Positions 1-48,268 of a stretch of 48,268 nucleotides of DNA are shown here, piece after piece. The position numbers and the translations under genes are program-made. Location: contig NZ_BCSR01000020.1 of assembly GCF_001570965.1 (NCBI RefSeq), positions 1 to 48,268 of the forward strand. The letters are read 5' to 3'. Numbering within the stretch: the stretch's first letter is position 1; each line of letters opens with the position of its first letter. The notes beneath the pieces were generated by a model that had not been told where the DNA came from, searched no databases, and saw only the letters and a program-made list of their open reading frames with translations. Source of the stretch: Janibacter corallicola NBRC 107790 (GTDB taxonomy: Bacteria; Actinomycetota; Actinomycetes; Actinomycetales; Dermatophilaceae).

Positions 1-123
1 GACGAAGACCACCCGTCCGTGGTGGCGGGCCACGCAGTGCCCGCCGTGGGCGATCGGGCCGACCTCGACCTCGATCTCGTCACCTGCCGCGAGGTCGTCC
101 ACTGCGGTCTCCATACCGCTCAT
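1..123 (-). CDS. Class I SAM-dependent RNA methyltransferase, N-terminal fragment (TRAM domain)
   Basis: Only the first 41 codons are inside the window; the gene continues past the left edge. The fragment contains a TRAM-like beta-barrel opening (DEIEVEVGPIAHGGHCVARH), the RNA-binding module at the N-terminus of TrmA/RumA-type uracil methyltransferases; the catalytic part is not visible. The ATG at 123 overlaps the TGA of the upstream permease gene as ATGA, which implies translational coupling. The permease-methyltransferase order matches Rv2690c-Rv2689c of M. tuberculosis. The target (tRNA or rRNA uracil) cannot be told from this fragment. Confidence 0.8.
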   Translation of the reverse strand, partial: MSGMETAVDDLAAGDEIEVEVGPIAHGGHCVARHHGRVVFV

Positions 124-2126
124 GCTCCCCCACGCCGCACGTCGCCGGCGACGGGCCCGTCCATGCGGTCCTCGGCGCCCTCAGCGCTCTCCAGCTGCCA
201 CGGCACGGAGGCGACCATGACGCCCGGGGTGAAGATGAGCCGGGCCCGCAGCCGCAGCGCCGACTGGTTGTGCAGCAGCTGCTCCCACCAGTGCCCGAGC
301 ACGTACTGCGGGATGTAGACGACGACGAGGTCACGGGGGCGGCCGGTGCGCAGGCTCTTGACGTAGTCCACGACCGGACGGGTGATCTCGCGGTACGGGG
401 AGTCCAGGGCCTTGAGCGGAACCGGGATCGCCCGGCTGTCCCACTCCGTCTGCAGGGCGGCGGTCGCCTCCGCGTCGACGTCCACCGTCACCGCCTCCAG
501 GCGCGAGGGCCGGGTGGCCGTCGCGTAGGCGAGGGCCCGGAGCGTGGGCCGGTGGATCGTGCTGACGAGGACGATCGCGTGCACCCGCGAGGGCAGCAGC
601 TGATAGCGCGTGTCCCCCTCGGGCACGGACAGCTCCTCGCGCACGTGGTCGTAGTGGCGGCGGATCGCCCGCATGAGCACGAAGAGGACGAGCATCGCCG
701 CGATCGCGAAACCGGCCCCGTGGACGAACTTCGTGATGACGACGACCACGAGAACGGTCCCGGACATCACCGCACCGACGGAGTTGATCGCCCGACGGCG
801 CTGCACCACCTTCCGTTCCTTGTCCTCCTTCTCGACCGCGAGCTGCCGGTTCCAGTGCCGCACCATGCCGAACTGGCTGAGGGTGAAGGAGACGAACACC
901 CCGACGATGTAGAGCTGGATCAGCTTGGTGACCTCGGCGTCGTAGATGACCACGAGCAGCCCGGCCGCGGCGGCGAGCAGGATGATGCCGTTGGAGAAGG
1001 CGAGTCGGTCCCCGCGGGTGTGCAGCTGTCGGGGCAGGTACCCGTCTCGCGCCAGGATCGAGCCGAGCACGGGGAAGCCGTTGAAGGCGGTGTTGGCGGC
1101 GAGCACGAGGATCAGCCCGGTGACGATCGAGACGACCACGACGCCCGCGGGGAAGCCGTCGAAGACGGCGTGGGCCACCTGGCCCATCACCGTCTGCTGG
1201 ACGTAGTCGTTCCCGACCGGCACCCCGTCGCGCAGCAGCTGGGTGCTCGGCTCCTCGGCGACCTTGACGCCGGTCCACCGGGCCAGCGCGATCATCGACG
1301 CCAGCAGCGTGATGGCGATGACCCCCATGAGCAGCAGCGTCGTCGCGGCATTGCGGCTCTTGGGCTTGCGGAAGGCGGGCACGCCGTTGCTCACCGCCTC
1401 GACACCGGTCAGCGCCGCGCAGCCGGAGGAAAAGGCCCGCAGCAGCAGGAAGGCCAGTGCGAGGTCGCCCAGCTGCTCGTGCCCCGGCTGCGGCGCGAGC
1501 GTGAGGCCGGCGCTCTCGGCCATGGGAAGGTCGCCCAGCAGGTGCCGCACCAGGCCCACCGCGGCCATGCCGAGCACGGCGAACATGAACAGATAGGTCG
1601 GGATGGCGAAGACCCGGCCCGACTCCCGCACGCCGCGCAGGTTCATCCCCGTCAGGGCGGCGATGAGCGCGAGCGCCATGAGCACCTCGTGACCGCGGAT
1701 GAAGCCGAAGGCGGCCGCTGCGTTCTGCACGCCCGAGGAGATCGACACCGCGACGGTGAGGACGTAGTCCACGAGCAGCGCGCTCGCGACCGTCGTGCCC
1801 GCACGCGGGCCCAGGTTGGTGCTCGCGATCTCGTAGTCACCGCCGCCGGAGGGGTAGGCGTGCACGTTCTGCCGGTAGCTGGCCACGACGACGGTCATGA
1901 CGAGCACGACTCCGAGGGCGACCGGCCAGGAGTGGGTCATCGCGAGGGCGCCACCGGCGAGCCCGAGGGTCAGCAGGATCTCGTCCGGTGCGTAGGCGAC
2001 GGAGCTCAGCGCGTCACTGGCGAAGACCGGCAGCGCGACCCGCTTGGTGAGCAGGGTCTGACCGAGGTTGTCGCTGCGCACGGCCCGACCGACGAGCAGG
2101 CGCTTGAGGACCTGACCTGTTGACAC
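120..2126 (-). CDS. APC superfamily permease, KimA-like (probable potassium/proton symporter)
   Basis: A membrane protein of about 668 residues with roughly a dozen hydrophobic segments and a long cytosolic tail of about 150 residues. The N-terminus (LKRLLVGRAVRSDNLGQ, then ASDALSSVAYAPDEIL) has the signature of the KimA/YdaO branch of the APC superfamily; KimA of Bacillus is a potassium/proton symporter, so potassium uptake is a better guess than amino-acid transport. Two RCK (TrkA) regulators lie divergently next to it, which supports the potassium idea by context. The chosen GTG lies six bases downstream of a TACACT -10-like hexamer, fitting a leaderless transcript; a second GTG at 2129 is the alternative. 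The longer upstream open frame runs into the divergent gene and is not credible. Confidence 0.85.
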   Translation of the reverse strand: MSTGQVLKRLLVGRAVRSDNLGQTLLTKRVALPVFASDALSSVAYAPDEILLTLGLAGGALAMTHSWPVALGVVLVMTVVVASYRQNVHAYPSGGGDYEIASTNLGPRAGTTVASALLVDYVLTVAVSISSGVQNAAAAFGFIRGHEVLMALALIAALTGMNLRGVRESGRVFAIPTYLFMFAVLGMAAVGLVRHLLGDLPMAESAGLTLAPQPGHEQLGDLALAFLLLRAFSSGCAALTGVEAVSNGVPAFRKPKSRNAATTLLLMGVIAITLLASMIALARWTGVKVAEEPSTQLLRDGVPVGNDYVQQTVMGQVAHAVFDGFPAGVVVVSIVTGLILVLAANTAFNGFPVLGSILARDGYLPRQLHTRGDRLAFSNGIILLAAAAGLLVVIYDAEVTKLIQLYIVGVFVSFTLSQFGMVRHWNRQLAVEKEDKERKVVQRRRAINSVGAVMSGTVLVVVVITKFVHGAGFAIAAMLVLFVLMRAIRRHYDHVREELSVPEGDTRYQLLPSRVHAIVLVSTIHRPTLRALAYATATRPSRLEAVTVDVDAEATAALQTEWDSRAIPVPLKALDSPYREITRPVVDYVKSLRTGRPRDLVVVYIPQYVLGHWWEQLLHNQSALRLRARLIFTPGVMVASVPWQLESAEGAEDRMDGPVAGDVRRGGA

Positions 2127-2132
2127 CACGCG

Positions 2133-2138
2133 AGTGTA
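2133..2138 (-). promoter_or_regulatory. -10 hexamer TACACT of the KimA-like permease, leaderless
   Basis: On the minus strand TACACT fits the actinobacterial TANNNT -10 consensus. It is followed by six bases and then the GTG at 2126, so the expected transcription start coincides with the start codon. No Shine-Dalgarno precedes this GTG. No clear -35 element was seen. Confidence 0.45.
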
Positions 2139-2160
2139 GGCCCGGATCGAGGGCACGGAG

Positions 2161-2166
2161 TACGGT
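2161..2166 (+). promoter_or_regulatory. -10 hexamer TACGGT of the RCK gene pair, leaderless
   Basis: TACGGT fits TANNNT and is followed by six bases and the GTG at 2173. There is no ribosome-binding site between them, so this mRNA also looks leaderless. With TACACT on the other strand, the 46-bp divergent gap holds two opposed leaderless promoters. Confidence 0.45.
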
Positions 2167-2172
2167 GCTGCC

Positions 2173-2838
2173 GTGCACTTCGTCATCATGGGCTGCGGCC
2201 GTGTGGGCTCCTCCCTGGCCCGCTCCCTCGAACGCATCGGGCACGACGTGGCGATCGTGGACCAGAACCCCGCCTCCTTCCGCCGCCTCGGCAGCGAGTT
2301 CAAGGGACGTCGGGTCGCCGGCGTGGGATTCGACCGCGACACGCTCGTCAAGGCCGGCATCGAGGAGACCTACGCCTTCGCGGCCGTCTCCAGCGGCGAC
2401 AACTCCAACATCCTCGCCGCGCGGGTGGCCCGGGAGACCTTCGGCGTGGACCACGTCGTGGCCCGCATCTACGACCCGGACCGTGCGCAGGTCTACCAGC
2501 GCCTCGGGATCCCTACGGTGGCCACCGTCCGCTGGACGGCCGACCAGGTCCTGCGACGCATGCTGCCCGAGGGGCAGGTCTCGGAGATGACCGACGCCTC
2601 CGGCCGGCTCGTCATCGCCGAGGTCGCCGTCGACGAGCGGTGGGTGGGCCGCACGTACCGACGTCTCGAGGAGGTCACCGGTGCCCGGGTCGCCTACCTC
2701 ACCCGCCTGGGTGAGGGCACGCTCCCTTCGCCGTCCAGCGTCCACCAGGAGGGCGACCTGGTCCACCTCGTCATCGAACGCAGCCGGATCCACGACGTCG
2801 AGCGCATCCTGGACGCCGCGCCCCCGCAGGAGGACTGA
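2173..2838 (+). CDS. ceoB: TrkA/RCK-family potassium channel regulator (CeoB-like)
   Basis: A 221-residue cytosolic protein with a Rossmann RCK_N domain (GCGRVGSS dinucleotide loop near residues 7-14, then the ribose-binding acid in AIVDQNP near 30) and a C-terminal RCK_C domain (about 135-215). TrkA proteins bind NAD(H) or ATP and gate membrane potassium transporters; a membrane TrkH/KtrB subunit is not encoded nearby. The next gene is a paralogue three bases downstream, matching ceoB-ceoC (Rv2691-Rv2692). The GTG start is supported by the leaderless promoter geometry. The symbol follows the mycobacterial locus. Confidence 0.9.
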   Translation: MHFVIMGCGRVGSSLARSLERIGHDVAIVDQNPASFRRLGSEFKGRRVAGVGFDRDTLVKAGIEETYAFAAVSSGDNSNILAARVARETFGVDHVVARIYDPDRAQVYQRLGIPTVATVRWTADQVLRRMLPEGQVSEMTDASGRLVIAEVAVDERWVGRTYRRLEEVTGARVAYLTRLGEGTLPSPSSVHQEGDLVHLVIERSRIHDVERILDAAPPQED

Positions 2839-2841
2839 GCA

Positions 2842-3510
2842 GTGCGAGTCGTGATCGTCGGAGCGGGCTCGGTGGGACGCTCCATCGCCCGGGAGCTCGT
2901 GCAGCACGGCCACACGGTGCTGCTCATCGACAAGGAGGCCGACGAGGAGCGGGTCACCACCGCACCGGAGGCCAGCTGGCTGGCCGGCGACGCCTGCGAG
3001 ATCTCCACCCTCCAGGAGGCCGAGCTGGAGACCAGTGACGTCGTCGTCGCCGCCAGCGGCGACGACAAGGTCAACCTCGTCGTCTCGCTGCTGTCCAAGA
3101 CCGAGTTCGGCGTACCCCGCACGGTGGCGCGGGTGAACAACCCGAAGAACGAGTGGATGTTCGACGAGTCCTGGGGCGTGGACGTGGCCGTCTCCACCCC
3201 GCGGCTGATGACCGCCCTCGTCGAGGAGGCCGTCACCGTCGGGGACCTCGTGCGCATCTTCGACTTCCAGCAGGGCAGCGCGGCGATGGCCGAGATCACG
3301 CTGCCGCCGGACAACCCCAACGTCGGGCGGCGGATCGGCGACATCGACTTCCCCGACGACACCCTGCTCGTCGGCATCATCCGCGACGGGCGGCCCATCG
3401 GCCCCTCCGCCGACGACTCGCTCGAGGCCCAGGACGAGCTGCTCTTCCTCACCACCCAGGAGAGCGAGCCCCACCTGGCCCGCATGGTGCGCCCACGCCA
3501 CGTGGACTGA
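2842..3510 (+). CDS. ceoC: TrkA/RCK-family potassium channel regulator (CeoC-like)
   Basis: A 222-residue paralogue of the preceding gene. The RCK_N domain has the loop GAGSVGRS near the N-terminus and LLIDKEAD after the second strand; the RCK_C domain runs from about residue 140 (FDFQQGSAAMAEITLP) to the end. It starts with GTG three bases after the upstream TGA, so it is surely in the same operon. The two RCK proteins probably form a mixed ring. With no TrkH in the window, the divergent KimA-like permease is a possible client, by context only. Confidence 0.9.
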   Translation: MRVVIVGAGSVGRSIARELVQHGHTVLLIDKEADEERVTTAPEASWLAGDACEISTLQEAELETSDVVVAASGDDKVNLVVSLLSKTEFGVPRTVARVNNPKNEWMFDESWGVDVAVSTPRLMTALVEEAVTVGDLVRIFDFQQGSAAMAEITLPPDNPNVGRRIGDIDFPDDTLLVGIIRDGRPIGPSADDSLEAQDELLFLTTQESEPHLARMVRPRHVD

Positions 3511-3543
3511 GGTGGACTCGCGCCCACGCGGGGCGCGCCCGGG

Positions 3544-4260
3544 TCAGTCCTGCTCGCGGTCGACGCCGTGGACGAGGTCGTCCTCGGGGTCGATCGGGGT
3601 CTGGCCCTTGAGGAGCATCGCACCCATCGTCACGACGGCGAGGGCCCACAGCGGCCAGCCGAGGACGACCTTGGTGATCGTCAGGCCGACGACGTTGTCG
3701 GCGAGGTAGAGCGGGCCCATGATGCCGACCCGGATGACGTAGACGACCACGAGGACGAGCGTCAGTCGGGTGCACACCTTGACCGCGGCCGGGTTGCGGC
3801 GCCACCGGAAGGGGTCCCCCGCGGCGACCGCGTCCTTGTCCGCGACACCGACGAGCAGCCCGACGACCGGCCAGCGCACCAGCACCGAGACCAGGGTGGC
3901 GATGCCGTAGGCGAGCGAGGTGAGGATGCCGGGCAGGAAGGCGTCCTGGGCCTCCCCCGACCGCAGGGCGAAGAACGCGGCCACGGCGGTCGCGATGATC
4001 GAGCTGAGGACGAACTGCAGGGTCTGTCGCTGCACCAGCCGGGCGACGGCGAAGAGGACCGTCAACCCGGCGGCCACACCGAGGGAGATCTCCCGGTCCC
4101 CGGTGCTCGACCAGACGATGACGAAGCCGAGCATCGGCATCGCGGTCTCCAACGAGCCGCGGATGCCTCCGAGGGCCTCACCGAGGCGGTGCCGGATCAG
4201 GCTCTCGACGGTCGTGGTCGGGGCGGGCAGTGCGGTCTCCGTGGGTTGCTCAGTGCTCAT
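3544..4260 (-). CDS. DUF3159 family membrane protein (Rv2693c-like)
   Basis: A 238-residue protein with a short acidic N-terminus and about five or six hydrophobic segments between residues 40 and 215, ending in an acidic tail. It belongs to the actinobacterial DUF3159 family, which has no established biochemical role. It is the last gene of the minus-strand run that starts at DUF4193, and its ATG lies inside the 3' end of the preceding OB-fold gene (11-bp overlap). Position matches Rv2693c. It ends 34 bp from the convergent ceoC stop. Confidence 0.85.
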   Translation of the reverse strand: MSTEQPTETALPAPTTTVESLIRHRLGEALGGIRGSLETAMPMLGFVIVWSSTGDREISLGVAAGLTVLFAVARLVQRQTLQFVLSSIIATAVAAFFALRSGEAQDAFLPGILTSLAYGIATLVSVLVRWPVVGLLVGVADKDAVAAGDPFRWRRNPAAVKVCTRLTLVLVVVYVIRVGIMGPLYLADNVVGLTITKVVLGWPLWALAVVTMGAMLLKGQTPIDPEDDLVHGVDREQD

Positions 4261-4618
4261 GCCGGGGCACCAGCTCGTAGGCGGGGTTGTAGATCGTGGG
4301 CACGGCCCCGGGGTGGCAGAGGAGCCCGGTGGCCTTGAGGTACGCGCCGGGGTCGATGCCCCGGATCCGGCGCCGGCCCAGCCAGACCAGCTGGACCGTG
4401 GCGGACCCGTCGTAGACCTCGGCCACCAGCGCGGGGACGGTGGCCCGGGGCCGCAGTGTCACCGAGGCGATGCTGCCGGCGACCGTGATGACCTGCCGGT
4501 CCACGTGCCCCGTCGCCGGCGTGCCCCCGTGCGTCTGGGCCGCGGCCCGCAACTCACCGGCCTCGATGTCGTCATCGGAGCGACCGAGGTCGACGAGGCG
4601 GCGCAGCAGGCCGACCAT
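4250..4618 (-). CDS. OB-fold nucleic-acid-binding domain protein (Rv2694c-like)
   Basis: A 122-residue protein (starts [14 protein letters not shown]) with a basic N-terminal segment followed by an OB-like beta-barrel: VITVAGSIASVTLRPR, then ALVAEVYDGSATVQLVWLGRR, ending IRGIDPGAYLKATGLL. This is the layout of the small actinobacterial OB-fold family that sits between DUF3159 and DUF3710. The ATG at 4618 shares one base with the upstream stop (TGATG), which decides this start over a much longer open frame. No function is established; binding to single-stranded nucleic acid is inferred from the fold. Confidence 0.85.
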   Translation of the reverse strand: MVGLLRRLVDLGRSDDDIEAGELRAAAQTHGGTPATGHVDRQVITVAGSIASVTLRPRATVPALVAEVYDGSATVQLVWLGRRRIRGIDPGAYLKATGLLCHPGAVPTIYNPAYELVPRHEH

Positions 4619-5358
4619 CACCGGACCTCGGTGATCTCGGGCCCTCGCTCGAAGGGTTTCAGGTCCTGCTCCCCGCTCTCCTGCGGCGCGGGCCGGTTCT
4701 GCTCGGGCATCCGCAGCGGCAGCATCTCCCGCGGCGCACGGGCCTCGTCGCCCCGGACGACGACGGCCGAGCGGACGACCTCGTCGAAGGCGCCGCGGCG
4801 CTCCTCGTCGACGGCCGCCGACCCGGAGTAGACCGCCCGCAGGAACCACCGCGGGCCGTCGACACCGGCGAAGACCGCCGGCGCGAAGACGGTGCGGCCC
4901 TGGGGGCCGGACTGGGCCAGTCGTGTGCGCAGCTCCGTCCCGAAGGGCCCGTCGACCTCTTCGACGGTGCCCCCGCCGCGGTCGATCATTCCGGAGATCT
5001 CCTCGCGGATGTCCTCCCAGAGCCCGCTGGAGCGGGGCGCGGCGAAGACCTGCAACTGCACGGAGCCGTGGTCGTCGGCGACCTGCACCGCGGTCACCTC
5101 GCTGCTGCCCTGATCGATCTCGAGGCGCAGCTCCATGCCGGACGGGGGCGCGATGCGCAGTGCGCCGAGGTCCGCACGGTCCTCGGTGTCGGTGACGTCG
5201 TCGGCGTCACGGGGGCCGTCCCCCTTCGCTGCAGCGGTCTCGGGGGCAGGGTGTGCCTCGCCGTCCTCCACGACGTCCGCCGCGGAGTCCTGCGGCCGCT
5301 CGGCCGCCTCCGTCACGTCCGCCTCGCGGTCGGCCTTCTTCCTGCGCCCGAACATCAT
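4618..5358 (-). CDS. DUF3710 family protein (Rv2696c-like)
   Basis: A 246-residue soluble protein. Residues 1-65 ([12 protein letters not shown] onward) are a charged, low-complexity, acidic leader; residues about 70-225 form the conserved DUF3710 domain ([43 protein letters not shown]). The family is actinobacterial and uncharacterised. The ATG overlaps the dut stop as ATGA, so translation is coupled. The constant linkage to dut and the OB-fold gene suggests a nucleotide or nucleic-acid related role, by context only. Confidence 0.88.
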
Positions 5359-5840
5359 CCTCGTCCTGTCCTGCTCGACTGTGGGCCGAAGCCTCCACTG
5401 GATCCGTGTCCAGTCTCCCCCCGGGTGCTGGAGGGAAGCGAATCAACGACGTGGAAGTCCCCCCGAGCCACCTCCTGCAGCAGCAGCTGGGCGATCCGGT
5501 CACCAGGGTGGATCGTGAAGGTCTCGCACGGGTCGAGGTTGATCAGGTTGACCATGATCTCACCCCGGTAGCCCGCATCCACCGTCCCCGGTGCGTTGAC
5601 CACCGAGATCCCGTGACGCGCGGCCAGCCCGGACCGCGGGTGGACCAGGCCGACCCACCCGGTCGGCAGCGCCAGCGCGATCCCCGTGGGGACCAGCGCC
5701 CGCTCGCCCGGCGCGAGGGTGACCTCCGCGACCGACGTCAGGTCGGCCCCGGCGTCCCCCTCCTTCGCACGGGCGGGCAGGCGCGCATCCCGGTGCAGCA
5801 GCTGCACCGGGACCCGGCGGATGTCCGGGTCCTCACACAC
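5355..5840 (-). CDS. dut: dUTP diphosphatase
   Basis: Trimeric dUTPase hydrolysing dUTP to dUMP and pyrophosphate, keeping uracil out of DNA and feeding dTMP synthesis. All five family motifs are visible in order: [27 protein letters not shown] (catalytic Asp and Tyr), GDRIAQLLL and [10 protein letters not shown]. In the last motif His replaces the usual Phe; mycobacterial Dut also has His there, so this is not a defect. Length (161 residues) is normal. GTG start three bases after the DUF4193 stop; the 3' end overlaps the next gene by ATGA. Confidence 0.96.
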
Positions 5841-5843
5841 GGG

Positions 5844-6143
5844 TCACGCGGCGCACTCTGTGCAGATCGGACCGTTCTTGCCCTCGCTGGCCAGCTGGCT
5901 CCGGTGGTGCACGAGGAAGCAGCTGGTGCAGGTGAACTCGTCCGCCTGGCGCGGCACGACCCGCACCGACATCTCTTCGCCGGACAGATCCGCGCCCGGG
6001 AGCTCGAAGCCCTCGGCCATCTCCGTCTCGTCGACGTCGACGTTCGACGAGGTGGCCTCGTTGCGCCGGGTCTTCAGCTCCTCGATCGAGTCTTCCGACA
6101 GTTCGTCGTCAGTCTTGCGAGGGGCGTCGTAGTCAGTTGCCAT
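5844..6143 (-). CDS. DUF4193 family protein with zinc-ribbon (Rv2699c-like)
   Basis: A 99-residue acidic protein. The N-terminal 60 residues are charged and probably disordered; the C-terminus carries a CxxC (TCTSCFLVHH) and a second CxxC (PICTECAA) about 18 residues later, a zinc-ribbon. DUF4193 is widespread and very conserved in actinobacteria, with no assigned function. It heads the run DUF4193-dut-DUF3710-OB-DUF3159. In M. tuberculosis an opposite-strand DUF3093 gene (Rv2698) sits between it and dut; here the two genes are three bases apart. Confidence 0.92.
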   Translation of the reverse strand: MATDYDAPRKTDDELSEDSIEELKTRRNEATSSNVDVDETEMAEGFELPGADLSGEEMSVRVVPRQADEFTCTSCFLVHHRSQLASEGKNGPICTECAA

Positions 6144-6281
6144 CTCTCCCCTGTCCTAGGTCTTCCGGGCCGGCAATAAAACTGGTGCGCCGTCGTCAAC
6201 GCAGCAGATGCTGATTTTGTGCCCGGCGCCCGGATTGTGCCCCATGAATCTCATCCGCGCCACCCCGGGGCCGTCTGCTGG
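6144..6281. other. Gap upstream of the DUF4193-dut operon, possible promoter
   Basis: The 138 bp between suhB and DUF4193 contain an A/T patch (aataaaa at 6175-6181) that stands out in this GC-rich DNA. On the minus strand a TTGACG (6199-6194) precedes it, but spacing to a TANNNT hexamer is not canonical, so I only say that a promoter for DUF4193-dut probably lies here. No gene was recognised. Confidence 0.3.
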
Positions 6282-7151
6282 TCAGTCCTCCTCGCCGACG
6301 ACCTCGACCGCCCGGCCGATCACGGCCCGCAGGTCGGCCTGGTTGCGCGGTCCCCCGGCCACCGTCCACGCGGTGCCCGGCGGGTCGCCTGCCACGGTCG
6401 TGACGACGGCCCCCGCCTCGGTCGCGACGAGCCAGCCGGCGGCCATGTCCCACGCGCCGAGGCCACGTTCGTAGTAGACGTCGAGGCCACCGTCGGCGAC
6501 GTGGCACAGGTCGAGCGCGGCGCTGCCGATCCGCCGGATGTCCCGCACCGACGGCAGCACCTGCGCGAGCACGGCTCCCTGCCAGGCCCGCCGGTCGGCG
6601 TCGTAGCCGAAGCCGGTCCCACACAGCGAGACGGCCAGCTCCGGGTCGCCGACGGCGAGCGTCTCTGCCCGGCCGTCTCCGACCGCACGGGTGGCGCCGT
6701 GCCCCAGCGCGGCGGCGAAGCGCTCCCCGGTGACGGGGTTGACGACGGCGCCGGCGACGGGCCGCCAGCCCCCTTCGCGCGTCGGGTCCCCGACGACGGC
6801 CGCCACGGACACCGCGTAGGCGGGGATCTCGTAGAGGTAGTTCACGGTGCCGTCGATCGGGTCGACGACCCACGTGATGCCGGAGGAGCCGGCCCGCTGG
6901 CCCTCCTCCTCTCCGTGGAAGGCGTCCTGCGGCCGCAGCTGCGCGAGCCGCGAGCGCAGCAGGTCCTGGCTGCGCTGGTCCATGACGGTGACGATGTCGG
7001 TGCGCGAGCTCTTCGTCCGGCTCACGCCGAGGCCGCTCGGGCGCTCGTCGACGATGAGGGCCGCGGCCTCCACCGCGACCGCCGTCGCGACCGAGCGCAG
7101 CTCGGCGAGGTCGACCCCGTCGGGCAGCTCGACGGGCAAGTCGGTGCTCAT
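6282..7151 (-). CDS. suhB: Inositol monophosphatase family protein (SuhB-like)
   Basis: A 289-residue Mg2+-dependent phosphatase of the inositol-monophosphatase superfamily. Motifs: GEEEG near residue 80 (metal-binding Glu), WVVDPIDGTVNY near 94-105 (metal-binding Asp residues), and AWDMAAGWLVATEAGA near the C-terminus. In actinobacteria such enzymes make inositol for phosphatidylinositol lipids and mycothiol, but may also act on other sugar phosphates. The ATG at 7151 lies one base after the ferrochelatase stop, so both are co-transcribed. Position matches Rv2701c. Confidence 0.92.
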   Translation of the reverse strand: MSTDLPVELPDGVDLAELRSVATAVAVEAAALIVDERPSGLGVSRTKSSRTDIVTVMDQRSQDLLRSRLAQLRPQDAFHGEEEGQRAGSSGITWVVDPIDGTVNYLYEIPAYAVSVAAVVGDPTREGGWRPVAGAVVNPVTGERFAAALGHGATRAVGDGRAETLAVGDPELAVSLCGTGFGYDADRRAWQGAVLAQVLPSVRDIRRIGSAALDLCHVADGGLDVYYERGLGAWDMAAGWLVATEAGAVVTTVAGDPPGTAWTVAGGPRNQADLRAVIGRAVEVVGEED

Positions 7152-7152
7152 C

Positions 7153-8292
7153 TCAGTCCTCTCCGCACAGCGCCGGCTTCGCGGTGCGCAGGTTGGGGCA
7201 GCATCCGGCCGGGCAGATCGACGGGTGGGAGTCCAGGTCACGCCACGTGGCACGCACCGGCGCCTCGCCACGGGCCTCGGCGGCCCGCTCCAGCAGCACG
7301 TCGACGAGGCCGGCGACGAAGGCGGGGTCCTCCCCCGGCGTCGGGACCCGCGTCAGGTCGAGCCCGACCTCGGCCGCGGTCTCCTCGGCCTCGACGTCGA
7401 GGTCGTGCACGACCTCCATGTGGTCCGAGACGAAGCCGATCGGGACGAGCACGACGTGGCGGATCCCCTCGTCGGCCAGCTCGCGCAGCCGGTCGCCCAC
7501 GTCCGGCTCCAGCCACGGGGTGTGCGGTGACCCGGAGCGGGAGCAGAAGGCGAGGCCACCGGGCAGGTCGGTGCCGAGCGCCGTGTCGACCTCGGCGAGG
7601 ACCGCCGCCGCGGCCTCCGCCTGGTCACCGCTGTAGGCGCGCCCGTCACCGTCGCCCGGGCCCGAGGTCTCGTCCATGGCCTCGGGGATCGAGTGGGTGA
7701 CGAAGAGCAGTGCCACGGCACCGCCTCCGACCTGCTCGACGGCCTCCCGCGCGGCGTCGACGGTGACCCGGGCCACCGGCCCCGCGAAACCGGGGTGCTC
7801 CCCGTACGGCCGGACCTTGTCCACGACCAGCTCGGGACGCCCCTCGACGGCCTCCGCGAGGTCCTCGCGGTACTGCCGGCAGGAGGAGTAGCTGCGCCAG
7901 GCGCTCGTCGGCACCGCGAGCACCCGCCTGGCACCGGCATCGGCCAGCTCGCCCAACGCATCGGCGACGAAGGGAGAGGAGTTCCGGTTGCCGAGGACGA
8001 CGGGCAGGGGGCACTCGCGACGGGTCAGCTCGGCGCGCAGCGCCCCGACGAGAGCGCGGTTCAGGGCCGGCAGCGGGCTGATGCCCCCGACGCGGTCGTA
8101 GTGCTGCCCCACCTCCACGAGGCGCTCGTCCGGAACTCCCCGGCCGGCCGTGACCCGGCGCAGGAAGGGCAGGACCTCGTCCGGCCCCTCCGGGCCTCCG
8201 AAGGACTGCAGGAGCACGGCATCATAGGGTCGCAGCAGGTGGTCCTCTGCCGCCTCGGCCGGCTCGGCGTGGTCAGGGGGCTCGATAGGCAT
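7153..8292 (-). CDS. hemH: Ferrochelatase (coproporphyrin ferrochelatase type) with [2Fe-2S] cysteines
   Basis: A 379-residue ferrochelatase inserting Fe2+ into a porphyrin. Recognised by LLQSFGGPEGPDEVLPFL, HYDRVGGISPLPALNRAL, LFVTHSIPEAMD (catalytic His) and FVSDHMEVVHDLDVEA (metal-side His and acids). In actinobacteria this enzyme works in the coproporphyrin-dependent branch, so CpfC is the better functional name. The C-terminus ends in a cysteine cluster (CPAGCCPN, then a late Cys), and an internal Cys lies in SSCRQYRE; together these match the [2Fe-2S] ligands of actinobacterial ferrochelatases. ATG at 8292 chosen because the extra upstream codons are not family-like. First gene of an operon with suhB. 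Confidence 0.94.
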   Translation of the reverse strand: MPIEPPDHAEPAEAAEDHLLRPYDAVLLQSFGGPEGPDEVLPFLRRVTAGRGVPDERLVEVGQHYDRVGGISPLPALNRALVGALRAELTRRECPLPVVLGNRNSSPFVADALGELADAGARRVLAVPTSAWRSYSSCRQYREDLAEAVEGRPELVVDKVRPYGEHPGFAGPVARVTVDAAREAVEQVGGGAVALLFVTHSIPEAMDETSGPGDGDGRAYSGDQAEAAAAVLAEVDTALGTDLPGGLAFCSRSGSPHTPWLEPDVGDRLRELADEGIRHVVLVPIGFVSDHMEVVHDLDVEAEETAAEVGLDLTRVPTPGEDPAFVAGLVDVLLERAAEARGEAPVRATWRDLDSHPSICPAGCCPNLRTAKPALCGED

Positions 8293-8384
8293 GCAGACAA
8301 GGTATCCCCGCGGCGTGTGCACCGGCCGAAGCGGGCTCTCAGGTGGCACAGTCGTGGGGACCGAGGAGATCGAGAGGGAACGTG

Positions 8385-9566
8385 ATGCGGGAGCTTCGCC
8401 TCATCGGGGTGCACGACGACGGTGGGCACCTCGTGCTGACCGGTGACGCAGGGGACGAGTTCCGACTGCGCATCGACGACCGGCTGCGCGCGGCCGTCCG
8501 CCGCGACCGCCCCAGGGTGGAGCAGCGGGAGATCGACCCGGCGCAGGTGAGCGCGCGGGACGTCCAGGCCCTGATCCGGGCCGGCTCGACGGCCGACGAG
8601 GTCGCCTCGCTGACCGGGTGGGAGCCGGACAAGATCGCCCGCTTCGAGGGGCCGGTCCTCGCCGAGCGCGACCACGTGGCCACCCGGGCGCAGTCCGTAC
8701 GCATGCGCGGGGCCAACCAGGCGGGCGCCCCCGAGACACTCGCCCAGCGCACCGCGGCACGCCTGGCCACCCGCGACGTCGACAGCAGCACGGTCGCCTG
8801 GGACGCCTGCCGGGACTCCGAGGGCCAGTGGACCGTGAGCGCGACCTTCATCGCCGGCGGGCGGGAGCGCGCCGCGGTCTGGTGGTTCGACCAGGCCGGG
8901 ATGAGCGTGGTCGCGAAGAACGACGAGGCCAAGTGGCTCTCCGAGGCCGAGGCCGCCGCGGGCCCGGTGCCCGAGACGACGCACCGGCCGAACGCCGTCT
9001 TCGACGTGGAGGTCGAGGAGGAGCGCGCCGAGCGCGCGAACCGACCGCAGCCGGACGACCTCATCAACTCCATGCGGGAGCACTCCGGGGCCAAGAAGCG
9101 CGGCCGCAGTGGTGCTCGCCGCAAGCCCCGGGCGACGCCGGCCACCGAGGAGGCGCTGCCCTTCGAGACCGACGAGACGCCGCCGGCCGCCCGCGGCACA
9201 CACCCGAAGGACGCCCTCGGGGACGACGAGGCTCCCACGCAGGAGGTCCCGATCACCCCGCCCGCGCCCGAGGACGAGGAGCCGGCGCCCGAGGACTCCC
9301 GGACCGGACACGTCGGTCCCGCGCCCGAGACCGAGGAGTCCGCAGCCACTCCGGCGAAGGGGGAGGATCCGTCCTCCGCGCAGGAGACCACGACCTCCGA
9401 GGTGAAGGGGGACGACGACGCCTCCACGGAGGAGGCGAAGAGCCAGCCCTCGTCGTCGGACCGGTCCTCGTCCAAGAGCAGGGGCAAGGGAAAGGGCAAG
9501 GGCAAGCGTGGCCGGGCCAGCGTCCCGAGCTGGGACGACGTGATGTTCGGCTCCGGGCGCGAGTGA
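8385..9566 (+). CDS. sepH: Cell division protein SepH
   Basis: A 393-residue actinobacterial cell-division factor. Residues 1-75 are the conserved N-terminal domain (MRELRLIGVHDDGGHLVL) and are followed by a helix-turn-helix-like region (ISARDVQALIRAGSTADEVA-type, near 60-90). About 230-360 is a long, acidic Pro/Glu/Ala-rich linker, then a Lys/Gly tract (KSRGKGKGKGKRGR) and the conserved end VPSWDDVMFG. SepH binds FtsZ and promotes ring assembly in Streptomyces. Start: ATG at 8385 behind GAGAGGGA; a GTG lies one codon upstream. Divergent from ferrochelatase, convergent with tdk (4-bp gap). Confidence 0.93.
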   Translation: MRELRLIGVHDDGGHLVLTGDAGDEFRLRIDDRLRAAVRRDRPRVEQREIDPAQVSARDVQALIRAGSTADEVASLTGWEPDKIARFEGPVLAERDHVATRAQSVRMRGANQAGAPETLAQRTAARLATRDVDSSTVAWDACRDSEGQWTVSATFIAGGRERAAVWWFDQAGMSVVAKNDEAKWLSEAEAAAGPVPETTHRPNAVFDVEVEEERAERANRPQPDDLINSMREHSGAKKRGRSGARRKPRATPATEEALPFETDETPPAARGTHPKDALGDDEAPTQEVPITPPAPEDEEPAPEDSRTGHVGPAPETEESAATPAKGEDPSSAQETTTSEVKGDDDASTEEAKSQPSSSDRSSSKSRGKGKGKGKRGRASVPSWDDVMFGSGRE

Positions 9567-9570
9567 GCCG

Positions 9571-10275
9571 CTAGTCCGTCTCGCTCCCCGGCGCCGGGTG
9601 GGCGTCCAGCTCGAAGGGAAGCACCTCGGCGGAGAGGGCCGCCGCGCGGGCCGCACGGGAGTTCATCCCGCGCATGTGGTGTCGGCGGCAGAGCACCTCG
9701 TACTCGACCTCACCGGACGTGCCCGGGTCCTCCGTCGCGTCGGCCGGTGAGGTGTCACCGACGACCACCTGCTCCCCCTCGAGCACCATGACACCGTCCA
9801 CGACGCGCGCATTGTGGGTGGCCCGCCGACCACACCAGCACAGCGCCGGGACCTGCAGCGTGCGGGTCTCGTCGGCCAGCTCGATGAGCCGGCGGCTGCC
9901 CACGAAGAGCTCGGTGCGGAAGTCGCTCGTGATGCCGAAGGCGTAGACGTCCACGTCCAGCTCGTCGACGATCCGGGCGAGCTGCTCGACCTGGTGGGCG
10001 GTGTAGAACTGCGCCTCGTCGCAGACGAGGAAGTCCACCCGCGCACCGGCGCTCATCCGGGCCGTCACCGACTCCCACGGGTCGAGGTCGTCGGTGACCT
10101 CGATCGCGGGCTCGGAGAGGCCGAGCCGCGAGGACAGCCGGGCCTCGCCGGCCCGGTCGAGCCGGCAGAAGATCATCCCCTGCAGGCCCCGGGCACGATG
10201 GTTGTGGGCCACCTGCAGGGCGAGGGTGGACTTGCCGCAGTCCATGGTGCCGGCGAAGAAGATCAGCTCGGCCAC
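9571..10275 (-). CDS. tdk: Thymidine kinase
   Basis: Type II thymidine kinase phosphorylating thymidine to dTMP in pyrimidine salvage. P-loop GTMDCGKST at residues 9-17, Walker B-like FLVCDEAQF near 85, the lasso region with FGITSDFRTELF, and zinc-ribbon ligands CWCGRRATHNAR plus CRRHH. Length 234 residues, with a C-terminal extension of about 25 residues beyond the zinc site. GTG start one base after the phosphodiesterase stop; last gene of the four-gene run beginning at the acetyltransferase. Confidence 0.95.
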   Translation of the reverse strand: MAELIFFAGTMDCGKSTLALQVAHNHRARGLQGMIFCRLDRAGEARLSSRLGLSEPAIEVTDDLDPWESVTARMSAGARVDFLVCDEAQFYTAHQVEQLARIVDELDVDVYAFGITSDFRTELFVGSRRLIELADETRTLQVPALCWCGRRATHNARVVDGVMVLEGEQVVVGDTSPADATEDPGTSGEVEYEVLCRRHHMRGMNSRAARAAALSAEVLPFELDAHPAPGSETD

Positions 10276-10276
10276 G

Positions 10277-11434
10277 TCAGTCCGTCGCCGGCAGGGTCAG
10301 CCACGGGATGGCCAGCTCGTCCTCGGTGATCGACCCGTGCACGCCGAGCAGGGAGAGGATCAGCGGGCGGTGGCGGCGGCTGTCGACGACCGCCACCGGG
10401 CCGGTCATCGCCGTGATGACGTCTCCGAGCCGGGCGCGCACCCGGTCGCTCACCGGACCGAGCCAACCGCGATCGATCGCCTCCTCGCGGGAGACCACGA
10501 GGGCGTCCTCGCCCAGCCGGCCGCGCCAGGTGGCCAGGACGTCCTCGAGGGCCCCGTCGACGACGTGCAGCTGGAGGCCGCGCGGCTCACCGGAGACCTG
10601 TCGCACGCCGGAGTCCAGCTCGGCGTCCTCTGCCAGGTCGGTCCGGGCGTCCAGCGGCACGTCGACCATGCCGTGGTCGGCGGTGATGTGCAGCGAGGTG
10701 TCCGCGGGCAGCAGGCCCGCCAGCCGGGCCAGCTCGGCGTCCACGGACTCCAGCTCCTCGACCCACTGCCAGGAGTCGCAGCCGTGCATGTGGCCGACCT
10801 TGTCCACGTCGCCCCAGTACAGGTGGACCAGGGCCCGCTCGTCGCGCCGCACCGCGGCGACCGTCTCGTCCACGCGTGCCGCGAGGGACTCGGCGGCCAC
10901 GAACCGACCCCCGCGAAGGGCGGCATTCGTCAGCCCGGAGCCGTCGAAGTAGCCGGGACCGATCCGGGTCACCGCCACCCCGGCGTCCGAGGCGGCCTCG
11001 AAGACCGTCGGGAGGGGCTGCCAGCGCCGCGGGTCCGGCCCGTCCTGCCAGGACAGCTCGTTGAAGACCGTGTCCGTGTCGGGGTCGTAGGCCTCGTAGC
11101 CGGTCAGCCCGTGGGTGCCGGCGAGGGTGCCGGTGCCGAAGCTGCCCATCGACGTGGCCGTCGTGGAGGGGAAGCCGCAGGCCAGCGTCGCCCCGGCGTC
11201 CTGCTCCTGCAGCAGGCGGCGGAGGAAGGGGGCGTGCCCTCCCCTGCGCTCGAGGAGCCGGGAGCCGAGCCCGTCGACGAGCACGACCACGCTGCGGCGG
11301 GCCGACCGCAAGGCGCGGTCGCCCCCCTTCGCCAGCCCCGGGACACCGATGCTCGTGGCAACCGCCGGCAGCAGCCGGTCCAGTCGGGGGCCGGCGAGCA
11401 GGGAACCGTGGGAGTGCCCCGCCACCGGGCTCAT
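10277..11434 (-). CDS. Alkaline-phosphatase superfamily nucleotide pyrophosphatase/phosphodiesterase
   Basis: A 385-residue member of the alkaline-phosphatase superfamily, NPP-like. VVVLVDGLGSRLL supplies the first metal-binding Asp, GFPSTTATSMGSFGTG the nucleophilic Thr, WGDVDKVGHMHG an Asp and His pair, and ITADHGMVDVP the final Asp-His. The substrate is unknown; nucleotide or phosphodiester cleavage is the family expectation. The ATG at 11434 overlaps the DUF5998 stop as ATGA; a much longer open frame upstream lies over other genes and is rejected. DUF5998 next to this phosphodiesterase is a common actinobacterial pair as I recall. Confidence 0.9.
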   Translation of the reverse strand: MSPVAGHSHGSLLAGPRLDRLLPAVATSIGVPGLAKGGDRALRSARRSVVVLVDGLGSRLLERRGGHAPFLRRLLQEQDAGATLACGFPSTTATSMGSFGTGTLAGTHGLTGYEAYDPDTDTVFNELSWQDGPDPRRWQPLPTVFEAASDAGVAVTRIGPGYFDGSGLTNAALRGGRFVAAESLAARVDETVAAVRRDERALVHLYWGDVDKVGHMHGCDSWQWVEELESVDAELARLAGLLPADTSLHITADHGMVDVPLDARTDLAEDAELDSGVRQVSGEPRGLQLHVVDGALEDVLATWRGRLGEDALVVSREEAIDRGWLGPVSDRVRARLGDVITAMTGPVAVVDSRRHRPLILSLLGVHGSITEDELAIPWLTLPATD

Positions 11435-12036
11435 CGCCCGATGCTCGAGGAGAGGTCGCGGGCGAACTCGATGGCCCGCTCGAGAGCCCCCCGCCCCTCG
11501 GCCTCGGCGCTGATGCGCAGTGCGATGTCGTCGGCGGTGATCGTGCCCTCGTAGCCGTGGTCGCCCCCTTCGCACTCGGGGTCGGCGCACTGGCCGGGCA
11601 GCAGGTCGACCCGGCTGACCGCGCCCCACCCGATGGTCAGCGTCAGCTCTCGGCCGAGGGAACCGGGGACGTAGTTGGCCGGGTCGGCGGCGACGTGGCT
11701 GAGCATGACGCCCCGGACGGCGCTGAGGGGGATGCACTCGGTCGTCGCGGCCGCCACCTCGCGGGGCGCCCCGTCGCTCTCGGTGAAGTCGTCCGCGTGC
11801 GCGACCACGAGGCGGGTGCCGGTCCGCACGAAGGCGGTGATGTGGCGCCGGACCCGGTCCTGGTCGAAGGTCGTCTCCTGGTGCACGAGGTGGCTGTGCA
11901 CGGCCTCGGGGCCCACTGCCGCCTTGATGACGTCCACGACGAGGGCTGGGTAGTAGCCGGCCTGCTCGATGTCGTCGGTGAGGGCGTCGGGCAGGGTGAT
12001 CGCGTCGAGGTCGACTGGAACGGACATGCCCGCCAT
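11431..12036 (-). CDS. DUF5998 family protein
   Basis: A 201-residue soluble protein matching the actinobacterial DUF5998 family: LPDALTDDIEQAGYYPALV near the start, HSHLVHQETTFDQDRVRRH, then TRLVVAHADDF and a Cys-containing GQCADPECEGGDHGYEG segment near the C-terminus. Function unknown. It follows the acetyltransferase by six bases and overlaps the phosphodiesterase by ATGA. ATG at 12036 is preceded by GAGG at suitable spacing; an in-frame ATG at 12027 is the alternative. Confidence 0.88.
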   Translation of the reverse strand: MAGMSVPVDLDAITLPDALTDDIEQAGYYPALVVDVIKAAVGPEAVHSHLVHQETTFDQDRVRRHITAFVRTGTRLVVAHADDFTESDGAPREVAAATTECIPLSAVRGVMLSHVAADPANYVPGSLGRELTLTIGWGAVSRVDLLPGQCADPECEGGDHGYEGTITADDIALRISAEAEGRGALERAIEFARDLSSSIGR

Positions 12037-12042
12037 TGTGCC

Positions 12043-14736
12043 TCAGCCCCCCGTCAGGCTCCGGGCCACGGTGTCGGTGCGACGCGCCGCCGGGGTGATG
12101 ACGACGTCCGCGCCCAGGACGGTCAGGCCGTCGCCGTGGACCATCACCGGGTTCAGCTCCACGGTGGACAGCTCGAGGAAGTCGTCCGACATCAGCGACA
12201 GCCGCCCCAGCACGTCCTCGATGGCCGCGCGGTCCACCGGCGGGGCGCCGCCCCGACCGTCCAGCAGCGGCTTGGCCCGGACCTCGTCGACGAGCTCGCG
12301 CACGTCGACGTCGGTCAGCGGGGGGATGCGGTAGCCGATGTCGTCGAGCAGGTCCCGGGTCGCGCCGGCGAGGCTGAAGGAGACCACCGGGCCGAAGAGC
12401 GGGTCCTCGAGCGTGGCCAGGACGCAGGAGACGCCGCGCTCGGCCATCCGCTGGACGACGAGGTAGTTGGCGTCGAGGGGCGCCAGGCGTCGGTCGAGGG
12501 CCTCGAAGGCCTCCCGCACCGCGGCCGGGGAGTGCAGGTCCACGCGGATGCCCTCCAGCACGGACTGACCGCGCACGATCGGCGAGAGGGACTTGATGAC
12601 GACCGGGTAGCCGACCTCCTCCGCGGCGAGGACGGCCTCCTCGGCGCTGGCGACCTCCCGGCGGGGCCACACGTCGATGCCGTAGGCGCCGAGCAGCTCC
12701 CTGGTCTCCTCGGTGGTGAGCGCCCGTCCTTCCGGGTCCTCCTCGAGGACCCGGTCCAGCACCGCCCGGGCCGCCCAGCGGTCGACCCCCTCGCGGGTGA
12801 CGCGCTCCCCCTTGTCCTTCGTGCGCCACTGGGCGTAGTCGGTGGCCGCGGCGAGCGCGTGCAGCGCCTCCTCCGGCATCTGGTAGATCGGCACCGCCTG
12901 GCGGGGCCGGCCCTCGGGCACGTCACCGGACTCCTGCACGTAGGTGCCCTCGCTCGTCGAGGGGTCCACCCCACGCATCCCGAGCAGCGTGGCCACGCAC
13001 GGCTTCTCCGAGCGTGACGCGGCATGGCGAAGGGCGTCGACCACCTCCTCGTCGAGCACCCCGACGGGTGGGATGAAGCACACCATCACCGAGTCGACCT
13101 CGGGATCGGCGAAGGCGTCGTCGACGGCCACCCGGAACTGCTCCGCCGTGGCCTCGGTGGGGACGGCCACCGGGCCGTGGGTGACCTGCAGGCCCCGGGA
13201 CTCCGCGTTGTCCGCGGACAGCGCGGCGAGCTGCGCGGAGTTCCCGACGACGGCCACCCGTCTCCCCTGCGGAAGCGGCTGGTGGACCACGAGCTGGGCG
13301 ACGTCGAACATCTGGTGAACGTTCTCGCAGCGGATGACCCCGGCCTGCTCGAGCATGGCGGTGAAGGCGTGCGGCTTGACCTTGGGCCGGCGCACCCGGT
13401 GGCCGGGCGGGACGCCGTAGCTGCCGGAGCCGGACTTGACGACGAGCACCGGCTTGCGGGAGGCGAGGTGCCGCGCGATCCGGCTGAACTTGCGCGGGTT
13501 GCCCATCGACTCCAGGTAGAGACCGACGGCGTGGGTGCGGGGGTCGTCGACCCAGTACTGCATGAGGTCGTTGCCGGAGACGTCCACCCGGTTGCCGGCC
13601 GAGGCGAAGACCGAGATGCCCAGGTTGCGCCGCGCGGCGGAGTCGAGGTTGGCGATGGCCAGGGCGCCGCTCTGGGAGAAGAGCCCCAGCTGTCCCGGCT
13701 CGGGGATCACCGAGGTCAACGTCGCGTTGAGGTTGACGCTCGTGTCGGAGTTGATCATGCCGAAGGAGTTCGGCCCGACGATGCGCATGCCGTTGTCGCG
13801 CGCCAGGCGCAGCACCTTGTTCTGCAACCGGGCCCCGGCGTCGCCGGTCTCGGCGAAGCCGGAGGAGATGATGAGCAGCGTCTTGACCCCTGAGGCGGCG
13901 CAGTCACGCACGACCGGCAGGACCTCCTCGGCCGGGACGGCGACCACCGCCAGGTCCACGCCGTCCTCGATGTCGCGCACCGAGGCGACCGCGGGGACCC
14001 CGTAGACCTCGCCGGCTCCGCGGTTGACCGCGTGGACCCGACCGGAGAAGCCGCCGTCGACGATGTGCCTGAGGACCTGGTGGCCGATACCCCGCCCGCT
14101 GCGGCTCGGCCCGATCACCGCCAGCGAGGTCGGGTGCAGCATCGCGCGCACGCTCTGGGCCTCGGCGCGGTGCTCGCGCGCGAACCGGACCGAGAGCGAC
14201 TCGGCGGTCGGCTCGATCGCGAAGCGCAGCATGACCACGCCGTCCTCGAAGCGGCGGGCCACCTCGTAGCCGGCCTCGGAGAAGACCGAGAGCATCTTGC
14301 GGTTGTGCGGGAGGACCTCGGCCTCGAACTCCCTGATACCGGCGGCCGCGGCCAGCGCGGCGAGGTGCTCCAGGAGCACGGAGGCGATGCCTTTGCCGTG
14401 CAGGTTGTCGGAGATGTTGAAGGCGACCTCGGCGAGGCCCTCCTCGATCTGGTCGTAGCGGCCGATGCCGACGATCTCGTCGTGGATGGTCGCGACGAGG
14501 GCCATCCGGGCCTGGTAGTCCACGTGGGTGAAGCGCTGCAGGTCGCGCTCGCTCAACCGCCGCATGGGGGCGAAGAAGCGCAGGTAGATCGACTCCTCGG
14601 ACTGGCGGCCGTGGAAGCGCTGGATGCCCTCGGCGTCCGAGGGCTTGATCGGGCGCAGGCGGCAGACGGTGCCGTCCTTGAGGACGACATCCGCCTCGGC
14701 TCGCTCCGGGTATCCCGCGGGAAGTCCCTCGCTCAT
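12043..14736 (-). CDS. Bifunctional GNAT N-acetyltransferase / acetate-CoA ligase-like protein (PatA type)
   Basis: An 897-residue fusion. Residues about 10-170 are a GNAT domain (LRPIKPSDAEGIQRFH; acetyl-CoA loop in ISDNLHGKGIASVLLEHL). About 200-640 are the CoA-binding and ligase domains of an NDP-forming acyl-CoA synthetase (SLAVIGPSRSGRGIGHQVL; IVGPNSFGMIN), and about 660-880 an ATP-grasp domain (GYPVVIKSLSP). The GNAT is N-terminal, as in Streptomyces lividans PatA and opposite to E. coli Pat. Such proteins acetylate lysines, for example of acyl-CoA synthetases; the ligase half is usually a sensor. The SHTG-type catalytic His segment reads PPGHRVRRP here. First gene of the run ending at tdk; AGGA precedes the ATG. 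Confidence 0.9.
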   Translation of the reverse strand: MSEGLPAGYPERAEADVVLKDGTVCRLRPIKPSDAEGIQRFHGRQSEESIYLRFFAPMRRLSERDLQRFTHVDYQARMALVATIHDEIVGIGRYDQIEEGLAEVAFNISDNLHGKGIASVLLEHLAALAAAAGIREFEAEVLPHNRKMLSVFSEAGYEVARRFEDGVVMLRFAIEPTAESLSVRFAREHRAEAQSVRAMLHPTSLAVIGPSRSGRGIGHQVLRHIVDGGFSGRVHAVNRGAGEVYGVPAVASVRDIEDGVDLAVVAVPAEEVLPVVRDCAASGVKTLLIISSGFAETGDAGARLQNKVLRLARDNGMRIVGPNSFGMINSDTSVNLNATLTSVIPEPGQLGLFSQSGALAIANLDSAARRNLGISVFASAGNRVDVSGNDLMQYWVDDPRTHAVGLYLESMGNPRKFSRIARHLASRKPVLVVKSGSGSYGVPPGHRVRRPKVKPHAFTAMLEQAGVIRCENVHQMFDVAQLVVHQPLPQGRRVAVVGNSAQLAALSADNAESRGLQVTHGPVAVPTEATAEQFRVAVDDAFADPEVDSVMVCFIPPVGVLDEEVVDALRHAASRSEKPCVATLLGMRGVDPSTSEGTYVQESGDVPEGRPRQAVPIYQMPEEALHALAAATDYAQWRTKDKGERVTREGVDRWAARAVLDRVLEEDPEGRALTTEETRELLGAYGIDVWPRREVASAEEAVLAAEEVGYPVVIKSLSPIVRGQSVLEGIRVDLHSPAAVREAFEALDRRLAPLDANYLVVQRMAERGVSCVLATLEDPLFGPVVSFSLAGATRDLLDDIGYRIPPLTDVDVRELVDEVRAKPLLDGRGGAPPVDRAAIEDVLGRLSLMSDDFLELSTVELNPVMVHGDGLTVLGADVVITPAARRTDTVARSLTGG

Positions 14737-14769
14737 GTCAACCATCCTGCCACGCAGGAGAGGTCGACC

Positions 14770-16095
14770 TCAGTCCAACCGCACGCGCTCCCACGTGACG
14801 CCGCCGTCGCGGCTCTCCAGCAGGCGGCCGTCTGCGGAGATCGCGTAGACCCGTCCGGCACCGCCGGCGGACGTCCACCGCCACGGCCCGTGGGGGCCCT
14901 CGACCTCGGTCCAGGTCGCTCCCCCGTCGGTGCTGCGGTGGATCCCGGAGCCGCGCGTGGCATCCGTCGCCACGACGACCGCGTCCCCGTTGGGCGCGGT
15001 CACGTCGACGGGGCTCCCCGGCACCGTGCGGCCCGCGCCGGGGCGGCTCCAGGTGTCGCCGCCGTCGCCGGAGGTCGAGGCCGCGAGGCGGGTGGAGTCG
15101 CCGTCGGTCGTCTCGCAGAGCGCGGTGATGGTCTCGCTGCCGTCGGCCGGGACGGCGAGGTCGAGCGAGTCCGCCCCGGGGCAGACGTCCAGCTCCCGGG
15201 CCCGGTGCCCCGTGATGCGCCACACCCGGGGGCCGTCGTCGGTGTCGAGGGAGAGGTAGGCGCTCCCCTTGGCATCCGTGAGGTCCACGTCTCGGTAGCT
15301 GCCGAGGTCCCGGTCGAGCACGACCTGCTCCATCCGGGAGGCACCGGCACCGGCCCGATGGACCCGCAACCGACCGTCGCACTCGCCCCCGTCGCAGGAG
15401 TTACCGGCGACGGCCGTCACGGCGTCGCGGTCGGCCGCCACGGCCAGCACGGTCCCACCCGGGTAGGCGAAGTCGCTCCAGGTGCGACCACCGTCCTCGG
15501 TGCGCAGCATCGTCGAACCGGCGAGCCAGCCGCGTCCGTCGGACCCGAGGCGGACGAGCCCCACCTGCCCGGGGCCGGTGGCGATGCCGTCCTCCGGTGT
15601 GGCGCGCAGCCGCGGGAGGGCCCGCTGCTGCCAGGTGTCGCCGTCGTCGTCGGTGCGCCACAGCACGGGGCAGCCCGCCTGCCCGTCACAGCTGGCCGAG
15701 GTGAGCACCTCCCGGGAGTCGTCGTCCCGGGCGGAGAAGGCCAGGACCCGCTGGGTCCCCCCGACACTGACCTGCGGTGAGGACATCGCGCTCATGTCGC
15801 TGGACTGCTCGGCATCCGCGGCGCTGCCCTCCCCCGCGCCACCCTCACCCGAGCCCACGACGTCCTGCCAGACCAGGCCGCCGCCGACGAGGAGGACCGC
15901 CGCTGCAGCGACGCCGGCGAGGGCGCGACCGGTGCGGCGCGGGCGGCGGGTGCGTCGTGCCTGCTGGACGATCCCGCGCCAGTGCAGCTCGTGTCCCGGC
16001 AGCTCGGGGATGCGCTCGCGCTCGTGGCCGAAGAAGTCCTCGACGGGGCCGTGCTCGGGCAGCTCGTCGTCGTGGGGTGCGGGATCGCCTCTCAT
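14770..16095 (-). CDS. Membrane-anchored Asp-box (BNR-like) beta-propeller protein, putative sigma-factor partner
   Basis: A 441-residue protein with a cytosolic N-terminus of about 55 residues, one transmembrane helix (about 57-76, GRALAGVAAAAVLLVGGGLV) and a large exported domain. The exported part has at least five Asp-box turns: TDDDGDTW, TEDGGRTW, SGDGGDTW, STDGGATW and SRDGGVTW, as in sialidase-type or Hcf136-like propellers. No sialidase catalytic residues were recognised. Its ATG overlaps the sigma-factor stop by ATGA. By position and topology it could be an anti-sigma sensor, but the N-terminus lacks the zinc HxxxCxxC motif; this is inference. Confidence 0.8.
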   Translation of the reverse strand: MRGDPAPHDDELPEHGPVEDFFGHERERIPELPGHELHWRGIVQQARRTRRPRRTGRALAGVAAAAVLLVGGGLVWQDVVGSGEGGAGEGSAADAEQSSDMSAMSSPQVSVGGTQRVLAFSARDDDSREVLTSASCDGQAGCPVLWRTDDDGDTWQQRALPRLRATPEDGIATGPGQVGLVRLGSDGRGWLAGSTMLRTEDGGRTWSDFAYPGGTVLAVAADRDAVTAVAGNSCDGGECDGRLRVHRAGAGASRMEQVVLDRDLGSYRDVDLTDAKGSAYLSLDTDDGPRVWRITGHRARELDVCPGADSLDLAVPADGSETITALCETTDGDSTRLAASTSGDGGDTWSRPGAGRTVPGSPVDVTAPNGDAVVVATDATRGSGIHRSTDGGATWTEVEGPHGPWRWTSAGGAGRVYAISADGRLLESRDGGVTWERVRLD

Positions 16096-16664
16096 CCGTC
16101 ACCCTCCAACAGCTGCGCGAGCAGGCGCCTCGCCTCGAACAGGTCCCGCTTGACGGTACCCGGCGCCCGGTCGATCTGCTTCGCGATCGTCGCCACCGGC
16201 AGGTCGGCGAAGTAGTAGAGCATGACGCACAGCCGCAGCCGGTCCGGCAACGAGCGCACGGCCTCCCGCACGGTGACCCGGGTCGTGACGTCGACGAAGC
16301 CGTCGAGGTCGGCGCCCCCTTCGTGGCGGCCGTAGGCCTCGGCCTCCCTGCCCCGCTTGCGCCAGTGGTCGCGCACGAGGTTGCCGGTGACCGTGTACAA
16401 CCACGCCCGGGGCTCGGTCACGCCCCCGAACTGCGAGAGCAGCCGTACGAAGGCCTCGGTGGCCAGGTCGTGGGCGATGTCCGGGTCACCGACCAGTCGA
16501 GTCGCCCAGCCGGCCAGTCGCCCGTAGTGGGCGCGGTAGATCTCCTGGACGGCAGCCTCGTCCGCGGTGTCCGCTCGTGCCACCACTCGCCTCCCCGACA
16601 GGGGTACCAGCGCTACCGTCGTCACATCCTCATCGACGCCGCAGACCCGGTCCCGGTTGGCCAT
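16092..16664 (-). CDS. ECF RNA polymerase sigma factor (sigma-70 family)
   Basis: A 190-residue extracytoplasmic-function sigma factor. Region 2 runs from about residue 40 (YRAHYGRLAGWATRLVGD, AHDLATEAFVRLL, PRAWLYTVTGNLVRDHWRKR) and region 4 from about 130 (VREAVRSLPDRLRLCVMLYYFADLP, then the helix-turn-helix ATIAKQIDRAPGTVKRDLFEA). The spacer is short, as is usual for ECF factors. The true start is uncertain: ATG at 16664 or GTG at 16625; neither has a convincing Shine-Dalgarno. It is coupled to the membrane propeller downstream, the likely signal input. It lies divergent from parC. Confidence 0.9.
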   Translation of the reverse strand: MANRDRVCGVDEDVTTVALVPLSGRRVVARADTADEAAVQEIYRAHYGRLAGWATRLVGDPDIAHDLATEAFVRLLSQFGGVTEPRAWLYTVTGNLVRDHWRKRGREAEAYGRHEGGADLDGFVDVTTRVTVREAVRSLPDRLRLCVMLYYFADLPVATIAKQIDRAPGTVKRDLFEARRLLAQLLEGDG

Positions 16665-16683
16665 GCCCTGGTGTGAATTCTGA

Positions 16684-16701
16684 CACCCCGCCCCCGGGGT
16701 G
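16684..16701. repeat. Inverted repeat CACCCCG/CGGGGTG between the ECF sigma gene and parC
   Basis: Two perfect 7-bp arms separated by CCCC lie 20 bp upstream of the sigma-factor ATG and about 110 bp upstream of the parC start. It could be an operator in the sigma promoter region or just GC-rich chance. The rest of the 145-bp gap shows no gene. Confidence 0.35.
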
Positions 16702-16809
16702 ACGATGGCGAAGGGTACTCACCGTGAGTGTCGATGCCGGGGCAGCACGCGCACAGGGGTGAGGATGGAGGGGTCCATCGCCCCCTTGCCGACCAGGAGA
16801 CCCCTGCCC

Positions 16810-19245
16810 GTGGCCCGTCGCTCCGCTCCCGCTCCCCGACCGGACGTCCCCGAGACGATCGTCGACATCGACGTCGCGGACGAGATGCGCAACGCCTACC
16901 TCGAGTACAGCTACTCGGTGATCCATGCCCGGGCCCTGCCGGACGCACGTGACGGGCTGAAGCCGGTGCACCGCCGGATCCTGTACTCGATGAGCGAGAT
17001 GGGGCTGCGCCCCGAGCGAGGCCACGTGAAGTCCTCCCGCGTCGTCGGCGAGGTCATGGGCAAGTTCCACCCGCACGGCGACAGCGCGATCTACGACGCA
17101 CTCGTGCGGATGGCCCAGCCCTTCTCGATGCGCCTGCCCCTCGTCGACGGCCACGGCAACTTCGGCTCGCTCGACGACGGACCGGCCGCGAGCCGCTACA
17201 CCGAGGCGCGGATGGCGCCGGCCGCGCTGCTCATGGTGACGGGCCTCGACGAGGACACGGTCCCCTTCGTCCCGAACTACGACGACCAGCTCACCCAGCC
17301 GGACGTCCTGCCGGCGGCCTACCCGAACCTGCTCGTCAACGGCACGACCGGCATCGCGGTGGGGATGTCGACGAACATGCCGCCGCACAACCTCGTCGAG
17401 GTCATCGGGGCCACCCGGCACCTGCTGAAGCACCCGGACGCGAGCCTGGACGACCTGATGAAGTTCGTCCCCGGGCCCGATCTGCCCGGCGGGGGGCGCG
17501 TCGTCGGCCTCGAGGGCATCCGGGAGGCCTACCTCACCGGCCGCGGCAGCTTCCGCACCCGGGCCACCACCCGGATCGAGAAGGTCTCGCCCCGCCGCAA
17601 GGGGATCATCGTCACCGAGCTGCCCTACCTCGTCGGCCCCGAGAAGGTCATCGAGAAGATCAAGGACGCGGTGCAGTCCAAGAAGCTGCAGGGCATCGCC
17701 GACGTCAAGGACCTCACCGACCGCCAGTCCGGGCTGCAGCTCGTCATCGAGATCAAGAACGGCTTCAACCCAGAGGCGGTCCTCGAGAAGCTCTACCGGC
17801 TGACCCCGATGGAGGACTCCTTCGGGATCAACAACGTCGCCCTCGTCGACGGGCGGCCGCAGGCGATGGGCCTGAAGCAGATGCTCACCGTCTACATCGA
17901 CTTCCGGCGCGACGTCGTGCGCCGACGCAGCGAGTACCGGCTGGCCAAGCGGCGGGAGCGGTTGCACCTCGTCGAGGGGCTGCTCATCGCCATCCTCGAC
18001 ATCGACGAGGTCATCCAGCTGATCCGCTCCAGCGACGACGCGGCCACTGCCCGCACCCGGCTACAGGAGGTCTTCGACCTCTCCGAGGCCCAGGCCGGCT
18101 ACATCCTGGACCTGCAGCTGCGGCGCCTGACGAAGTTCTCCCGGATCGAGCTGGAGACCGAGCAGCAGGAGCTGCTCGCCGCCATCGCCGAGCTCGAGGA
18201 GATCCTCGGCGACGAGTCGGTCCTCACCAGGCTCATCTCCCGCGAGCTGGCCGACGTCGCGAAGAAGCACGGTGACCCCCGACGCACCGTCCTGCTGGAG
18301 TCCGCCGGACAGCCGGCCGCGGAGGCCACCCCGTTGGAGGTCCCCGACGATCCGTGCTGGGTGATCCTCTCCAGCACCGGGCTGCTGGCCCGCACCGCGG
18401 ACGCCGAGCCCCTCCCGCGCGAAGGGGGCCGGGCCAAGCACGACGCCGTGGTCGCCGCGGTGGCGACCACCGCGCGCGGCGAGGTGGCCGTCGTGACCTC
18501 CCACGGCCGGATGATCCGCCTCAGCGCCCTCGAGCTCCCTGCGCTGCCGGCCTCCTCCAGCGCCCCGAACCTCTCCGGCGGCGCGCCGCTCGCGGCCTAC
18601 GTCGACCTGGCCGACGGGGAGATGCCACTGACGCTGGCCTCCCTCTCCCCCGACACTCCCGGCCTCGCCCTCGGCACGGCCCACGGCGTGGTCAAGCGGG
18701 TCAACACCGACTACCCCAAGGGCCACGACTGGGAGGCGATCTCCCTCAAGGACGGCGACCGGGTGGTCGGGGCGGCCCAGCTGCGCACCGGGCACGAGGA
18801 ACTGGTCATGATCACCGACCAGGCCCAGCTGCTGCACTTCTCCGCCGAAGCGGTCCGCCCGCAGGGACGCACCGCCGGTGGCGTGAGCGGCATCCGCGTC
18901 CCGGAGGGCGCCCGGGTGCTCTTCTTCGGCGTCGTCGACCCCGACGTGGACAACATCGTCGTGACCGTCTCCGGCTCCTCGGACTCGCTGCCCGGGACCG
19001 ACGCGGGCGCGTGGAAGGTCACCCCCTTCGCGGAGTACCCGAGCAAGGGCCGCGGCACCGGTGGCGTGCGGGCGCACCGCTTCCTCAAGGGTGAGGACAC
19101 GCTGCTCTTCGCCTGGGCCGGCCGGGCCGGGGCCCGCGCGGCCCAGCCCAACGGCGTCGCCGTGACCCTCCCGGAGCCCGAGGGGCGCCGCGACGGCTCC
19201 GGTGAGCCGGCTCGCGCCGTGATCGGCGGCATCGGCTCTCTCTGA
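16810..19245 (+). CDS. parC: DNA topoisomerase IV subunit A (ParC / GyrA family)
   Basis: An 811-residue type IIA topoisomerase breakage-reunion subunit. Conserved features: [18 protein letters not shown], the quinolone-resistance segment [17 protein letters not shown] (residues 87-103, wild-type Ser92 and Asp96), and the active-site Tyr130 in [11 protein letters not shown]. The C-terminal part (about 490 onward) is a diverged propeller. It lacks a GyrA-box sequence as far as I can see and resembles actinobacterial ParC, so topoisomerase IV (decatenation) is preferred to gyrase. GTG at 16810 was chosen because AGGAGA (16795-16800) precedes it and the product begins MARRS, like other family members; an in-frame ATG at 16765 has no such site. 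Confidence 0.92.
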
Positions 19246-19263
19246 ACGCCCGGCCCCGTCGGT

Positions 19264-19306
19264 TCGAGGTCCAGCCGCTCGTCCGTCCGGGGCGCCGGGA
19301 CCTCGA
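19264..19306. terminator. Candidate bidirectional terminator between parC and the permease
   Basis: TCGAGGTCC (19264-19272) pairs with GGACCTCGA (19298-19306), a perfect 9-bp stem around a 25-base loop that can fold further. It lies between two convergent stops. No T-tract follows, as is usual in GC-rich actinobacteria. A run of nine G residues (19322-19330) sits directly before the permease stop. Confidence 0.45.
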
Positions 19307-19331
19307 CCGGGTCGGGGTCCCGGGGGGGGGC

Positions 19332-20765
19332 TCACTCCTCGAGGTGCTCCGGGTCGCGCATGTAGGTCCGCTTGGAGTAGACCGCCCGGTTGATGAACCA
19401 GGTGATCACCCACAGGATCACGCCGAGCAGCAGGAGCATCCCGGCGATCTCGTACTGCTGCTGCTGCTCGGGGCTGCGGGCCCACGGACCGACGAGGAAG
19501 GCGCTCGTCACGGCGCCGAGGATCGGCAACGCGGACGGGGTCACGAAGTGCTTGTGCCCGACCCGGTCCTTGCGCAGCGTGAGCACCGCGATGTTGACGA
19601 CGACGAAGACGCACAGCAGCAGCAGGGCGGTCGTCCCGCCGAGCAGCGCCACGATCGGCGACTCGCTGTCGAGGCTGACGTAGCTGATCAGTCCGAAGGC
19701 GATCAGCGTGGTGAAGATGATGGCCACCCACGGCGTCTGCCGGCCCGCGTGGACCTTGCCCAGGACCGGGGGCAGCACCTCCTGCTTGGCCATGCCGTAG
19801 ATGAGCCGGCTGGCCATGAGCATGTTGATCAGCGCCGTGTTGGCGACCGCGAACATCCCGATCCACGGGAAGATCCGGTCGAAGGGAAGGCCCGGCGCCC
19901 CGACCTCGACGACCTGGGTCAGGGCCGACTGCTCGCCACCGACGAGCTTGCCGACGGGTACGAGCGCGACCGCGGTGATCGAGACGAGGGTGTAGATGAC
20001 CGCGGCGAGGCCGAGGCCGGTGAGCATCATCCGCGGGAAGTCCCGGGAGGGGTTCTTCGTCTCCTCGGCCATGTTCACCGAGTCCTCGAAGCCGATCATG
20101 GCGAAGAAGGCCAGGGCGGTCGCGGTCGTCACCGCGAAGAAGGTGTTCTTGTCGCTCGGGCTCTCGAAGACGACGACCCGGGAGAAGTCGGCATTGCCCT
20201 GGGTGACGGCATACAGGCCGATGAAGATGATCATCAGCAGACCGGAGAGCTCGACGAGCGTGAGCACCACGTTCGCCTTGACGCTCTCCCCGACCCCGCG
20301 CAGGTTGATCAGTGCGATGAGCGTCATGAAGCCGAGCGCGACGATCAGCAGCGGGGTCGAGCCGGCATCCCAGTCCGCCAGCAGGCCATCGCGGAGGAAC
20401 CCGGCGAAGGCACTCGAGGCGGTCGAGGCGGAGGTGATGCCGGAGCAGATCACGGCGAAGGCGACGAGGAACGTCAGGAAATGGATGCCGAAGGCCTTGT
20501 GCACGAAGGTGGCGGCACCCCCGGCCGCCGGGTACTTCGTCACCAGCTCCAGGTAGGAGAAGGCGGTGAGGCCCGCGACGACGAAGGCGACGAGGAAGGG
20601 AGCCCACGCCGCCCCGCCGACCTCGGCCGCCACGTCCCCGGTCAGGGCGTAGACGCCGGTACCGAGGATGTCGCCGACGATGAAGAGGAGCAGCAGCTTG
20701 GGCCCCATGACCCGCTTGAGCTCACCCGAGCCCTGGGCGGCGCGATCCGTCGTGTCCTCGGTCAT
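19332..20765 (-). CDS. APC superfamily amino-acid permease
   Basis: A 477-residue membrane protein with about twelve hydrophobic segments. The start of TM1 (LLLLFIVGDILGTGVYALTG) carries the G(S/T)G-type substrate loop of the APC fold, and the mid-region ALAFFAMIGFEDSVNMAEET matches TM6 of cationic-amino-acid-type APC transporters. Substrate unknown; arginine, ornithine or another amino acid are possible. It sits alone between the convergent parC and the upstream parE. A 28-bp palindrome lies 14 bp upstream of its ATG, a likely control site. Confidence 0.88.
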   Translation of the reverse strand: MTEDTTDRAAQGSGELKRVMGPKLLLLFIVGDILGTGVYALTGDVAAEVGGAAWAPFLVAFVVAGLTAFSYLELVTKYPAAGGAATFVHKAFGIHFLTFLVAFAVICSGITSASTASSAFAGFLRDGLLADWDAGSTPLLIVALGFMTLIALINLRGVGESVKANVVLTLVELSGLLMIIFIGLYAVTQGNADFSRVVVFESPSDKNTFFAVTTATALAFFAMIGFEDSVNMAEETKNPSRDFPRMMLTGLGLAAVIYTLVSITAVALVPVGKLVGGEQSALTQVVEVGAPGLPFDRIFPWIGMFAVANTALINMLMASRLIYGMAKQEVLPPVLGKVHAGRQTPWVAIIFTTLIAFGLISYVSLDSESPIVALLGGTTALLLLCVFVVVNIAVLTLRKDRVGHKHFVTPSALPILGAVTSAFLVGPWARSPEQQQQYEIAGMLLLLGVILWVITWFINRAVYSKRTYMRDPEHLEE

Positions 20766-20779
20766 GGGACCTCCCTCGA

Positions 20780-20807
20780 TTCATGGCGCACCCGTGCGCG
20801 CCATGAA
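20780..20807. promoter_or_regulatory. 28-bp palindrome (10-bp arms) upstream of the amino-acid permease
   Basis: TTCATGGCGC (20780-20789) and GCGCCATGAA (20798-20807) are perfect reverse complements around an 8-base centre. A competing inner pairing GCGCA/TGCGC also exists. It lies 14-42 bp upstream of the permease ATG and overlaps the expected promoter or leader. It may be an operator for a dimeric repressor or an RNA hairpin near the ribosome-binding site (AGGGAGG, minus strand). No -10/-35 pair was assigned in the 127-bp gap to parE. Confidence 0.55.
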
Positions 20808-20892
20808 CCAACCGTGGTCCGGATCACTCCCCGACGCAACTGTTTCGCCCCGGACACGCCGGTGGGTCTCGGGTGGAGGTGTCGGCCGGCCC

Positions 20893-23022
20893 TCAGGCGT
20901 CGATGCGTTCCCGGTCCAGCTGGTCGGCGGAGGAGACGATGAACTCCCGCCGCGGGTCGACGTGCTTGCCCATGAGCAGCTCGAAGACCTCCTCGGCGGC
21001 CTCCATGTCGGCCGTGGTCACCCGCCGCAGCATGCGGTGCGCGGGGTCCATCGTGGTCTCCGCGAGCTGGTCGGCGTCCATCTCGCCGAGACCCTTGTAG
21101 CGCTGGATCGGCTCCTTGACCTTCTTCCCCTTGGAGGACAGCTTCGCCAGGGCCTTGCGCATCTCGGCCTCGGAGTAGGTGTAGATCAGCTCGTTCTTCT
21201 TCGACCCGGGGTTGATCACCTCGATGCGGTGCAGCGGGGGCACCGCGGCGTAGACCTTGCCGGCCTCCACGAGCGGGCGCATGTAGCGGAAGAAGAGGGT
21301 GAGCAGCAGGGTGCGGATGTGGGCGCCGTCGACGTCGGCGTCGGTCATGATGATGACCTTGCCGTAGCGCGCGGCGTCGATGTCGAAGGACCGTCCCGAG
21401 CCGGCGCCGATGACCTGGATGATCGAGGCGCACTCGGCGTTCTTGAGCATGTCGCCGACGGCGGCCTTCTGCACGTTCAGGATCTTGCCGCGGATCGGCA
21501 GCAGGGCCTGGAACTCGCTGCTGCGGGCCTCCTTCGCGGTGCCCATCGCCGAGTCCCCCTCGACGATGAACAGCTCGGTGGCGTCGACGTCGTTGCTGCG
21601 GCAGTCGCGCAGCTTGGGCGGGAGGGTCGAGGTCTCCAGGGCGTTCTTGCGACGCTGGGTCTCCTTGTGCATCCGCGCGGAGATGCGCGACTTCATCTCC
21701 GCGACGACCTTCTCCAGCAGCTGGGTCGCCATCTGCTTCTCGCCGCGCTTGGGGTTGGTGATGCGGGCGGTCAGCTCCTTCTCGACCACCTTGGCGACGA
21801 TGCTGCGCACGGCGTTGGTGCCGAGCACCTCCTTGGTCTGCCCCTCGAACTGGGGCTCGGCGAGCCGGACGGTGACCACCGAGGTGAGGCCGGCGAGGAC
21901 GTCGTCCTTCTCCACCTTGTCGTTCCCGACCTTCAGCTTGCGGCTGTTGGCCTCCAGCTGCTTGCGGAAGACCTTCAGCAGTGCCTGCTCGAAGCCGGTG
22001 ACGTGGGTGCCGCCCTTGGGGGTGGCGATGATGTTGACGAAGGAGGAGGCGCTCGTCTCGTACCCGGTCCCCCAGCGCAGCGCGATGTCCACCTCGCACT
22101 CCCGCTCGACGTCGGTGGGGGTCATGTGGCCCGCGTCGTCGAGGACCGGCACGGTCTCGGTGAAGGTACCGCTCCCCTGCAGCCGCCACACGTCCGTGAC
22201 CGGCTGGTCCGGGGTGAGGAAGTCGACGAACTCGCTGATGCCCCCTTCGTGGTGGAAGACCTCCTCGACCGGTTCCTCGCCGCGCTCGTCGCGCACGACG
22301 AGCGTCAGCCCGGGGACGAGGAAGGAGGTCTGGCGGGCCCGGTCCAGCAGCGCCGTCAGGTCCACCGTGGCGCTCTGGAGGAAGATGTGCGGGTCGGCCC
22401 AGTAGCGCACCCGGGTGCCGGTCACGCCGCGCTTGGCCTTCCCGACGACCTCCAGCTCGCTCCCCCGGTCGTAGGGGGTGAAGTCGTTCTCCGGGGACTT
22501 GCTCCCCTTCGACCCGGCGACGTCGGAGAAGCTGCCGGGCTCTCCCCGGCGGAAGCTCATGGCGTAGGTCTTGCCGCCCCGGTCGATCTCCACGTCCAGC
22601 CGGGAGGCCAGCGCATTGACCACGGAGGCGCCGACGCCGTGCAGGCCGCCGGACGCGGTGTAGGAGCCGCCGCCGAACTTCCCGCCCGCGTGCAGCTTGG
22701 TGTAGACCACCTCGACCCCGGTCAGCCCGGTGCGCGGCTCGATGTCGACGGGGATGCCGCGTCCGTCGTCGCTCACCTCGACCGAGCCGTCGGCGCGCAG
22801 GAGCACCTCGATGCGGGTCGCGTGGCCACCGAGCGCCTCGTCGACCGAGTTGTCGATGATCTCCCACATGCAGTGCATGAGGCCGCGGCGATCGGTGGAC
22901 CCGATGTACATGCCGGGTCGCTTGCGCACGGCCTCCAGCCCCTCGAGCACCTGCAGGTGGTGCGCGGTGTAGTCCTTGGCGGACTTGGTGCTGGCCGCCT
23001 TCTTGGCTGTGGCAGGGGACAC
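20893..23022 (-). CDS. parE: DNA topoisomerase IV subunit B (ParE / GyrB family)
   Basis: A 709-residue ATPase subunit of a type IIA topoisomerase. GHKL ATP-binding motifs: DNSVDEAL, DDGRGIPVD, then GGKFGGGSYTASGGLHGVGA with the ATP lid. The TOPRIM domain has FIVEGDSAMGTAK (catalytic Glu) and MTDADVDGAHIRTLLL (metal-binding Asp residues); the C-terminal tail ends with the IQRYKGLGEM motif region. MGTAK in place of the gyrase GGSAK is typical of actinobacterial ParE. GTG start giving MSPATAKK. Transcribed towards parC, with a permease gene between the two subunits. Confidence 0.93.
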   Translation of the reverse strand: MSPATAKKAASTKSAKDYTAHHLQVLEGLEAVRKRPGMYIGSTDRRGLMHCMWEIIDNSVDEALGGHATRIEVLLRADGSVEVSDDGRGIPVDIEPRTGLTGVEVVYTKLHAGGKFGGGSYTASGGLHGVGASVVNALASRLDVEIDRGGKTYAMSFRRGEPGSFSDVAGSKGSKSPENDFTPYDRGSELEVVGKAKRGVTGTRVRYWADPHIFLQSATVDLTALLDRARQTSFLVPGLTLVVRDERGEEPVEEVFHHEGGISEFVDFLTPDQPVTDVWRLQGSGTFTETVPVLDDAGHMTPTDVERECEVDIALRWGTGYETSASSFVNIIATPKGGTHVTGFEQALLKVFRKQLEANSRKLKVGNDKVEKDDVLAGLTSVVTVRLAEPQFEGQTKEVLGTNAVRSIVAKVVEKELTARITNPKRGEKQMATQLLEKVVAEMKSRISARMHKETQRRKNALETSTLPPKLRDCRSNDVDATELFIVEGDSAMGTAKEARSSEFQALLPIRGKILNVQKAAVGDMLKNAECASIIQVIGAGSGRSFDIDAARYGKVIIMTDADVDGAHIRTLLLTLFFRYMRPLVEAGKVYAAVPPLHRIEVINPGSKKNELIYTYSEAEMRKALAKLSSKGKKVKEPIQRYKGLGEMDADQLAETTMDPAHRMLRRVTTADMEAAEEVFELLMGKHVDPRREFIVSSADQLDRERIDA

Positions 23023-23244
23023 GTCGGTGACCGGTTCCTATCCGTGGGCTGACTGCTGGTGGTCACTCGCAGGGTAGTCCGCGCTCCCGGGGGCGCCCGG
23101 GAGGCGGACCCGGCGGTGGTGTCGCGAAGGGAGCGCATTGTGTCCTCGGTCACGACTCGCGCGAGACCATGCACCGAGGGAAGTTCACGACGTGTTTGAC
23201 TGTTGTCCCGGACGTCCACGAACCACGGAGGAAAAGAGGCAACC

Positions 23245-23469
23245 GTGAACGCGACTTTGGCCACCCCCCTGACCGCAGCCGACCGCTGCGACCGCTGCGG
23301 AGCCAAGGCCTACGTGCGTGCTCGTCTCCACGCCGGTGGGGAGCTCCTGTTCTGCGCCCACCACGGCCGTGAGCACATCCCGGCACTGAAGGGCCTGGCA
23401 GAGATCGAGGACCAGAGCGACCAGCTCCACGACGAGACCCCCGCGTCCGCGCCCGTCGACGAGCGCTGA
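23245..23469 (+). CDS. DUF7455 family zinc-ribbon-like small protein
   Basis: A 74-residue protein with a Cys/His cluster: DRCDRCGAKAYVRARL, then LLFCAHHGREH, a likely zinc-binding knuckle. The C-terminus is acidic. The family is actinobacterial, commonly found near parE and the primary sigma gene, and has no known role. GTG at 23245 is preceded by GGAGG and AGAGG (23228-23239). The 222-bp divergent gap to parE holds a TTGACT (23196-23201) that could be its -35, but no matching -10 was found. Confidence 0.9.
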   Translation: MNATLATPLTAADRCDRCGAKAYVRARLHAGGELLFCAHHGREHIPALKGLAEIEDQSDQLHDETPASAPVDER

Positions 23470-23487
23470 TCCGCCGCCGCACCAGCC

Positions 23488-24003
23488 GTGCTGACCCTGA
23501 CGACCGAGGCCGGACCCGATCCGACCTCGGTCGTCCTCGTCTTCGCGGCGCTGCTCTATCTCGTCGGGGTCTTCGGGATCATCTTCCCGGTGCTGCCCGG
23601 CCTGCTCGTGTGCGTGGCGGCGGTGCTGCTCTGGGCGGCCGGGACCTCGGGGCCGCTCGCCTGGGGGACCTTCGGCGTGGTGCTCGCGCTCTACCTGTGC
23701 GGGCTGACCCTGCAGTACCTCGTCCCGGGGCGGCGCATGAAGCGAGCCGGGGTGAGCACGTCGACGCTGTTGCTCGGGCTCGTGGCCGCCGTCGTGGGCT
23801 TCTTCGTCATCCCGCTCCTCGGGGCGCCCGTGGGCTTCGTCCTGGGGATCTTCGCGGTCGAGCTGCTGCGCTACCGGGACCGTGTGCGCGCGTGGGAGAT
23901 GACCAAGTCCGCCGTGCGGGGCGTGCTGCACAGCATGGGCATCGAGCTCTCCACGGCATTCGTCATCGCCGTGGTGTGGATCGGCGGGATCCTGCTCCAC
24001 TGA
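23488..24003 (+). CDS. DUF456 family membrane protein
   Basis: A 171-residue protein with about four to five hydrophobic segments. The core LYLVGVFGIIFPVLPGLLVC and the glycine-rich GAPVGFVLGIFAVELL repeat are the DUF456 signature; the family has no established function, and the glycine-zipper-like segments suggest tight helix packing. GTG start, 18 bp after the DUF7455 stop, so probably co-transcribed. Convergent with DUF3040. Confidence 0.88.
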   Translation: MLTLTTEAGPDPTSVVLVFAALLYLVGVFGIIFPVLPGLLVCVAAVLLWAAGTSGPLAWGTFGVVLALYLCGLTLQYLVPGRRMKRAGVSTSTLLLGLVAAVVGFFVIPLLGAPVGFVLGIFAVELLRYRDRVRAWEMTKSAVRGVLHSMGIELSTAFVIAVVWIGGILLH

Positions 24004-24048
24004 GGACCCCCGCCGCCGTCATGTCAGTGGGGCGCGTGGGCGGCCGGC

Positions 24049-24486
24049 TCAGTAGCCCTGCCGACGACGCTCCTCCCACCGCTGCTCCATGCGCTGCATG
24101 AAGCTGCCGTGGTTCGGGGTCTTCCGGGACCGGCCCTTCGGGGCGCGGGAGGCCCCCTTCGTCCGCGAGCCGTGGCCGCCGGGCTGCTGGATGCTGCCGT
24201 CCTCCGCGACGACCTTCAGGCCGGCCTGGCCGGGGGTGGCCGCGTACGCGACCGCGGCCACGATGATGACGAAGCCGGCGACACCCACCCAGATGCTGGT
24301 GTTGACCCCGAGCAGGACGAGGCCGAGCCCCACGAGTGCGCCCACGACGCCGATGACGATCTTCTTGCGGTTGGCGCCCATGTGGCCTCGGGTGCCGTTC
24401 ATCTGCGAGGCAAAGCGGGGGTCCTCGGCCCGGATGGCCTCTTCCATCTCCTCGAGCATCTGCCGCTCACGCTCTGACAGCGCCAC
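24049..24486 (-). CDS. DUF3040 family membrane protein
   Basis: A 145-residue protein. The N-terminus MALSERERQMLEEMEEAI with DPRFA is the DUF3040 signature; two transmembrane helices follow (about 43-62 and 66-84), then a basic, Gly/Arg-rich tail. The family is actinobacterial and uncharacterised; it often lies near dinB, as here. GTG start behind GGAGG. Small cytosolic-facing domains at both ends. Confidence 0.88.
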   Translation of the reverse strand: MALSERERQMLEEMEEAIRAEDPRFASQMNGTRGHMGANRKKIVIGVVGALVGLGLVLLGVNTSIWVGVAGFVIIVAAVAYAATPGQAGLKVVAEDGSIQQPGGHGSRTKGASRAPKGRSRKTPNHGSFMQRMEQRWEERRRQGY

Positions 24487-24537
24487 GGTGACCTCCTACT
24501 CGCCTGACCAGTGGACGAGGTGTTCGTCCGCCGAACC

Positions 24538-24562
24538 CCACGACGGACGCTTCCCGCCGTGG
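24538..24562 (-). terminator. Hairpin after dinB
   Basis: On the minus strand CCACGGCGG, a 7-base loop and CCGTCGTGG form a 9-bp stem with one G-U pair, starting 6 bp past the dinB stop. There is no T-tract. It is well placed to end dinB transcription before DUF3040. Confidence 0.45.
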
Positions 24563-24567
24563 TCCTC

Positions 24568-25839
24568 TCATTCTATGTCGTGCCCCTCTCCTTCGGTAGG
24601 TGGACGCCTCCCACGCCGCTCGCGGTCGGCCAGCAGGCTGGCCATACCCACGCTGCCGGTCCCGAATCGGGCCCTGGCGCGGTCGATTGCACGATCCGCC
24701 TCGCGCCACCCGTGCTCGGGCTCATCGAGCGTGGCCTGCACCGGTGTGGCCGCGGCCTCGCTCAGCCCCTCGACCCGCACCCCGACGAGGCGCACCCTGG
24801 CCCGCTGCAGGCCGAGGGCGTCATAGAGGCCGCGCGCGACGGCGGCGACCTCGCGGGTGACGTCGGTGGGGTCCCGAAGGGTCTTCGAACGGGTGATCGT
24901 CGTGAAGTCGGCGAATCGGACCTTGATGCTCACCGTCCGGCCGACGAGGCCGGCGGCCCGCAACCGGGCCGCGGTGGTGCCGGCGAGGCCGAGGATCGTG
25001 CGGTGGACGACGTCCGGGTCGTCGACGTCGTGCTCGTAGGTGCGCTCGTTGCCGATGCTGCGCTCCTTGCGGATCGGCTCCACGCTGCGCGGGTCACGCC
25101 CCCAGGCCAGGTCGTGCAGGTGGGTTCCGGTCGCCTCGCCGAGGGCGCGCACCAGCGTCTGCCGGGGGGTGTGGGCGATGTCGGCGACCGTGCGCAGCCC
25201 CAGGCGGGCGAGCTGCTCCTCCGTCCGGTCCCCGACCCCCCACAGCGCCGCGACGGGCAGCTGCTGGACGAAGGTCACGACCTCGGACTCCGGGACGACG
25301 AGCATCCCGTCGGGTTTGGCCAGCGCGGAGGCGAGCTTGGCGACGAACTTGCTGCCGGCCACCCCCACGGAGCAGGTGATGCCCTGCTCGTCGGCGATCG
25401 TGTCGCGGATGCGGCCGGCGATCGTCGCGGGGCTGCCCATGAGCCGCACCGCGCCGGCGACGTCGAGGAAGGCCTCGTCGAGGCTCAGTGGCTCCACGAA
25501 GGGGGTGATGTCGGCGAAGGTGGCCATCACCGCCTTCGAGATGCGCGCGTAGCGGTCGTGGTCGGGCGCGATGATGGTCGCCTGCGGGCACAGCCGGGTG
25601 GCCCGGCCCATCGGCATGGCCGAGCTGACCCCGAAGGCGCGCGCCTCGTAGGTCGCGGAGAGCACGACCCCGCGGTTGCCACCACCGATGATGACGGGCG
25701 TGCCGACGAGCTCGGGACGGGAGAGCAGCGACGCCGAGGCGTAGAAGGCGTCCATGTCGACGTGCAGGACCGTGCACCCGGTGTCGTCCGGGGGCCCGTC
25801 ACCCGCCCGCGGCGGCGGCCGGAACTGGCGCCGGCTCAT
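24568..25839 (-). CDS. dinB: DNA polymerase IV (Y-family)
   Basis: A 423-residue translesion polymerase. Palm residues: HVDMDAFYAS (Asp28) and SLDEAFLDV (Asp121, Glu122); fingers SATYEARAFGVSSAMPM; helix-hairpin-helix region VAALWGVGDRTEEQLARLG; the little finger runs from about 245 to 355. The last 60 residues are a variable tail; no clear beta-clamp box was identified. ATG at 25839 chosen; the further upstream frame overlaps the methyltransferase. No LexA box was seen upstream, so SOS control is not evident. It follows the methyltransferase stop by about 16 bp. Confidence 0.94.
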   Translation of the reverse strand: MSRRQFRPPPRAGDGPPDDTGCTVLHVDMDAFYASASLLSRPELVGTPVIIGGGNRGVVLSATYEARAFGVSSAMPMGRATRLCPQATIIAPDHDRYARISKAVMATFADITPFVEPLSLDEAFLDVAGAVRLMGSPATIAGRIRDTIADEQGITCSVGVAGSKFVAKLASALAKPDGMLVVPESEVVTFVQQLPVAALWGVGDRTEEQLARLGLRTVADIAHTPRQTLVRALGEATGTHLHDLAWGRDPRSVEPIRKERSIGNERTYEHDVDDPDVVHRTILGLAGTTAARLRAAGLVGRTVSIKVRFADFTTITRSKTLRDPTDVTREVAAVARGLYDALGLQRARVRLVGVRVEGLSEAAATPVQATLDEPEHGWREADRAIDRARARFGTGSVGMASLLADRERRGRRPPTEGEGHDIE

Positions 25840-25855
25840 CTGCGCTCCCGCTCGC

Positions 25856-26632
25856 TCAGTCCCGGCGCGCCACGACGTGCACGGCACCACCGAGCCGCGC
25901 CAGCCCGGTGTCGCCCTCGTCGGTGGAGGCCAGCTCCTCCAGCTCGAGCAGGGCGGTGCGCTCGGCGTCGGTGTCGAGATAGGTGCCCGGCACCAGGTCG
26001 CTGAAGATGCGCACGCCGCGGGCGTCGAGGGTGGTGAATCCTGCCCGGCCGAGCATCTCGCGCAGCTCGGCGCGGTCGAAGCGTCGCGGCATCGGGTCCT
26101 CCTCGCCCCAGCGCCCGTCCGCGCTCGTCAGGGCCGCCCGCGCCTGCTCGAACTGCCCCGCGATGGCGCGGGCCAGGACCGCAGCGACTCGTTGGGCGAC
26201 GAGCAGGGAGAGGTGGCCCCCGGGAGCGAGGACCTCTGCCATCCGAACGAGGGTGGCGGCGGGGTCCTCGACGTACTCGAGGGTGCCGTGGCAGCACAGC
26301 AGGTCGATCGAACCGGGGGCGGCGATGTCGGCCAGGTCGTCCTCGTCCCCCTGGACCGCGGTGACCCGCTCGGCGGCGCTGGACTGCTCGGCGCGCAGGC
26401 CGAGGGATGCCAGGGCGTCCGGGCTGGGGTCGACGACGGTGACGGTGTGTCCGCGTTCGGCCAGGGCGACGGCCAGGCCGCCGGTGCCCCCGCCGAGGTC
26501 GAGGACCCGCAGCGGCCGGGAGAGCTCCTGCTGCCGGGACTCGCCGAGCTCACGGACCTGGGACCACACGGCCGCGGTGCGCACGTTGTCCGCCACCCCG
26601 TCGCCGCGTCGCCATCCGTACTCCTCGTTCAC
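25856..26632 (-). CDS. SAM-dependent class I methyltransferase
   Basis: A 258-residue protein. Motif I is VLDLGGGTGGLAVALAERG (about 44-62), followed by VTVVDPSPDAL (ribose-binding Asp region) and LLCCHGTLEYVEDPAATL (post-motif). It resembles the SmtA/UbiE-like group with small-molecule or tRNA substrates, not assignable further. GTG at 26632 has AGGAG five bases upstream. Located directly before dinB on the same strand; likely one transcript. Confidence 0.88.
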   Translation of the reverse strand: MNEEYGWRRGDGVADNVRTAAVWSQVRELGESRQQELSRPLRVLDLGGGTGGLAVALAERGHTVTVVDPSPDALASLGLRAEQSSAAERVTAVQGDEDDLADIAAPGSIDLLCCHGTLEYVEDPAATLVRMAEVLAPGGHLSLLVAQRVAAVLARAIAGQFEQARAALTSADGRWGEEDPMPRRFDRAELREMLGRAGFTTLDARGVRIFSDLVPGTYLDTDAERTALLELEELASTDEGDTGLARLGGAVHVVARRD

Positions 26633-26767
26633 GCCTGCTCCTGGTCCTGTGGGGTGCTGCTGGCCGCGGGCCCGCCCTGCCCGGCGGACCCGCTCCAGCC
26701 TAGTGGTCGCCGCTGACGACGGCTCCCGGCATCGGCCCCACACGTGGGTCGAGGTTGCGGCGCTCGG

Positions 26768-27340
26768 CTATTCGCCCCCTGGGACCTCGAATCGTTCGGA
26801 GGGGTGGCTGACGACGCTCCACACGTCCATGTCCTTGCGTTCCTCGCCGACCTGCTCCCAGGAGCGCAGCCTCCCTTCGCGCTCGTAGCCACAGGCCCGG
26901 GCCGCACGCCACGATCCGGCGTTCCATGGCTCGACGTGCAGCTCGATGCGGCTGATCTCGTCGTGGGTGAGCGCCCATTCCGTCAGGCCCGCAAGTGCTG
27001 CGCGGAGGTAGCCTCGACGACGGAACTGCGGGGCGACCCAGTAGCCGGTGGAGGCACGTCCGGCGTTGATGTCACGTGTCCACAGCCCGATCTGCCCCAC
27101 GGCATGTCCCTGCACGGCGTCGGCGATCACGAAGGAGTAGCCCTGTCCGTCGCGCAGTCGTGCGTGCTGTCGCTCGATGTAGGACAGCGCGTCACCCCGG
27201 GTACCGCTCGTCGGGACCGTGGTGATGAGCGGGATGAGCGGGTCATCGGCGATGGATCGGACCAGATCGGCGTCGATGTCCGCGAAAGGACGCAGCAGGG
27301 CCGGAGGCCGAAGGATCCGCGGCAGTCTCGTGGGCATCAT
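26768..27340 (-). CDS. GNAT family N-acetyltransferase (RimJ/RimL-like)
   Basis: A 190-residue acetyltransferase. The acetyl-CoA loop is in APQFRRRGYLRAAL with the preceding strand ASTGYWVAP; the C-terminal part IELHVEPWNAGSWRAARACGYEREG is the RimL-like end with the conserved Asn. Substrate unknown. The ATG at 27340 overlaps the DUF4440 stop by ATGA, so both proteins are made together. An upstream longer frame is rejected for that reason. Confidence 0.87.
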   Translation of the reverse strand: MMPTRLPRILRPPALLRPFADIDADLVRSIADDPLIPLITTVPTSGTRGDALSYIERQHARLRDGQGYSFVIADAVQGHAVGQIGLWTRDINAGRASTGYWVAPQFRRRGYLRAALAGLTEWALTHDEISRIELHVEPWNAGSWRAARACGYEREGRLRSWEQVGEERKDMDVWSVVSHPSERFEVPGGE

Positions 27341-27705
27341 GGGATCGGGGTCCCCTGGTGGTGGACCTGCTGCCAGCCCGAGCCTCGCTCGCACCAGATC
27401 GAGGTGCGTCGCGCTCGGAGGGCCCCCGTGCTGGAGTCCCACGAGACCTGCACAACGCCCGGCGTGAGGATGCGACCGCGCAGGTCGTGGATCCCGATTG
27501 GCGGGGTCTCCTCGTCCTCGGACTGCTCGCGCAGCAGGGCGAGGGTCGTCTCGCGGTCCCACTGCCGGCCGGAGGCCCCGACCTCGAGGAAGTCCGGCGC
27601 GAGCAGCTGGCGCAGCCGGTGCTCGTCGGCCCGGGTGGCCGGGGACTGCAGCTCGCGTTCGAGCTCGAGGACGGTGGCGAGTGCGGACTCATCCATGTCT
27701 GCCAT
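27337..27705 (-). CDS. DUF4440 / NTF2-like domain protein
   Basis: A 122-residue SnoaL/NTF2-fold protein: LELERELQSPATR, HRLRQLLAPDFLEVGASGRQWDRE, then VVQVSWDSSTGALRARRTSIWCERGSG-type strands ending HHQGTP. These folds bind small hydrophobic ligands or act as immunity and enzyme domains; no assignment is possible. First gene of a two-gene unit with the GNAT. The 160-bp region upstream contains two perfect palindromes. Confidence 0.85.
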   Translation of the reverse strand: MADMDESALATVLELERELQSPATRADEHRLRQLLAPDFLEVGASGRQWDRETTLALLREQSEDEETPPIGIHDLRGRILTPGVVQVSWDSSTGALRARRTSIWCERGSGWQQVHHQGTPIP

Positions 27706-27795
27706 CCCAGCACGTTCGCCCCCGCAGGAGGGGACGAAGGGGGCTCTGCTGCCCCGGCTGCCGAGTGCTCTGCAGGACTTTCACCCCCTTCGCAG

Positions 27796-27808
27796 GAGTT
27801 TCAAACTC
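27796..27808. promoter_or_regulatory. 13-bp palindrome GAGTTT-C-AAACTC upstream of DUF4440
   Basis: Perfect 6-bp arms with one central base. A/T-rich for this genome. It lies 91 bp upstream of the DUF4440 start and 31 bp (centre to centre, about three helical turns) from a second perfect palindrome at 27824-27842, as would suit a pair of operators. Confidence 0.45.
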
Positions 27809-27823
27809 TTGCCAAGGGGCAGT

Positions 27824-27842
27824 TTCTCGGGTGACCCGAGAA
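27824..27842. promoter_or_regulatory. 19-bp palindrome TTCTCGGGT-G-ACCCGAGAA between dnaE2 and DUF4440
   Basis: Perfect 9-bp arms around one base. It could be an operator for the DUF4440-GNAT unit, or, as RNA, the minus-strand hairpin TTCTCGGG/CCCGAGAA with a 3-base loop ending the dnaE2 transcript (its stop codon is 24 bp upstream). No T-tract follows. Confidence 0.5.
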
Positions 27843-27865
27843 TCGGGTGACTCATGGGGCGAACC

Positions 27866-30800
27866 TCAGTGGCCGGAGCTGCCGGGCGAGGCGTGCCACA
27901 GCTTGCGCGGCGGCTGCACGCCGGTGCCGGCGGGGCGGGTGTCGGCGAAGGGGGACTGCCGGAACCCGGAGGCGTGCACCAGCACCCGGTGCCCCTCGGG
28001 CTGTCGGTGTGCTGCGTCCCGGGTACGGGCGAGGTCGTCGGCCTCGGCGAAGGCGGCGTGCACCGCCTCGATACCCCCGGACTGCCAGGCGTCCCAGAGG
28101 CCGGAGAGCTCCCACGCCCCGGAGCCGAGCAGCGAGAGCCCCCGGTCGCCGGTCCGACGCACCGTGCCGCGCACGAGCACCAGCCAGGAGTGGAAGATCG
28201 TCGCCGCGTAGGGCCCCTGCGCGTCCTCGAAGAAGGTCGCGTCCACCGGCCCGCTCCCGTCGTCGACGGTGAGGAAGACCACCCGCCGCCCGGAGCGGAC
28301 CGGTGGGGTCTGGGTGGCGGCCTTGACCCCGGCGGTGAGCACCTCGGTGTTGCTGCGCACCGAGAGCAGGTCGGCGCTGCGGGTCACCCCGAGCGCCTGC
28401 AGCATCGGCGCGTAGAAGCCCATGACGTGCCGGGAGGCGTCCAGCCCGAGGATCTCCAGCTCCGCCCCCACCTGGTCCGAGACGCTCATCTCGGGCAGGC
28501 CCGCCGCCTCGCCCAGCTGGGGCTCGTCCCCGAGGTCGAGGGTCAGCTGGCTGGCGACGGGTGCCACGGCCTGCGTGCGCACCTGGTGGGCCCCCGGCCC
28601 GTCCGCCGCCCATGCCGGCGGCGGCTCCCTCCGGCGCGAGCGCCCCCGCCCGGGCCCGCTCGCCCGGCTCCACCGGTCCAGCTCGGCCACGTGCAGCAGC
28701 AGGTCCCGCCGGGTCAGCCGGCCGCGGTGACCCACACCGGGCACCGCGGCGCCGGCGCCGGTGCCGTGGATCGAGTCGAAGGCCCCCACCAGCACCAGCC
28801 GTTCGACGACGGGACGGCTGACCCGGGCCCGCTGCCAGAAGTCGGCGAGCGACTCGTAGGGCGCGCCTGCGACCACCCGCTCGATCTCCCCCTCGCTCAT
28901 CCCCTTGACGTCGGCGAGGGAGAGCCGGATGCCGTACCCGGAGCCGTCCGGCAGGTCCGGGTCCTCCGGCGGCCGGCCGGGGACGCCGACCCGCTCGACG
29001 CGGTACTCCCCCGTGCTCGCGTTGACGTCGACGCCGAGCACGGCGACGCCCAGGGAGCGGGCCTCCTCCAGCAGCAGCCGTTTGGGGTACATCCCCGGGT
29101 CGTGGGTGAGCACCCCGGCGAGGAAGGCGGCCGGGTGGTGGGTCTTCAGCCAGGCGGACTGGTAGGTCGGCATGGCGAAGGCCGCCGCGTGCGCCTTGCA
29201 GAAGCCGAAGGAGGCGAAGGCGGCCAGCACCTCCCAGATCCGGTCCACGTCCGCGGGCGGGTACCCCCGGGCCGCGGCGGCCGGACGCCACCACGCCTCG
29301 ATCCGCGCCTGCCCGTCCGGAGTACCCATCGTCCGGCGCACCTCGTCCGCCCGGGCGAGGTCCACCCCGGACGTCTCGGCGATGATCCGCAGCATCTGCT
29401 CGTGGAAGACGACCACCCCCTCGGTCTCGGCGAGCGTCGGGACGAGCCGGTCGTGGAGGAAGCGCGGGCGGGCCCACCCGTGCCGCGCCTCGAGGAAGGG
29501 CCGGATCATGTCCGACTTCACCGGCCCGGGACGGAAGAGCGAGATGTCGATGACCAGGTCCTCGAAGGTCGTCGGCCCCAGCTTGCCGACGAGCTCGCGC
29601 TGCCCCGGGCTCTCGATCTGGAAGCAGCCCAGGGTGTGCGTGGTCCGGATCATCGCGTAGGTCGACGCGTCGTCGAGGGGCACCCGGGCGCGGTCGTCGA
29701 GGTCGATCCGCTCCCCCTCCACCCGCTCGATCTCGTCGGTCGCGTGGGCCATCGCCGACTGCATCCGGATGCCGAGCACGTCCAGCTTGAGCAGCCCGAG
29801 CGCCTCGACGTCGTCCTTGTCGAACTGGCTCATCGGGTAGCCCATCCAGCTGGACTCCACCGGGGTCCGGTCCAGCAGGCCACCGTCGGAGATCACCACC
29901 CCGCACGGGTGCATCGCGATGTGCCGGGGCAGCCCGTCGAGGCGCTCGACGAGGTCCAGCAGGGTCCCCAACCCCGGCCCGCCGTCCCCCACCCCCCGGG
30001 TGCGCAGCTCGGGCAGCTCGGCGAGCGCGCTGCGCACGTCCCGGGCCCGGATGTGCGGGAATGCCTTGGCGACCCGGTCGACCTCGGCCGGAGGCATGCC
30101 GAGCGCGGCACCGACGTCGCGGATCGCGTGTCGCGCCTTGTAGGTGTCCATCATCGAGACGCAGGTGACCCGATCGCGCCCGAAGCGCTCGAGGATGCGG
30201 TCGTACATCTCGGTGCGCCGGGCGGACTCGACGTCGATGTCGATGTCCGGCAGCTCGGCCCGCAGCGGCGAGCAGAAGCGCTCCATGAGCAGGTCGTGGC
30301 GGATCGGGTCGATCGCGCTGATCCCGAGCAGGTGGTTGACGAGGCTGCCGGCGCCGGAGCCGCGGGCGGCCACCCGCACCCCCGCGTCGACGATGAGGTC
30401 GACGACCTCGGCGACGGTGAGGAAGTAGGTCGGGTACCCCAGCGCGGCGATGACGTCCAGCTCGTCCTCGAGCCGGCCCTCGACCCGCCGCAGCAGCGAC
30501 GGGGAGGCGCCCGGATAGCGCCGACCGACCGCGGCCCGGCACCGCTGCGCGAGCACCGTCTGCGGGTCCTCGTCGGGTGCCAGGCCGAGCAGGCGCGCCT
30601 CGGGCAGATGGACCCGCCCGATGCCCAGGTCGGTGCGTTCCCCCTGGGCGCACTCCAGGGCCACCCGGGTGGTCTCCTCCAGCAGCCGTTCGGCCCGCTG
30701 CCGGGGGCCGAGTCCGGCGAGCATCCCGACGCCGCCGCCGAGCGCGGCGGCCACCCGGTGGGCGGTGACCGCCATCGCCCGGTCGTCGGCAAGGTGGCCG

Positions 30801-31606
30801 GCGTCGGTCGTCCGGTCCAGGTGGCGGGCGTCGAGGACCACGAGCCGGCGGGTGGCGTCGAGGAGGTCGGCGACGACCGCGTCCTGCGGGTGCAGGTGCC
30901 GGGTCGCCGCGGTCAGCACCGCCGGCGTGCCCGTCTCGTCGGCCAGACCCAGCAGGTGCATGGCGTGCCCGGTGGACGCGGGGGTACCGGGTGGCCCCCC
31001 GTGGTCGACGACCTCGATGGTCACCGCATCCGGCGGCAGCAGCCGGTGCCAGGCCGCCAGCCGCTCCCGCGCCAGGTCCGGTCGGCGGGCGAGCAGCGCG
31101 GCCCCGACGTCGGAGGCCGGGCCGAGCAGGACCCGAAGGGGGGCCGCCTCACCGGGCACGGCCGGGGCGGCGTGCCGGGCGATCATCGACGCGTCGGCGA
31201 CCGGGTCGTCCCGCTCCCCCGTCAGGTGCACCTCGCTCACGAGGCGGCACAGCCGGGCCCACCCGAGCCCGTGCGGCACCCCCGCGCCGCCGCCGCGGGC
31301 CAGCACCGTGACCCGTGGGTGCCGCGGGTCGACGTCGGCGCCCCCTCGCACGGGGGTGCGCCGTCGCGGTGCCGGCACACCTGCGCCCGCACCGGGGCCG
31401 ACGGCCAGGTCCACCCCGAGGACGGGGGCGATGCCGGCCTCGCCCGCGGCCCGTGCGAAGCGGACCGCCCCGTAGAGGCCGTCCCGGTCGGTCAGCGCCA
31501 GCGCCGGCTGGCCGAGCTCGACAGCCCGGGCGACCAGGTCCTCCGGGGTGCTCGTGCCGTGCCGCAGCGAGAAGCCCGACGCGACGTGCAGATGGGCGAA
31601 GCTCAC
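27866..31606 (-). CDS. dnaE2: Error-prone DNA polymerase DnaE2 (C-family)
   Basis: A 1246-residue C-family polymerase, longer than a typical mycobacterial DnaE2. PHP domain at the N-terminus (FAHLHVASGFSLRHG), catalytic acids in PDIDIDVE near residue 455, thumb/finger motifs SQFDKDDVEALGLLKLDVLG and FASFGFCKAHAAAFA, and a C-terminal OB-fold (VVFLTVDDGSGPVDATFFE). It makes mutagenic translesion synthesis after DNA damage. The C-terminus ends KLWHASPGSSGH. GTG at 31606 overlaps the HEPN gene's stop as GTGA. Last gene of a three-gene operon behind a LexA box. In mycobacteria DnaE2 needs ImuA' and ImuB; neither is encoded next to it here. Confidence 0.94.
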   Translation of the reverse strand: MSFAHLHVASGFSLRHGTSTPEDLVARAVELGQPALALTDRDGLYGAVRFARAAGEAGIAPVLGVDLAVGPGAGAGVPAPRRRTPVRGGADVDPRHPRVTVLARGGGAGVPHGLGWARLCRLVSEVHLTGERDDPVADASMIARHAAPAVPGEAAPLRVLLGPASDVGAALLARRPDLARERLAAWHRLLPPDAVTIEVVDHGGPPGTPASTGHAMHLLGLADETGTPAVLTAATRHLHPQDAVVADLLDATRRLVVLDARHLDRTTDAGHLADDRAMAVTAHRVAAALGGGVGMLAGLGPRQRAERLLEETTRVALECAQGERTDLGIGRVHLPEARLLGLAPDEDPQTVLAQRCRAAVGRRYPGASPSLLRRVEGRLEDELDVIAALGYPTYFLTVAEVVDLIVDAGVRVAARGSGAGSLVNHLLGISAIDPIRHDLLMERFCSPLRAELPDIDIDVESARRTEMYDRILERFGRDRVTCVSMMDTYKARHAIRDVGAALGMPPAEVDRVAKAFPHIRARDVRSALAELPELRTRGVGDGGPGLGTLLDLVERLDGLPRHIAMHPCGVVISDGGLLDRTPVESSWMGYPMSQFDKDDVEALGLLKLDVLGIRMQSAMAHATDEIERVEGERIDLDDRARVPLDDASTYAMIRTTHTLGCFQIESPGQRELVGKLGPTTFEDLVIDISLFRPGPVKSDMIRPFLEARHGWARPRFLHDRLVPTLAETEGVVVFHEQMLRIIAETSGVDLARADEVRRTMGTPDGQARIEAWWRPAAAARGYPPADVDRIWEVLAAFASFGFCKAHAAAFAMPTYQSAWLKTHHPAAFLAGVLTHDPGMYPKRLLLEEARSLGVAVLGVDVNASTGEYRVERVGVPGRPPEDPDLPDGSGYGIRLSLADVKGMSEGEIERVVAGAPYESLADFWQRARVSRPVVERLVLVGAFDSIHGTGAGAAVPGVGHRGRLTRRDLLLHVAELDRWSRASGPGRGRSRRREPPPAWAADGPGAHQVRTQAVAPVASQLTLDLGDEPQLGEAAGLPEMSVSDQVGAELEILGLDASRHVMGFYAPMLQALGVTRSADLLSVRSNTEVLTAGVKAATQTPPVRSGRRVVFLTVDDGSGPVDATFFEDAQGPYAATIFHSWLVLVRGTVRRTGDRGLSLLGSGAWELSGLWDAWQSGGIEAVHAAFAEADDLARTRDAAHRQPEGHRVLVHASGFRQSPFADTRPAGTGVQPPRKLWHASPGSSGH

Positions 31607-32103
31607 CGTCTCGTTCCTCCGCTCGCAGGGCCCAACGAGGTCAGGGCACCGGTGACCGGCACCGGCGGCAGCCCGAGCTGCCCCGCCACGACCGTGGCGA
31701 ACTCCTCCCCCTGCCGCAGCAGGTCGTCGGCCTCGCGCACGCTCGGCCACCAACCGCGGTCGCCCTCCTCGGGCAGCACCGCGGCGAAGAACTGCGCCCA
31801 CTCGGTCAGCTCGGGCGCGACCCGGGGCAGGGCGGACCACACGTCGAGGGCCCTTCGAGGCGGCTCCCCGGGCCCCACGTTCCGCGTGGGCGGGGCGACG
31901 GAGGAGCCCCGGAGGGGGGCCGCGGGGCGGACGGCGAGCACGGCCGTCGCGGCGCGCAGGACGGCCAGCCGGGTCGCCGCGGCCCGCGCCCGCACGTTCC
32001 CCGCCAGGTGAGCGGCGGTCAGGCTCTCACCGGCGGCGTGGAGCAGCTCCACGGCGGCCTCGACCCGGTGGGTGTCCAACATCGGCAGCGCGACCACAGC
32101 CAT
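31603..32103 (-). CDS. SAV_6107-type HEPN domain protein
   Basis: A 166-residue mainly helical protein: VVALPMLDTHRVEAAVELLHAAGESLTAAHLAG, RAAATRLAVLRAATAVL, then a long loop and EWAQFFAAVLPEEGDRGWWPSVREADDLL. It matches the family called SAV_6107 HEPN, small helical proteins associated with actinobacterial repair-polymerase loci. No RxxxxH ribonuclease motif could be confirmed by eye, so nuclease activity is not claimed. ATG at 32103 overlaps the DUF6504 stop by one base (TGATG) and the gene ends inside the start of dnaE2. Confidence 0.82.
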   Translation of the reverse strand: MAVVALPMLDTHRVEAAVELLHAAGESLTAAHLAGNVRARAAATRLAVLRAATAVLAVRPAAPLRGSSVAPPTRNVGPGEPPRRALDVWSALPRVAPELTEWAQFFAAVLPEEGDRGWWPSVREADDLLRQGEEFATVVAGQLGLPPVPVTGALTSLGPASGGTRR

Positions 32104-32462
32104 CAGTCCTGGGTCCGCAGCAGCAGCCACCGGGCGGCGCGATCGGCCGCCGCCGGATCCCGTCCGGCGCCGGTGTCCACCCCGAGGTCGTAGACCCCGG
32201 GCACCTCCGAACGGCCCGGGCTGGCGCTGACCCGCCAGACCTGCCTGGCCAGTGACACCTCGTCCAGCGGCCGCGTGGCCGCCTCGCGCCACCAGTCGCG
32301 CCGCTCCTGCCAGTGGTCGACGACCTCGGTCACCCGGTAGAGCCGCCCGCGCCAGAGGAACTGCTCCGGCGCATCCGGGGGCTGTCCCCCTTCGCCTGCA
32401 CACTGCTGCTGCGCGGTCTGCGCCACCCGCACCTCGATGTCCTCCTCGACGAGCCGGACCAT
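32103..32462 (-). CDS. DUF6504 family protein
   Basis: A 119-residue protein with the sequence FLWRGRLYRVTEVVDHWQER followed by two Trp-rich stretches (RRDWWREAA; LARQVWRVSAS) and the C-terminal ARWLLLRTQD. The family is found with actinobacterial translesion polymerases and is uncharacterised. ATG at 32462 is preceded by GGGAG at good spacing; a start at 32483 is possible but lacks support. First gene of the SOS operon. Confidence 0.85.
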   Translation of the reverse strand: MVRLVEEDIEVRVAQTAQQQCAGEGGQPPDAPEQFLWRGRLYRVTEVVDHWQERRDWWREAATRPLDEVSLARQVWRVSASPGRSEVPGVYDLGVDTGAGRDPAAADRAARWLLLRTQD

Positions 32463-32486
32463 GGCTGCTCCCTTCCTCACCACTTT

Positions 32487-32502
32487 TCGAACGCCTGTTC
32501 GA
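32487..32502. promoter_or_regulatory. LexA SOS box TCGAAC-N4-GTTCGA
   Basis: TCGAACGCCTGTTCGA is a perfect match to the actinobacterial LexA operator consensus TCGAAC-N4-GTTCGA. It lies 25-40 bp upstream of the DUF6504 start, so it should repress the DUF6504-HEPN-dnaE2 operon until DNA damage. Confidence 0.9.
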
Positions 32503-32505
32503 ACA

Positions 32506-32511
32506 ACAGTA
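32506..32511 (-). promoter_or_regulatory. -10 hexamer TACTGT of the SOS operon
   Basis: On the minus strand TACTGT fits TANNNT and abuts the SOS box, so the predicted transcription start falls inside the box. That arrangement would let LexA block initiation. Confidence 0.4.
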
Positions 32512-32613
32512 GACCGAGGGCCCGACAGCGCGTCAAGTCCTCCCGACGTAGGCTGAGGACGGCCCGTGCGGGACCGCCCGGGCCGTCACCGACCCTTCGT
32601 CACTGGAGCCCAC

Positions 32614-33699
32614 GTGCCGCACCCCTTGGACCGAGCAGACCTGCGCTCCCGGGTCCAGGTCCGCATCGATCACCAGCTGAGCAGCTGGGAGCGTGAGCTC
32701 GCCGAGATCGGCCCCGACGTCGTGGACCTGCTCACCCCCATCCGCCAGCTCCTCGAGGGCGGCAAGCGGCTGCGGGCCGGTTTCGCCTACTGGGGCTGGC
32801 GCGCCGCCGGCCGCGAGGACCACGACGGGGCGATCTCGCTCGCCGCCTCGATGGAGCTCTTCCAGGCCGCCGCGCTCATCCACGACGACGTCATGGATGA
32901 CAGCGAGACCCGTCGCGGGCGCCCCGCGATGCACCGCTCGCTCGCCGGAACCCACACCTCACGCGGCTGGCACGGCGACCCGGAGCGATTCGGCGCCGCG
33001 GGAGCCATCCTCGCCGGCAACCTCTGCCTGGGCTGGTGCGACGACCTCTTCGCCGACTCGGGACTGCCGGCGGACTCCCTCACCGCCGCGCGGCCGGTCT
33101 TCGAGCGGATGCGCGGACAGCTCATGGCCGGGCAGTTCCTCGACATCGTCACCTCGATGCGGCCGTGGCGCCGGCTCGGGGACGAGGAGCGCACCGATCG
33201 CGCCCGCCACGTCATCCGCTACAAGAGCGCCAAGTACTCCATCGAGCACCCGCTGCTCATCGGCGCCACCGCCGGCGACGCGGGCGAGCAGGACCTGGCG
33301 GCGCTCTCCCGCTACGGACTCGCGCTCGGTGAGGCCTTCCAGCTGCGCGACGACGTGCTCGGCGTCTTCGGTGATCCCGAGGTCACCGGCAAGCCCGCCG
33401 GCGACGACCTGCGCGAGGGCAAGCGGACCGTGCTCATCGCACGGACCCTCGCCGGGGCGACCGCGACCGACGCCGATCGCCTGGAGCAGCGGCTCGGGGC
33501 GCCGGACCTGACGCAGGAGGAGGTCCTCGAGCTGCGCCGGCTGCTCGTCGACACCGGCGCGCTGGAGCGGGTCGAGGCCGACATCGCCGAGGGGGCCGAA
33601 GCCGCCCGACAGGCGCTGGCCGAGGCGGAGGGGGTCCCGGACGAGCCCCGCGAGGTCCTCGCCGAGCTCATCGACCGGACCACCGCGCGCAGCACCTGA
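32614..33699 (+). CDS. Polyprenyl (geranylgeranyl-type) diphosphate synthase
   Basis: A 361-residue all-helical prenyltransferase joining isopentenyl diphosphate units. First Asp-rich motif AALIHDDVMDDSETRRG; second QLRDDVLGVFGDPEVTGKP with the lysine-rich GDDLREGKRT. The second motif reads DDVLG, with Gly in place of the final Asp, as in related actinobacterial enzymes I recall. Chain length cannot be told from sequence by eye. It corresponds in position to idsA2 (Rv2173). GTG at 32614 has GGAG five bases upstream. Convergent with the Rv2175c-like gene. Confidence 0.9.
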   Translation: MPHPLDRADLRSRVQVRIDHQLSSWERELAEIGPDVVDLLTPIRQLLEGGKRLRAGFAYWGWRAAGREDHDGAISLAASMELFQAAALIHDDVMDDSETRRGRPAMHRSLAGTHTSRGWHGDPERFGAAGAILAGNLCLGWCDDLFADSGLPADSLTAARPVFERMRGQLMAGQFLDIVTSMRPWRRLGDEERTDRARHVIRYKSAKYSIEHPLLIGATAGDAGEQDLAALSRYGLALGEAFQLRDDVLGVFGDPEVTGKPAGDDLREGKRTVLIARTLAGATATDADRLEQRLGAPDLTQEEVLELRRLLVDTGALERVEADIAEGAEAARQALAEAEGVPDEPREVLAELIDRTTARST

Positions 33700-33736
33700 G
33701 GCGAAGGGGGCCGCCGCTCTCCGCAGCGGTGCCCGG

Positions 33737-34096
33737 CTACAGGGCCTCCTCCATGGCGCGGCGGCGCACCTCGGTCTTGGCACCGGAGCGGATCGCGCCG
33801 ATCGGGCTGCCCCCGGGCAGCCGCTCGTCCTCGGCGAACATCCACTCGACGATCTCCTCGTCGCCGAAGCCGCCGTCGGCGAGGACCGTGAAGGTCCCCG
33901 CGAGCGCGGGCAGCGGGCCCTCCTCGTCGAGGAAGGCGGCGGGCACCGAGAGCACGTTCCGCTCGCCGCGTCGGACCGCGACCAGCTGACGCTCCTCGAG
34001 CATCCGGCGCACGTCGCCGATCCGCACCCCCAGCCGCTCGGCGAGGTCGGGCACGGTCAGCCACTCATCGGGTTTCGGCGTGTCGCTCTGTTGCAC
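33737..34096 (-). CDS. Rv2175c-like winged/helix-turn-helix DNA-binding protein
   Basis: A 119-residue protein: EWLTVPDLAERLGVRIGDVRRMLEERQLVAVRRG is the helix-turn-helix, and the tail (GTFTVLADGGFGDEEIVEWMF) is the conserved dimer part of the Rv2175c family. In M. tuberculosis this protein is a substrate of the kinase PknL, which is encoded next to it; here a PASTA kinase lies two genes away. GTG at 34096; no obvious Shine-Dalgarno. The natural DNA target is unknown. Confidence 0.85.
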   Translation of the reverse strand: MQQSDTPKPDEWLTVPDLAERLGVRIGDVRRMLEERQLVAVRRGERNVLSVPAAFLDEEGPLPALAGTFTVLADGGFGDEEIVEWMFAEDERLPGGSPIGAIRSGAKTEVRRRAMEEAL

Positions 34097-34291
34097 GCCG
34101 GTCAGTCTCTCAGGTCCGCGGGCCCGCAGTGACGGGGCACGCCCGCCTCGCCGGGTCCGGTCGAGCGCGCCCCTGCCGACCGAGGGTCCGACGGATCCGG
34201 TCGGATCTTCGCTACCGTCGATCACACAAAGCACACGAATGTCGTTTCGTCACACAGGCAACGCCAGCACCACTCATCCCGCCCGTGCCGG

Positions 34292-35458
34292 GTGGCCCCT
34301 TCGCCGCCCCGACCCCTGGAGGCCCGCTTGGTCCTGCCACTGCTCGTCACCACCCCCGCGACGCCCGCCGAGGCCCCCACGGTCGAGACGACGGTGACCG
34401 CGCCCGCGACCGCCCGGAACGGCTCCGCGGAGCACACCGTGCGCGTCGGCGAGACCGCCACCGCCATCGCCACCCGCTACCGGGTCGACGTCGGCCGGCT
34501 CCTCGAGCGCAACAACCTCTCCTCGAGCGCCTACATCCACCCCGGCCAGCAGCTGCGCATCCCGCCCCGGGAGTCCCACGCCGGGACCCAGGCCCAGGCC
34601 TCCCGCTCCACGCCGGCCCGCTCCGGCCCGACCCGCAGCTACACGGTGCGCACCGGCGACACCCTCACCGGCATCGCCGCCCGCCACGACATGGGTGTGG
34701 ACCGCCTGCGGAGCCTCAACGGGCTCGGGCAGGACCCCATCCGCACCGGGCAGAAGCTCCGCGTCCACGGCACCGCCCACCGCCCCGCGAAGCGGGCGAC
34801 CCACCGCTCCCCGGCGACCGACACCCACACCGTGCGCGCGGGCGAGACCCTCACCGGCATCGCCGCCCGCCACGGCATGAGCCCGACCCGGCTGGCCAAG
34901 ACCAACTCGCTCACCCCCGGGACGGTCATCCGGCCGGGGCAGGAGCTCAAGGTCGCCCGGGACCGGCCGGCGGAGTACGACCACAACACCTTCGCGGGAC
35001 GGGACTACTCCGACGAGACCGTCGCCGCGGCGGACGAGAACCGGCGCACCCTCGCCGCCCGGGACACACCCTCCCGTCAGGAGGTCAAGGACACCATCGT
35101 GCGCACCGCGAAGCGCCACGGCGTCGACCCCTCCCTCGCACTGGCCATCGCCTACCAGGAGTCCGGCTGGGATCATCGGCAGGTGTCGGTGGCCAATGCC
35201 GTGGGCACGATGCAGCTGATCCCCAGCAGCGGCCGGTGGGCCTCCAGCATGACCGGGCGCGACCTGGACCTGCTCGACGCCGAGGAGAACATCACCGCCG
35301 GCGTCGTGCTCATCAAGTCCCTCACCGAGCAGGCATCGAACACCTCGGAGGCGATCGCCGGGTACTACCAGGGCCTCGCCTCGGTACAGCGAGGCGGTAT
35401 GTACGACGACACCAAGGAGTACGTCTCGAAGGTCAAGGCGCTCCGACACCAGATGTGA
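34292..35458 (+). CDS. LysM peptidoglycan-binding lytic transglycosylase (SLT domain), possible 5' frameshift
   Basis: A 388-residue cell-wall protein with three LysM repeats (about 47-91, 116-159 and 178-222: HTVRVGETATAIATRYRV, YTVRTGDTLTGIAARHDM, HTVRAGETLTGIAARHGM) and a C-terminal SLT domain (about 265-380) with catalytic Glu290 in AIAYQESGW. The start is unclear: GTG at 34292 has no ribosome site, while TTG at 34328 has GGAGG five bases upstream but would leave no basic signal-peptide region. A promoter-like TACCGT (34213-34218) and an ATG at 34239 open a different frame (MSFRHTGNAS, with an RRP stretch). One extra C in the CCCC at about 34313-34316 would fuse this basic leader to LVLPLLVTTPATPAEA. 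Precedes the PASTA kinase, 25 bp apart. Confidence 0.85.
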   Translation: MAPSPPRPLEARLVLPLLVTTPATPAEAPTVETTVTAPATARNGSAEHTVRVGETATAIATRYRVDVGRLLERNNLSSSAYIHPGQQLRIPPRESHAGTQAQASRSTPARSGPTRSYTVRTGDTLTGIAARHDMGVDRLRSLNGLGQDPIRTGQKLRVHGTAHRPAKRATHRSPATDTHTVRAGETLTGIAARHGMSPTRLAKTNSLTPGTVIRPGQELKVARDRPAEYDHNTFAGRDYSDETVAAADENRRTLAARDTPSRQEVKDTIVRTAKRHGVDPSLALAIAYQESGWDHRQVSVANAVGTMQLIPSSGRWASSMTGRDLDLLDAEENITAGVVLIKSLTEQASNTSEAIAGYYQGLASVQRGGMYDDTKEYVSKVKALRHQM

Positions 35459-35483
35459 CCCACGAAGGGGGCCGGTCCAGACT

Positions 35484-37382
35484 GTGGCAGTGACCACCTC
35501 GTCCCACCTGCTCGTCGGCCACCTGGTCGACGGCCGGTACCGCGTGCTCAGCCATCTCGCGGACGGCGGGATGGCCACGGTCCTGCTCGCCACCGACACG
35601 CGGCTGGACCGCGAGGTGGCGCTGAAGGTCATGCGCGAGGACCTGGCCGCGGACGAGACCTTCGTCTCCCGCTTCCGGCGCGAGGCGCGCTCCGCCGCCC
35701 GCCTCAGCCACCCCAACGTCGTGCAGGTGCACGACCAGGGCGAGGACGACGGCCGGATCTTCCTCGCGATGGAGTACGTGGCCGGTGAGACCCTCCGGGA
35801 ACGCATCGGCACCGAGGGGGCGCTCACACCGCGGGAGGCCCTCGACCTCCTCGCGCCGGTGCTGACCGGCCTGGCGGTGGCCCACGACGCCGGCTACATC
35901 CACCGGGACGTCAAGCCGGAGAACGTCCTGATCTCCGAGGAGGGCCGGGTCAAGGTCGCCGACTTCGGTCTGGCCCGGGCCGTCACCTCCCAGACGCACA
36001 CCGCCGACGAGGGCGTCCTCTACGGCACCGTCGCCTACCTCTCCCCCGAGCAGGTCGAGCGTGGCATCGCCGATGCTCGCAGCGACGTCTACGCGGCGGG
36101 CCTGGTGCTCTTCGAGCTGCTCACCGGCACCCGTGCGCTGCAGGGTGATTCGCCGATCCACATCGCCTTCCAGCACGTGCACGCGGACATCCCGGCCCCC
36201 TCGGAGCGGGTGCCCGGCCTGCCGCCGGAGCTGGACCACCTCGTGGCCGTGGCCACCCACCGCGACCCGGACCAGCGTCCCCGCGACGCCGGCGAGTACC
36301 TCGCGGAGGTCCGTGCGGTGCGCCGGGCGCTCACGCCCGCCCAGCTGGACCGCCGACCCGCCGGGGCCCCACACCCCGCGGGTGCCGCCGCGCCCGGCAA
36401 CGCCGCCACGGTCGCCCACGCGCGCCCGGCCCCGACCCGCTCACTCACCGCACCGGCGCACCCCGGTGCCACCGGGGGCACGCTCCCTCCGGCCTCGTCC
36501 TCGCGGGGCCGGCTGGTCGCACTGCTGCTGGCACTGCTGCTCGTCCTCGGCGCCGGGTACTGGTGGTACGCCACCGCAGGGCCGGGCGGCGACGTCACCG
36601 TCCCGGACACCGCCGGCCAGACCCGCCAGCAGGCGGAGCAGACCCTCCGGGAGCACGACCTGGGACTCGAGGCGAAGCGGGCCTACGACGAGGACGTCCC
36701 CAAGGGGCGGGTGATCACCTCGAGCCCGCCGGCGCGCACCGAGGTCGGCCGGGGCGACGAGCTGACCGTCGTCTTCTCCCGCGGCCCGGAGCGGTACGCG
36801 GTGCCGGACCTCGCGGGCACGTCGCGCCAGCGCGCCGAGTCCCTCCTCGAGCGGCGCCACCTCCGGGTCGACGGGACCACCGGACGCTACGACGAGACCG
36901 TCCGCAAGGGCAGGGTCGTCGCGACGGAACCGGACGCGGGTACCGAGCTGAAGCGCGACTCCGGCATCGACCTCGTCCTCTCCAAGGGTCCCGAGCCCGT
37001 CGACGTGCCCTCGGTGACCGGCGAGAGGCTGGCAGCGGCCACGACCACCCTCGAGGAGGCCGGCTTCGAGGTCGACCGCAGCGCGGACGCCTACTCCTCC
37101 GACGTGCCGAAGGGGGCGATCACCGACCAGTCGCCGGCCGACGGGACGCTCCCGCGCGGTGGGACCGTCACCGTCACCGTCTCCAAGGGGCCGGAGATGG
37201 TCACCGTGCCGAAGGTCGAGGGGATGAGCCTCGCGGAGGCCACCCGGGCCCTGGAGTCGGCCGGCTTCGAGGTCACCGTCCAGAAGTTCCTCGGCGCCCC
37301 GATGGACGAGGTGCGAGCCTCCCGACCCGGTGGCGGCGAACGCGCCGAGAAGGGCTCGACCGTGACGATCCTCGTCGTGTGA
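35484..37382 (+). CDS. pknL: Stk1-family Ser/Thr protein kinase with four PASTA domains
   Basis: A 632-residue membrane kinase. Kinase domain about 18-275: Gly-rich LADGGMATVLL, Lys48 in VALKVM, HRDVKPEN at 140-147, DFG at 160-162, SPEQ in place of APE. Then a Pro/Ala linker, one transmembrane helix (about 334-350) and four extracellular PASTA repeats (about 361-632; VTVPDTAG, YAVPDLAG, VDVPSVTG, VTVPKVEG) that bind peptidoglycan or muropeptides. Position next to an Rv2175c-like gene and class II DAHP synthase matches pknL (Rv2176), but mycobacterial PknL has no PASTA domains, so the symbol is positional. GTG at 35484; another GTG at 35490. Convergent with aroG, 3-bp gap. Confidence 0.9.
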   Translation: MAVTTSSHLLVGHLVDGRYRVLSHLADGGMATVLLATDTRLDREVALKVMREDLAADETFVSRFRREARSAARLSHPNVVQVHDQGEDDGRIFLAMEYVAGETLRERIGTEGALTPREALDLLAPVLTGLAVAHDAGYIHRDVKPENVLISEEGRVKVADFGLARAVTSQTHTADEGVLYGTVAYLSPEQVERGIADARSDVYAAGLVLFELLTGTRALQGDSPIHIAFQHVHADIPAPSERVPGLPPELDHLVAVATHRDPDQRPRDAGEYLAEVRAVRRALTPAQLDRRPAGAPHPAGAAAPGNAATVAHARPAPTRSLTAPAHPGATGGTLPPASSSRGRLVALLLALLLVLGAGYWWYATAGPGGDVTVPDTAGQTRQQAEQTLREHDLGLEAKRAYDEDVPKGRVITSSPPARTEVGRGDELTVVFSRGPERYAVPDLAGTSRQRAESLLERRHLRVDGTTGRYDETVRKGRVVATEPDAGTELKRDSGIDLVLSKGPEPVDVPSVTGERLAAATTTLEEAGFEVDRSADAYSSDVPKGAITDQSPADGTLPRGGTVTVTVSKGPEMVTVPKVEGMSLAEATRALESAGFEVTVQKFLGAPMDEVRASRPGGGERAEKGSTVTILVV

Positions 37383-37385
37383 GGA

Positions 37386-38738
37386 TCAGCCCTCGGCGAG
37401 CATCTCCGCGGTGAGGAAGGCCAGCTCGAGGCTCTGCCGGTGGTTCAGCCGCGGGTCGCAGACGCTCTCGTAACGCTTGTTGAGGTCCTCGTCGAGGATC
37501 CGCTCGGCGCCACCGAGGCACTCGGTCACGTCGTTGCCGGTCAGCTCGATGTGCAGCCCGCCGGGGACGGTGCCGAGGCTGCGGTGCACCTCGAAGAAAC
37601 CGCGCACCTCATCCACGACGTCCTCGAAGTCCCGGGTCTTGAAGCCCGAGGCCGACTCGAAGGTGTTGCCGTGCATCGGGTCGCAGATCCAGGTCACGGT
37701 CGCACCGGAGTCGCGCACCTTCTCGATGATCGGGGGCAGCGCCTCCCGGATCTTGCCGGCCCCCATCCGCGTGATGAAGGTCAGCCGGCCGGGCTCGCGC
37801 TGCGGGTCCAGCAGGTCGATGACGCGCAGCAGCTCCTCGGGGTCGGCCTTGTCGGAGACCTTCATCCCGATCGGGTTGCGGATCCGGCTGACGAACTCCA
37901 GGTGGGCGTGGTCCAGCTGCCGGGTGCGCTCGCCGACCCACAGGAAGTGCCCGGAGGTGTCGTAGAGGTCGCCGGTGCGGGAGTCCACGCGGGTCATCGG
38001 CCGCTCGTAGTCCAGCAGCAGCGCCTCGTGGGCCGACCAGAACTCGGTCGCGGTCATCGCGTCGAAGTCCACCCCGCAGGCGGCCATGAAGCGCAGCGCC
38101 TTGCTGATCTCCCGGGCGAGGCCCTCGTACCGGCGGTTGGCGGCGTTGGAGACGAAGCCGACGTTCCAGTCGTGGACCATCCGCAGGTCGGCGAAGCCGC
38201 CCTGGGTGAAGGCACGCACGAGGTTCAGGGTCGAGGCGCTCGTGTGGTACCCGCGCAACAACCGCTTCGGGTCCGGCTCCCGGGACTCGGCGGTGAACTC
38301 GAAGTCGTTGACCATGTCCCCGCGGTAGGCCGGCAGGGTGACCCCGTCACGGGTCTCGGTGTCCTTGCTGCGTGGCTTGGCGAACTGGCCGGCCATCCGC
38401 CCCATCTTCACCACGGGCATGCCGGCGCCGTAGGTGAGCACCGCCGACATCTGCAGCACGGTCTTGATCCGGTCGCGGATGTTGTCGGCGGTCGCGTGCT
38501 GGAAGGTCTCGGCGCAGTCCCCGCCCTGCAGGACGAAGGCCTCGCCGATCGATGCCTGGGCCATCCGGTCCCGCAGCTCGTCGCACTCGCCGGCGAAGAC
38601 CAGCGGCGGACAGCTGCCCAGCGTCGACACGACCTCGTCGAGGGCGGTCCGGTCCGGCCAGGAGGGCTGCTGGGCCGCCGGGAGGTCGGTCGTGAGCGCA
38701 TGGCTGGGCGTGTCGAAGGTGGGCGGTGCAGTGGTCAC
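37386..38738 (-). CDS. aroG: 3-deoxy-7-phosphoheptulonate synthase, class II
   Basis: A 450-residue DAHP synthase (first step of the shikimate pathway, condensing phosphoenolpyruvate and erythrose 4-phosphate). Class II motifs: VLQGGDCAETFQ, KMGRMAGQFAKPRS, GYHTSASTLNLVRAF, WNVGFVSN and VTWICDPMHGNT (metal-site region). Position matches Rv2178c, which lies near pknL. GTG start giving MTTAPP. 67-bp gap to the two-component regulator; sits alone, ending 3 bp from the convergent kinase. Confidence 0.94.
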   Translation of the reverse strand: MTTAPPTFDTPSHALTTDLPAAQQPSWPDRTALDEVVSTLGSCPPLVFAGECDELRDRMAQASIGEAFVLQGGDCAETFQHATADNIRDRIKTVLQMSAVLTYGAGMPVVKMGRMAGQFAKPRSKDTETRDGVTLPAYRGDMVNDFEFTAESREPDPKRLLRGYHTSASTLNLVRAFTQGGFADLRMVHDWNVGFVSNAANRRYEGLAREISKALRFMAACGVDFDAMTATEFWSAHEALLLDYERPMTRVDSRTGDLYDTSGHFLWVGERTRQLDHAHLEFVSRIRNPIGMKVSDKADPEELLRVIDLLDPQREPGRLTFITRMGAGKIREALPPIIEKVRDSGATVTWICDPMHGNTFESASGFKTRDFEDVVDEVRGFFEVHRSLGTVPGGLHIELTGNDVTECLGGAERILDEDLNKRYESVCDPRLNHRQSLELAFLTAEMLAEG

Positions 38739-38805
38739 ACCCCAAGGATAGGTCGCCGGTCCCTCGGAGACTGCAGACGTCCACCAGACAGACGTCCCGG
38801 GCGGC

Positions 38806-39492
38806 TCAGTCCGGCTTGTCCAGGCCCCTGCTGATCGCGAACCGGGTCAGCTCCACGCGGTTGTGCAGGTGCAGCTTCCCGAGGATGTTCTGCACGTGGT
38901 TCTGCACCGTGCGGTGGGAGAGGACGAGGTCGGCGGCGATCTCCTTGGCGGTCATGCCCATCGCCACGAGGCGCAGCACCTCGGTCTCCCGCTCGGTCAG
39001 CTCGGGGACCGGGGCGGTGTCCTGCTGCGGGTCCGAGCCCCGGGAGCGGGTGTGCATCTCGCGGAACTCACCCAGGACGAGCCCGGCCAGCCCGGGTGTG
39101 AAGACCCCCTCCCCCGCCCCCGTGGCGGTCACCGCAGCGCGGATCTCCTCCGGGGAGGCGGACTTGACGAGGTAGCCGCTGGCCCCGGCCTTCACGGCGG
39201 CGAGGACGTCACGCTCCTCCCCGCTCGCGGAGAGGATGAGGACCTTCGTCGGCAGATCGCTGATCGCCCGACACACCTCGTCGCCGTTCATCTCCGGCAG
39301 GTTCAGGTCGAGCACGAGCACGTCGGGGACGGTCGCGCGGGTGCGCCGCACCGCGGCGGGACCGTCGGCCGCCGTGCCGACGACCTCGAAGTCCGTCTCC
39401 TGCAGGTCGCGCACCAGCGCGTCCCGCCACAGCGGGTGGTCATCGGCGACGAGGACGGTCAGGCCGCTGCCGCCGTCGGTTCCGGTACTCAT
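38806..39492 (-). CDS. LuxR/NarL-type response regulator (MacR-like)
   Basis: A 228-residue response regulator. Receiver domain: VLVADDHPLWRDAL, phospho-acceptor Asp62 in VLVLDLNLPEMNG, ASGYLVKSASPEE. The C-terminal LuxR helix-turn-helix runs LTERETEVLRLVAMGMTAKE to HRTVQNHVQNILGKL. Its ATG overlaps the histidine-kinase stop (ATGA), so kinase and regulator are a pair. Regulated genes are unknown; the MacS/MacR system of Streptomyces controls cell-envelope and developmental genes. Confidence 0.93.
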   Translation of the reverse strand: MSTGTDGGSGLTVLVADDHPLWRDALVRDLQETDFEVVGTAADGPAAVRRTRATVPDVLVLDLNLPEMNGDEVCRAISDLPTKVLILSASGEERDVLAAVKAGASGYLVKSASPEEIRAAVTATGAGEGVFTPGLAGLVLGEFREMHTRSRGSDPQQDTAPVPELTERETEVLRLVAMGMTAKEIAADLVLSHRTVQNHVQNILGKLHLHNRVELTRFAISRGLDKPD

Positions 39493-40718
39493 GAGGGAGA
39501 GCCTGCCACGCGTCGGGCCGGGGCGGTGAGCGTCACGGTCGTGCCCCCGCCGGCGGGGGTGCGCCACGTCGCGTCACCGCCCAGGTCGAGCATGCGCCCG
39601 CGGATCGAGCTGCTCGCCCCGAGACGCCCCTCCTCCGCGGCCTGCACGAGCCGGTCCGAGGGCATCCCACGGCCGTTGTCGCGCACGACCACCTGGACCG
39701 CCTCGTCCGTGCGGTCCACGAGCACCCAGGCCCGCGCGCCCTCACCGGCGTGCAGCGCCACGTTGTCCAGGGCCGCGGAGACGGCCGCGCGGATCTCACT
39801 GGCGACGCCCTCGGAGAGGCGTACCGGCCCCGCCGGCAGGATGATCTCGACACCGTCGCGACGCAGCCGGCCCAGCAGGTCGCCGAGGTCGACCTCCTGA
39901 TCGTGCCCGCCGGGTCCGGCGCCGGTCCGCCCGTCGGCCCCGCGCCCGGCGCCCCCTTCGGGCGGCCCATGGGCCTCGGAGGAGAGCCGGGAGATCAGGC
40001 TGCGCAGCGAGCGCTCCTGGTCCGCCGCGAGGTCGGCGAGCGCCGTGCCCTCGCCCCCCATCTGGCGACCGCGACGGTTGATCAGGGCCAGGGCCTGCAG
40101 CACGTTGTCGTGCACCTCCCGACCGATCCGGTCCCGCTCGGCGCTGCGCTCGCTGATGGCGATGGCCCGCTCGAGACGTCGTTGGCTCTCCGTGGCCAGC
40201 TGCACGGCCAACCCGACGAGGCCACCGAGCAGGTAGAGCAGGATGATGTTGTGCCAGGTCAGCTGGGTCTCGTGCTGGGTCTGGATGATGTTGGTCGTGG
40301 CGATGACGGTCGCCGCGAGGACCCCGCCCCGGACCCCCGACAGCAGCGCGGCGGCCATCACCGGGGCACCGGCCCACACGCCGGGGACCGTGGAGATCCC
40401 CGCGGTCACCTCGGCCGGTTCGTAGACGATGTTCGTCAGGAAGATGCCGGTGACCGCGATGGCCAGCTCGATGACGATCGCCAGTCGCGTCGGACGGGGC
40501 CGCAGCGGGGCCACGACCGACCAGCCGACGATGACGAAGCCGTAGGCGATGATCGGCCACCAGCTGATGACGTGCTCGCGGTGGACGAAGGCGATGAGCG
40601 CCGCCGCGTAGCCGATCGCGACGAAACGGTACAGCGCCAACCCTCTGCCCGCCGCGCTGTCCATGAGCGGCGAGGGGTGGTAGTGCCTCTGGTCGGCGCG
40701 ACCGACGGGGAGGTCCAC
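39489..40718 (-). CDS. MacS-type sensor histidine kinase
   Basis: A 409-residue kinase with about five to six hydrophobic segments in the first 180 residues and no large extracellular sensor domain. The H-box is ERDRIGREVHDNVLQAL (His203), of the HisKA_3 type; the HATPase domain follows (SAALDNVALHA, VVVRDNGRGMPSD, GTTVTLT). GTG directly follows the acyltransferase stop (TGA then GTG). Partner is the LuxR-type regulator downstream. MacS family assigned by layout and similarity; the signal is unknown. Confidence 0.9.
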   Translation of the reverse strand: MDLPVGRADQRHYHPSPLMDSAAGRGLALYRFVAIGYAAALIAFVHREHVISWWPIIAYGFVIVGWSVVAPLRPRPTRLAIVIELAIAVTGIFLTNIVYEPAEVTAGISTVPGVWAGAPVMAAALLSGVRGGVLAATVIATTNIIQTQHETQLTWHNIILLYLLGGLVGLAVQLATESQRRLERAIAISERSAERDRIGREVHDNVLQALALINRRGRQMGGEGTALADLAADQERSLRSLISRLSSEAHGPPEGGAGRGADGRTGAGPGGHDQEVDLGDLLGRLRRDGVEIILPAGPVRLSEGVASEIRAAVSAALDNVALHAGEGARAWVLVDRTDEAVQVVVRDNGRGMPSDRLVQAAEEGRLGASSSIRGRMLDLGGDATWRTPAGGGTTVTLTAPARRVAGSPS

Positions 40719-41528
40719 TCAGATCTCCCGTTGCCCCTCGGCCCAGGGGTTGTTCGGGTCGTCCTGTGGGTCCAGGGCCGCCTCCAGCTCGGGAGCGGCC
40801 CGGCCGGGCATGGCAGCCTCCTGCAGCTCCCGGGCGCGGCGCTTGGCGCGCACGAGCAGGCGCTCCTTCTCGGCCGTGGCGTAGGTGTCGACGTACTCCT
40901 GGCCGGAGAGCCGCATCAGCTCGTACATGACCTCGTCGGTGATCGAGCGCAGGACGAAGCGGTCCCCCTCCATGCCCTCGTAGCGGGAGAAGTCCAGCGG
41001 GGCACCGATGCGGACGCCCACCTGGTGGATGTTGGGGATGATCTGGCCGGTCGGCTGCGCCTTCTCGGTGTCGATCATCGCGACGGGGATGACCGGGACC
41101 CCGGCCGTCAGCGCCATCCGGGCCACGCCGGTGCGGCCCCGGTAGAGGCGCCCGTCCGGTGAGCGGGTGCCCTCCGGGTAGAGCGCGAGCAGGTCACCGG
41201 AGTCGAGGATCCGCAGGCCGGAGCGCAGCGCCGCCTCGCTCGCCTTCCCGCCACTGCGGTCGATCGGCACCTGCCCGACCCCGCGGAAGAAGGCCGCCGT
41301 GAGCCACCCCTTGATGCCCGTGCCCGTGAAGTAGTCGGACTTCGCGAGGAAGGTCACGCGTCGCTCGATCATGAGCGGCAGGAAGATCGAGTCGGAGAAG
41401 GACAGGTGGTTGCTCGCGAAGATCGCGCCACCCTCGTCCGGGACGTGCTCGATCCCCTCGACCCACGGACGGAAGAAGACCCGCAGCAGGGGACCCACGA
41501 TGATCCTCTTGAGGACCCAGTACAGCAC
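40719..41528 (-). CDS. 1-acyl-sn-glycerol-3-phosphate acyltransferase family (PlsC-like)
   Basis: A 269-residue membrane-associated acyltransferase of phospholipid synthesis. Active site NHLSFSD (residues 40-46, the HX4D motif), substrate motif FFRGVGQVPIDR, YPEGTRSPDG and VIPVAMI. A C-terminal Arg-rich, then acidic tail is unusual but common in actinobacteria. GTG start with GGAGG about ten bases upstream. Position matches Rv2182c. It precedes the MacS gene with adjacent stop and start. Confidence 0.92.
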   Translation of the reverse strand: MLYWVLKRIIVGPLLRVFFRPWVEGIEHVPDEGGAIFASNHLSFSDSIFLPLMIERRVTFLAKSDYFTGTGIKGWLTAAFFRGVGQVPIDRSGGKASEAALRSGLRILDSGDLLALYPEGTRSPDGRLYRGRTGVARMALTAGVPVIPVAMIDTEKAQPTGQIIPNIHQVGVRIGAPLDFSRYEGMEGDRFVLRSITDEVMYELMRLSGQEYVDTYATAEKERLLVRAKRRARELQEAAMPGRAAPELEAALDPQDDPNNPWAEGQREI

Positions 41529-41639
41529 CGACGCGCCACCTCCATTCTGGTCGAACTGTAGTGCACGGCGGAGGGCTCCGGCGGCGACCGTGCGAGGATG
41601 GGAGCAGCAGCATCACCGGAGGCGAGCACGGAGCGGGAG

Positions 41640-42260
41640 ATGGCCGAGGCACAGCAGCCCGACGAGCGTGACGTCGACGCGATCTTCGAGTCGATCGTTG
41701 CCCGTTGGGAGGACGAGGCACTCGACCCGCAGCAGGGACCCACCGAGCCGGATGACGAAGGGGGCGCCCCGCCGCCCCACCGACACGGGCCGACGAATCC
41801 TGCGCCGCGCGGTCGTGGGGCGACCAATCCACCCCCGAGCCGTCGCAGCGCGACGAACCCGCCCTGGGGGGCCCGCCACCCGGAGGCGGAGGAGGAGGGC
41901 AAGGGGGACGTCTCCCCCTTCGCCCACGACGGCTCGGTGCCGTGGCGGGTGGACCCGACGAACTCGGTCGCCGACCTGCTCGGCCAGCCGGAGCACCCCG
42001 GCACGGCCGAGGACGACGAGGGCTTCACTCCCCCGCCCACCCGGCCGCTGCCGCCGCTGAGCGACCGGCTCTTCTGGGGCGCGCTCGTCGGGCTCGTCCT
42101 GGGCCCGCTCGGCCTGGTCTGGCTCGTCTTCCTCCGGCCGGAGGCCGGCTTCCTCACCAAGGTGGTCGTCTTCGGGCTGATCGTCGGCGGTTTCACCTGC
42201 CTGGTGCTGCGCCAGCCGACCCACCGCGGCGACGACCCGGACGACGGCGCACGGGTCTAG
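41640..42260 (+). CDS. Hypothetical membrane protein with proline-rich cytosolic domain
   Basis: A 206-residue protein I do not recognise. The first 25 residues contain a conserved-looking MAEAQQPDERDVDAIFESIV helix; about 40-130 is Pro/Gly/Arg-rich and low in complexity (repeats of TNP and GxxTNPP); the C-terminal part has two hydrophobic helices (LFWGALVGLVLGPLGLVWLVF and FLTKVVVFGLIVGGFTCLVL). ATG at 41640 is preceded by GGAG. Divergent from plsC; its TAG shares CTAG with the opposing ROK gene stop. Function unknown. Confidence 0.75.
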   Translation: MAEAQQPDERDVDAIFESIVARWEDEALDPQQGPTEPDDEGGAPPPHRHGPTNPAPRGRGATNPPPSRRSATNPPWGARHPEAEEEGKGDVSPFAHDGSVPWRVDPTNSVADLLGQPEHPGTAEDDEGFTPPPTRPLPPLSDRLFWGALVGLVLGPLGLVWLVFLRPEAGFLTKVVVFGLIVGGFTCLVLRQPTHRGDDPDDGARV

Positions 42261-43240
42261 CGGGGCGAGTTCCCCTCGCGCGCCCCGAGACTGGCAGCGC
42301 CGATGAGACCGGCGTCGGGGCCGAATCGGGCCGCGGTGATCCGCGCCGCCGGTCGGTACCCACGCCCCGTCAGCTGCCGGGCGAAGGTCTCCCGCGCCGG
42401 GCCGAGGAGCAGGTCGCCCGCGGCGCTCACACCGCCACCGATGACGAAGACCTCCGGGTCCAGGGCCGCCGCGAGGTTGGCCAGACCGACGCCGAGCCAG
42501 TGACCGATCTCGGCGAGGAGCTCGATGGCCGTCGCGTCGCCGCACCGGGCGATGTCGGTGATGGCCGGCCCGGTGAGGCGCGAGACGTCACCGCCGACGT
42601 GGGCGAGCAGATCGGTGGCCATCGGCGAGTGGGCCATGGCGAGCCCCTTGGCCTCGCGCACGAGGGCATTGCCCGAGGAGTACTGCTCCCAGCAGCCGCG
42701 GTTGCCGCACTCGCAGCGCTGACCGCCGGGGACGACCTGCATGTGCCCGAACTCCCCCGCGATGCCGTACCGGCCCCGCACGAGCGCGCCCTCCACGAGG
42801 ATCGCGCCACCGATCCCGGTGCCGAGGGTGATCATCACCGCGTGGCTGGCCCCCGCGGCCGCCCCGAAGCGGTGCTCCGCCCACAGGGCGGCATTGGCGT
42901 CGTTCTCGATCGTGATCGGCAGGTCGATCCGGCAGCCGAGGGACTCCCGCAGCGGCTCGTCCCGCCAGGAGAGGTGGGGGGCGAAGACGACCGTGGAGCG
43001 GTCCGCCGCGACGAAGCCGGCCGCGCCGATGCCGACGGTGAGCGGCCGGTCGATGCCGTCCTCCTCGGCCATCGCGAGCAGCTCGTCGACGACCTCGACG
43101 AGGGTGTCCTCGACGACACGGGGCGCGTTGGAGCGGTCGGGGGTGTCCCGCCGGGTGCGCACGAGGATGCGTCCCTCCTCGTCGAGGACGCCTCCGGAGA
43201 CCTTCGTGCCCCCGATGTCCAGACCGATCGCGGTCCTCAC
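42257..43240 (-). CDS. glkA: ROK family glucokinase (GlkA-like)
   Basis: A 327-residue ROK kinase that phosphorylates glucose with ATP. N-terminal phosphate loop LDIGGTKVSGG, sugar-site IENDANAALWAE, EFGHMQV and the zinc motif CECGNRGCWE. The run GIGAAGFVAADRSTVVFAPH resembles Streptomyces GlkA. GTG start overlapping the preceding ROK gene's stop (GTGA). Last gene of a six-gene minus-strand run starting at the second SRPBCC gene. It is a paralogue of its upstream neighbour. Confidence 0.9.
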   Translation of the reverse strand: MRTAIGLDIGGTKVSGGVLDEEGRILVRTRRDTPDRSNAPRVVEDTLVEVVDELLAMAEEDGIDRPLTVGIGAAGFVAADRSTVVFAPHLSWRDEPLRESLGCRIDLPITIENDANAALWAEHRFGAAAGASHAVMITLGTGIGGAILVEGALVRGRYGIAGEFGHMQVVPGGQRCECGNRGCWEQYSSGNALVREAKGLAMAHSPMATDLLAHVGGDVSRLTGPAITDIARCGDATAIELLAEIGHWLGVGLANLAAALDPEVFVIGGGVSAAGDLLLGPARETFARQLTGRGYRPAARITAARFGPDAGLIGAASLGAREGNSPR

Positions 43241-44214
43241 GAGGCGCTCTCCCGGGCCAGGGCGGCCACGCCGACGATGCCGGCGTCGTTGCCCAGGGTG
43301 GCCAGGGCCAGGTCGGGCGAAGGGCGGTACCCACGCCCGACGATCCGGCGGCCGAGGGAGGCGGCGGCCGGCCCGAGCAGCAGGTCACCGGCGTCGGCGA
43401 CGCCCCCGCCGATGACGACGAGGCCGGGGTCGAGCACCGCGCACAGCGTCGCGATCCCCTCCCCGAGCCGGGCGCCGAGATCGGCGAGGAGCTCGACGGC
43501 GGCCTGGTCCCCGTCCACGGCTGCGGCGGTGACGTCCTCGCCGGTGAGCCGGTCGGCGTCGCCCCCGCAGCGGTCCCGCAGGCCCTGGACGTGGGGCGAG
43601 GAGGAGTGGATCACCTCGCGGGCGGTGCGCACGAGGGCGCTGCCGGAGGCGAAGACCTCGAGGCACCCACGGTTGCCGCAGCCGCAGCGCGGCCCGTCCG
43701 GGTCCAGGACGACGTGGCCGATCTCGCCGCCCGCCCCGAAGCTGCCGCGCAGCAGCTGGTCGCCGGCGACGGCGCCACCGCCGATGCCGGTCCCCACGGT
43801 GATCAGCGCCATGGCGTCGGTGTCCGCGGCGGCCCCGGTGCCGTGGCGGTACTCGCCCCAGGCGGCGGCGTTCGCGTCGTTCTCCACGACGACGGGGCGT
43901 CCCAGTCGTTGCTCCACCTCACCTGCGAGGTCGATGTCCCGCCAGGGCAGGTTCGGTGCGAACCACAGGTGGCCGTGGTGACCGTCGACGAGCCCGGCGC
44001 AGGCGAGACCGACTCCCGCCACGGGGCCGTCAGCGGTCTCCAGCAGCTCGGCGGCCAGCCGCGCGATGGCAGCGACGATCCCCACGGTGTCCTCGGGGGT
44101 CGCCGCCTGCGTGCGGTGGCTGATGCGTCCGCCGGCGTCGACGAGCCCGCCGGCCAGCTTGGTCCCGCCGATGTCGATGCCGATGGCGGGTGCCTCCCGC
44201 TCGGGTCGGCTCAT
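43237..44214 (-). CDS. ROK family sugar kinase (paralogue)
   Basis: A 325-residue ROK protein: IGIDIGGTKLAGGLVD near residue 12, VVENDANAAAWGEYR, GGEIGHVVL and zinc motif CGCGNRGCLE. No N-terminal DNA-binding domain, so a kinase rather than an NagC-type repressor. About half the residues look identical to the next gene, so the pair is a tandem duplication. Substrate unknown. ATG overlaps the preceding small gene's stop as ATGA. Confidence 0.88.
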   Translation of the reverse strand: MSRPEREAPAIGIDIGGTKLAGGLVDAGGRISHRTQAATPEDTVGIVAAIARLAAELLETADGPVAGVGLACAGLVDGHHGHLWFAPNLPWRDIDLAGEVEQRLGRPVVVENDANAAAWGEYRHGTGAAADTDAMALITVGTGIGGGAVAGDQLLRGSFGAGGEIGHVVLDPDGPRCGCGNRGCLEVFASGSALVRTAREVIHSSSPHVQGLRDRCGGDADRLTGEDVTAAAVDGDQAAVELLADLGARLGEGIATLCAVLDPGLVVIGGGVADAGDLLLGPAAASLGRRIVGRGYRPSPDLALATLGNDAGIVGVAALARESAS

Positions 44215-44546
44215 GCTCCACTTCCCGCCCCGGACCCGGCGCCCGCGTCGTCGTCGTGCACCACGATCCGCTCACCCCGGTCGGTGTGCGGCGTGTGCTC
44301 CGGCGTCTGGTCGAGGTCGACGCCGAGCACGTCCGCGACTCCGTCGGCGCCGAGCACCGCACGGGTGATGGCCTCGGCGAGGAGGCTGACGCCCGTCAGG
44401 GCACGCTGGCTCGTCGCCGAGTCCAGCTCGCGCAGGTCCTCGCCCAGCTCGTCCATGTCGATCTCGGAGAGCAGGCGCAGCAGCGAGGCCACGGCCTCGC
44501 CCACGTCGTCCGCCGCTCCGCCGCCGTGGTCCGTGCCGTCAACCAC
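44211..44546 (-). CDS. Hypothetical small protein
   Basis: A 111-residue acidic protein: EAVASLLRLLSEIDMDELGEDLREL is a probable helical core, and the tail is an acidic Gly/Ala/Ser stretch ending GAGSGAGSGA. No known domain recognised. Position matches Rv2183c, between the ArsA-like and the kinase genes. It overlaps the ArsA-like gene by 8 bp and the ROK gene by ATGA. Confidence 0.7.
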   Translation of the reverse strand: MVDGTDHGGGAADDVGEAVASLLRLLSEIDMDELGEDLRELDSATSQRALTGVSLLAEAITRAVLGADGVADVLGVDLDQTPEHTPHTDRGERIVVHDDDAGAGSGAGSGA

Positions 44547-45447
44547 GCGGCCACACCGCCTCGTCGGGGGACATCGCCACGGTCAGGACGCCGCCGGCGA
44601 CGCCGGCCCGCTCGACCGTGCACCGCCGCAGGACCGAGGGCAGCAGGACCCGGCGGGAGCGACCCGCGCACTGCAGCAGCAGCTCGTCGTCGTGGCGGAC
44701 CAGCTCCAGGTCGCCCGCCCGGATCCCCGGCAGCGCGACCCGCAGCAACCAGACGTCCTCGCTGCGCTCCACGAGGGGCCGTGCCGTTGCCTCGACCTGG
44801 GGCAGGTACTCGATCCCGGCCGCTCCGGGCGGGTGGACGGCGGTGAGGGTCCGGCCGCGCAGCGCCAGGAGCACCTCGGCGTCGGCCCGGCGGGCGGACC
44901 CGACCGGCCCGGCGGGGGCCGCCAGGTGCAGCGCGGTGCCGGACGCGTCACTGAGCACCTCGTCGAGGTCCGCCAGCAACTCACCACCCTCACGAAGGGC
45001 GGTGAGCAGCGTGCTCGTGGGGGCGGGGAGGGACCCGACTCCCGGGGGCGCGACGAGCGTCTCCCACCGGGCCACCACGGGGACGAAGGCCTCCATCGTC
45101 CGTGCGATGCGCTGCGGCAGGTCGAGGAGCCGCCCGACCTCCAGCGGCACCGCGGCGACGAGGTCCACCCCCTGGGCCCTCGCCTGGTCCACCTCGCGGG
45201 CCAGCCGCAGCAGGGTGGGCAGCTCGGGGGGCAGGACCCGGGCGAGCAGGTCGGCGATCACCGGCGCCGGCAGGTCCAGCGCGGCGAAGAGGCGGTCCAG
45301 GTGGGCGCGGACGGCGACCACGACGGGGTCCCGGCCCTCCCCCGAGGAGGCGTGCACGACCGGACCCGCGGACTGCAGGCCGGCGCTGATCCGGGTGGTG
45401 ACGGCCTCGCTGTGCTCGCCGCCGCCGATGACGAGATGAACTCCCAC
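44539..45447 (-). CDS. Degenerate ArsA-like ATPase with HSP20-like C-terminal domain
   Basis: A 302-residue protein corresponding to Rv2184c in position. The N-terminus, where ArsA has a GKGGVGKT P-loop, reads HLVIGGGEHSEAVTTRIS, so the Walker A lysine is missing and the protein is probably not an ATPase. The C-terminal domain (about 225-302: VWLLRVALPGIRAGDLELVRH, LQCAGRSRRVLLPSVLRRC) is the HSP20-like domain found at the end of actinobacterial ArsA proteins. Probably a scaffold or binding protein. GTG start 4 bp after the SRPBCC stop. Confidence 0.78.
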   Translation of the reverse strand: MGVHLVIGGGEHSEAVTTRISAGLQSAGPVVHASSGEGRDPVVVAVRAHLDRLFAALDLPAPVIADLLARVLPPELPTLLRLAREVDQARAQGVDLVAAVPLEVGRLLDLPQRIARTMEAFVPVVARWETLVAPPGVGSLPAPTSTLLTALREGGELLADLDEVLSDASGTALHLAAPAGPVGSARRADAEVLLALRGRTLTAVHPPGAAGIEYLPQVEATARPLVERSEDVWLLRVALPGIRAGDLELVRHDDELLLQCAGRSRRVLLPSVLRRCTVERAGVAGGVLTVAMSPDEAVWPRG

Positions 45448-45451
45448 GGGG

Positions 45452-45895
45452 TCAGGCTTCGGCGCGGTTCTTCAGGTCACGCAGCGCCGTGTCGACGATG
45501 ACCTTCTCCGCCTTGCGCTTGAGCATCCCCAGCATGGGCACCTTGAGGTCGACCGTCAGCTCGTAGACGACCTCGGTCCCCGCGTCGGACTCGGTCAGCG
45601 TGTAGGAGCCGTCCATCGCCTTGAGCATGGTGGCCTCGACGAGCTGCCAGGAGGCGACACCGGCACCGGACTCCTCGACGTCCCAGGTGTACTCGAGGGT
45701 GTAGGTGTCCTTGATCGCCCCGGCGTCCAGGGAGAAGCGGGCCTGGTCGGGCCACCCGTCCCCGTCCTCGGTGAGGATCTCGACGCGGGTGATCTCCTTG
45801 GCCCACTCCGGGTAGGCCTCGAGGTCGGCGATGATGTCCAGGACGTCCCCGCAGGGAGCGTCCACGACGATGCTGGAGCGCGTGCTGTCGGCCAT
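45452..45895 (-). CDS. SRPBCC family protein (Rv2185c-like)
   Basis: A 147-residue START-like hydrophobic-ligand-binding protein. The opening MADSTRSSIVVDAPCGDVLDII and AYPEWAKEI are the polyketide-cyclase/SRPBCC signature; later strands DGSYTLTESDAGTEVVYEL and LKVPMLGMLKRKAE complete the helix-grip. Ligand unknown; lipid or isoprenoid binding is usual. ATG at 45895 chosen because the sequence from there is family-like. Next to a second SRPBCC gene and fadD15, suggesting lipid metabolism. Confidence 0.88.
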   Translation of the reverse strand: MADSTRSSIVVDAPCGDVLDIIADLEAYPEWAKEITRVEILTEDGDGWPDQARFSLDAGAIKDTYTLEYTWDVEESGAGVASWQLVEATMLKAMDGSYTLTESDAGTEVVYELTVDLKVPMLGMLKRKAEKVIVDTALRDLKNRAEA

Positions 45896-45905
45896 GGCGG
45901 GCAGA

Positions 45906-46280
45906 CTACAGGCCACCGCCTCGTGGCCGCCGACCCTCGAGGTGGTCCTTGATCACATGCAGGCCGCCCTTCCACCGGCGACGGTGCTGCTGCACCCAGC
46001 GCCGACCTCCCCGGCGCTGCCTCCCGTGGAGGAAGTGGTGGACGATGGTGCCGCCCGAGGCCTCCTCCAGCCAGATCTCGAGGCGCCCCTCGACGTCGCC
46101 GGCGGCGCGCCAGCGCACCCCCTTCGTCCCCCGGTCCTGGAGGACCTCCCGCTGCAGGCCCGGCCAGAGCCGGTCGAGCAGGCCCGGCTCGTCCAGCGCG
46201 GCACGCACCGTCGCGGGCCGGGCGCGCACGAAGGTCTCGTCCACGACGTCGACGGTGCGGGGGCGGAGGGACACCGGCAC
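45906..46280 (-). CDS. SRPBCC family protein (Rv2186c-like)
   Basis: A 124-residue small START-like protein: TVDVVDETFVRARPATVRAAL, GVRWRAAGDVEGRLEIWLEEASG, with a basic C-terminus (RRWKGGLHVIKDHLEG). First gene of the minus-strand run to the ROK kinases. Start is GTG at 46280 or GTG at 46274; a CATAAT hexamer at 46283-46288 (minus) sits directly upstream and would place transcription near the start codon, so the mRNA may be leaderless. Function unknown. Confidence 0.75.
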   Translation of the reverse strand: MPVSLRPRTVDVVDETFVRARPATVRAALDEPGLLDRLWPGLQREVLQDRGTKGVRWRAAGDVEGRLEIWLEEASGGTIVHHFLHGRQRRGGRRWVQQHRRRWKGGLHVIKDHLEGRRPRGGGL

Positions 46281-46282
46281 AG

Positions 46283-46288
46283 ATTATG
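46283..46288 (-). promoter_or_regulatory. Possible -10 CATAAT of the SRPBCC-ROK operon
   Basis: CATAAT on the minus strand is the only A/T-rich hexamer in the 125-bp divergent gap. It ends two bases before the GTG at 46280, or eight before the GTG at 46274, so a transcript would start at or next to the start codon. No -35 recognised. Confidence 0.35.
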
Positions 46289-46333
46289 GCCTCGATCACG
46301 CCCGGTGCCAGCCCGCCGCCCGCCCATGCCCGG

Positions 46334-46339
46334 TAAGGT
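46334..46339 (+). promoter_or_regulatory. Possible -10 TAAGGT of fadD15
   Basis: TAAGGT fits TANNNT and lies 67 bp upstream of the fadD15 start, leaving a leader with the ribosome site AAAGGAG. No -35 was recognised. Confidence 0.3.
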
Positions 46340-46405
46340 CAAGGGCAGCGTGCGCCCCTGCGGAGTGGGCGGAGAACGGTGAACCGGCGACACAAAGGAG
46401 ACCAT

Positions 46406-48196
46406 GTGAACGACAACTCGATGCCTCGGATCGTCGACGGTGACCCGAAGGACTCCCTCGCCGACCTTCCCGGCCGCAACGCCGCCCGGCACCCGCAGCG
46501 GGTGGCCTTCTCCGTCAAGGAGGCCGACTCCTGGCGTGACGTGACCGCCTCCCAGTTCAACGAGGACGTGCGCGGCCTCGCCAAGGGCCTCATCGCCCAG
46601 GGCCTGGAGGCCGGCGACCGGATCGGACTCGTCGCGCGCACCCGCTACGAGTGGACCGTGATCGACTTCGCGGCGTGGGCCGCGGGCGGCGTCGTGGTCC
46701 CGATCTACGAGACCAGCTCCGCCGAGCAGATCGAGTGGATCGTCAAGGACTCCGGCACCTCGCTGCTCATCGTCGAGACCGCCAAGCACCAGCAGATCGC
46801 GACCGAGGCCACCCGGGAGCAGTCCGGGGTACGGCACGTCTGGACCATCGACAACGGCGACCTGGACACCGTCGTCGCCAGCGGCTCCGAGGTCAGCGAC
46901 GAGGACCTCGACGCCCGCATCGCCGGCACGGGACGCGAGACGGTCGCGACGATCATCTATACCTCCGGCACCACCGGTCGCCCGAAGGGGTGCCAGCTGA
47001 CGCACGACAACTTCCTCGGTCTGGCGGAGAACACCCAGGCGAAGATGAAGGACCTCCTCGAGCGGGAGGACGCCTCGACGCTGCTCTTCCTGCCCCTCGC
47101 ACACGTCTTCGCCCGTTTCATCGAGGTCCTGGCCGTGACCGCCGAGGTCCGGATGGGCCACAGCGCCGACATCGCCAACATCCTCGACGACTTCCAGGCC
47201 TTCAAGCCGACCTTCATCCTCGCCGTGCCGCGGGTCTTCGAGAAGATCTACAACAAGGCCAACGAGCAGGCGACCGCGGGCGGCAAGGGCAAGATCTTCG
47301 CCAGGGCCGCGGAGACCGCCATCGCCTGGTCCGAGGCCCAGGACACCGGCTCGGTGCCGCTGAAGCTGAAGTTGCAGCACGCGCTCTTCGACAAGCTCGT
47401 CTACTCCACGCTGCGCTCGAAGATGGGCAACAAGGTCGAGTACGCCGTCTCCGGCGGCGCGGCCCTGGGGACCCGCCTCGGGCACTTCTTCCGCGGCATC
47501 GGCGTGACGATCCTCGAGGGCTACGGCCTCACCGAGACCACGGCCCCGGCCACGGTCAACCTGCCGGACAACACCAAGATCGGAACCGTCGGCCTGCCGC
47601 TGCCGGGCGTGTCGGTCCGGATCGCCGATGACGGCGAGGTGCTCATCAAGGGCGTCAACGTCCTCAAGGGCTACCACGGGAACGAGCAGGCGATGGCCGA
47701 GGCGGTCCAGGACGGCTGGTTCCACACCGGCGACCTCGGCGACCTCGACGAGGACGGCTTCCTGAAGATCACCGGCCGCAAGAAGGAGATCCTCGTGACC
47801 GCCGGCGGCAAGAACGTCGCCCCGGCCGTCCTCGAGGACCGGCTGCGCGCCCACCCGCTCATCAGCCAGTGCCTCGTCGTCGGCGACGGCAAGCCCTTCA
47901 TCGCCGCGCTCATCACCCTCGACGAGGAGATGCTGCCCGGCTGGGCCTCGAACAACGGCCTCGGCTCGCTCACCCTCGAGCAGGCCCGGACCAACGAGAC
48001 CGTGCTCGCCGAGGTCCAGTCCGCGGTCGACGACGCGAACAAGGCGGTCTCCAAGGCCGAGTCGATCCGCAAGTTCACGATCCTCAAGGAGGACTTCACC
48101 GAGGAGAACGGCACGATGACCCCCTCCCTGAAGCTGAAGCGGAAGGTCATCATGACCGACTACGAGGACGAGGTCGAGGCCCTCTACGGCAACTGA
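46406..48196 (+). CDS. fadD15: Long-chain fatty-acid-CoA ligase (FadD15-like)
   Basis: A 596-residue AMP-forming acyl-CoA synthetase activating long-chain fatty acids. P-loop ATIIYTSGTTGRPKGCQLTH, A5-type motif GYGLTETTAPATVN, the hinge YHTGDLGD-like WFHTGDLGDLDEDGFLKI and the conserved GRKKEILVTAGGKNVAP with the catalytic Lys region at the C-terminus. Position matches Rv2187. GTG at 46406 is preceded by AAAGGAG five bases upstream; the ATG at 46404 is followed at once by TGA and cannot be used. Divergent from the SRPBCC gene. Confidence 0.92.
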   Translation: MNDNSMPRIVDGDPKDSLADLPGRNAARHPQRVAFSVKEADSWRDVTASQFNEDVRGLAKGLIAQGLEAGDRIGLVARTRYEWTVIDFAAWAAGGVVVPIYETSSAEQIEWIVKDSGTSLLIVETAKHQQIATEATREQSGVRHVWTIDNGDLDTVVASGSEVSDEDLDARIAGTGRETVATIIYTSGTTGRPKGCQLTHDNFLGLAENTQAKMKDLLEREDASTLLFLPLAHVFARFIEVLAVTAEVRMGHSADIANILDDFQAFKPTFILAVPRVFEKIYNKANEQATAGGKGKIFARAAETAIAWSEAQDTGSVPLKLKLQHALFDKLVYSTLRSKMGNKVEYAVSGGAALGTRLGHFFRGIGVTILEGYGLTETTAPATVNLPDNTKIGTVGLPLPGVSVRIADDGEVLIKGVNVLKGYHGNEQAMAEAVQDGWFHTGDLGDLDEDGFLKITGRKKEILVTAGGKNVAPAVLEDRLRAHPLISQCLVVGDGKPFIAALITLDEEMLPGWASNNGLGSLTLEQARTNETVLAEVQSAVDDANKAVSKAESIRKFTILKEDFTEENGTMTPSLKLKRKVIMTDYEDEVEALYGN

Positions 48197-48205
48197 CCCG
48201 ACCTC

Positions 48206-48221
48206 ACCCGGCCTCCCGGGT
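48206..48221 (+). terminator. Short hairpin after fadD15
   Basis: ACCCGG and CCGGGT form a 6-bp stem with a 4-base loop, 10 bp after the stop codon. Weak alone; a much stronger hairpin follows. Confidence 0.4.
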
Positions 48222-48239
48222 CCGTCCCCGATGCAGTGG

Positions 48240-48268
48240 CAGGGGCTCGCGCACCGCGCGGGCCCCTG
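48240..48268 (+). terminator. Strong hairpin after fadD15
   Basis: A 13-bp stem with one T-G pair (CAGGGGCTCGCGC with GCGCGGGCCCCTG) and a 3-base loop ACC, ending at the last base of the window. This looks like an intrinsic terminator of the GC-rich type; whether a T-tract follows cannot be seen. Confidence 0.6.

Follow-up and report, generated by a model that had tools for sequence, protein, structure and literature searches.

Why should one nine-base word, CGAAGGGGG, occur 23 times within 48,268 nucleotides of the genome of Janibacter corallicola NBRC 107790 (Janibacter being taken here in the sense of GTDB)? That whole stretch, termed the window below, has the word as its top 9-mer, with 1.38 copies expected under an order-2 Markov model and a mean of 0.86, and a maximum of 6, in 100 dinucleotide shuffles. 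The excess over the one or two copies that an earlier note had expected is thereby confirmed, and all 23 copies lie exactly where, and on the strand on which, it had placed them. Gene positions were taken from a simple in-house codon-usage ORF caller rather than a published gene finder, and with these the division of the genic copies into 14 on the coding strand and 5 opposite is also reproduced, the remaining 4 being intergenic.

Sense copies on the minus strand are at 5220..5228 (gene 4618-5358), 6769..6777 (gene 6282-7151), 11323..11331 (gene 10277-11434), 11564..11572 (gene 11431-12036), 16315..16323 (gene 16092-16586), 22241..22249 in a gyrase B/topoisomerase IV B-like gene (20893-23022), 24153..24161 (ORF 24049-24459), 32386..32394 (ORF 32103-32462), 39952..39960 (gene 39489-40718) and 46118..46126 (ORF 45906-46280), and those on the plus strand are at 9355..9363 (gene 8385-9566), 18420..18428 in a topoisomerase IV/gyrase A-like gene (16810-19245), 37108..37116 in a protein kinase (PASTA) gene (35490-37382) and 41756..41764 (gene 41640-42260). 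The gyrase A-like gene and the gene at 41640-42260 each carry an antisense copy as well, at 19022..19030 and 41914..41922 on the minus strand; the other antisense copies are on the plus strand, at 25497..25505 in an impB/mucB/samB-type polymerase gene (24568-25839, minus) and at 27946..27954 and 31134..31142 in gene 27866-31606 (minus). Between genes, plus-strand copies at 33702..33710 and 35463..35471 directly follow the stop codons of genes 32614-33699 and 34292-35458 (both plus), and an inverted pair has its left arm at 27735..27743 (plus) and its right arm at 27784..27792 (minus). A minor variant, CGAAGGGAG, is present at 2722..2730 and 26871..26879 on the minus strand and at 7968..7976 and 23125..23133 on the plus strand. 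The plus-strand ORF 20668-23052 runs antisense to the gyrase B-like gene, and the loci matched with its translation are that conserved gene, with identities that belong to the antisense frame. Scanning the window for Rfam families and for tRNA genes gave no match.

The whole-genome count that had been called for gives 833 + 833 = 1,666 copies of CGAAGGGGG on the two strands of 3,107,415 bases, or 0.54 per kb (one per 1.9 kb), against 14 + 8 = 22 for the reversed word used as control; uptake sequences are marked by copy numbers in the hundreds or thousands, at a density near one per kb, and the word is of this order. The earlier note had also proposed to give up the signal if its count across the full genome were no higher than the expectation of a Markov model of order 6 or 7, and taken literally the 22.5 copies expected under a model of maximal order built from the window by itself are such a case; yet this expectation is high because the 8-mers inside CGAAGGGGG nearly all belong to copies of CGAAGGGGG itself, and so the test is blind to a word of this length.

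Distribution in the family

The word is clade-specific. All 16 genomes of Janibacter and all 3 of one other genus (g45) are rich in it, with 797-1,939 copies each, while none of the 167 other genomes sampled from the family exceeds 80 copies, so that it is abundant in two of the 53 family genera sampled.

Placement within and between genes

The genic copies cannot be put down to the proteins encoded. Synonymous shuffling leaves about 27 of the 185 genic copies in the sample from the own genome and about 24 of 182 in the congener G008, and the copies are densest between genes, where 66 of 251 are found in the 7.8% of the sample that is intergenic, and 90 of 272 in the corresponding 9.2% of G008, a 3-4 fold enrichment. 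The view that no protein or operon feature but a chromosome-wide signal at the DNA level is involved is borne out by these figures. They refute codon context, which had been offered as one explanation, in spite of the codon phase of the genic copies, which shun phase 0, with 12 of 185 there, and are mostly in phases 1 and 2; mutational bias, another early suggestion, is hard to square with the extended motif described below and with the restriction to 2 of 53 genera. Codon context and mutational bias together are accordingly very improbable as the cause. CGAAGGGGA, 4-fold above expectation, was considered as part of the motif and rejected; with none of its 35 copies intergenic, it is read as codon context.

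Copies less than 60 bp apart are mostly convergent (20 of 24 pairs in the own sample, 22 of 28 in G008). Of the inverted pairs that touch intergenic DNA, 11 of 16 in the own sample and 16 of 22 in G008 are at most 40 nt past a stop codon, the corresponding proportions for random intergenic positions being 35% and 29%, and three of four folded examples are far more stable than their shuffles. These features are what a word serving only as the stem of transcription terminators would give, but genes contain 185 of the 251 copies in the own sample, inverted pairs in that sample number only 20, and the window's own pair (27735/27784), though its fold puts the motif at the base of the stem, is not clearly more stable than shuffles (z -1.06). 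Terminators as the sole cause are refuted by the survival of the genic excess under synonymous shuffling, and there is very little chance that this is the whole story.

Strand, polarity and spacing

A KOPS-like or Chi-like role had been put forward in the earlier note, with a test of polarity relative to origin and terminus. The strands are balanced (p 0.97 for 19 stretches of the own genome, the 2.3-kb stretch L017 being omitted, and p 0.42 for 20 stretches of G008). An apparent run of plus-strand copies near 160-218 kb was an artefact of listing, the stretches themselves showing balanced strands. In a complete congener the leading strand carries 139 of the 258 copies (CI 0.48-0.60), a count that omits L119, a stretch at the presumed terminus with 14 copies; CGGGGGAG, chosen post hoc as the octamer with the strongest polarity in these stretches, divides 86:7. 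Stretches L001-L008, which overlap others, do not enter the counts. Neither the ori-to-ter polarity of KOPS nor the leading-strand polarity of Chi was found, and the word is thus not KOPS and differs from classical Chi. It is G-rich and chromosome-wide as KOPS and AIMS are, but given this even division beside a separate octamer of such polarity, a signal read by FtsK, or another polar architecture signal, is refuted and hardly merits any credence. Spacing is random and not regular, with a coefficient of variation of 0.98 in one 160-kb stretch (random 5-95% range 0.83-1.17).

The Chi-like role is weakened by this and yet is the main rival that is left. It would have the RecBCD of the clade read CGAAGGGRG in the RecC channel and switch from degradation to RecA loading. 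Known Chi words, such as GCTGGTGG of E. coli, are G-rich short words in excess. Of the 16 congeners 15 have RecC, which points to the RecBCD/AddAB machinery that Chi needs, and the one without it, G015, is represented by a genome that is 79% complete. Among 12 positions that we take to line the channel in E. coli RecC, a set in which one letter mismatched the E. coli protein, a single one (64) separates three Janibacter RecC proteins (R) from those of four other genera (T or S). In a g45 genome, 20 kb that include a TrwC relaxase contain 1 copy, against about 9 expected at the density of that genome; a search for portal proteins in 16 genomes found no prophage. Apart from its even division between the replication strands, the word is denser than E. 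coli Chi (one per 1.9 kb against one per 5 kb), it is over-represented in intergenic DNA and in inverted pairs, and it is lacking in the RecC-bearing genera G021, G024, G025, G026, G028, G034 and G035, whose RecC may nevertheless recognise a different word. Enrichment between genes together with inverted pairs is a habit that we know only from uptake sequences. On balance a Chi-like word is unlikely, keeping in mind that it is the foremost of the alternatives.

An extended motif and an excess of exact copies

Around 517 unpaired copies the motif extends to GGR-CGAAGGGRG, and positions +13 to +20 form a C-rich tract. Neither the upstream GGR nor the C tract is seen at the 93 and 91 sites of two words used as controls. 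Avoidance of G at +10 is not counted as part of the motif because it is seen also around the control word CGA[CG]GGG[AG]G. A strict 23-mer consensus has only 4-8 matches per genome in four genomes, so that the flank is a preference and has no fixed sequence.

Within the core, exactness is favoured when counts are set against expectation. The own sample has 251 perfect copies where 13 are expected, and the 27 words with one mismatch total 403 where 323 are expected; in G008 the figures are 272 against 13.4 and 334 against 315. The excess is thus +238 for perfect copies and +80 for their neighbours in the own sample, and +259 and +19 in G008, even though in raw counts the perfect copies are fewer, such neighbours being common by chance in GC-rich DNA. 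Comparison of all reciprocal pairs of orthologs has 41% of 896 copies identical and 16% with one mismatch, against 26% and 31% of 21,482 9-mers of the same composition, the pairs not being independent. A previous comparison, of the window with each congener (181 copies, again in non-independent pairs, the control being random 9-mers drawn from these genes), found little extra conservation, with 28.7% identity against 24.0%.

A binding or modification site of some other clade-specific DNA protein, whether a nucleoid protein, a methyltransferase or a self-marking defence system, with its density kept by selection, would fit the abundance, the missing polarity, the extended motif and the restriction to a clade. 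By itself it leaves the strong excess of exact matches and the inverted pairs unexplained, and we regard it as rather improbable, slightly more so than a Chi-like word.

The resemblance to DNA uptake sequences

The closest match is to the DNA uptake sequences, which were absent from the earlier note's list of candidates. CGAAGGGRG, flanked by GGR upstream and a C-rich tract downstream, may be a genome-wide word for self-recognition in the Janibacter clade that works as the uptake sequences of Haemophilus and Neisseria do. This is the best reading available, and we give it not quite an even chance.

According to the passages that bear on them in PMC1626085 and PMC2346458, the USS of Pasteurellaceae, of AAGTGCGGT and ACAAGCGGT types, share with the word a 9-bp core, many hundreds of copies, the lack of strand bias, a non-coding excess, close oppositely oriented pairs, the favouring of exact copies (in the word, as an excess over expectation), a flanking motif on the 3′ side and subclade-specific variants. 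In the word considered here the non-coding preference goes with many genic copies, and a terminator role of its close pairs is putative; its flank is C-rich, not AT-rich, and its spacing is random, where passages of PMC1626085 and PMC3630211, whose descriptions of USS and DUS otherwise fit its traits, have uptake sequences more regularly spaced than random. The DUS of Neisseriaceae and their dialects, as treated in sections of PMC3630211, are likewise dense and clade-specific, with variants in related species and genera and terminator-linked inverted pairs.

The host is a Gram-positive actinobacterium, unlike those of the USS, and the role in uptake is putative. No type IV pilin (N_methyl) was found in 15 of 16 congeners, and so no ComP-like receptor of the neisserial kind was found with the word. 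Competence machinery is present: comEA adjoins comEC in the own genome (G000), which also has TadE-type pilin genes, and TadE is found in 57 of 58 genomes. ComEC and TadE are about equally frequent in genera without the word and therefore do not discriminate its carriers. Among the matches listed in a literature search on uptake or transformation in Janibacter, none named the genus, and, to judge from titles and the openings of abstracts, none of those listed for the literal word treats it as a genome word. HIP1 of cyanobacteria is lineage-specific, very abundant, palindromic and of unknown function; the word is like it in the first two respects and is not palindromic.

If the word does act in uptake, a DNA-binding component of the competence machinery would have a preference for DNA bearing it, and fragments from kin would be taken up and recombined preferentially. 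Copies made by mutation would then spread and build up regardless of orientation, with most freedom in intergenic DNA, and also inside stem-loops, where one arm, it is proposed, forces the match of the other. Uptake bias would be the driving force, and Tad pili may take part, as they do in Micrococcus luteus. Stem-loop pairs could also come from any strong drive at the DNA level.

Different words in sister genera

Sister genera carry a different dense word, CGGCATNCG, which may be a word of the same kind, a dialect. It has no clear stem-loop habit (close pairs converge in 2 of 8 cases in G022 and 2 of 5 in G031), and while the DUS dialects all share CTG and differ in few bases, CGAAGGGGG and CGGCATNCG have no obvious common core. 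No word of comparable excess was found in samples of 40-100 kb from five other family genera (G016, G020, G024, G028 and G034), nor in G035. The absence of RecC in relation to at least 1,000 copies of CGGCATNCG among 20 family genera gave a Fisher p of 0.07 and is not used as evidence. A broader and more tentative possibility is that uptake dialects exist at the level of the genus among the actinobacteria of this family. Janibacter and one related genus would use CGAAGGGRG, and others CGGCATACG, CGGCATTCG or CGGCATCCG; these dialects would have arisen independently of those of Neisseria and Haemophilus and be read by a receptor linked to Tad pili or ComEA. To our knowledge, no uptake sequences from Gram-positive bacteria have been described before. 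According to PMC1626085, a paper of 2006, such sequences are known from Pasteurellaceae and Neisseriaceae, while other bacteria capable of natural transformation are not known to have them.

Should the word instead be Chi-like, it would be one that is denser and less polar than the Chi of E. coli. If it is an uptake sequence, self-recognition of DNA would have evolved convergently in actinobacteria, competence is to be predicted in Janibacter and its kin, barriers to gene flow would stand between genera, and the word would provide a practical tag for the transformation of these bacteria.

Abundance and distribution of the word

All 23 copies of CGAAGGGGG that the earlier note had located between positions 5220 and 46126 are where it placed them, and its claim of over-representation holds, the word ranking first among the 9-mers of the window. 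The source genome (G000; 3,107,415 bases in 92 contigs, the window being contig C20) has 1,666 copies, split evenly between the strands (833 vs 833), and the same word read backwards occurs there 22 times. Sampled stretches of G000 together with the window (430,561 bases) contain 251 copies where an order-2 model expects 12.7.

Within a first set of 58 genomes, each of the 16 from Janibacter, G000 included, has 797–1,860 copies, and none of the other 42 exceeds 72. Sampling of 297 genomes from 94 genera across the order yielded high counts in four genomes, which belong to Janibacter in the GTDB sense (g1) and to one other genus of the same family (g45), with no more than 101 copies in any of the remaining 293. 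At the family level high numbers (797–1,939) characterize all 16 g1 and all three g45 genomes, and the 167 others, from 51 genera, have 80 or fewer. In the lowest carrier, G001 (797 copies), 29 were found in 120 kb versus 2.5 expected. Stretches L143–L148 of that genome also have AACTGCCCG (22 vs 0.32 expected), TTTATCGGG and related words sharply repeated, perhaps as an array. One 20 kb stretch of genome G210 (L258; 66.7% GC), which encodes a TrwC relaxase together with an Eco57I-type methylase, contains one copy of CGAAGGGGG, about 9 being expected.

Position relative to genes

Protein-coding pressure as the source of CGAAGGGGG is ruled out by the loss of the excess on synonymous codon permutation, by the occurrence of both orientations and by intergenic enrichment. 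Permutation reduces the genic copies from 185 to about 27 in G000 and from 182 to about 24 in the complete congener genome G008; the variant CGAAGGGAG falls likewise, 49 copies becoming 2.4 in G000 and 57 becoming 2 in G008. Genic copies, mainly in reading phases 1 and 2, are 110 sense and 75 antisense in G000, and 96 and 86 in G008. Intergenic DNA, 7.8% of G000 and 9.2% of G008, holds 66 of 251 and 90 of 272 copies, a density 3–4 times its share. Genic copies of the degenerate form CGAAGGGRG lean slightly toward gene ends (110, 91, 68, 84 and 96 by gene quintile; p 0.03), and on splitting by orientation neither part is significant (p 0.31 and 0.07); a gene-end bias is described for Pasteurellacean uptake sequences in PMC2346458.

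Close pairs of CGAAGGGGG, less than 60 bp apart, converge in 20 of 24 cases in G000, 22 of 28 in G008 and five of six in g45, a frequent layout being a stop codon, a few bases, CGAAGGGGG, a loop and CCCCCTTCG. Where an inverted pair touches intergenic DNA, it falls no more than 40 nt beyond a stop codon in 11 of 16 (G000) and 16 of 22 (G008) instances, the figures for random intergenic positions being 35% and 29%. On folding of four example pairs, three are much more stable than their shuffled versions (z -5.2 to -7.6), and the pair at 27735–27792 of the window has no stability beyond its shuffles (z -1.06).

Exactness and extended motif

Perfect copies exceed expectation by 238 in G000 and 259 in G008, and the 27 one-mismatch words pooled by 80 and 19, though in raw totals (403 and 334) the latter still outnumber perfect copies. 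In congener alignments 41% of 896 copies are identical versus 26% of 21,482 9-mers of the same composition, and the one-mismatch state is halved (16% vs 31%); a preceding, less refined comparison had shown a narrower gap (28.7% vs 24.0% identical). Copies tend toward two states, perfect or lost, suggesting that some factor scores the word in its exact form. Regular spacing was sought and the distribution found to be random (CV 0.98).

Flanks of 517 unpaired CGAAGGGRG copies, set against a codon-phase-matched background, are enriched in G at both -3 and -2, in A or G at -1, in C over +13 to +20 (z 3.5–6.9) and in T at +22 (z 6.9), with weaker C preferences above threshold at -14, -11 and +35. 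Neither the GGR nor the C tract appears at z 3 around two control words (93 and 91 sites in the same genomes). Avoidance of G at +10 was dropped as part of the motif because it is also seen around one control word. The C fraction at +13 to +20 is 0.41–0.48 across five carrier sets, versus 0.33 next to a control word; 48 copies from outside the clade give 0.38. The T fraction at +22 is 0.25 in G000 and 0.32 in G008, and both g45 and 14 further congener stretches have 0.15.

Strand polarity

The earlier note had considered a KOPS-like role. Strand counts of CGAAGGGGG are homogeneous among 19 stretches of G000 (p 0.97) and 20 of G008 (p 0.42). With dnaA, read from its protein, at the start of the G008 sequence, the terminus assumed to be half-way round and the single stretch there left out, 139 of 258 copies point in the direction of replication (CI 0.48–0.60). 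This lack of polarity rules out a role as KOPS and speaks against classical Chi. That the method detects polarity where present is clear from CGGGGGAG, the most polar octamer of the same stretches (L109–L128; leading 86, lagging 7, in 19 of 20 stretches), which is likely the KOPS-type word of Janibacter. CGAAGGGGG might nevertheless be a Chi-like word read by the RecC of this clade. RecC is present in 15 of 16 congeners and in seven of 20 further family genera, and at one of 12 positions that we take to belong to its Chi channel the proteins of three Janibacter differ from four others, which keeps this alternative in play.

Other dense words

In a 20 kb sample of genome G022, CGGCATACG occurs 23 times versus 0.23 expected. 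CGGCATNCG (stretches L155, L160, L164, L169–L175 and others) is dense in nine of the 20 further family genera that were counted (1,233–3,550 copies) and in one genome of another family (1,032); reversed controls in its dense genomes number 216–633. The 16 Janibacter genomes have 175–298 copies, with controls at 98–192. Its variable seventh letter is genus-specific, being A in G022 (118 vs 1.4 expected), T in G027 (35 vs 1.3) and C in G031 (44 vs 4.0), and the excess of these forms persists under synonymous shuffling. No clear convergence of close CGGCATNCG pairs was found (two of eight in G022, two of five in G031); CGGCATNCG might be the same kind of word as CGAAGGGGG. Elsewhere, CGGCATCCG is about 7–11 fold above expectation in Microbacterium and Agromyces loci (L036, L041, L043, L047, L061 and L103), and a 22 kb stretch of Propionibacterium cyclohexanicum (L087) has 11 copies of CTCCACCCC versus 0.32 expected.

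Possible relation to DNA uptake

A comEA gene, identified from its sequence, adjoins comEC in G000; ComEC and TadE were each found in 57 of the 58 genomes, and a type IV pilin signature in one of the 16 from Janibacter. The actinobacterium Micrococcus luteus is transformed via Flp/Tad pili (PMC4322843, PMC6370729), and a word search of the available text of the former found no mention of uptake sequences. Among the matches listed in the open-access literature none concerns such a word in Gram-positives. The pattern of CGAAGGGGG shares most of the descriptive marks of the Pasteurellaceae and Neisseriaceae uptake sequences (USS and DUS) as given in PMC1626085 and PMC3630211, but differs in its lack of regular spacing and has the predominance of perfect copies solely as an excess over expectation. 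With that balance of marks, the chances seem about even that CGAAGGGGG works like an uptake sequence in these bacteria; it is not assigned to USS or DUS.
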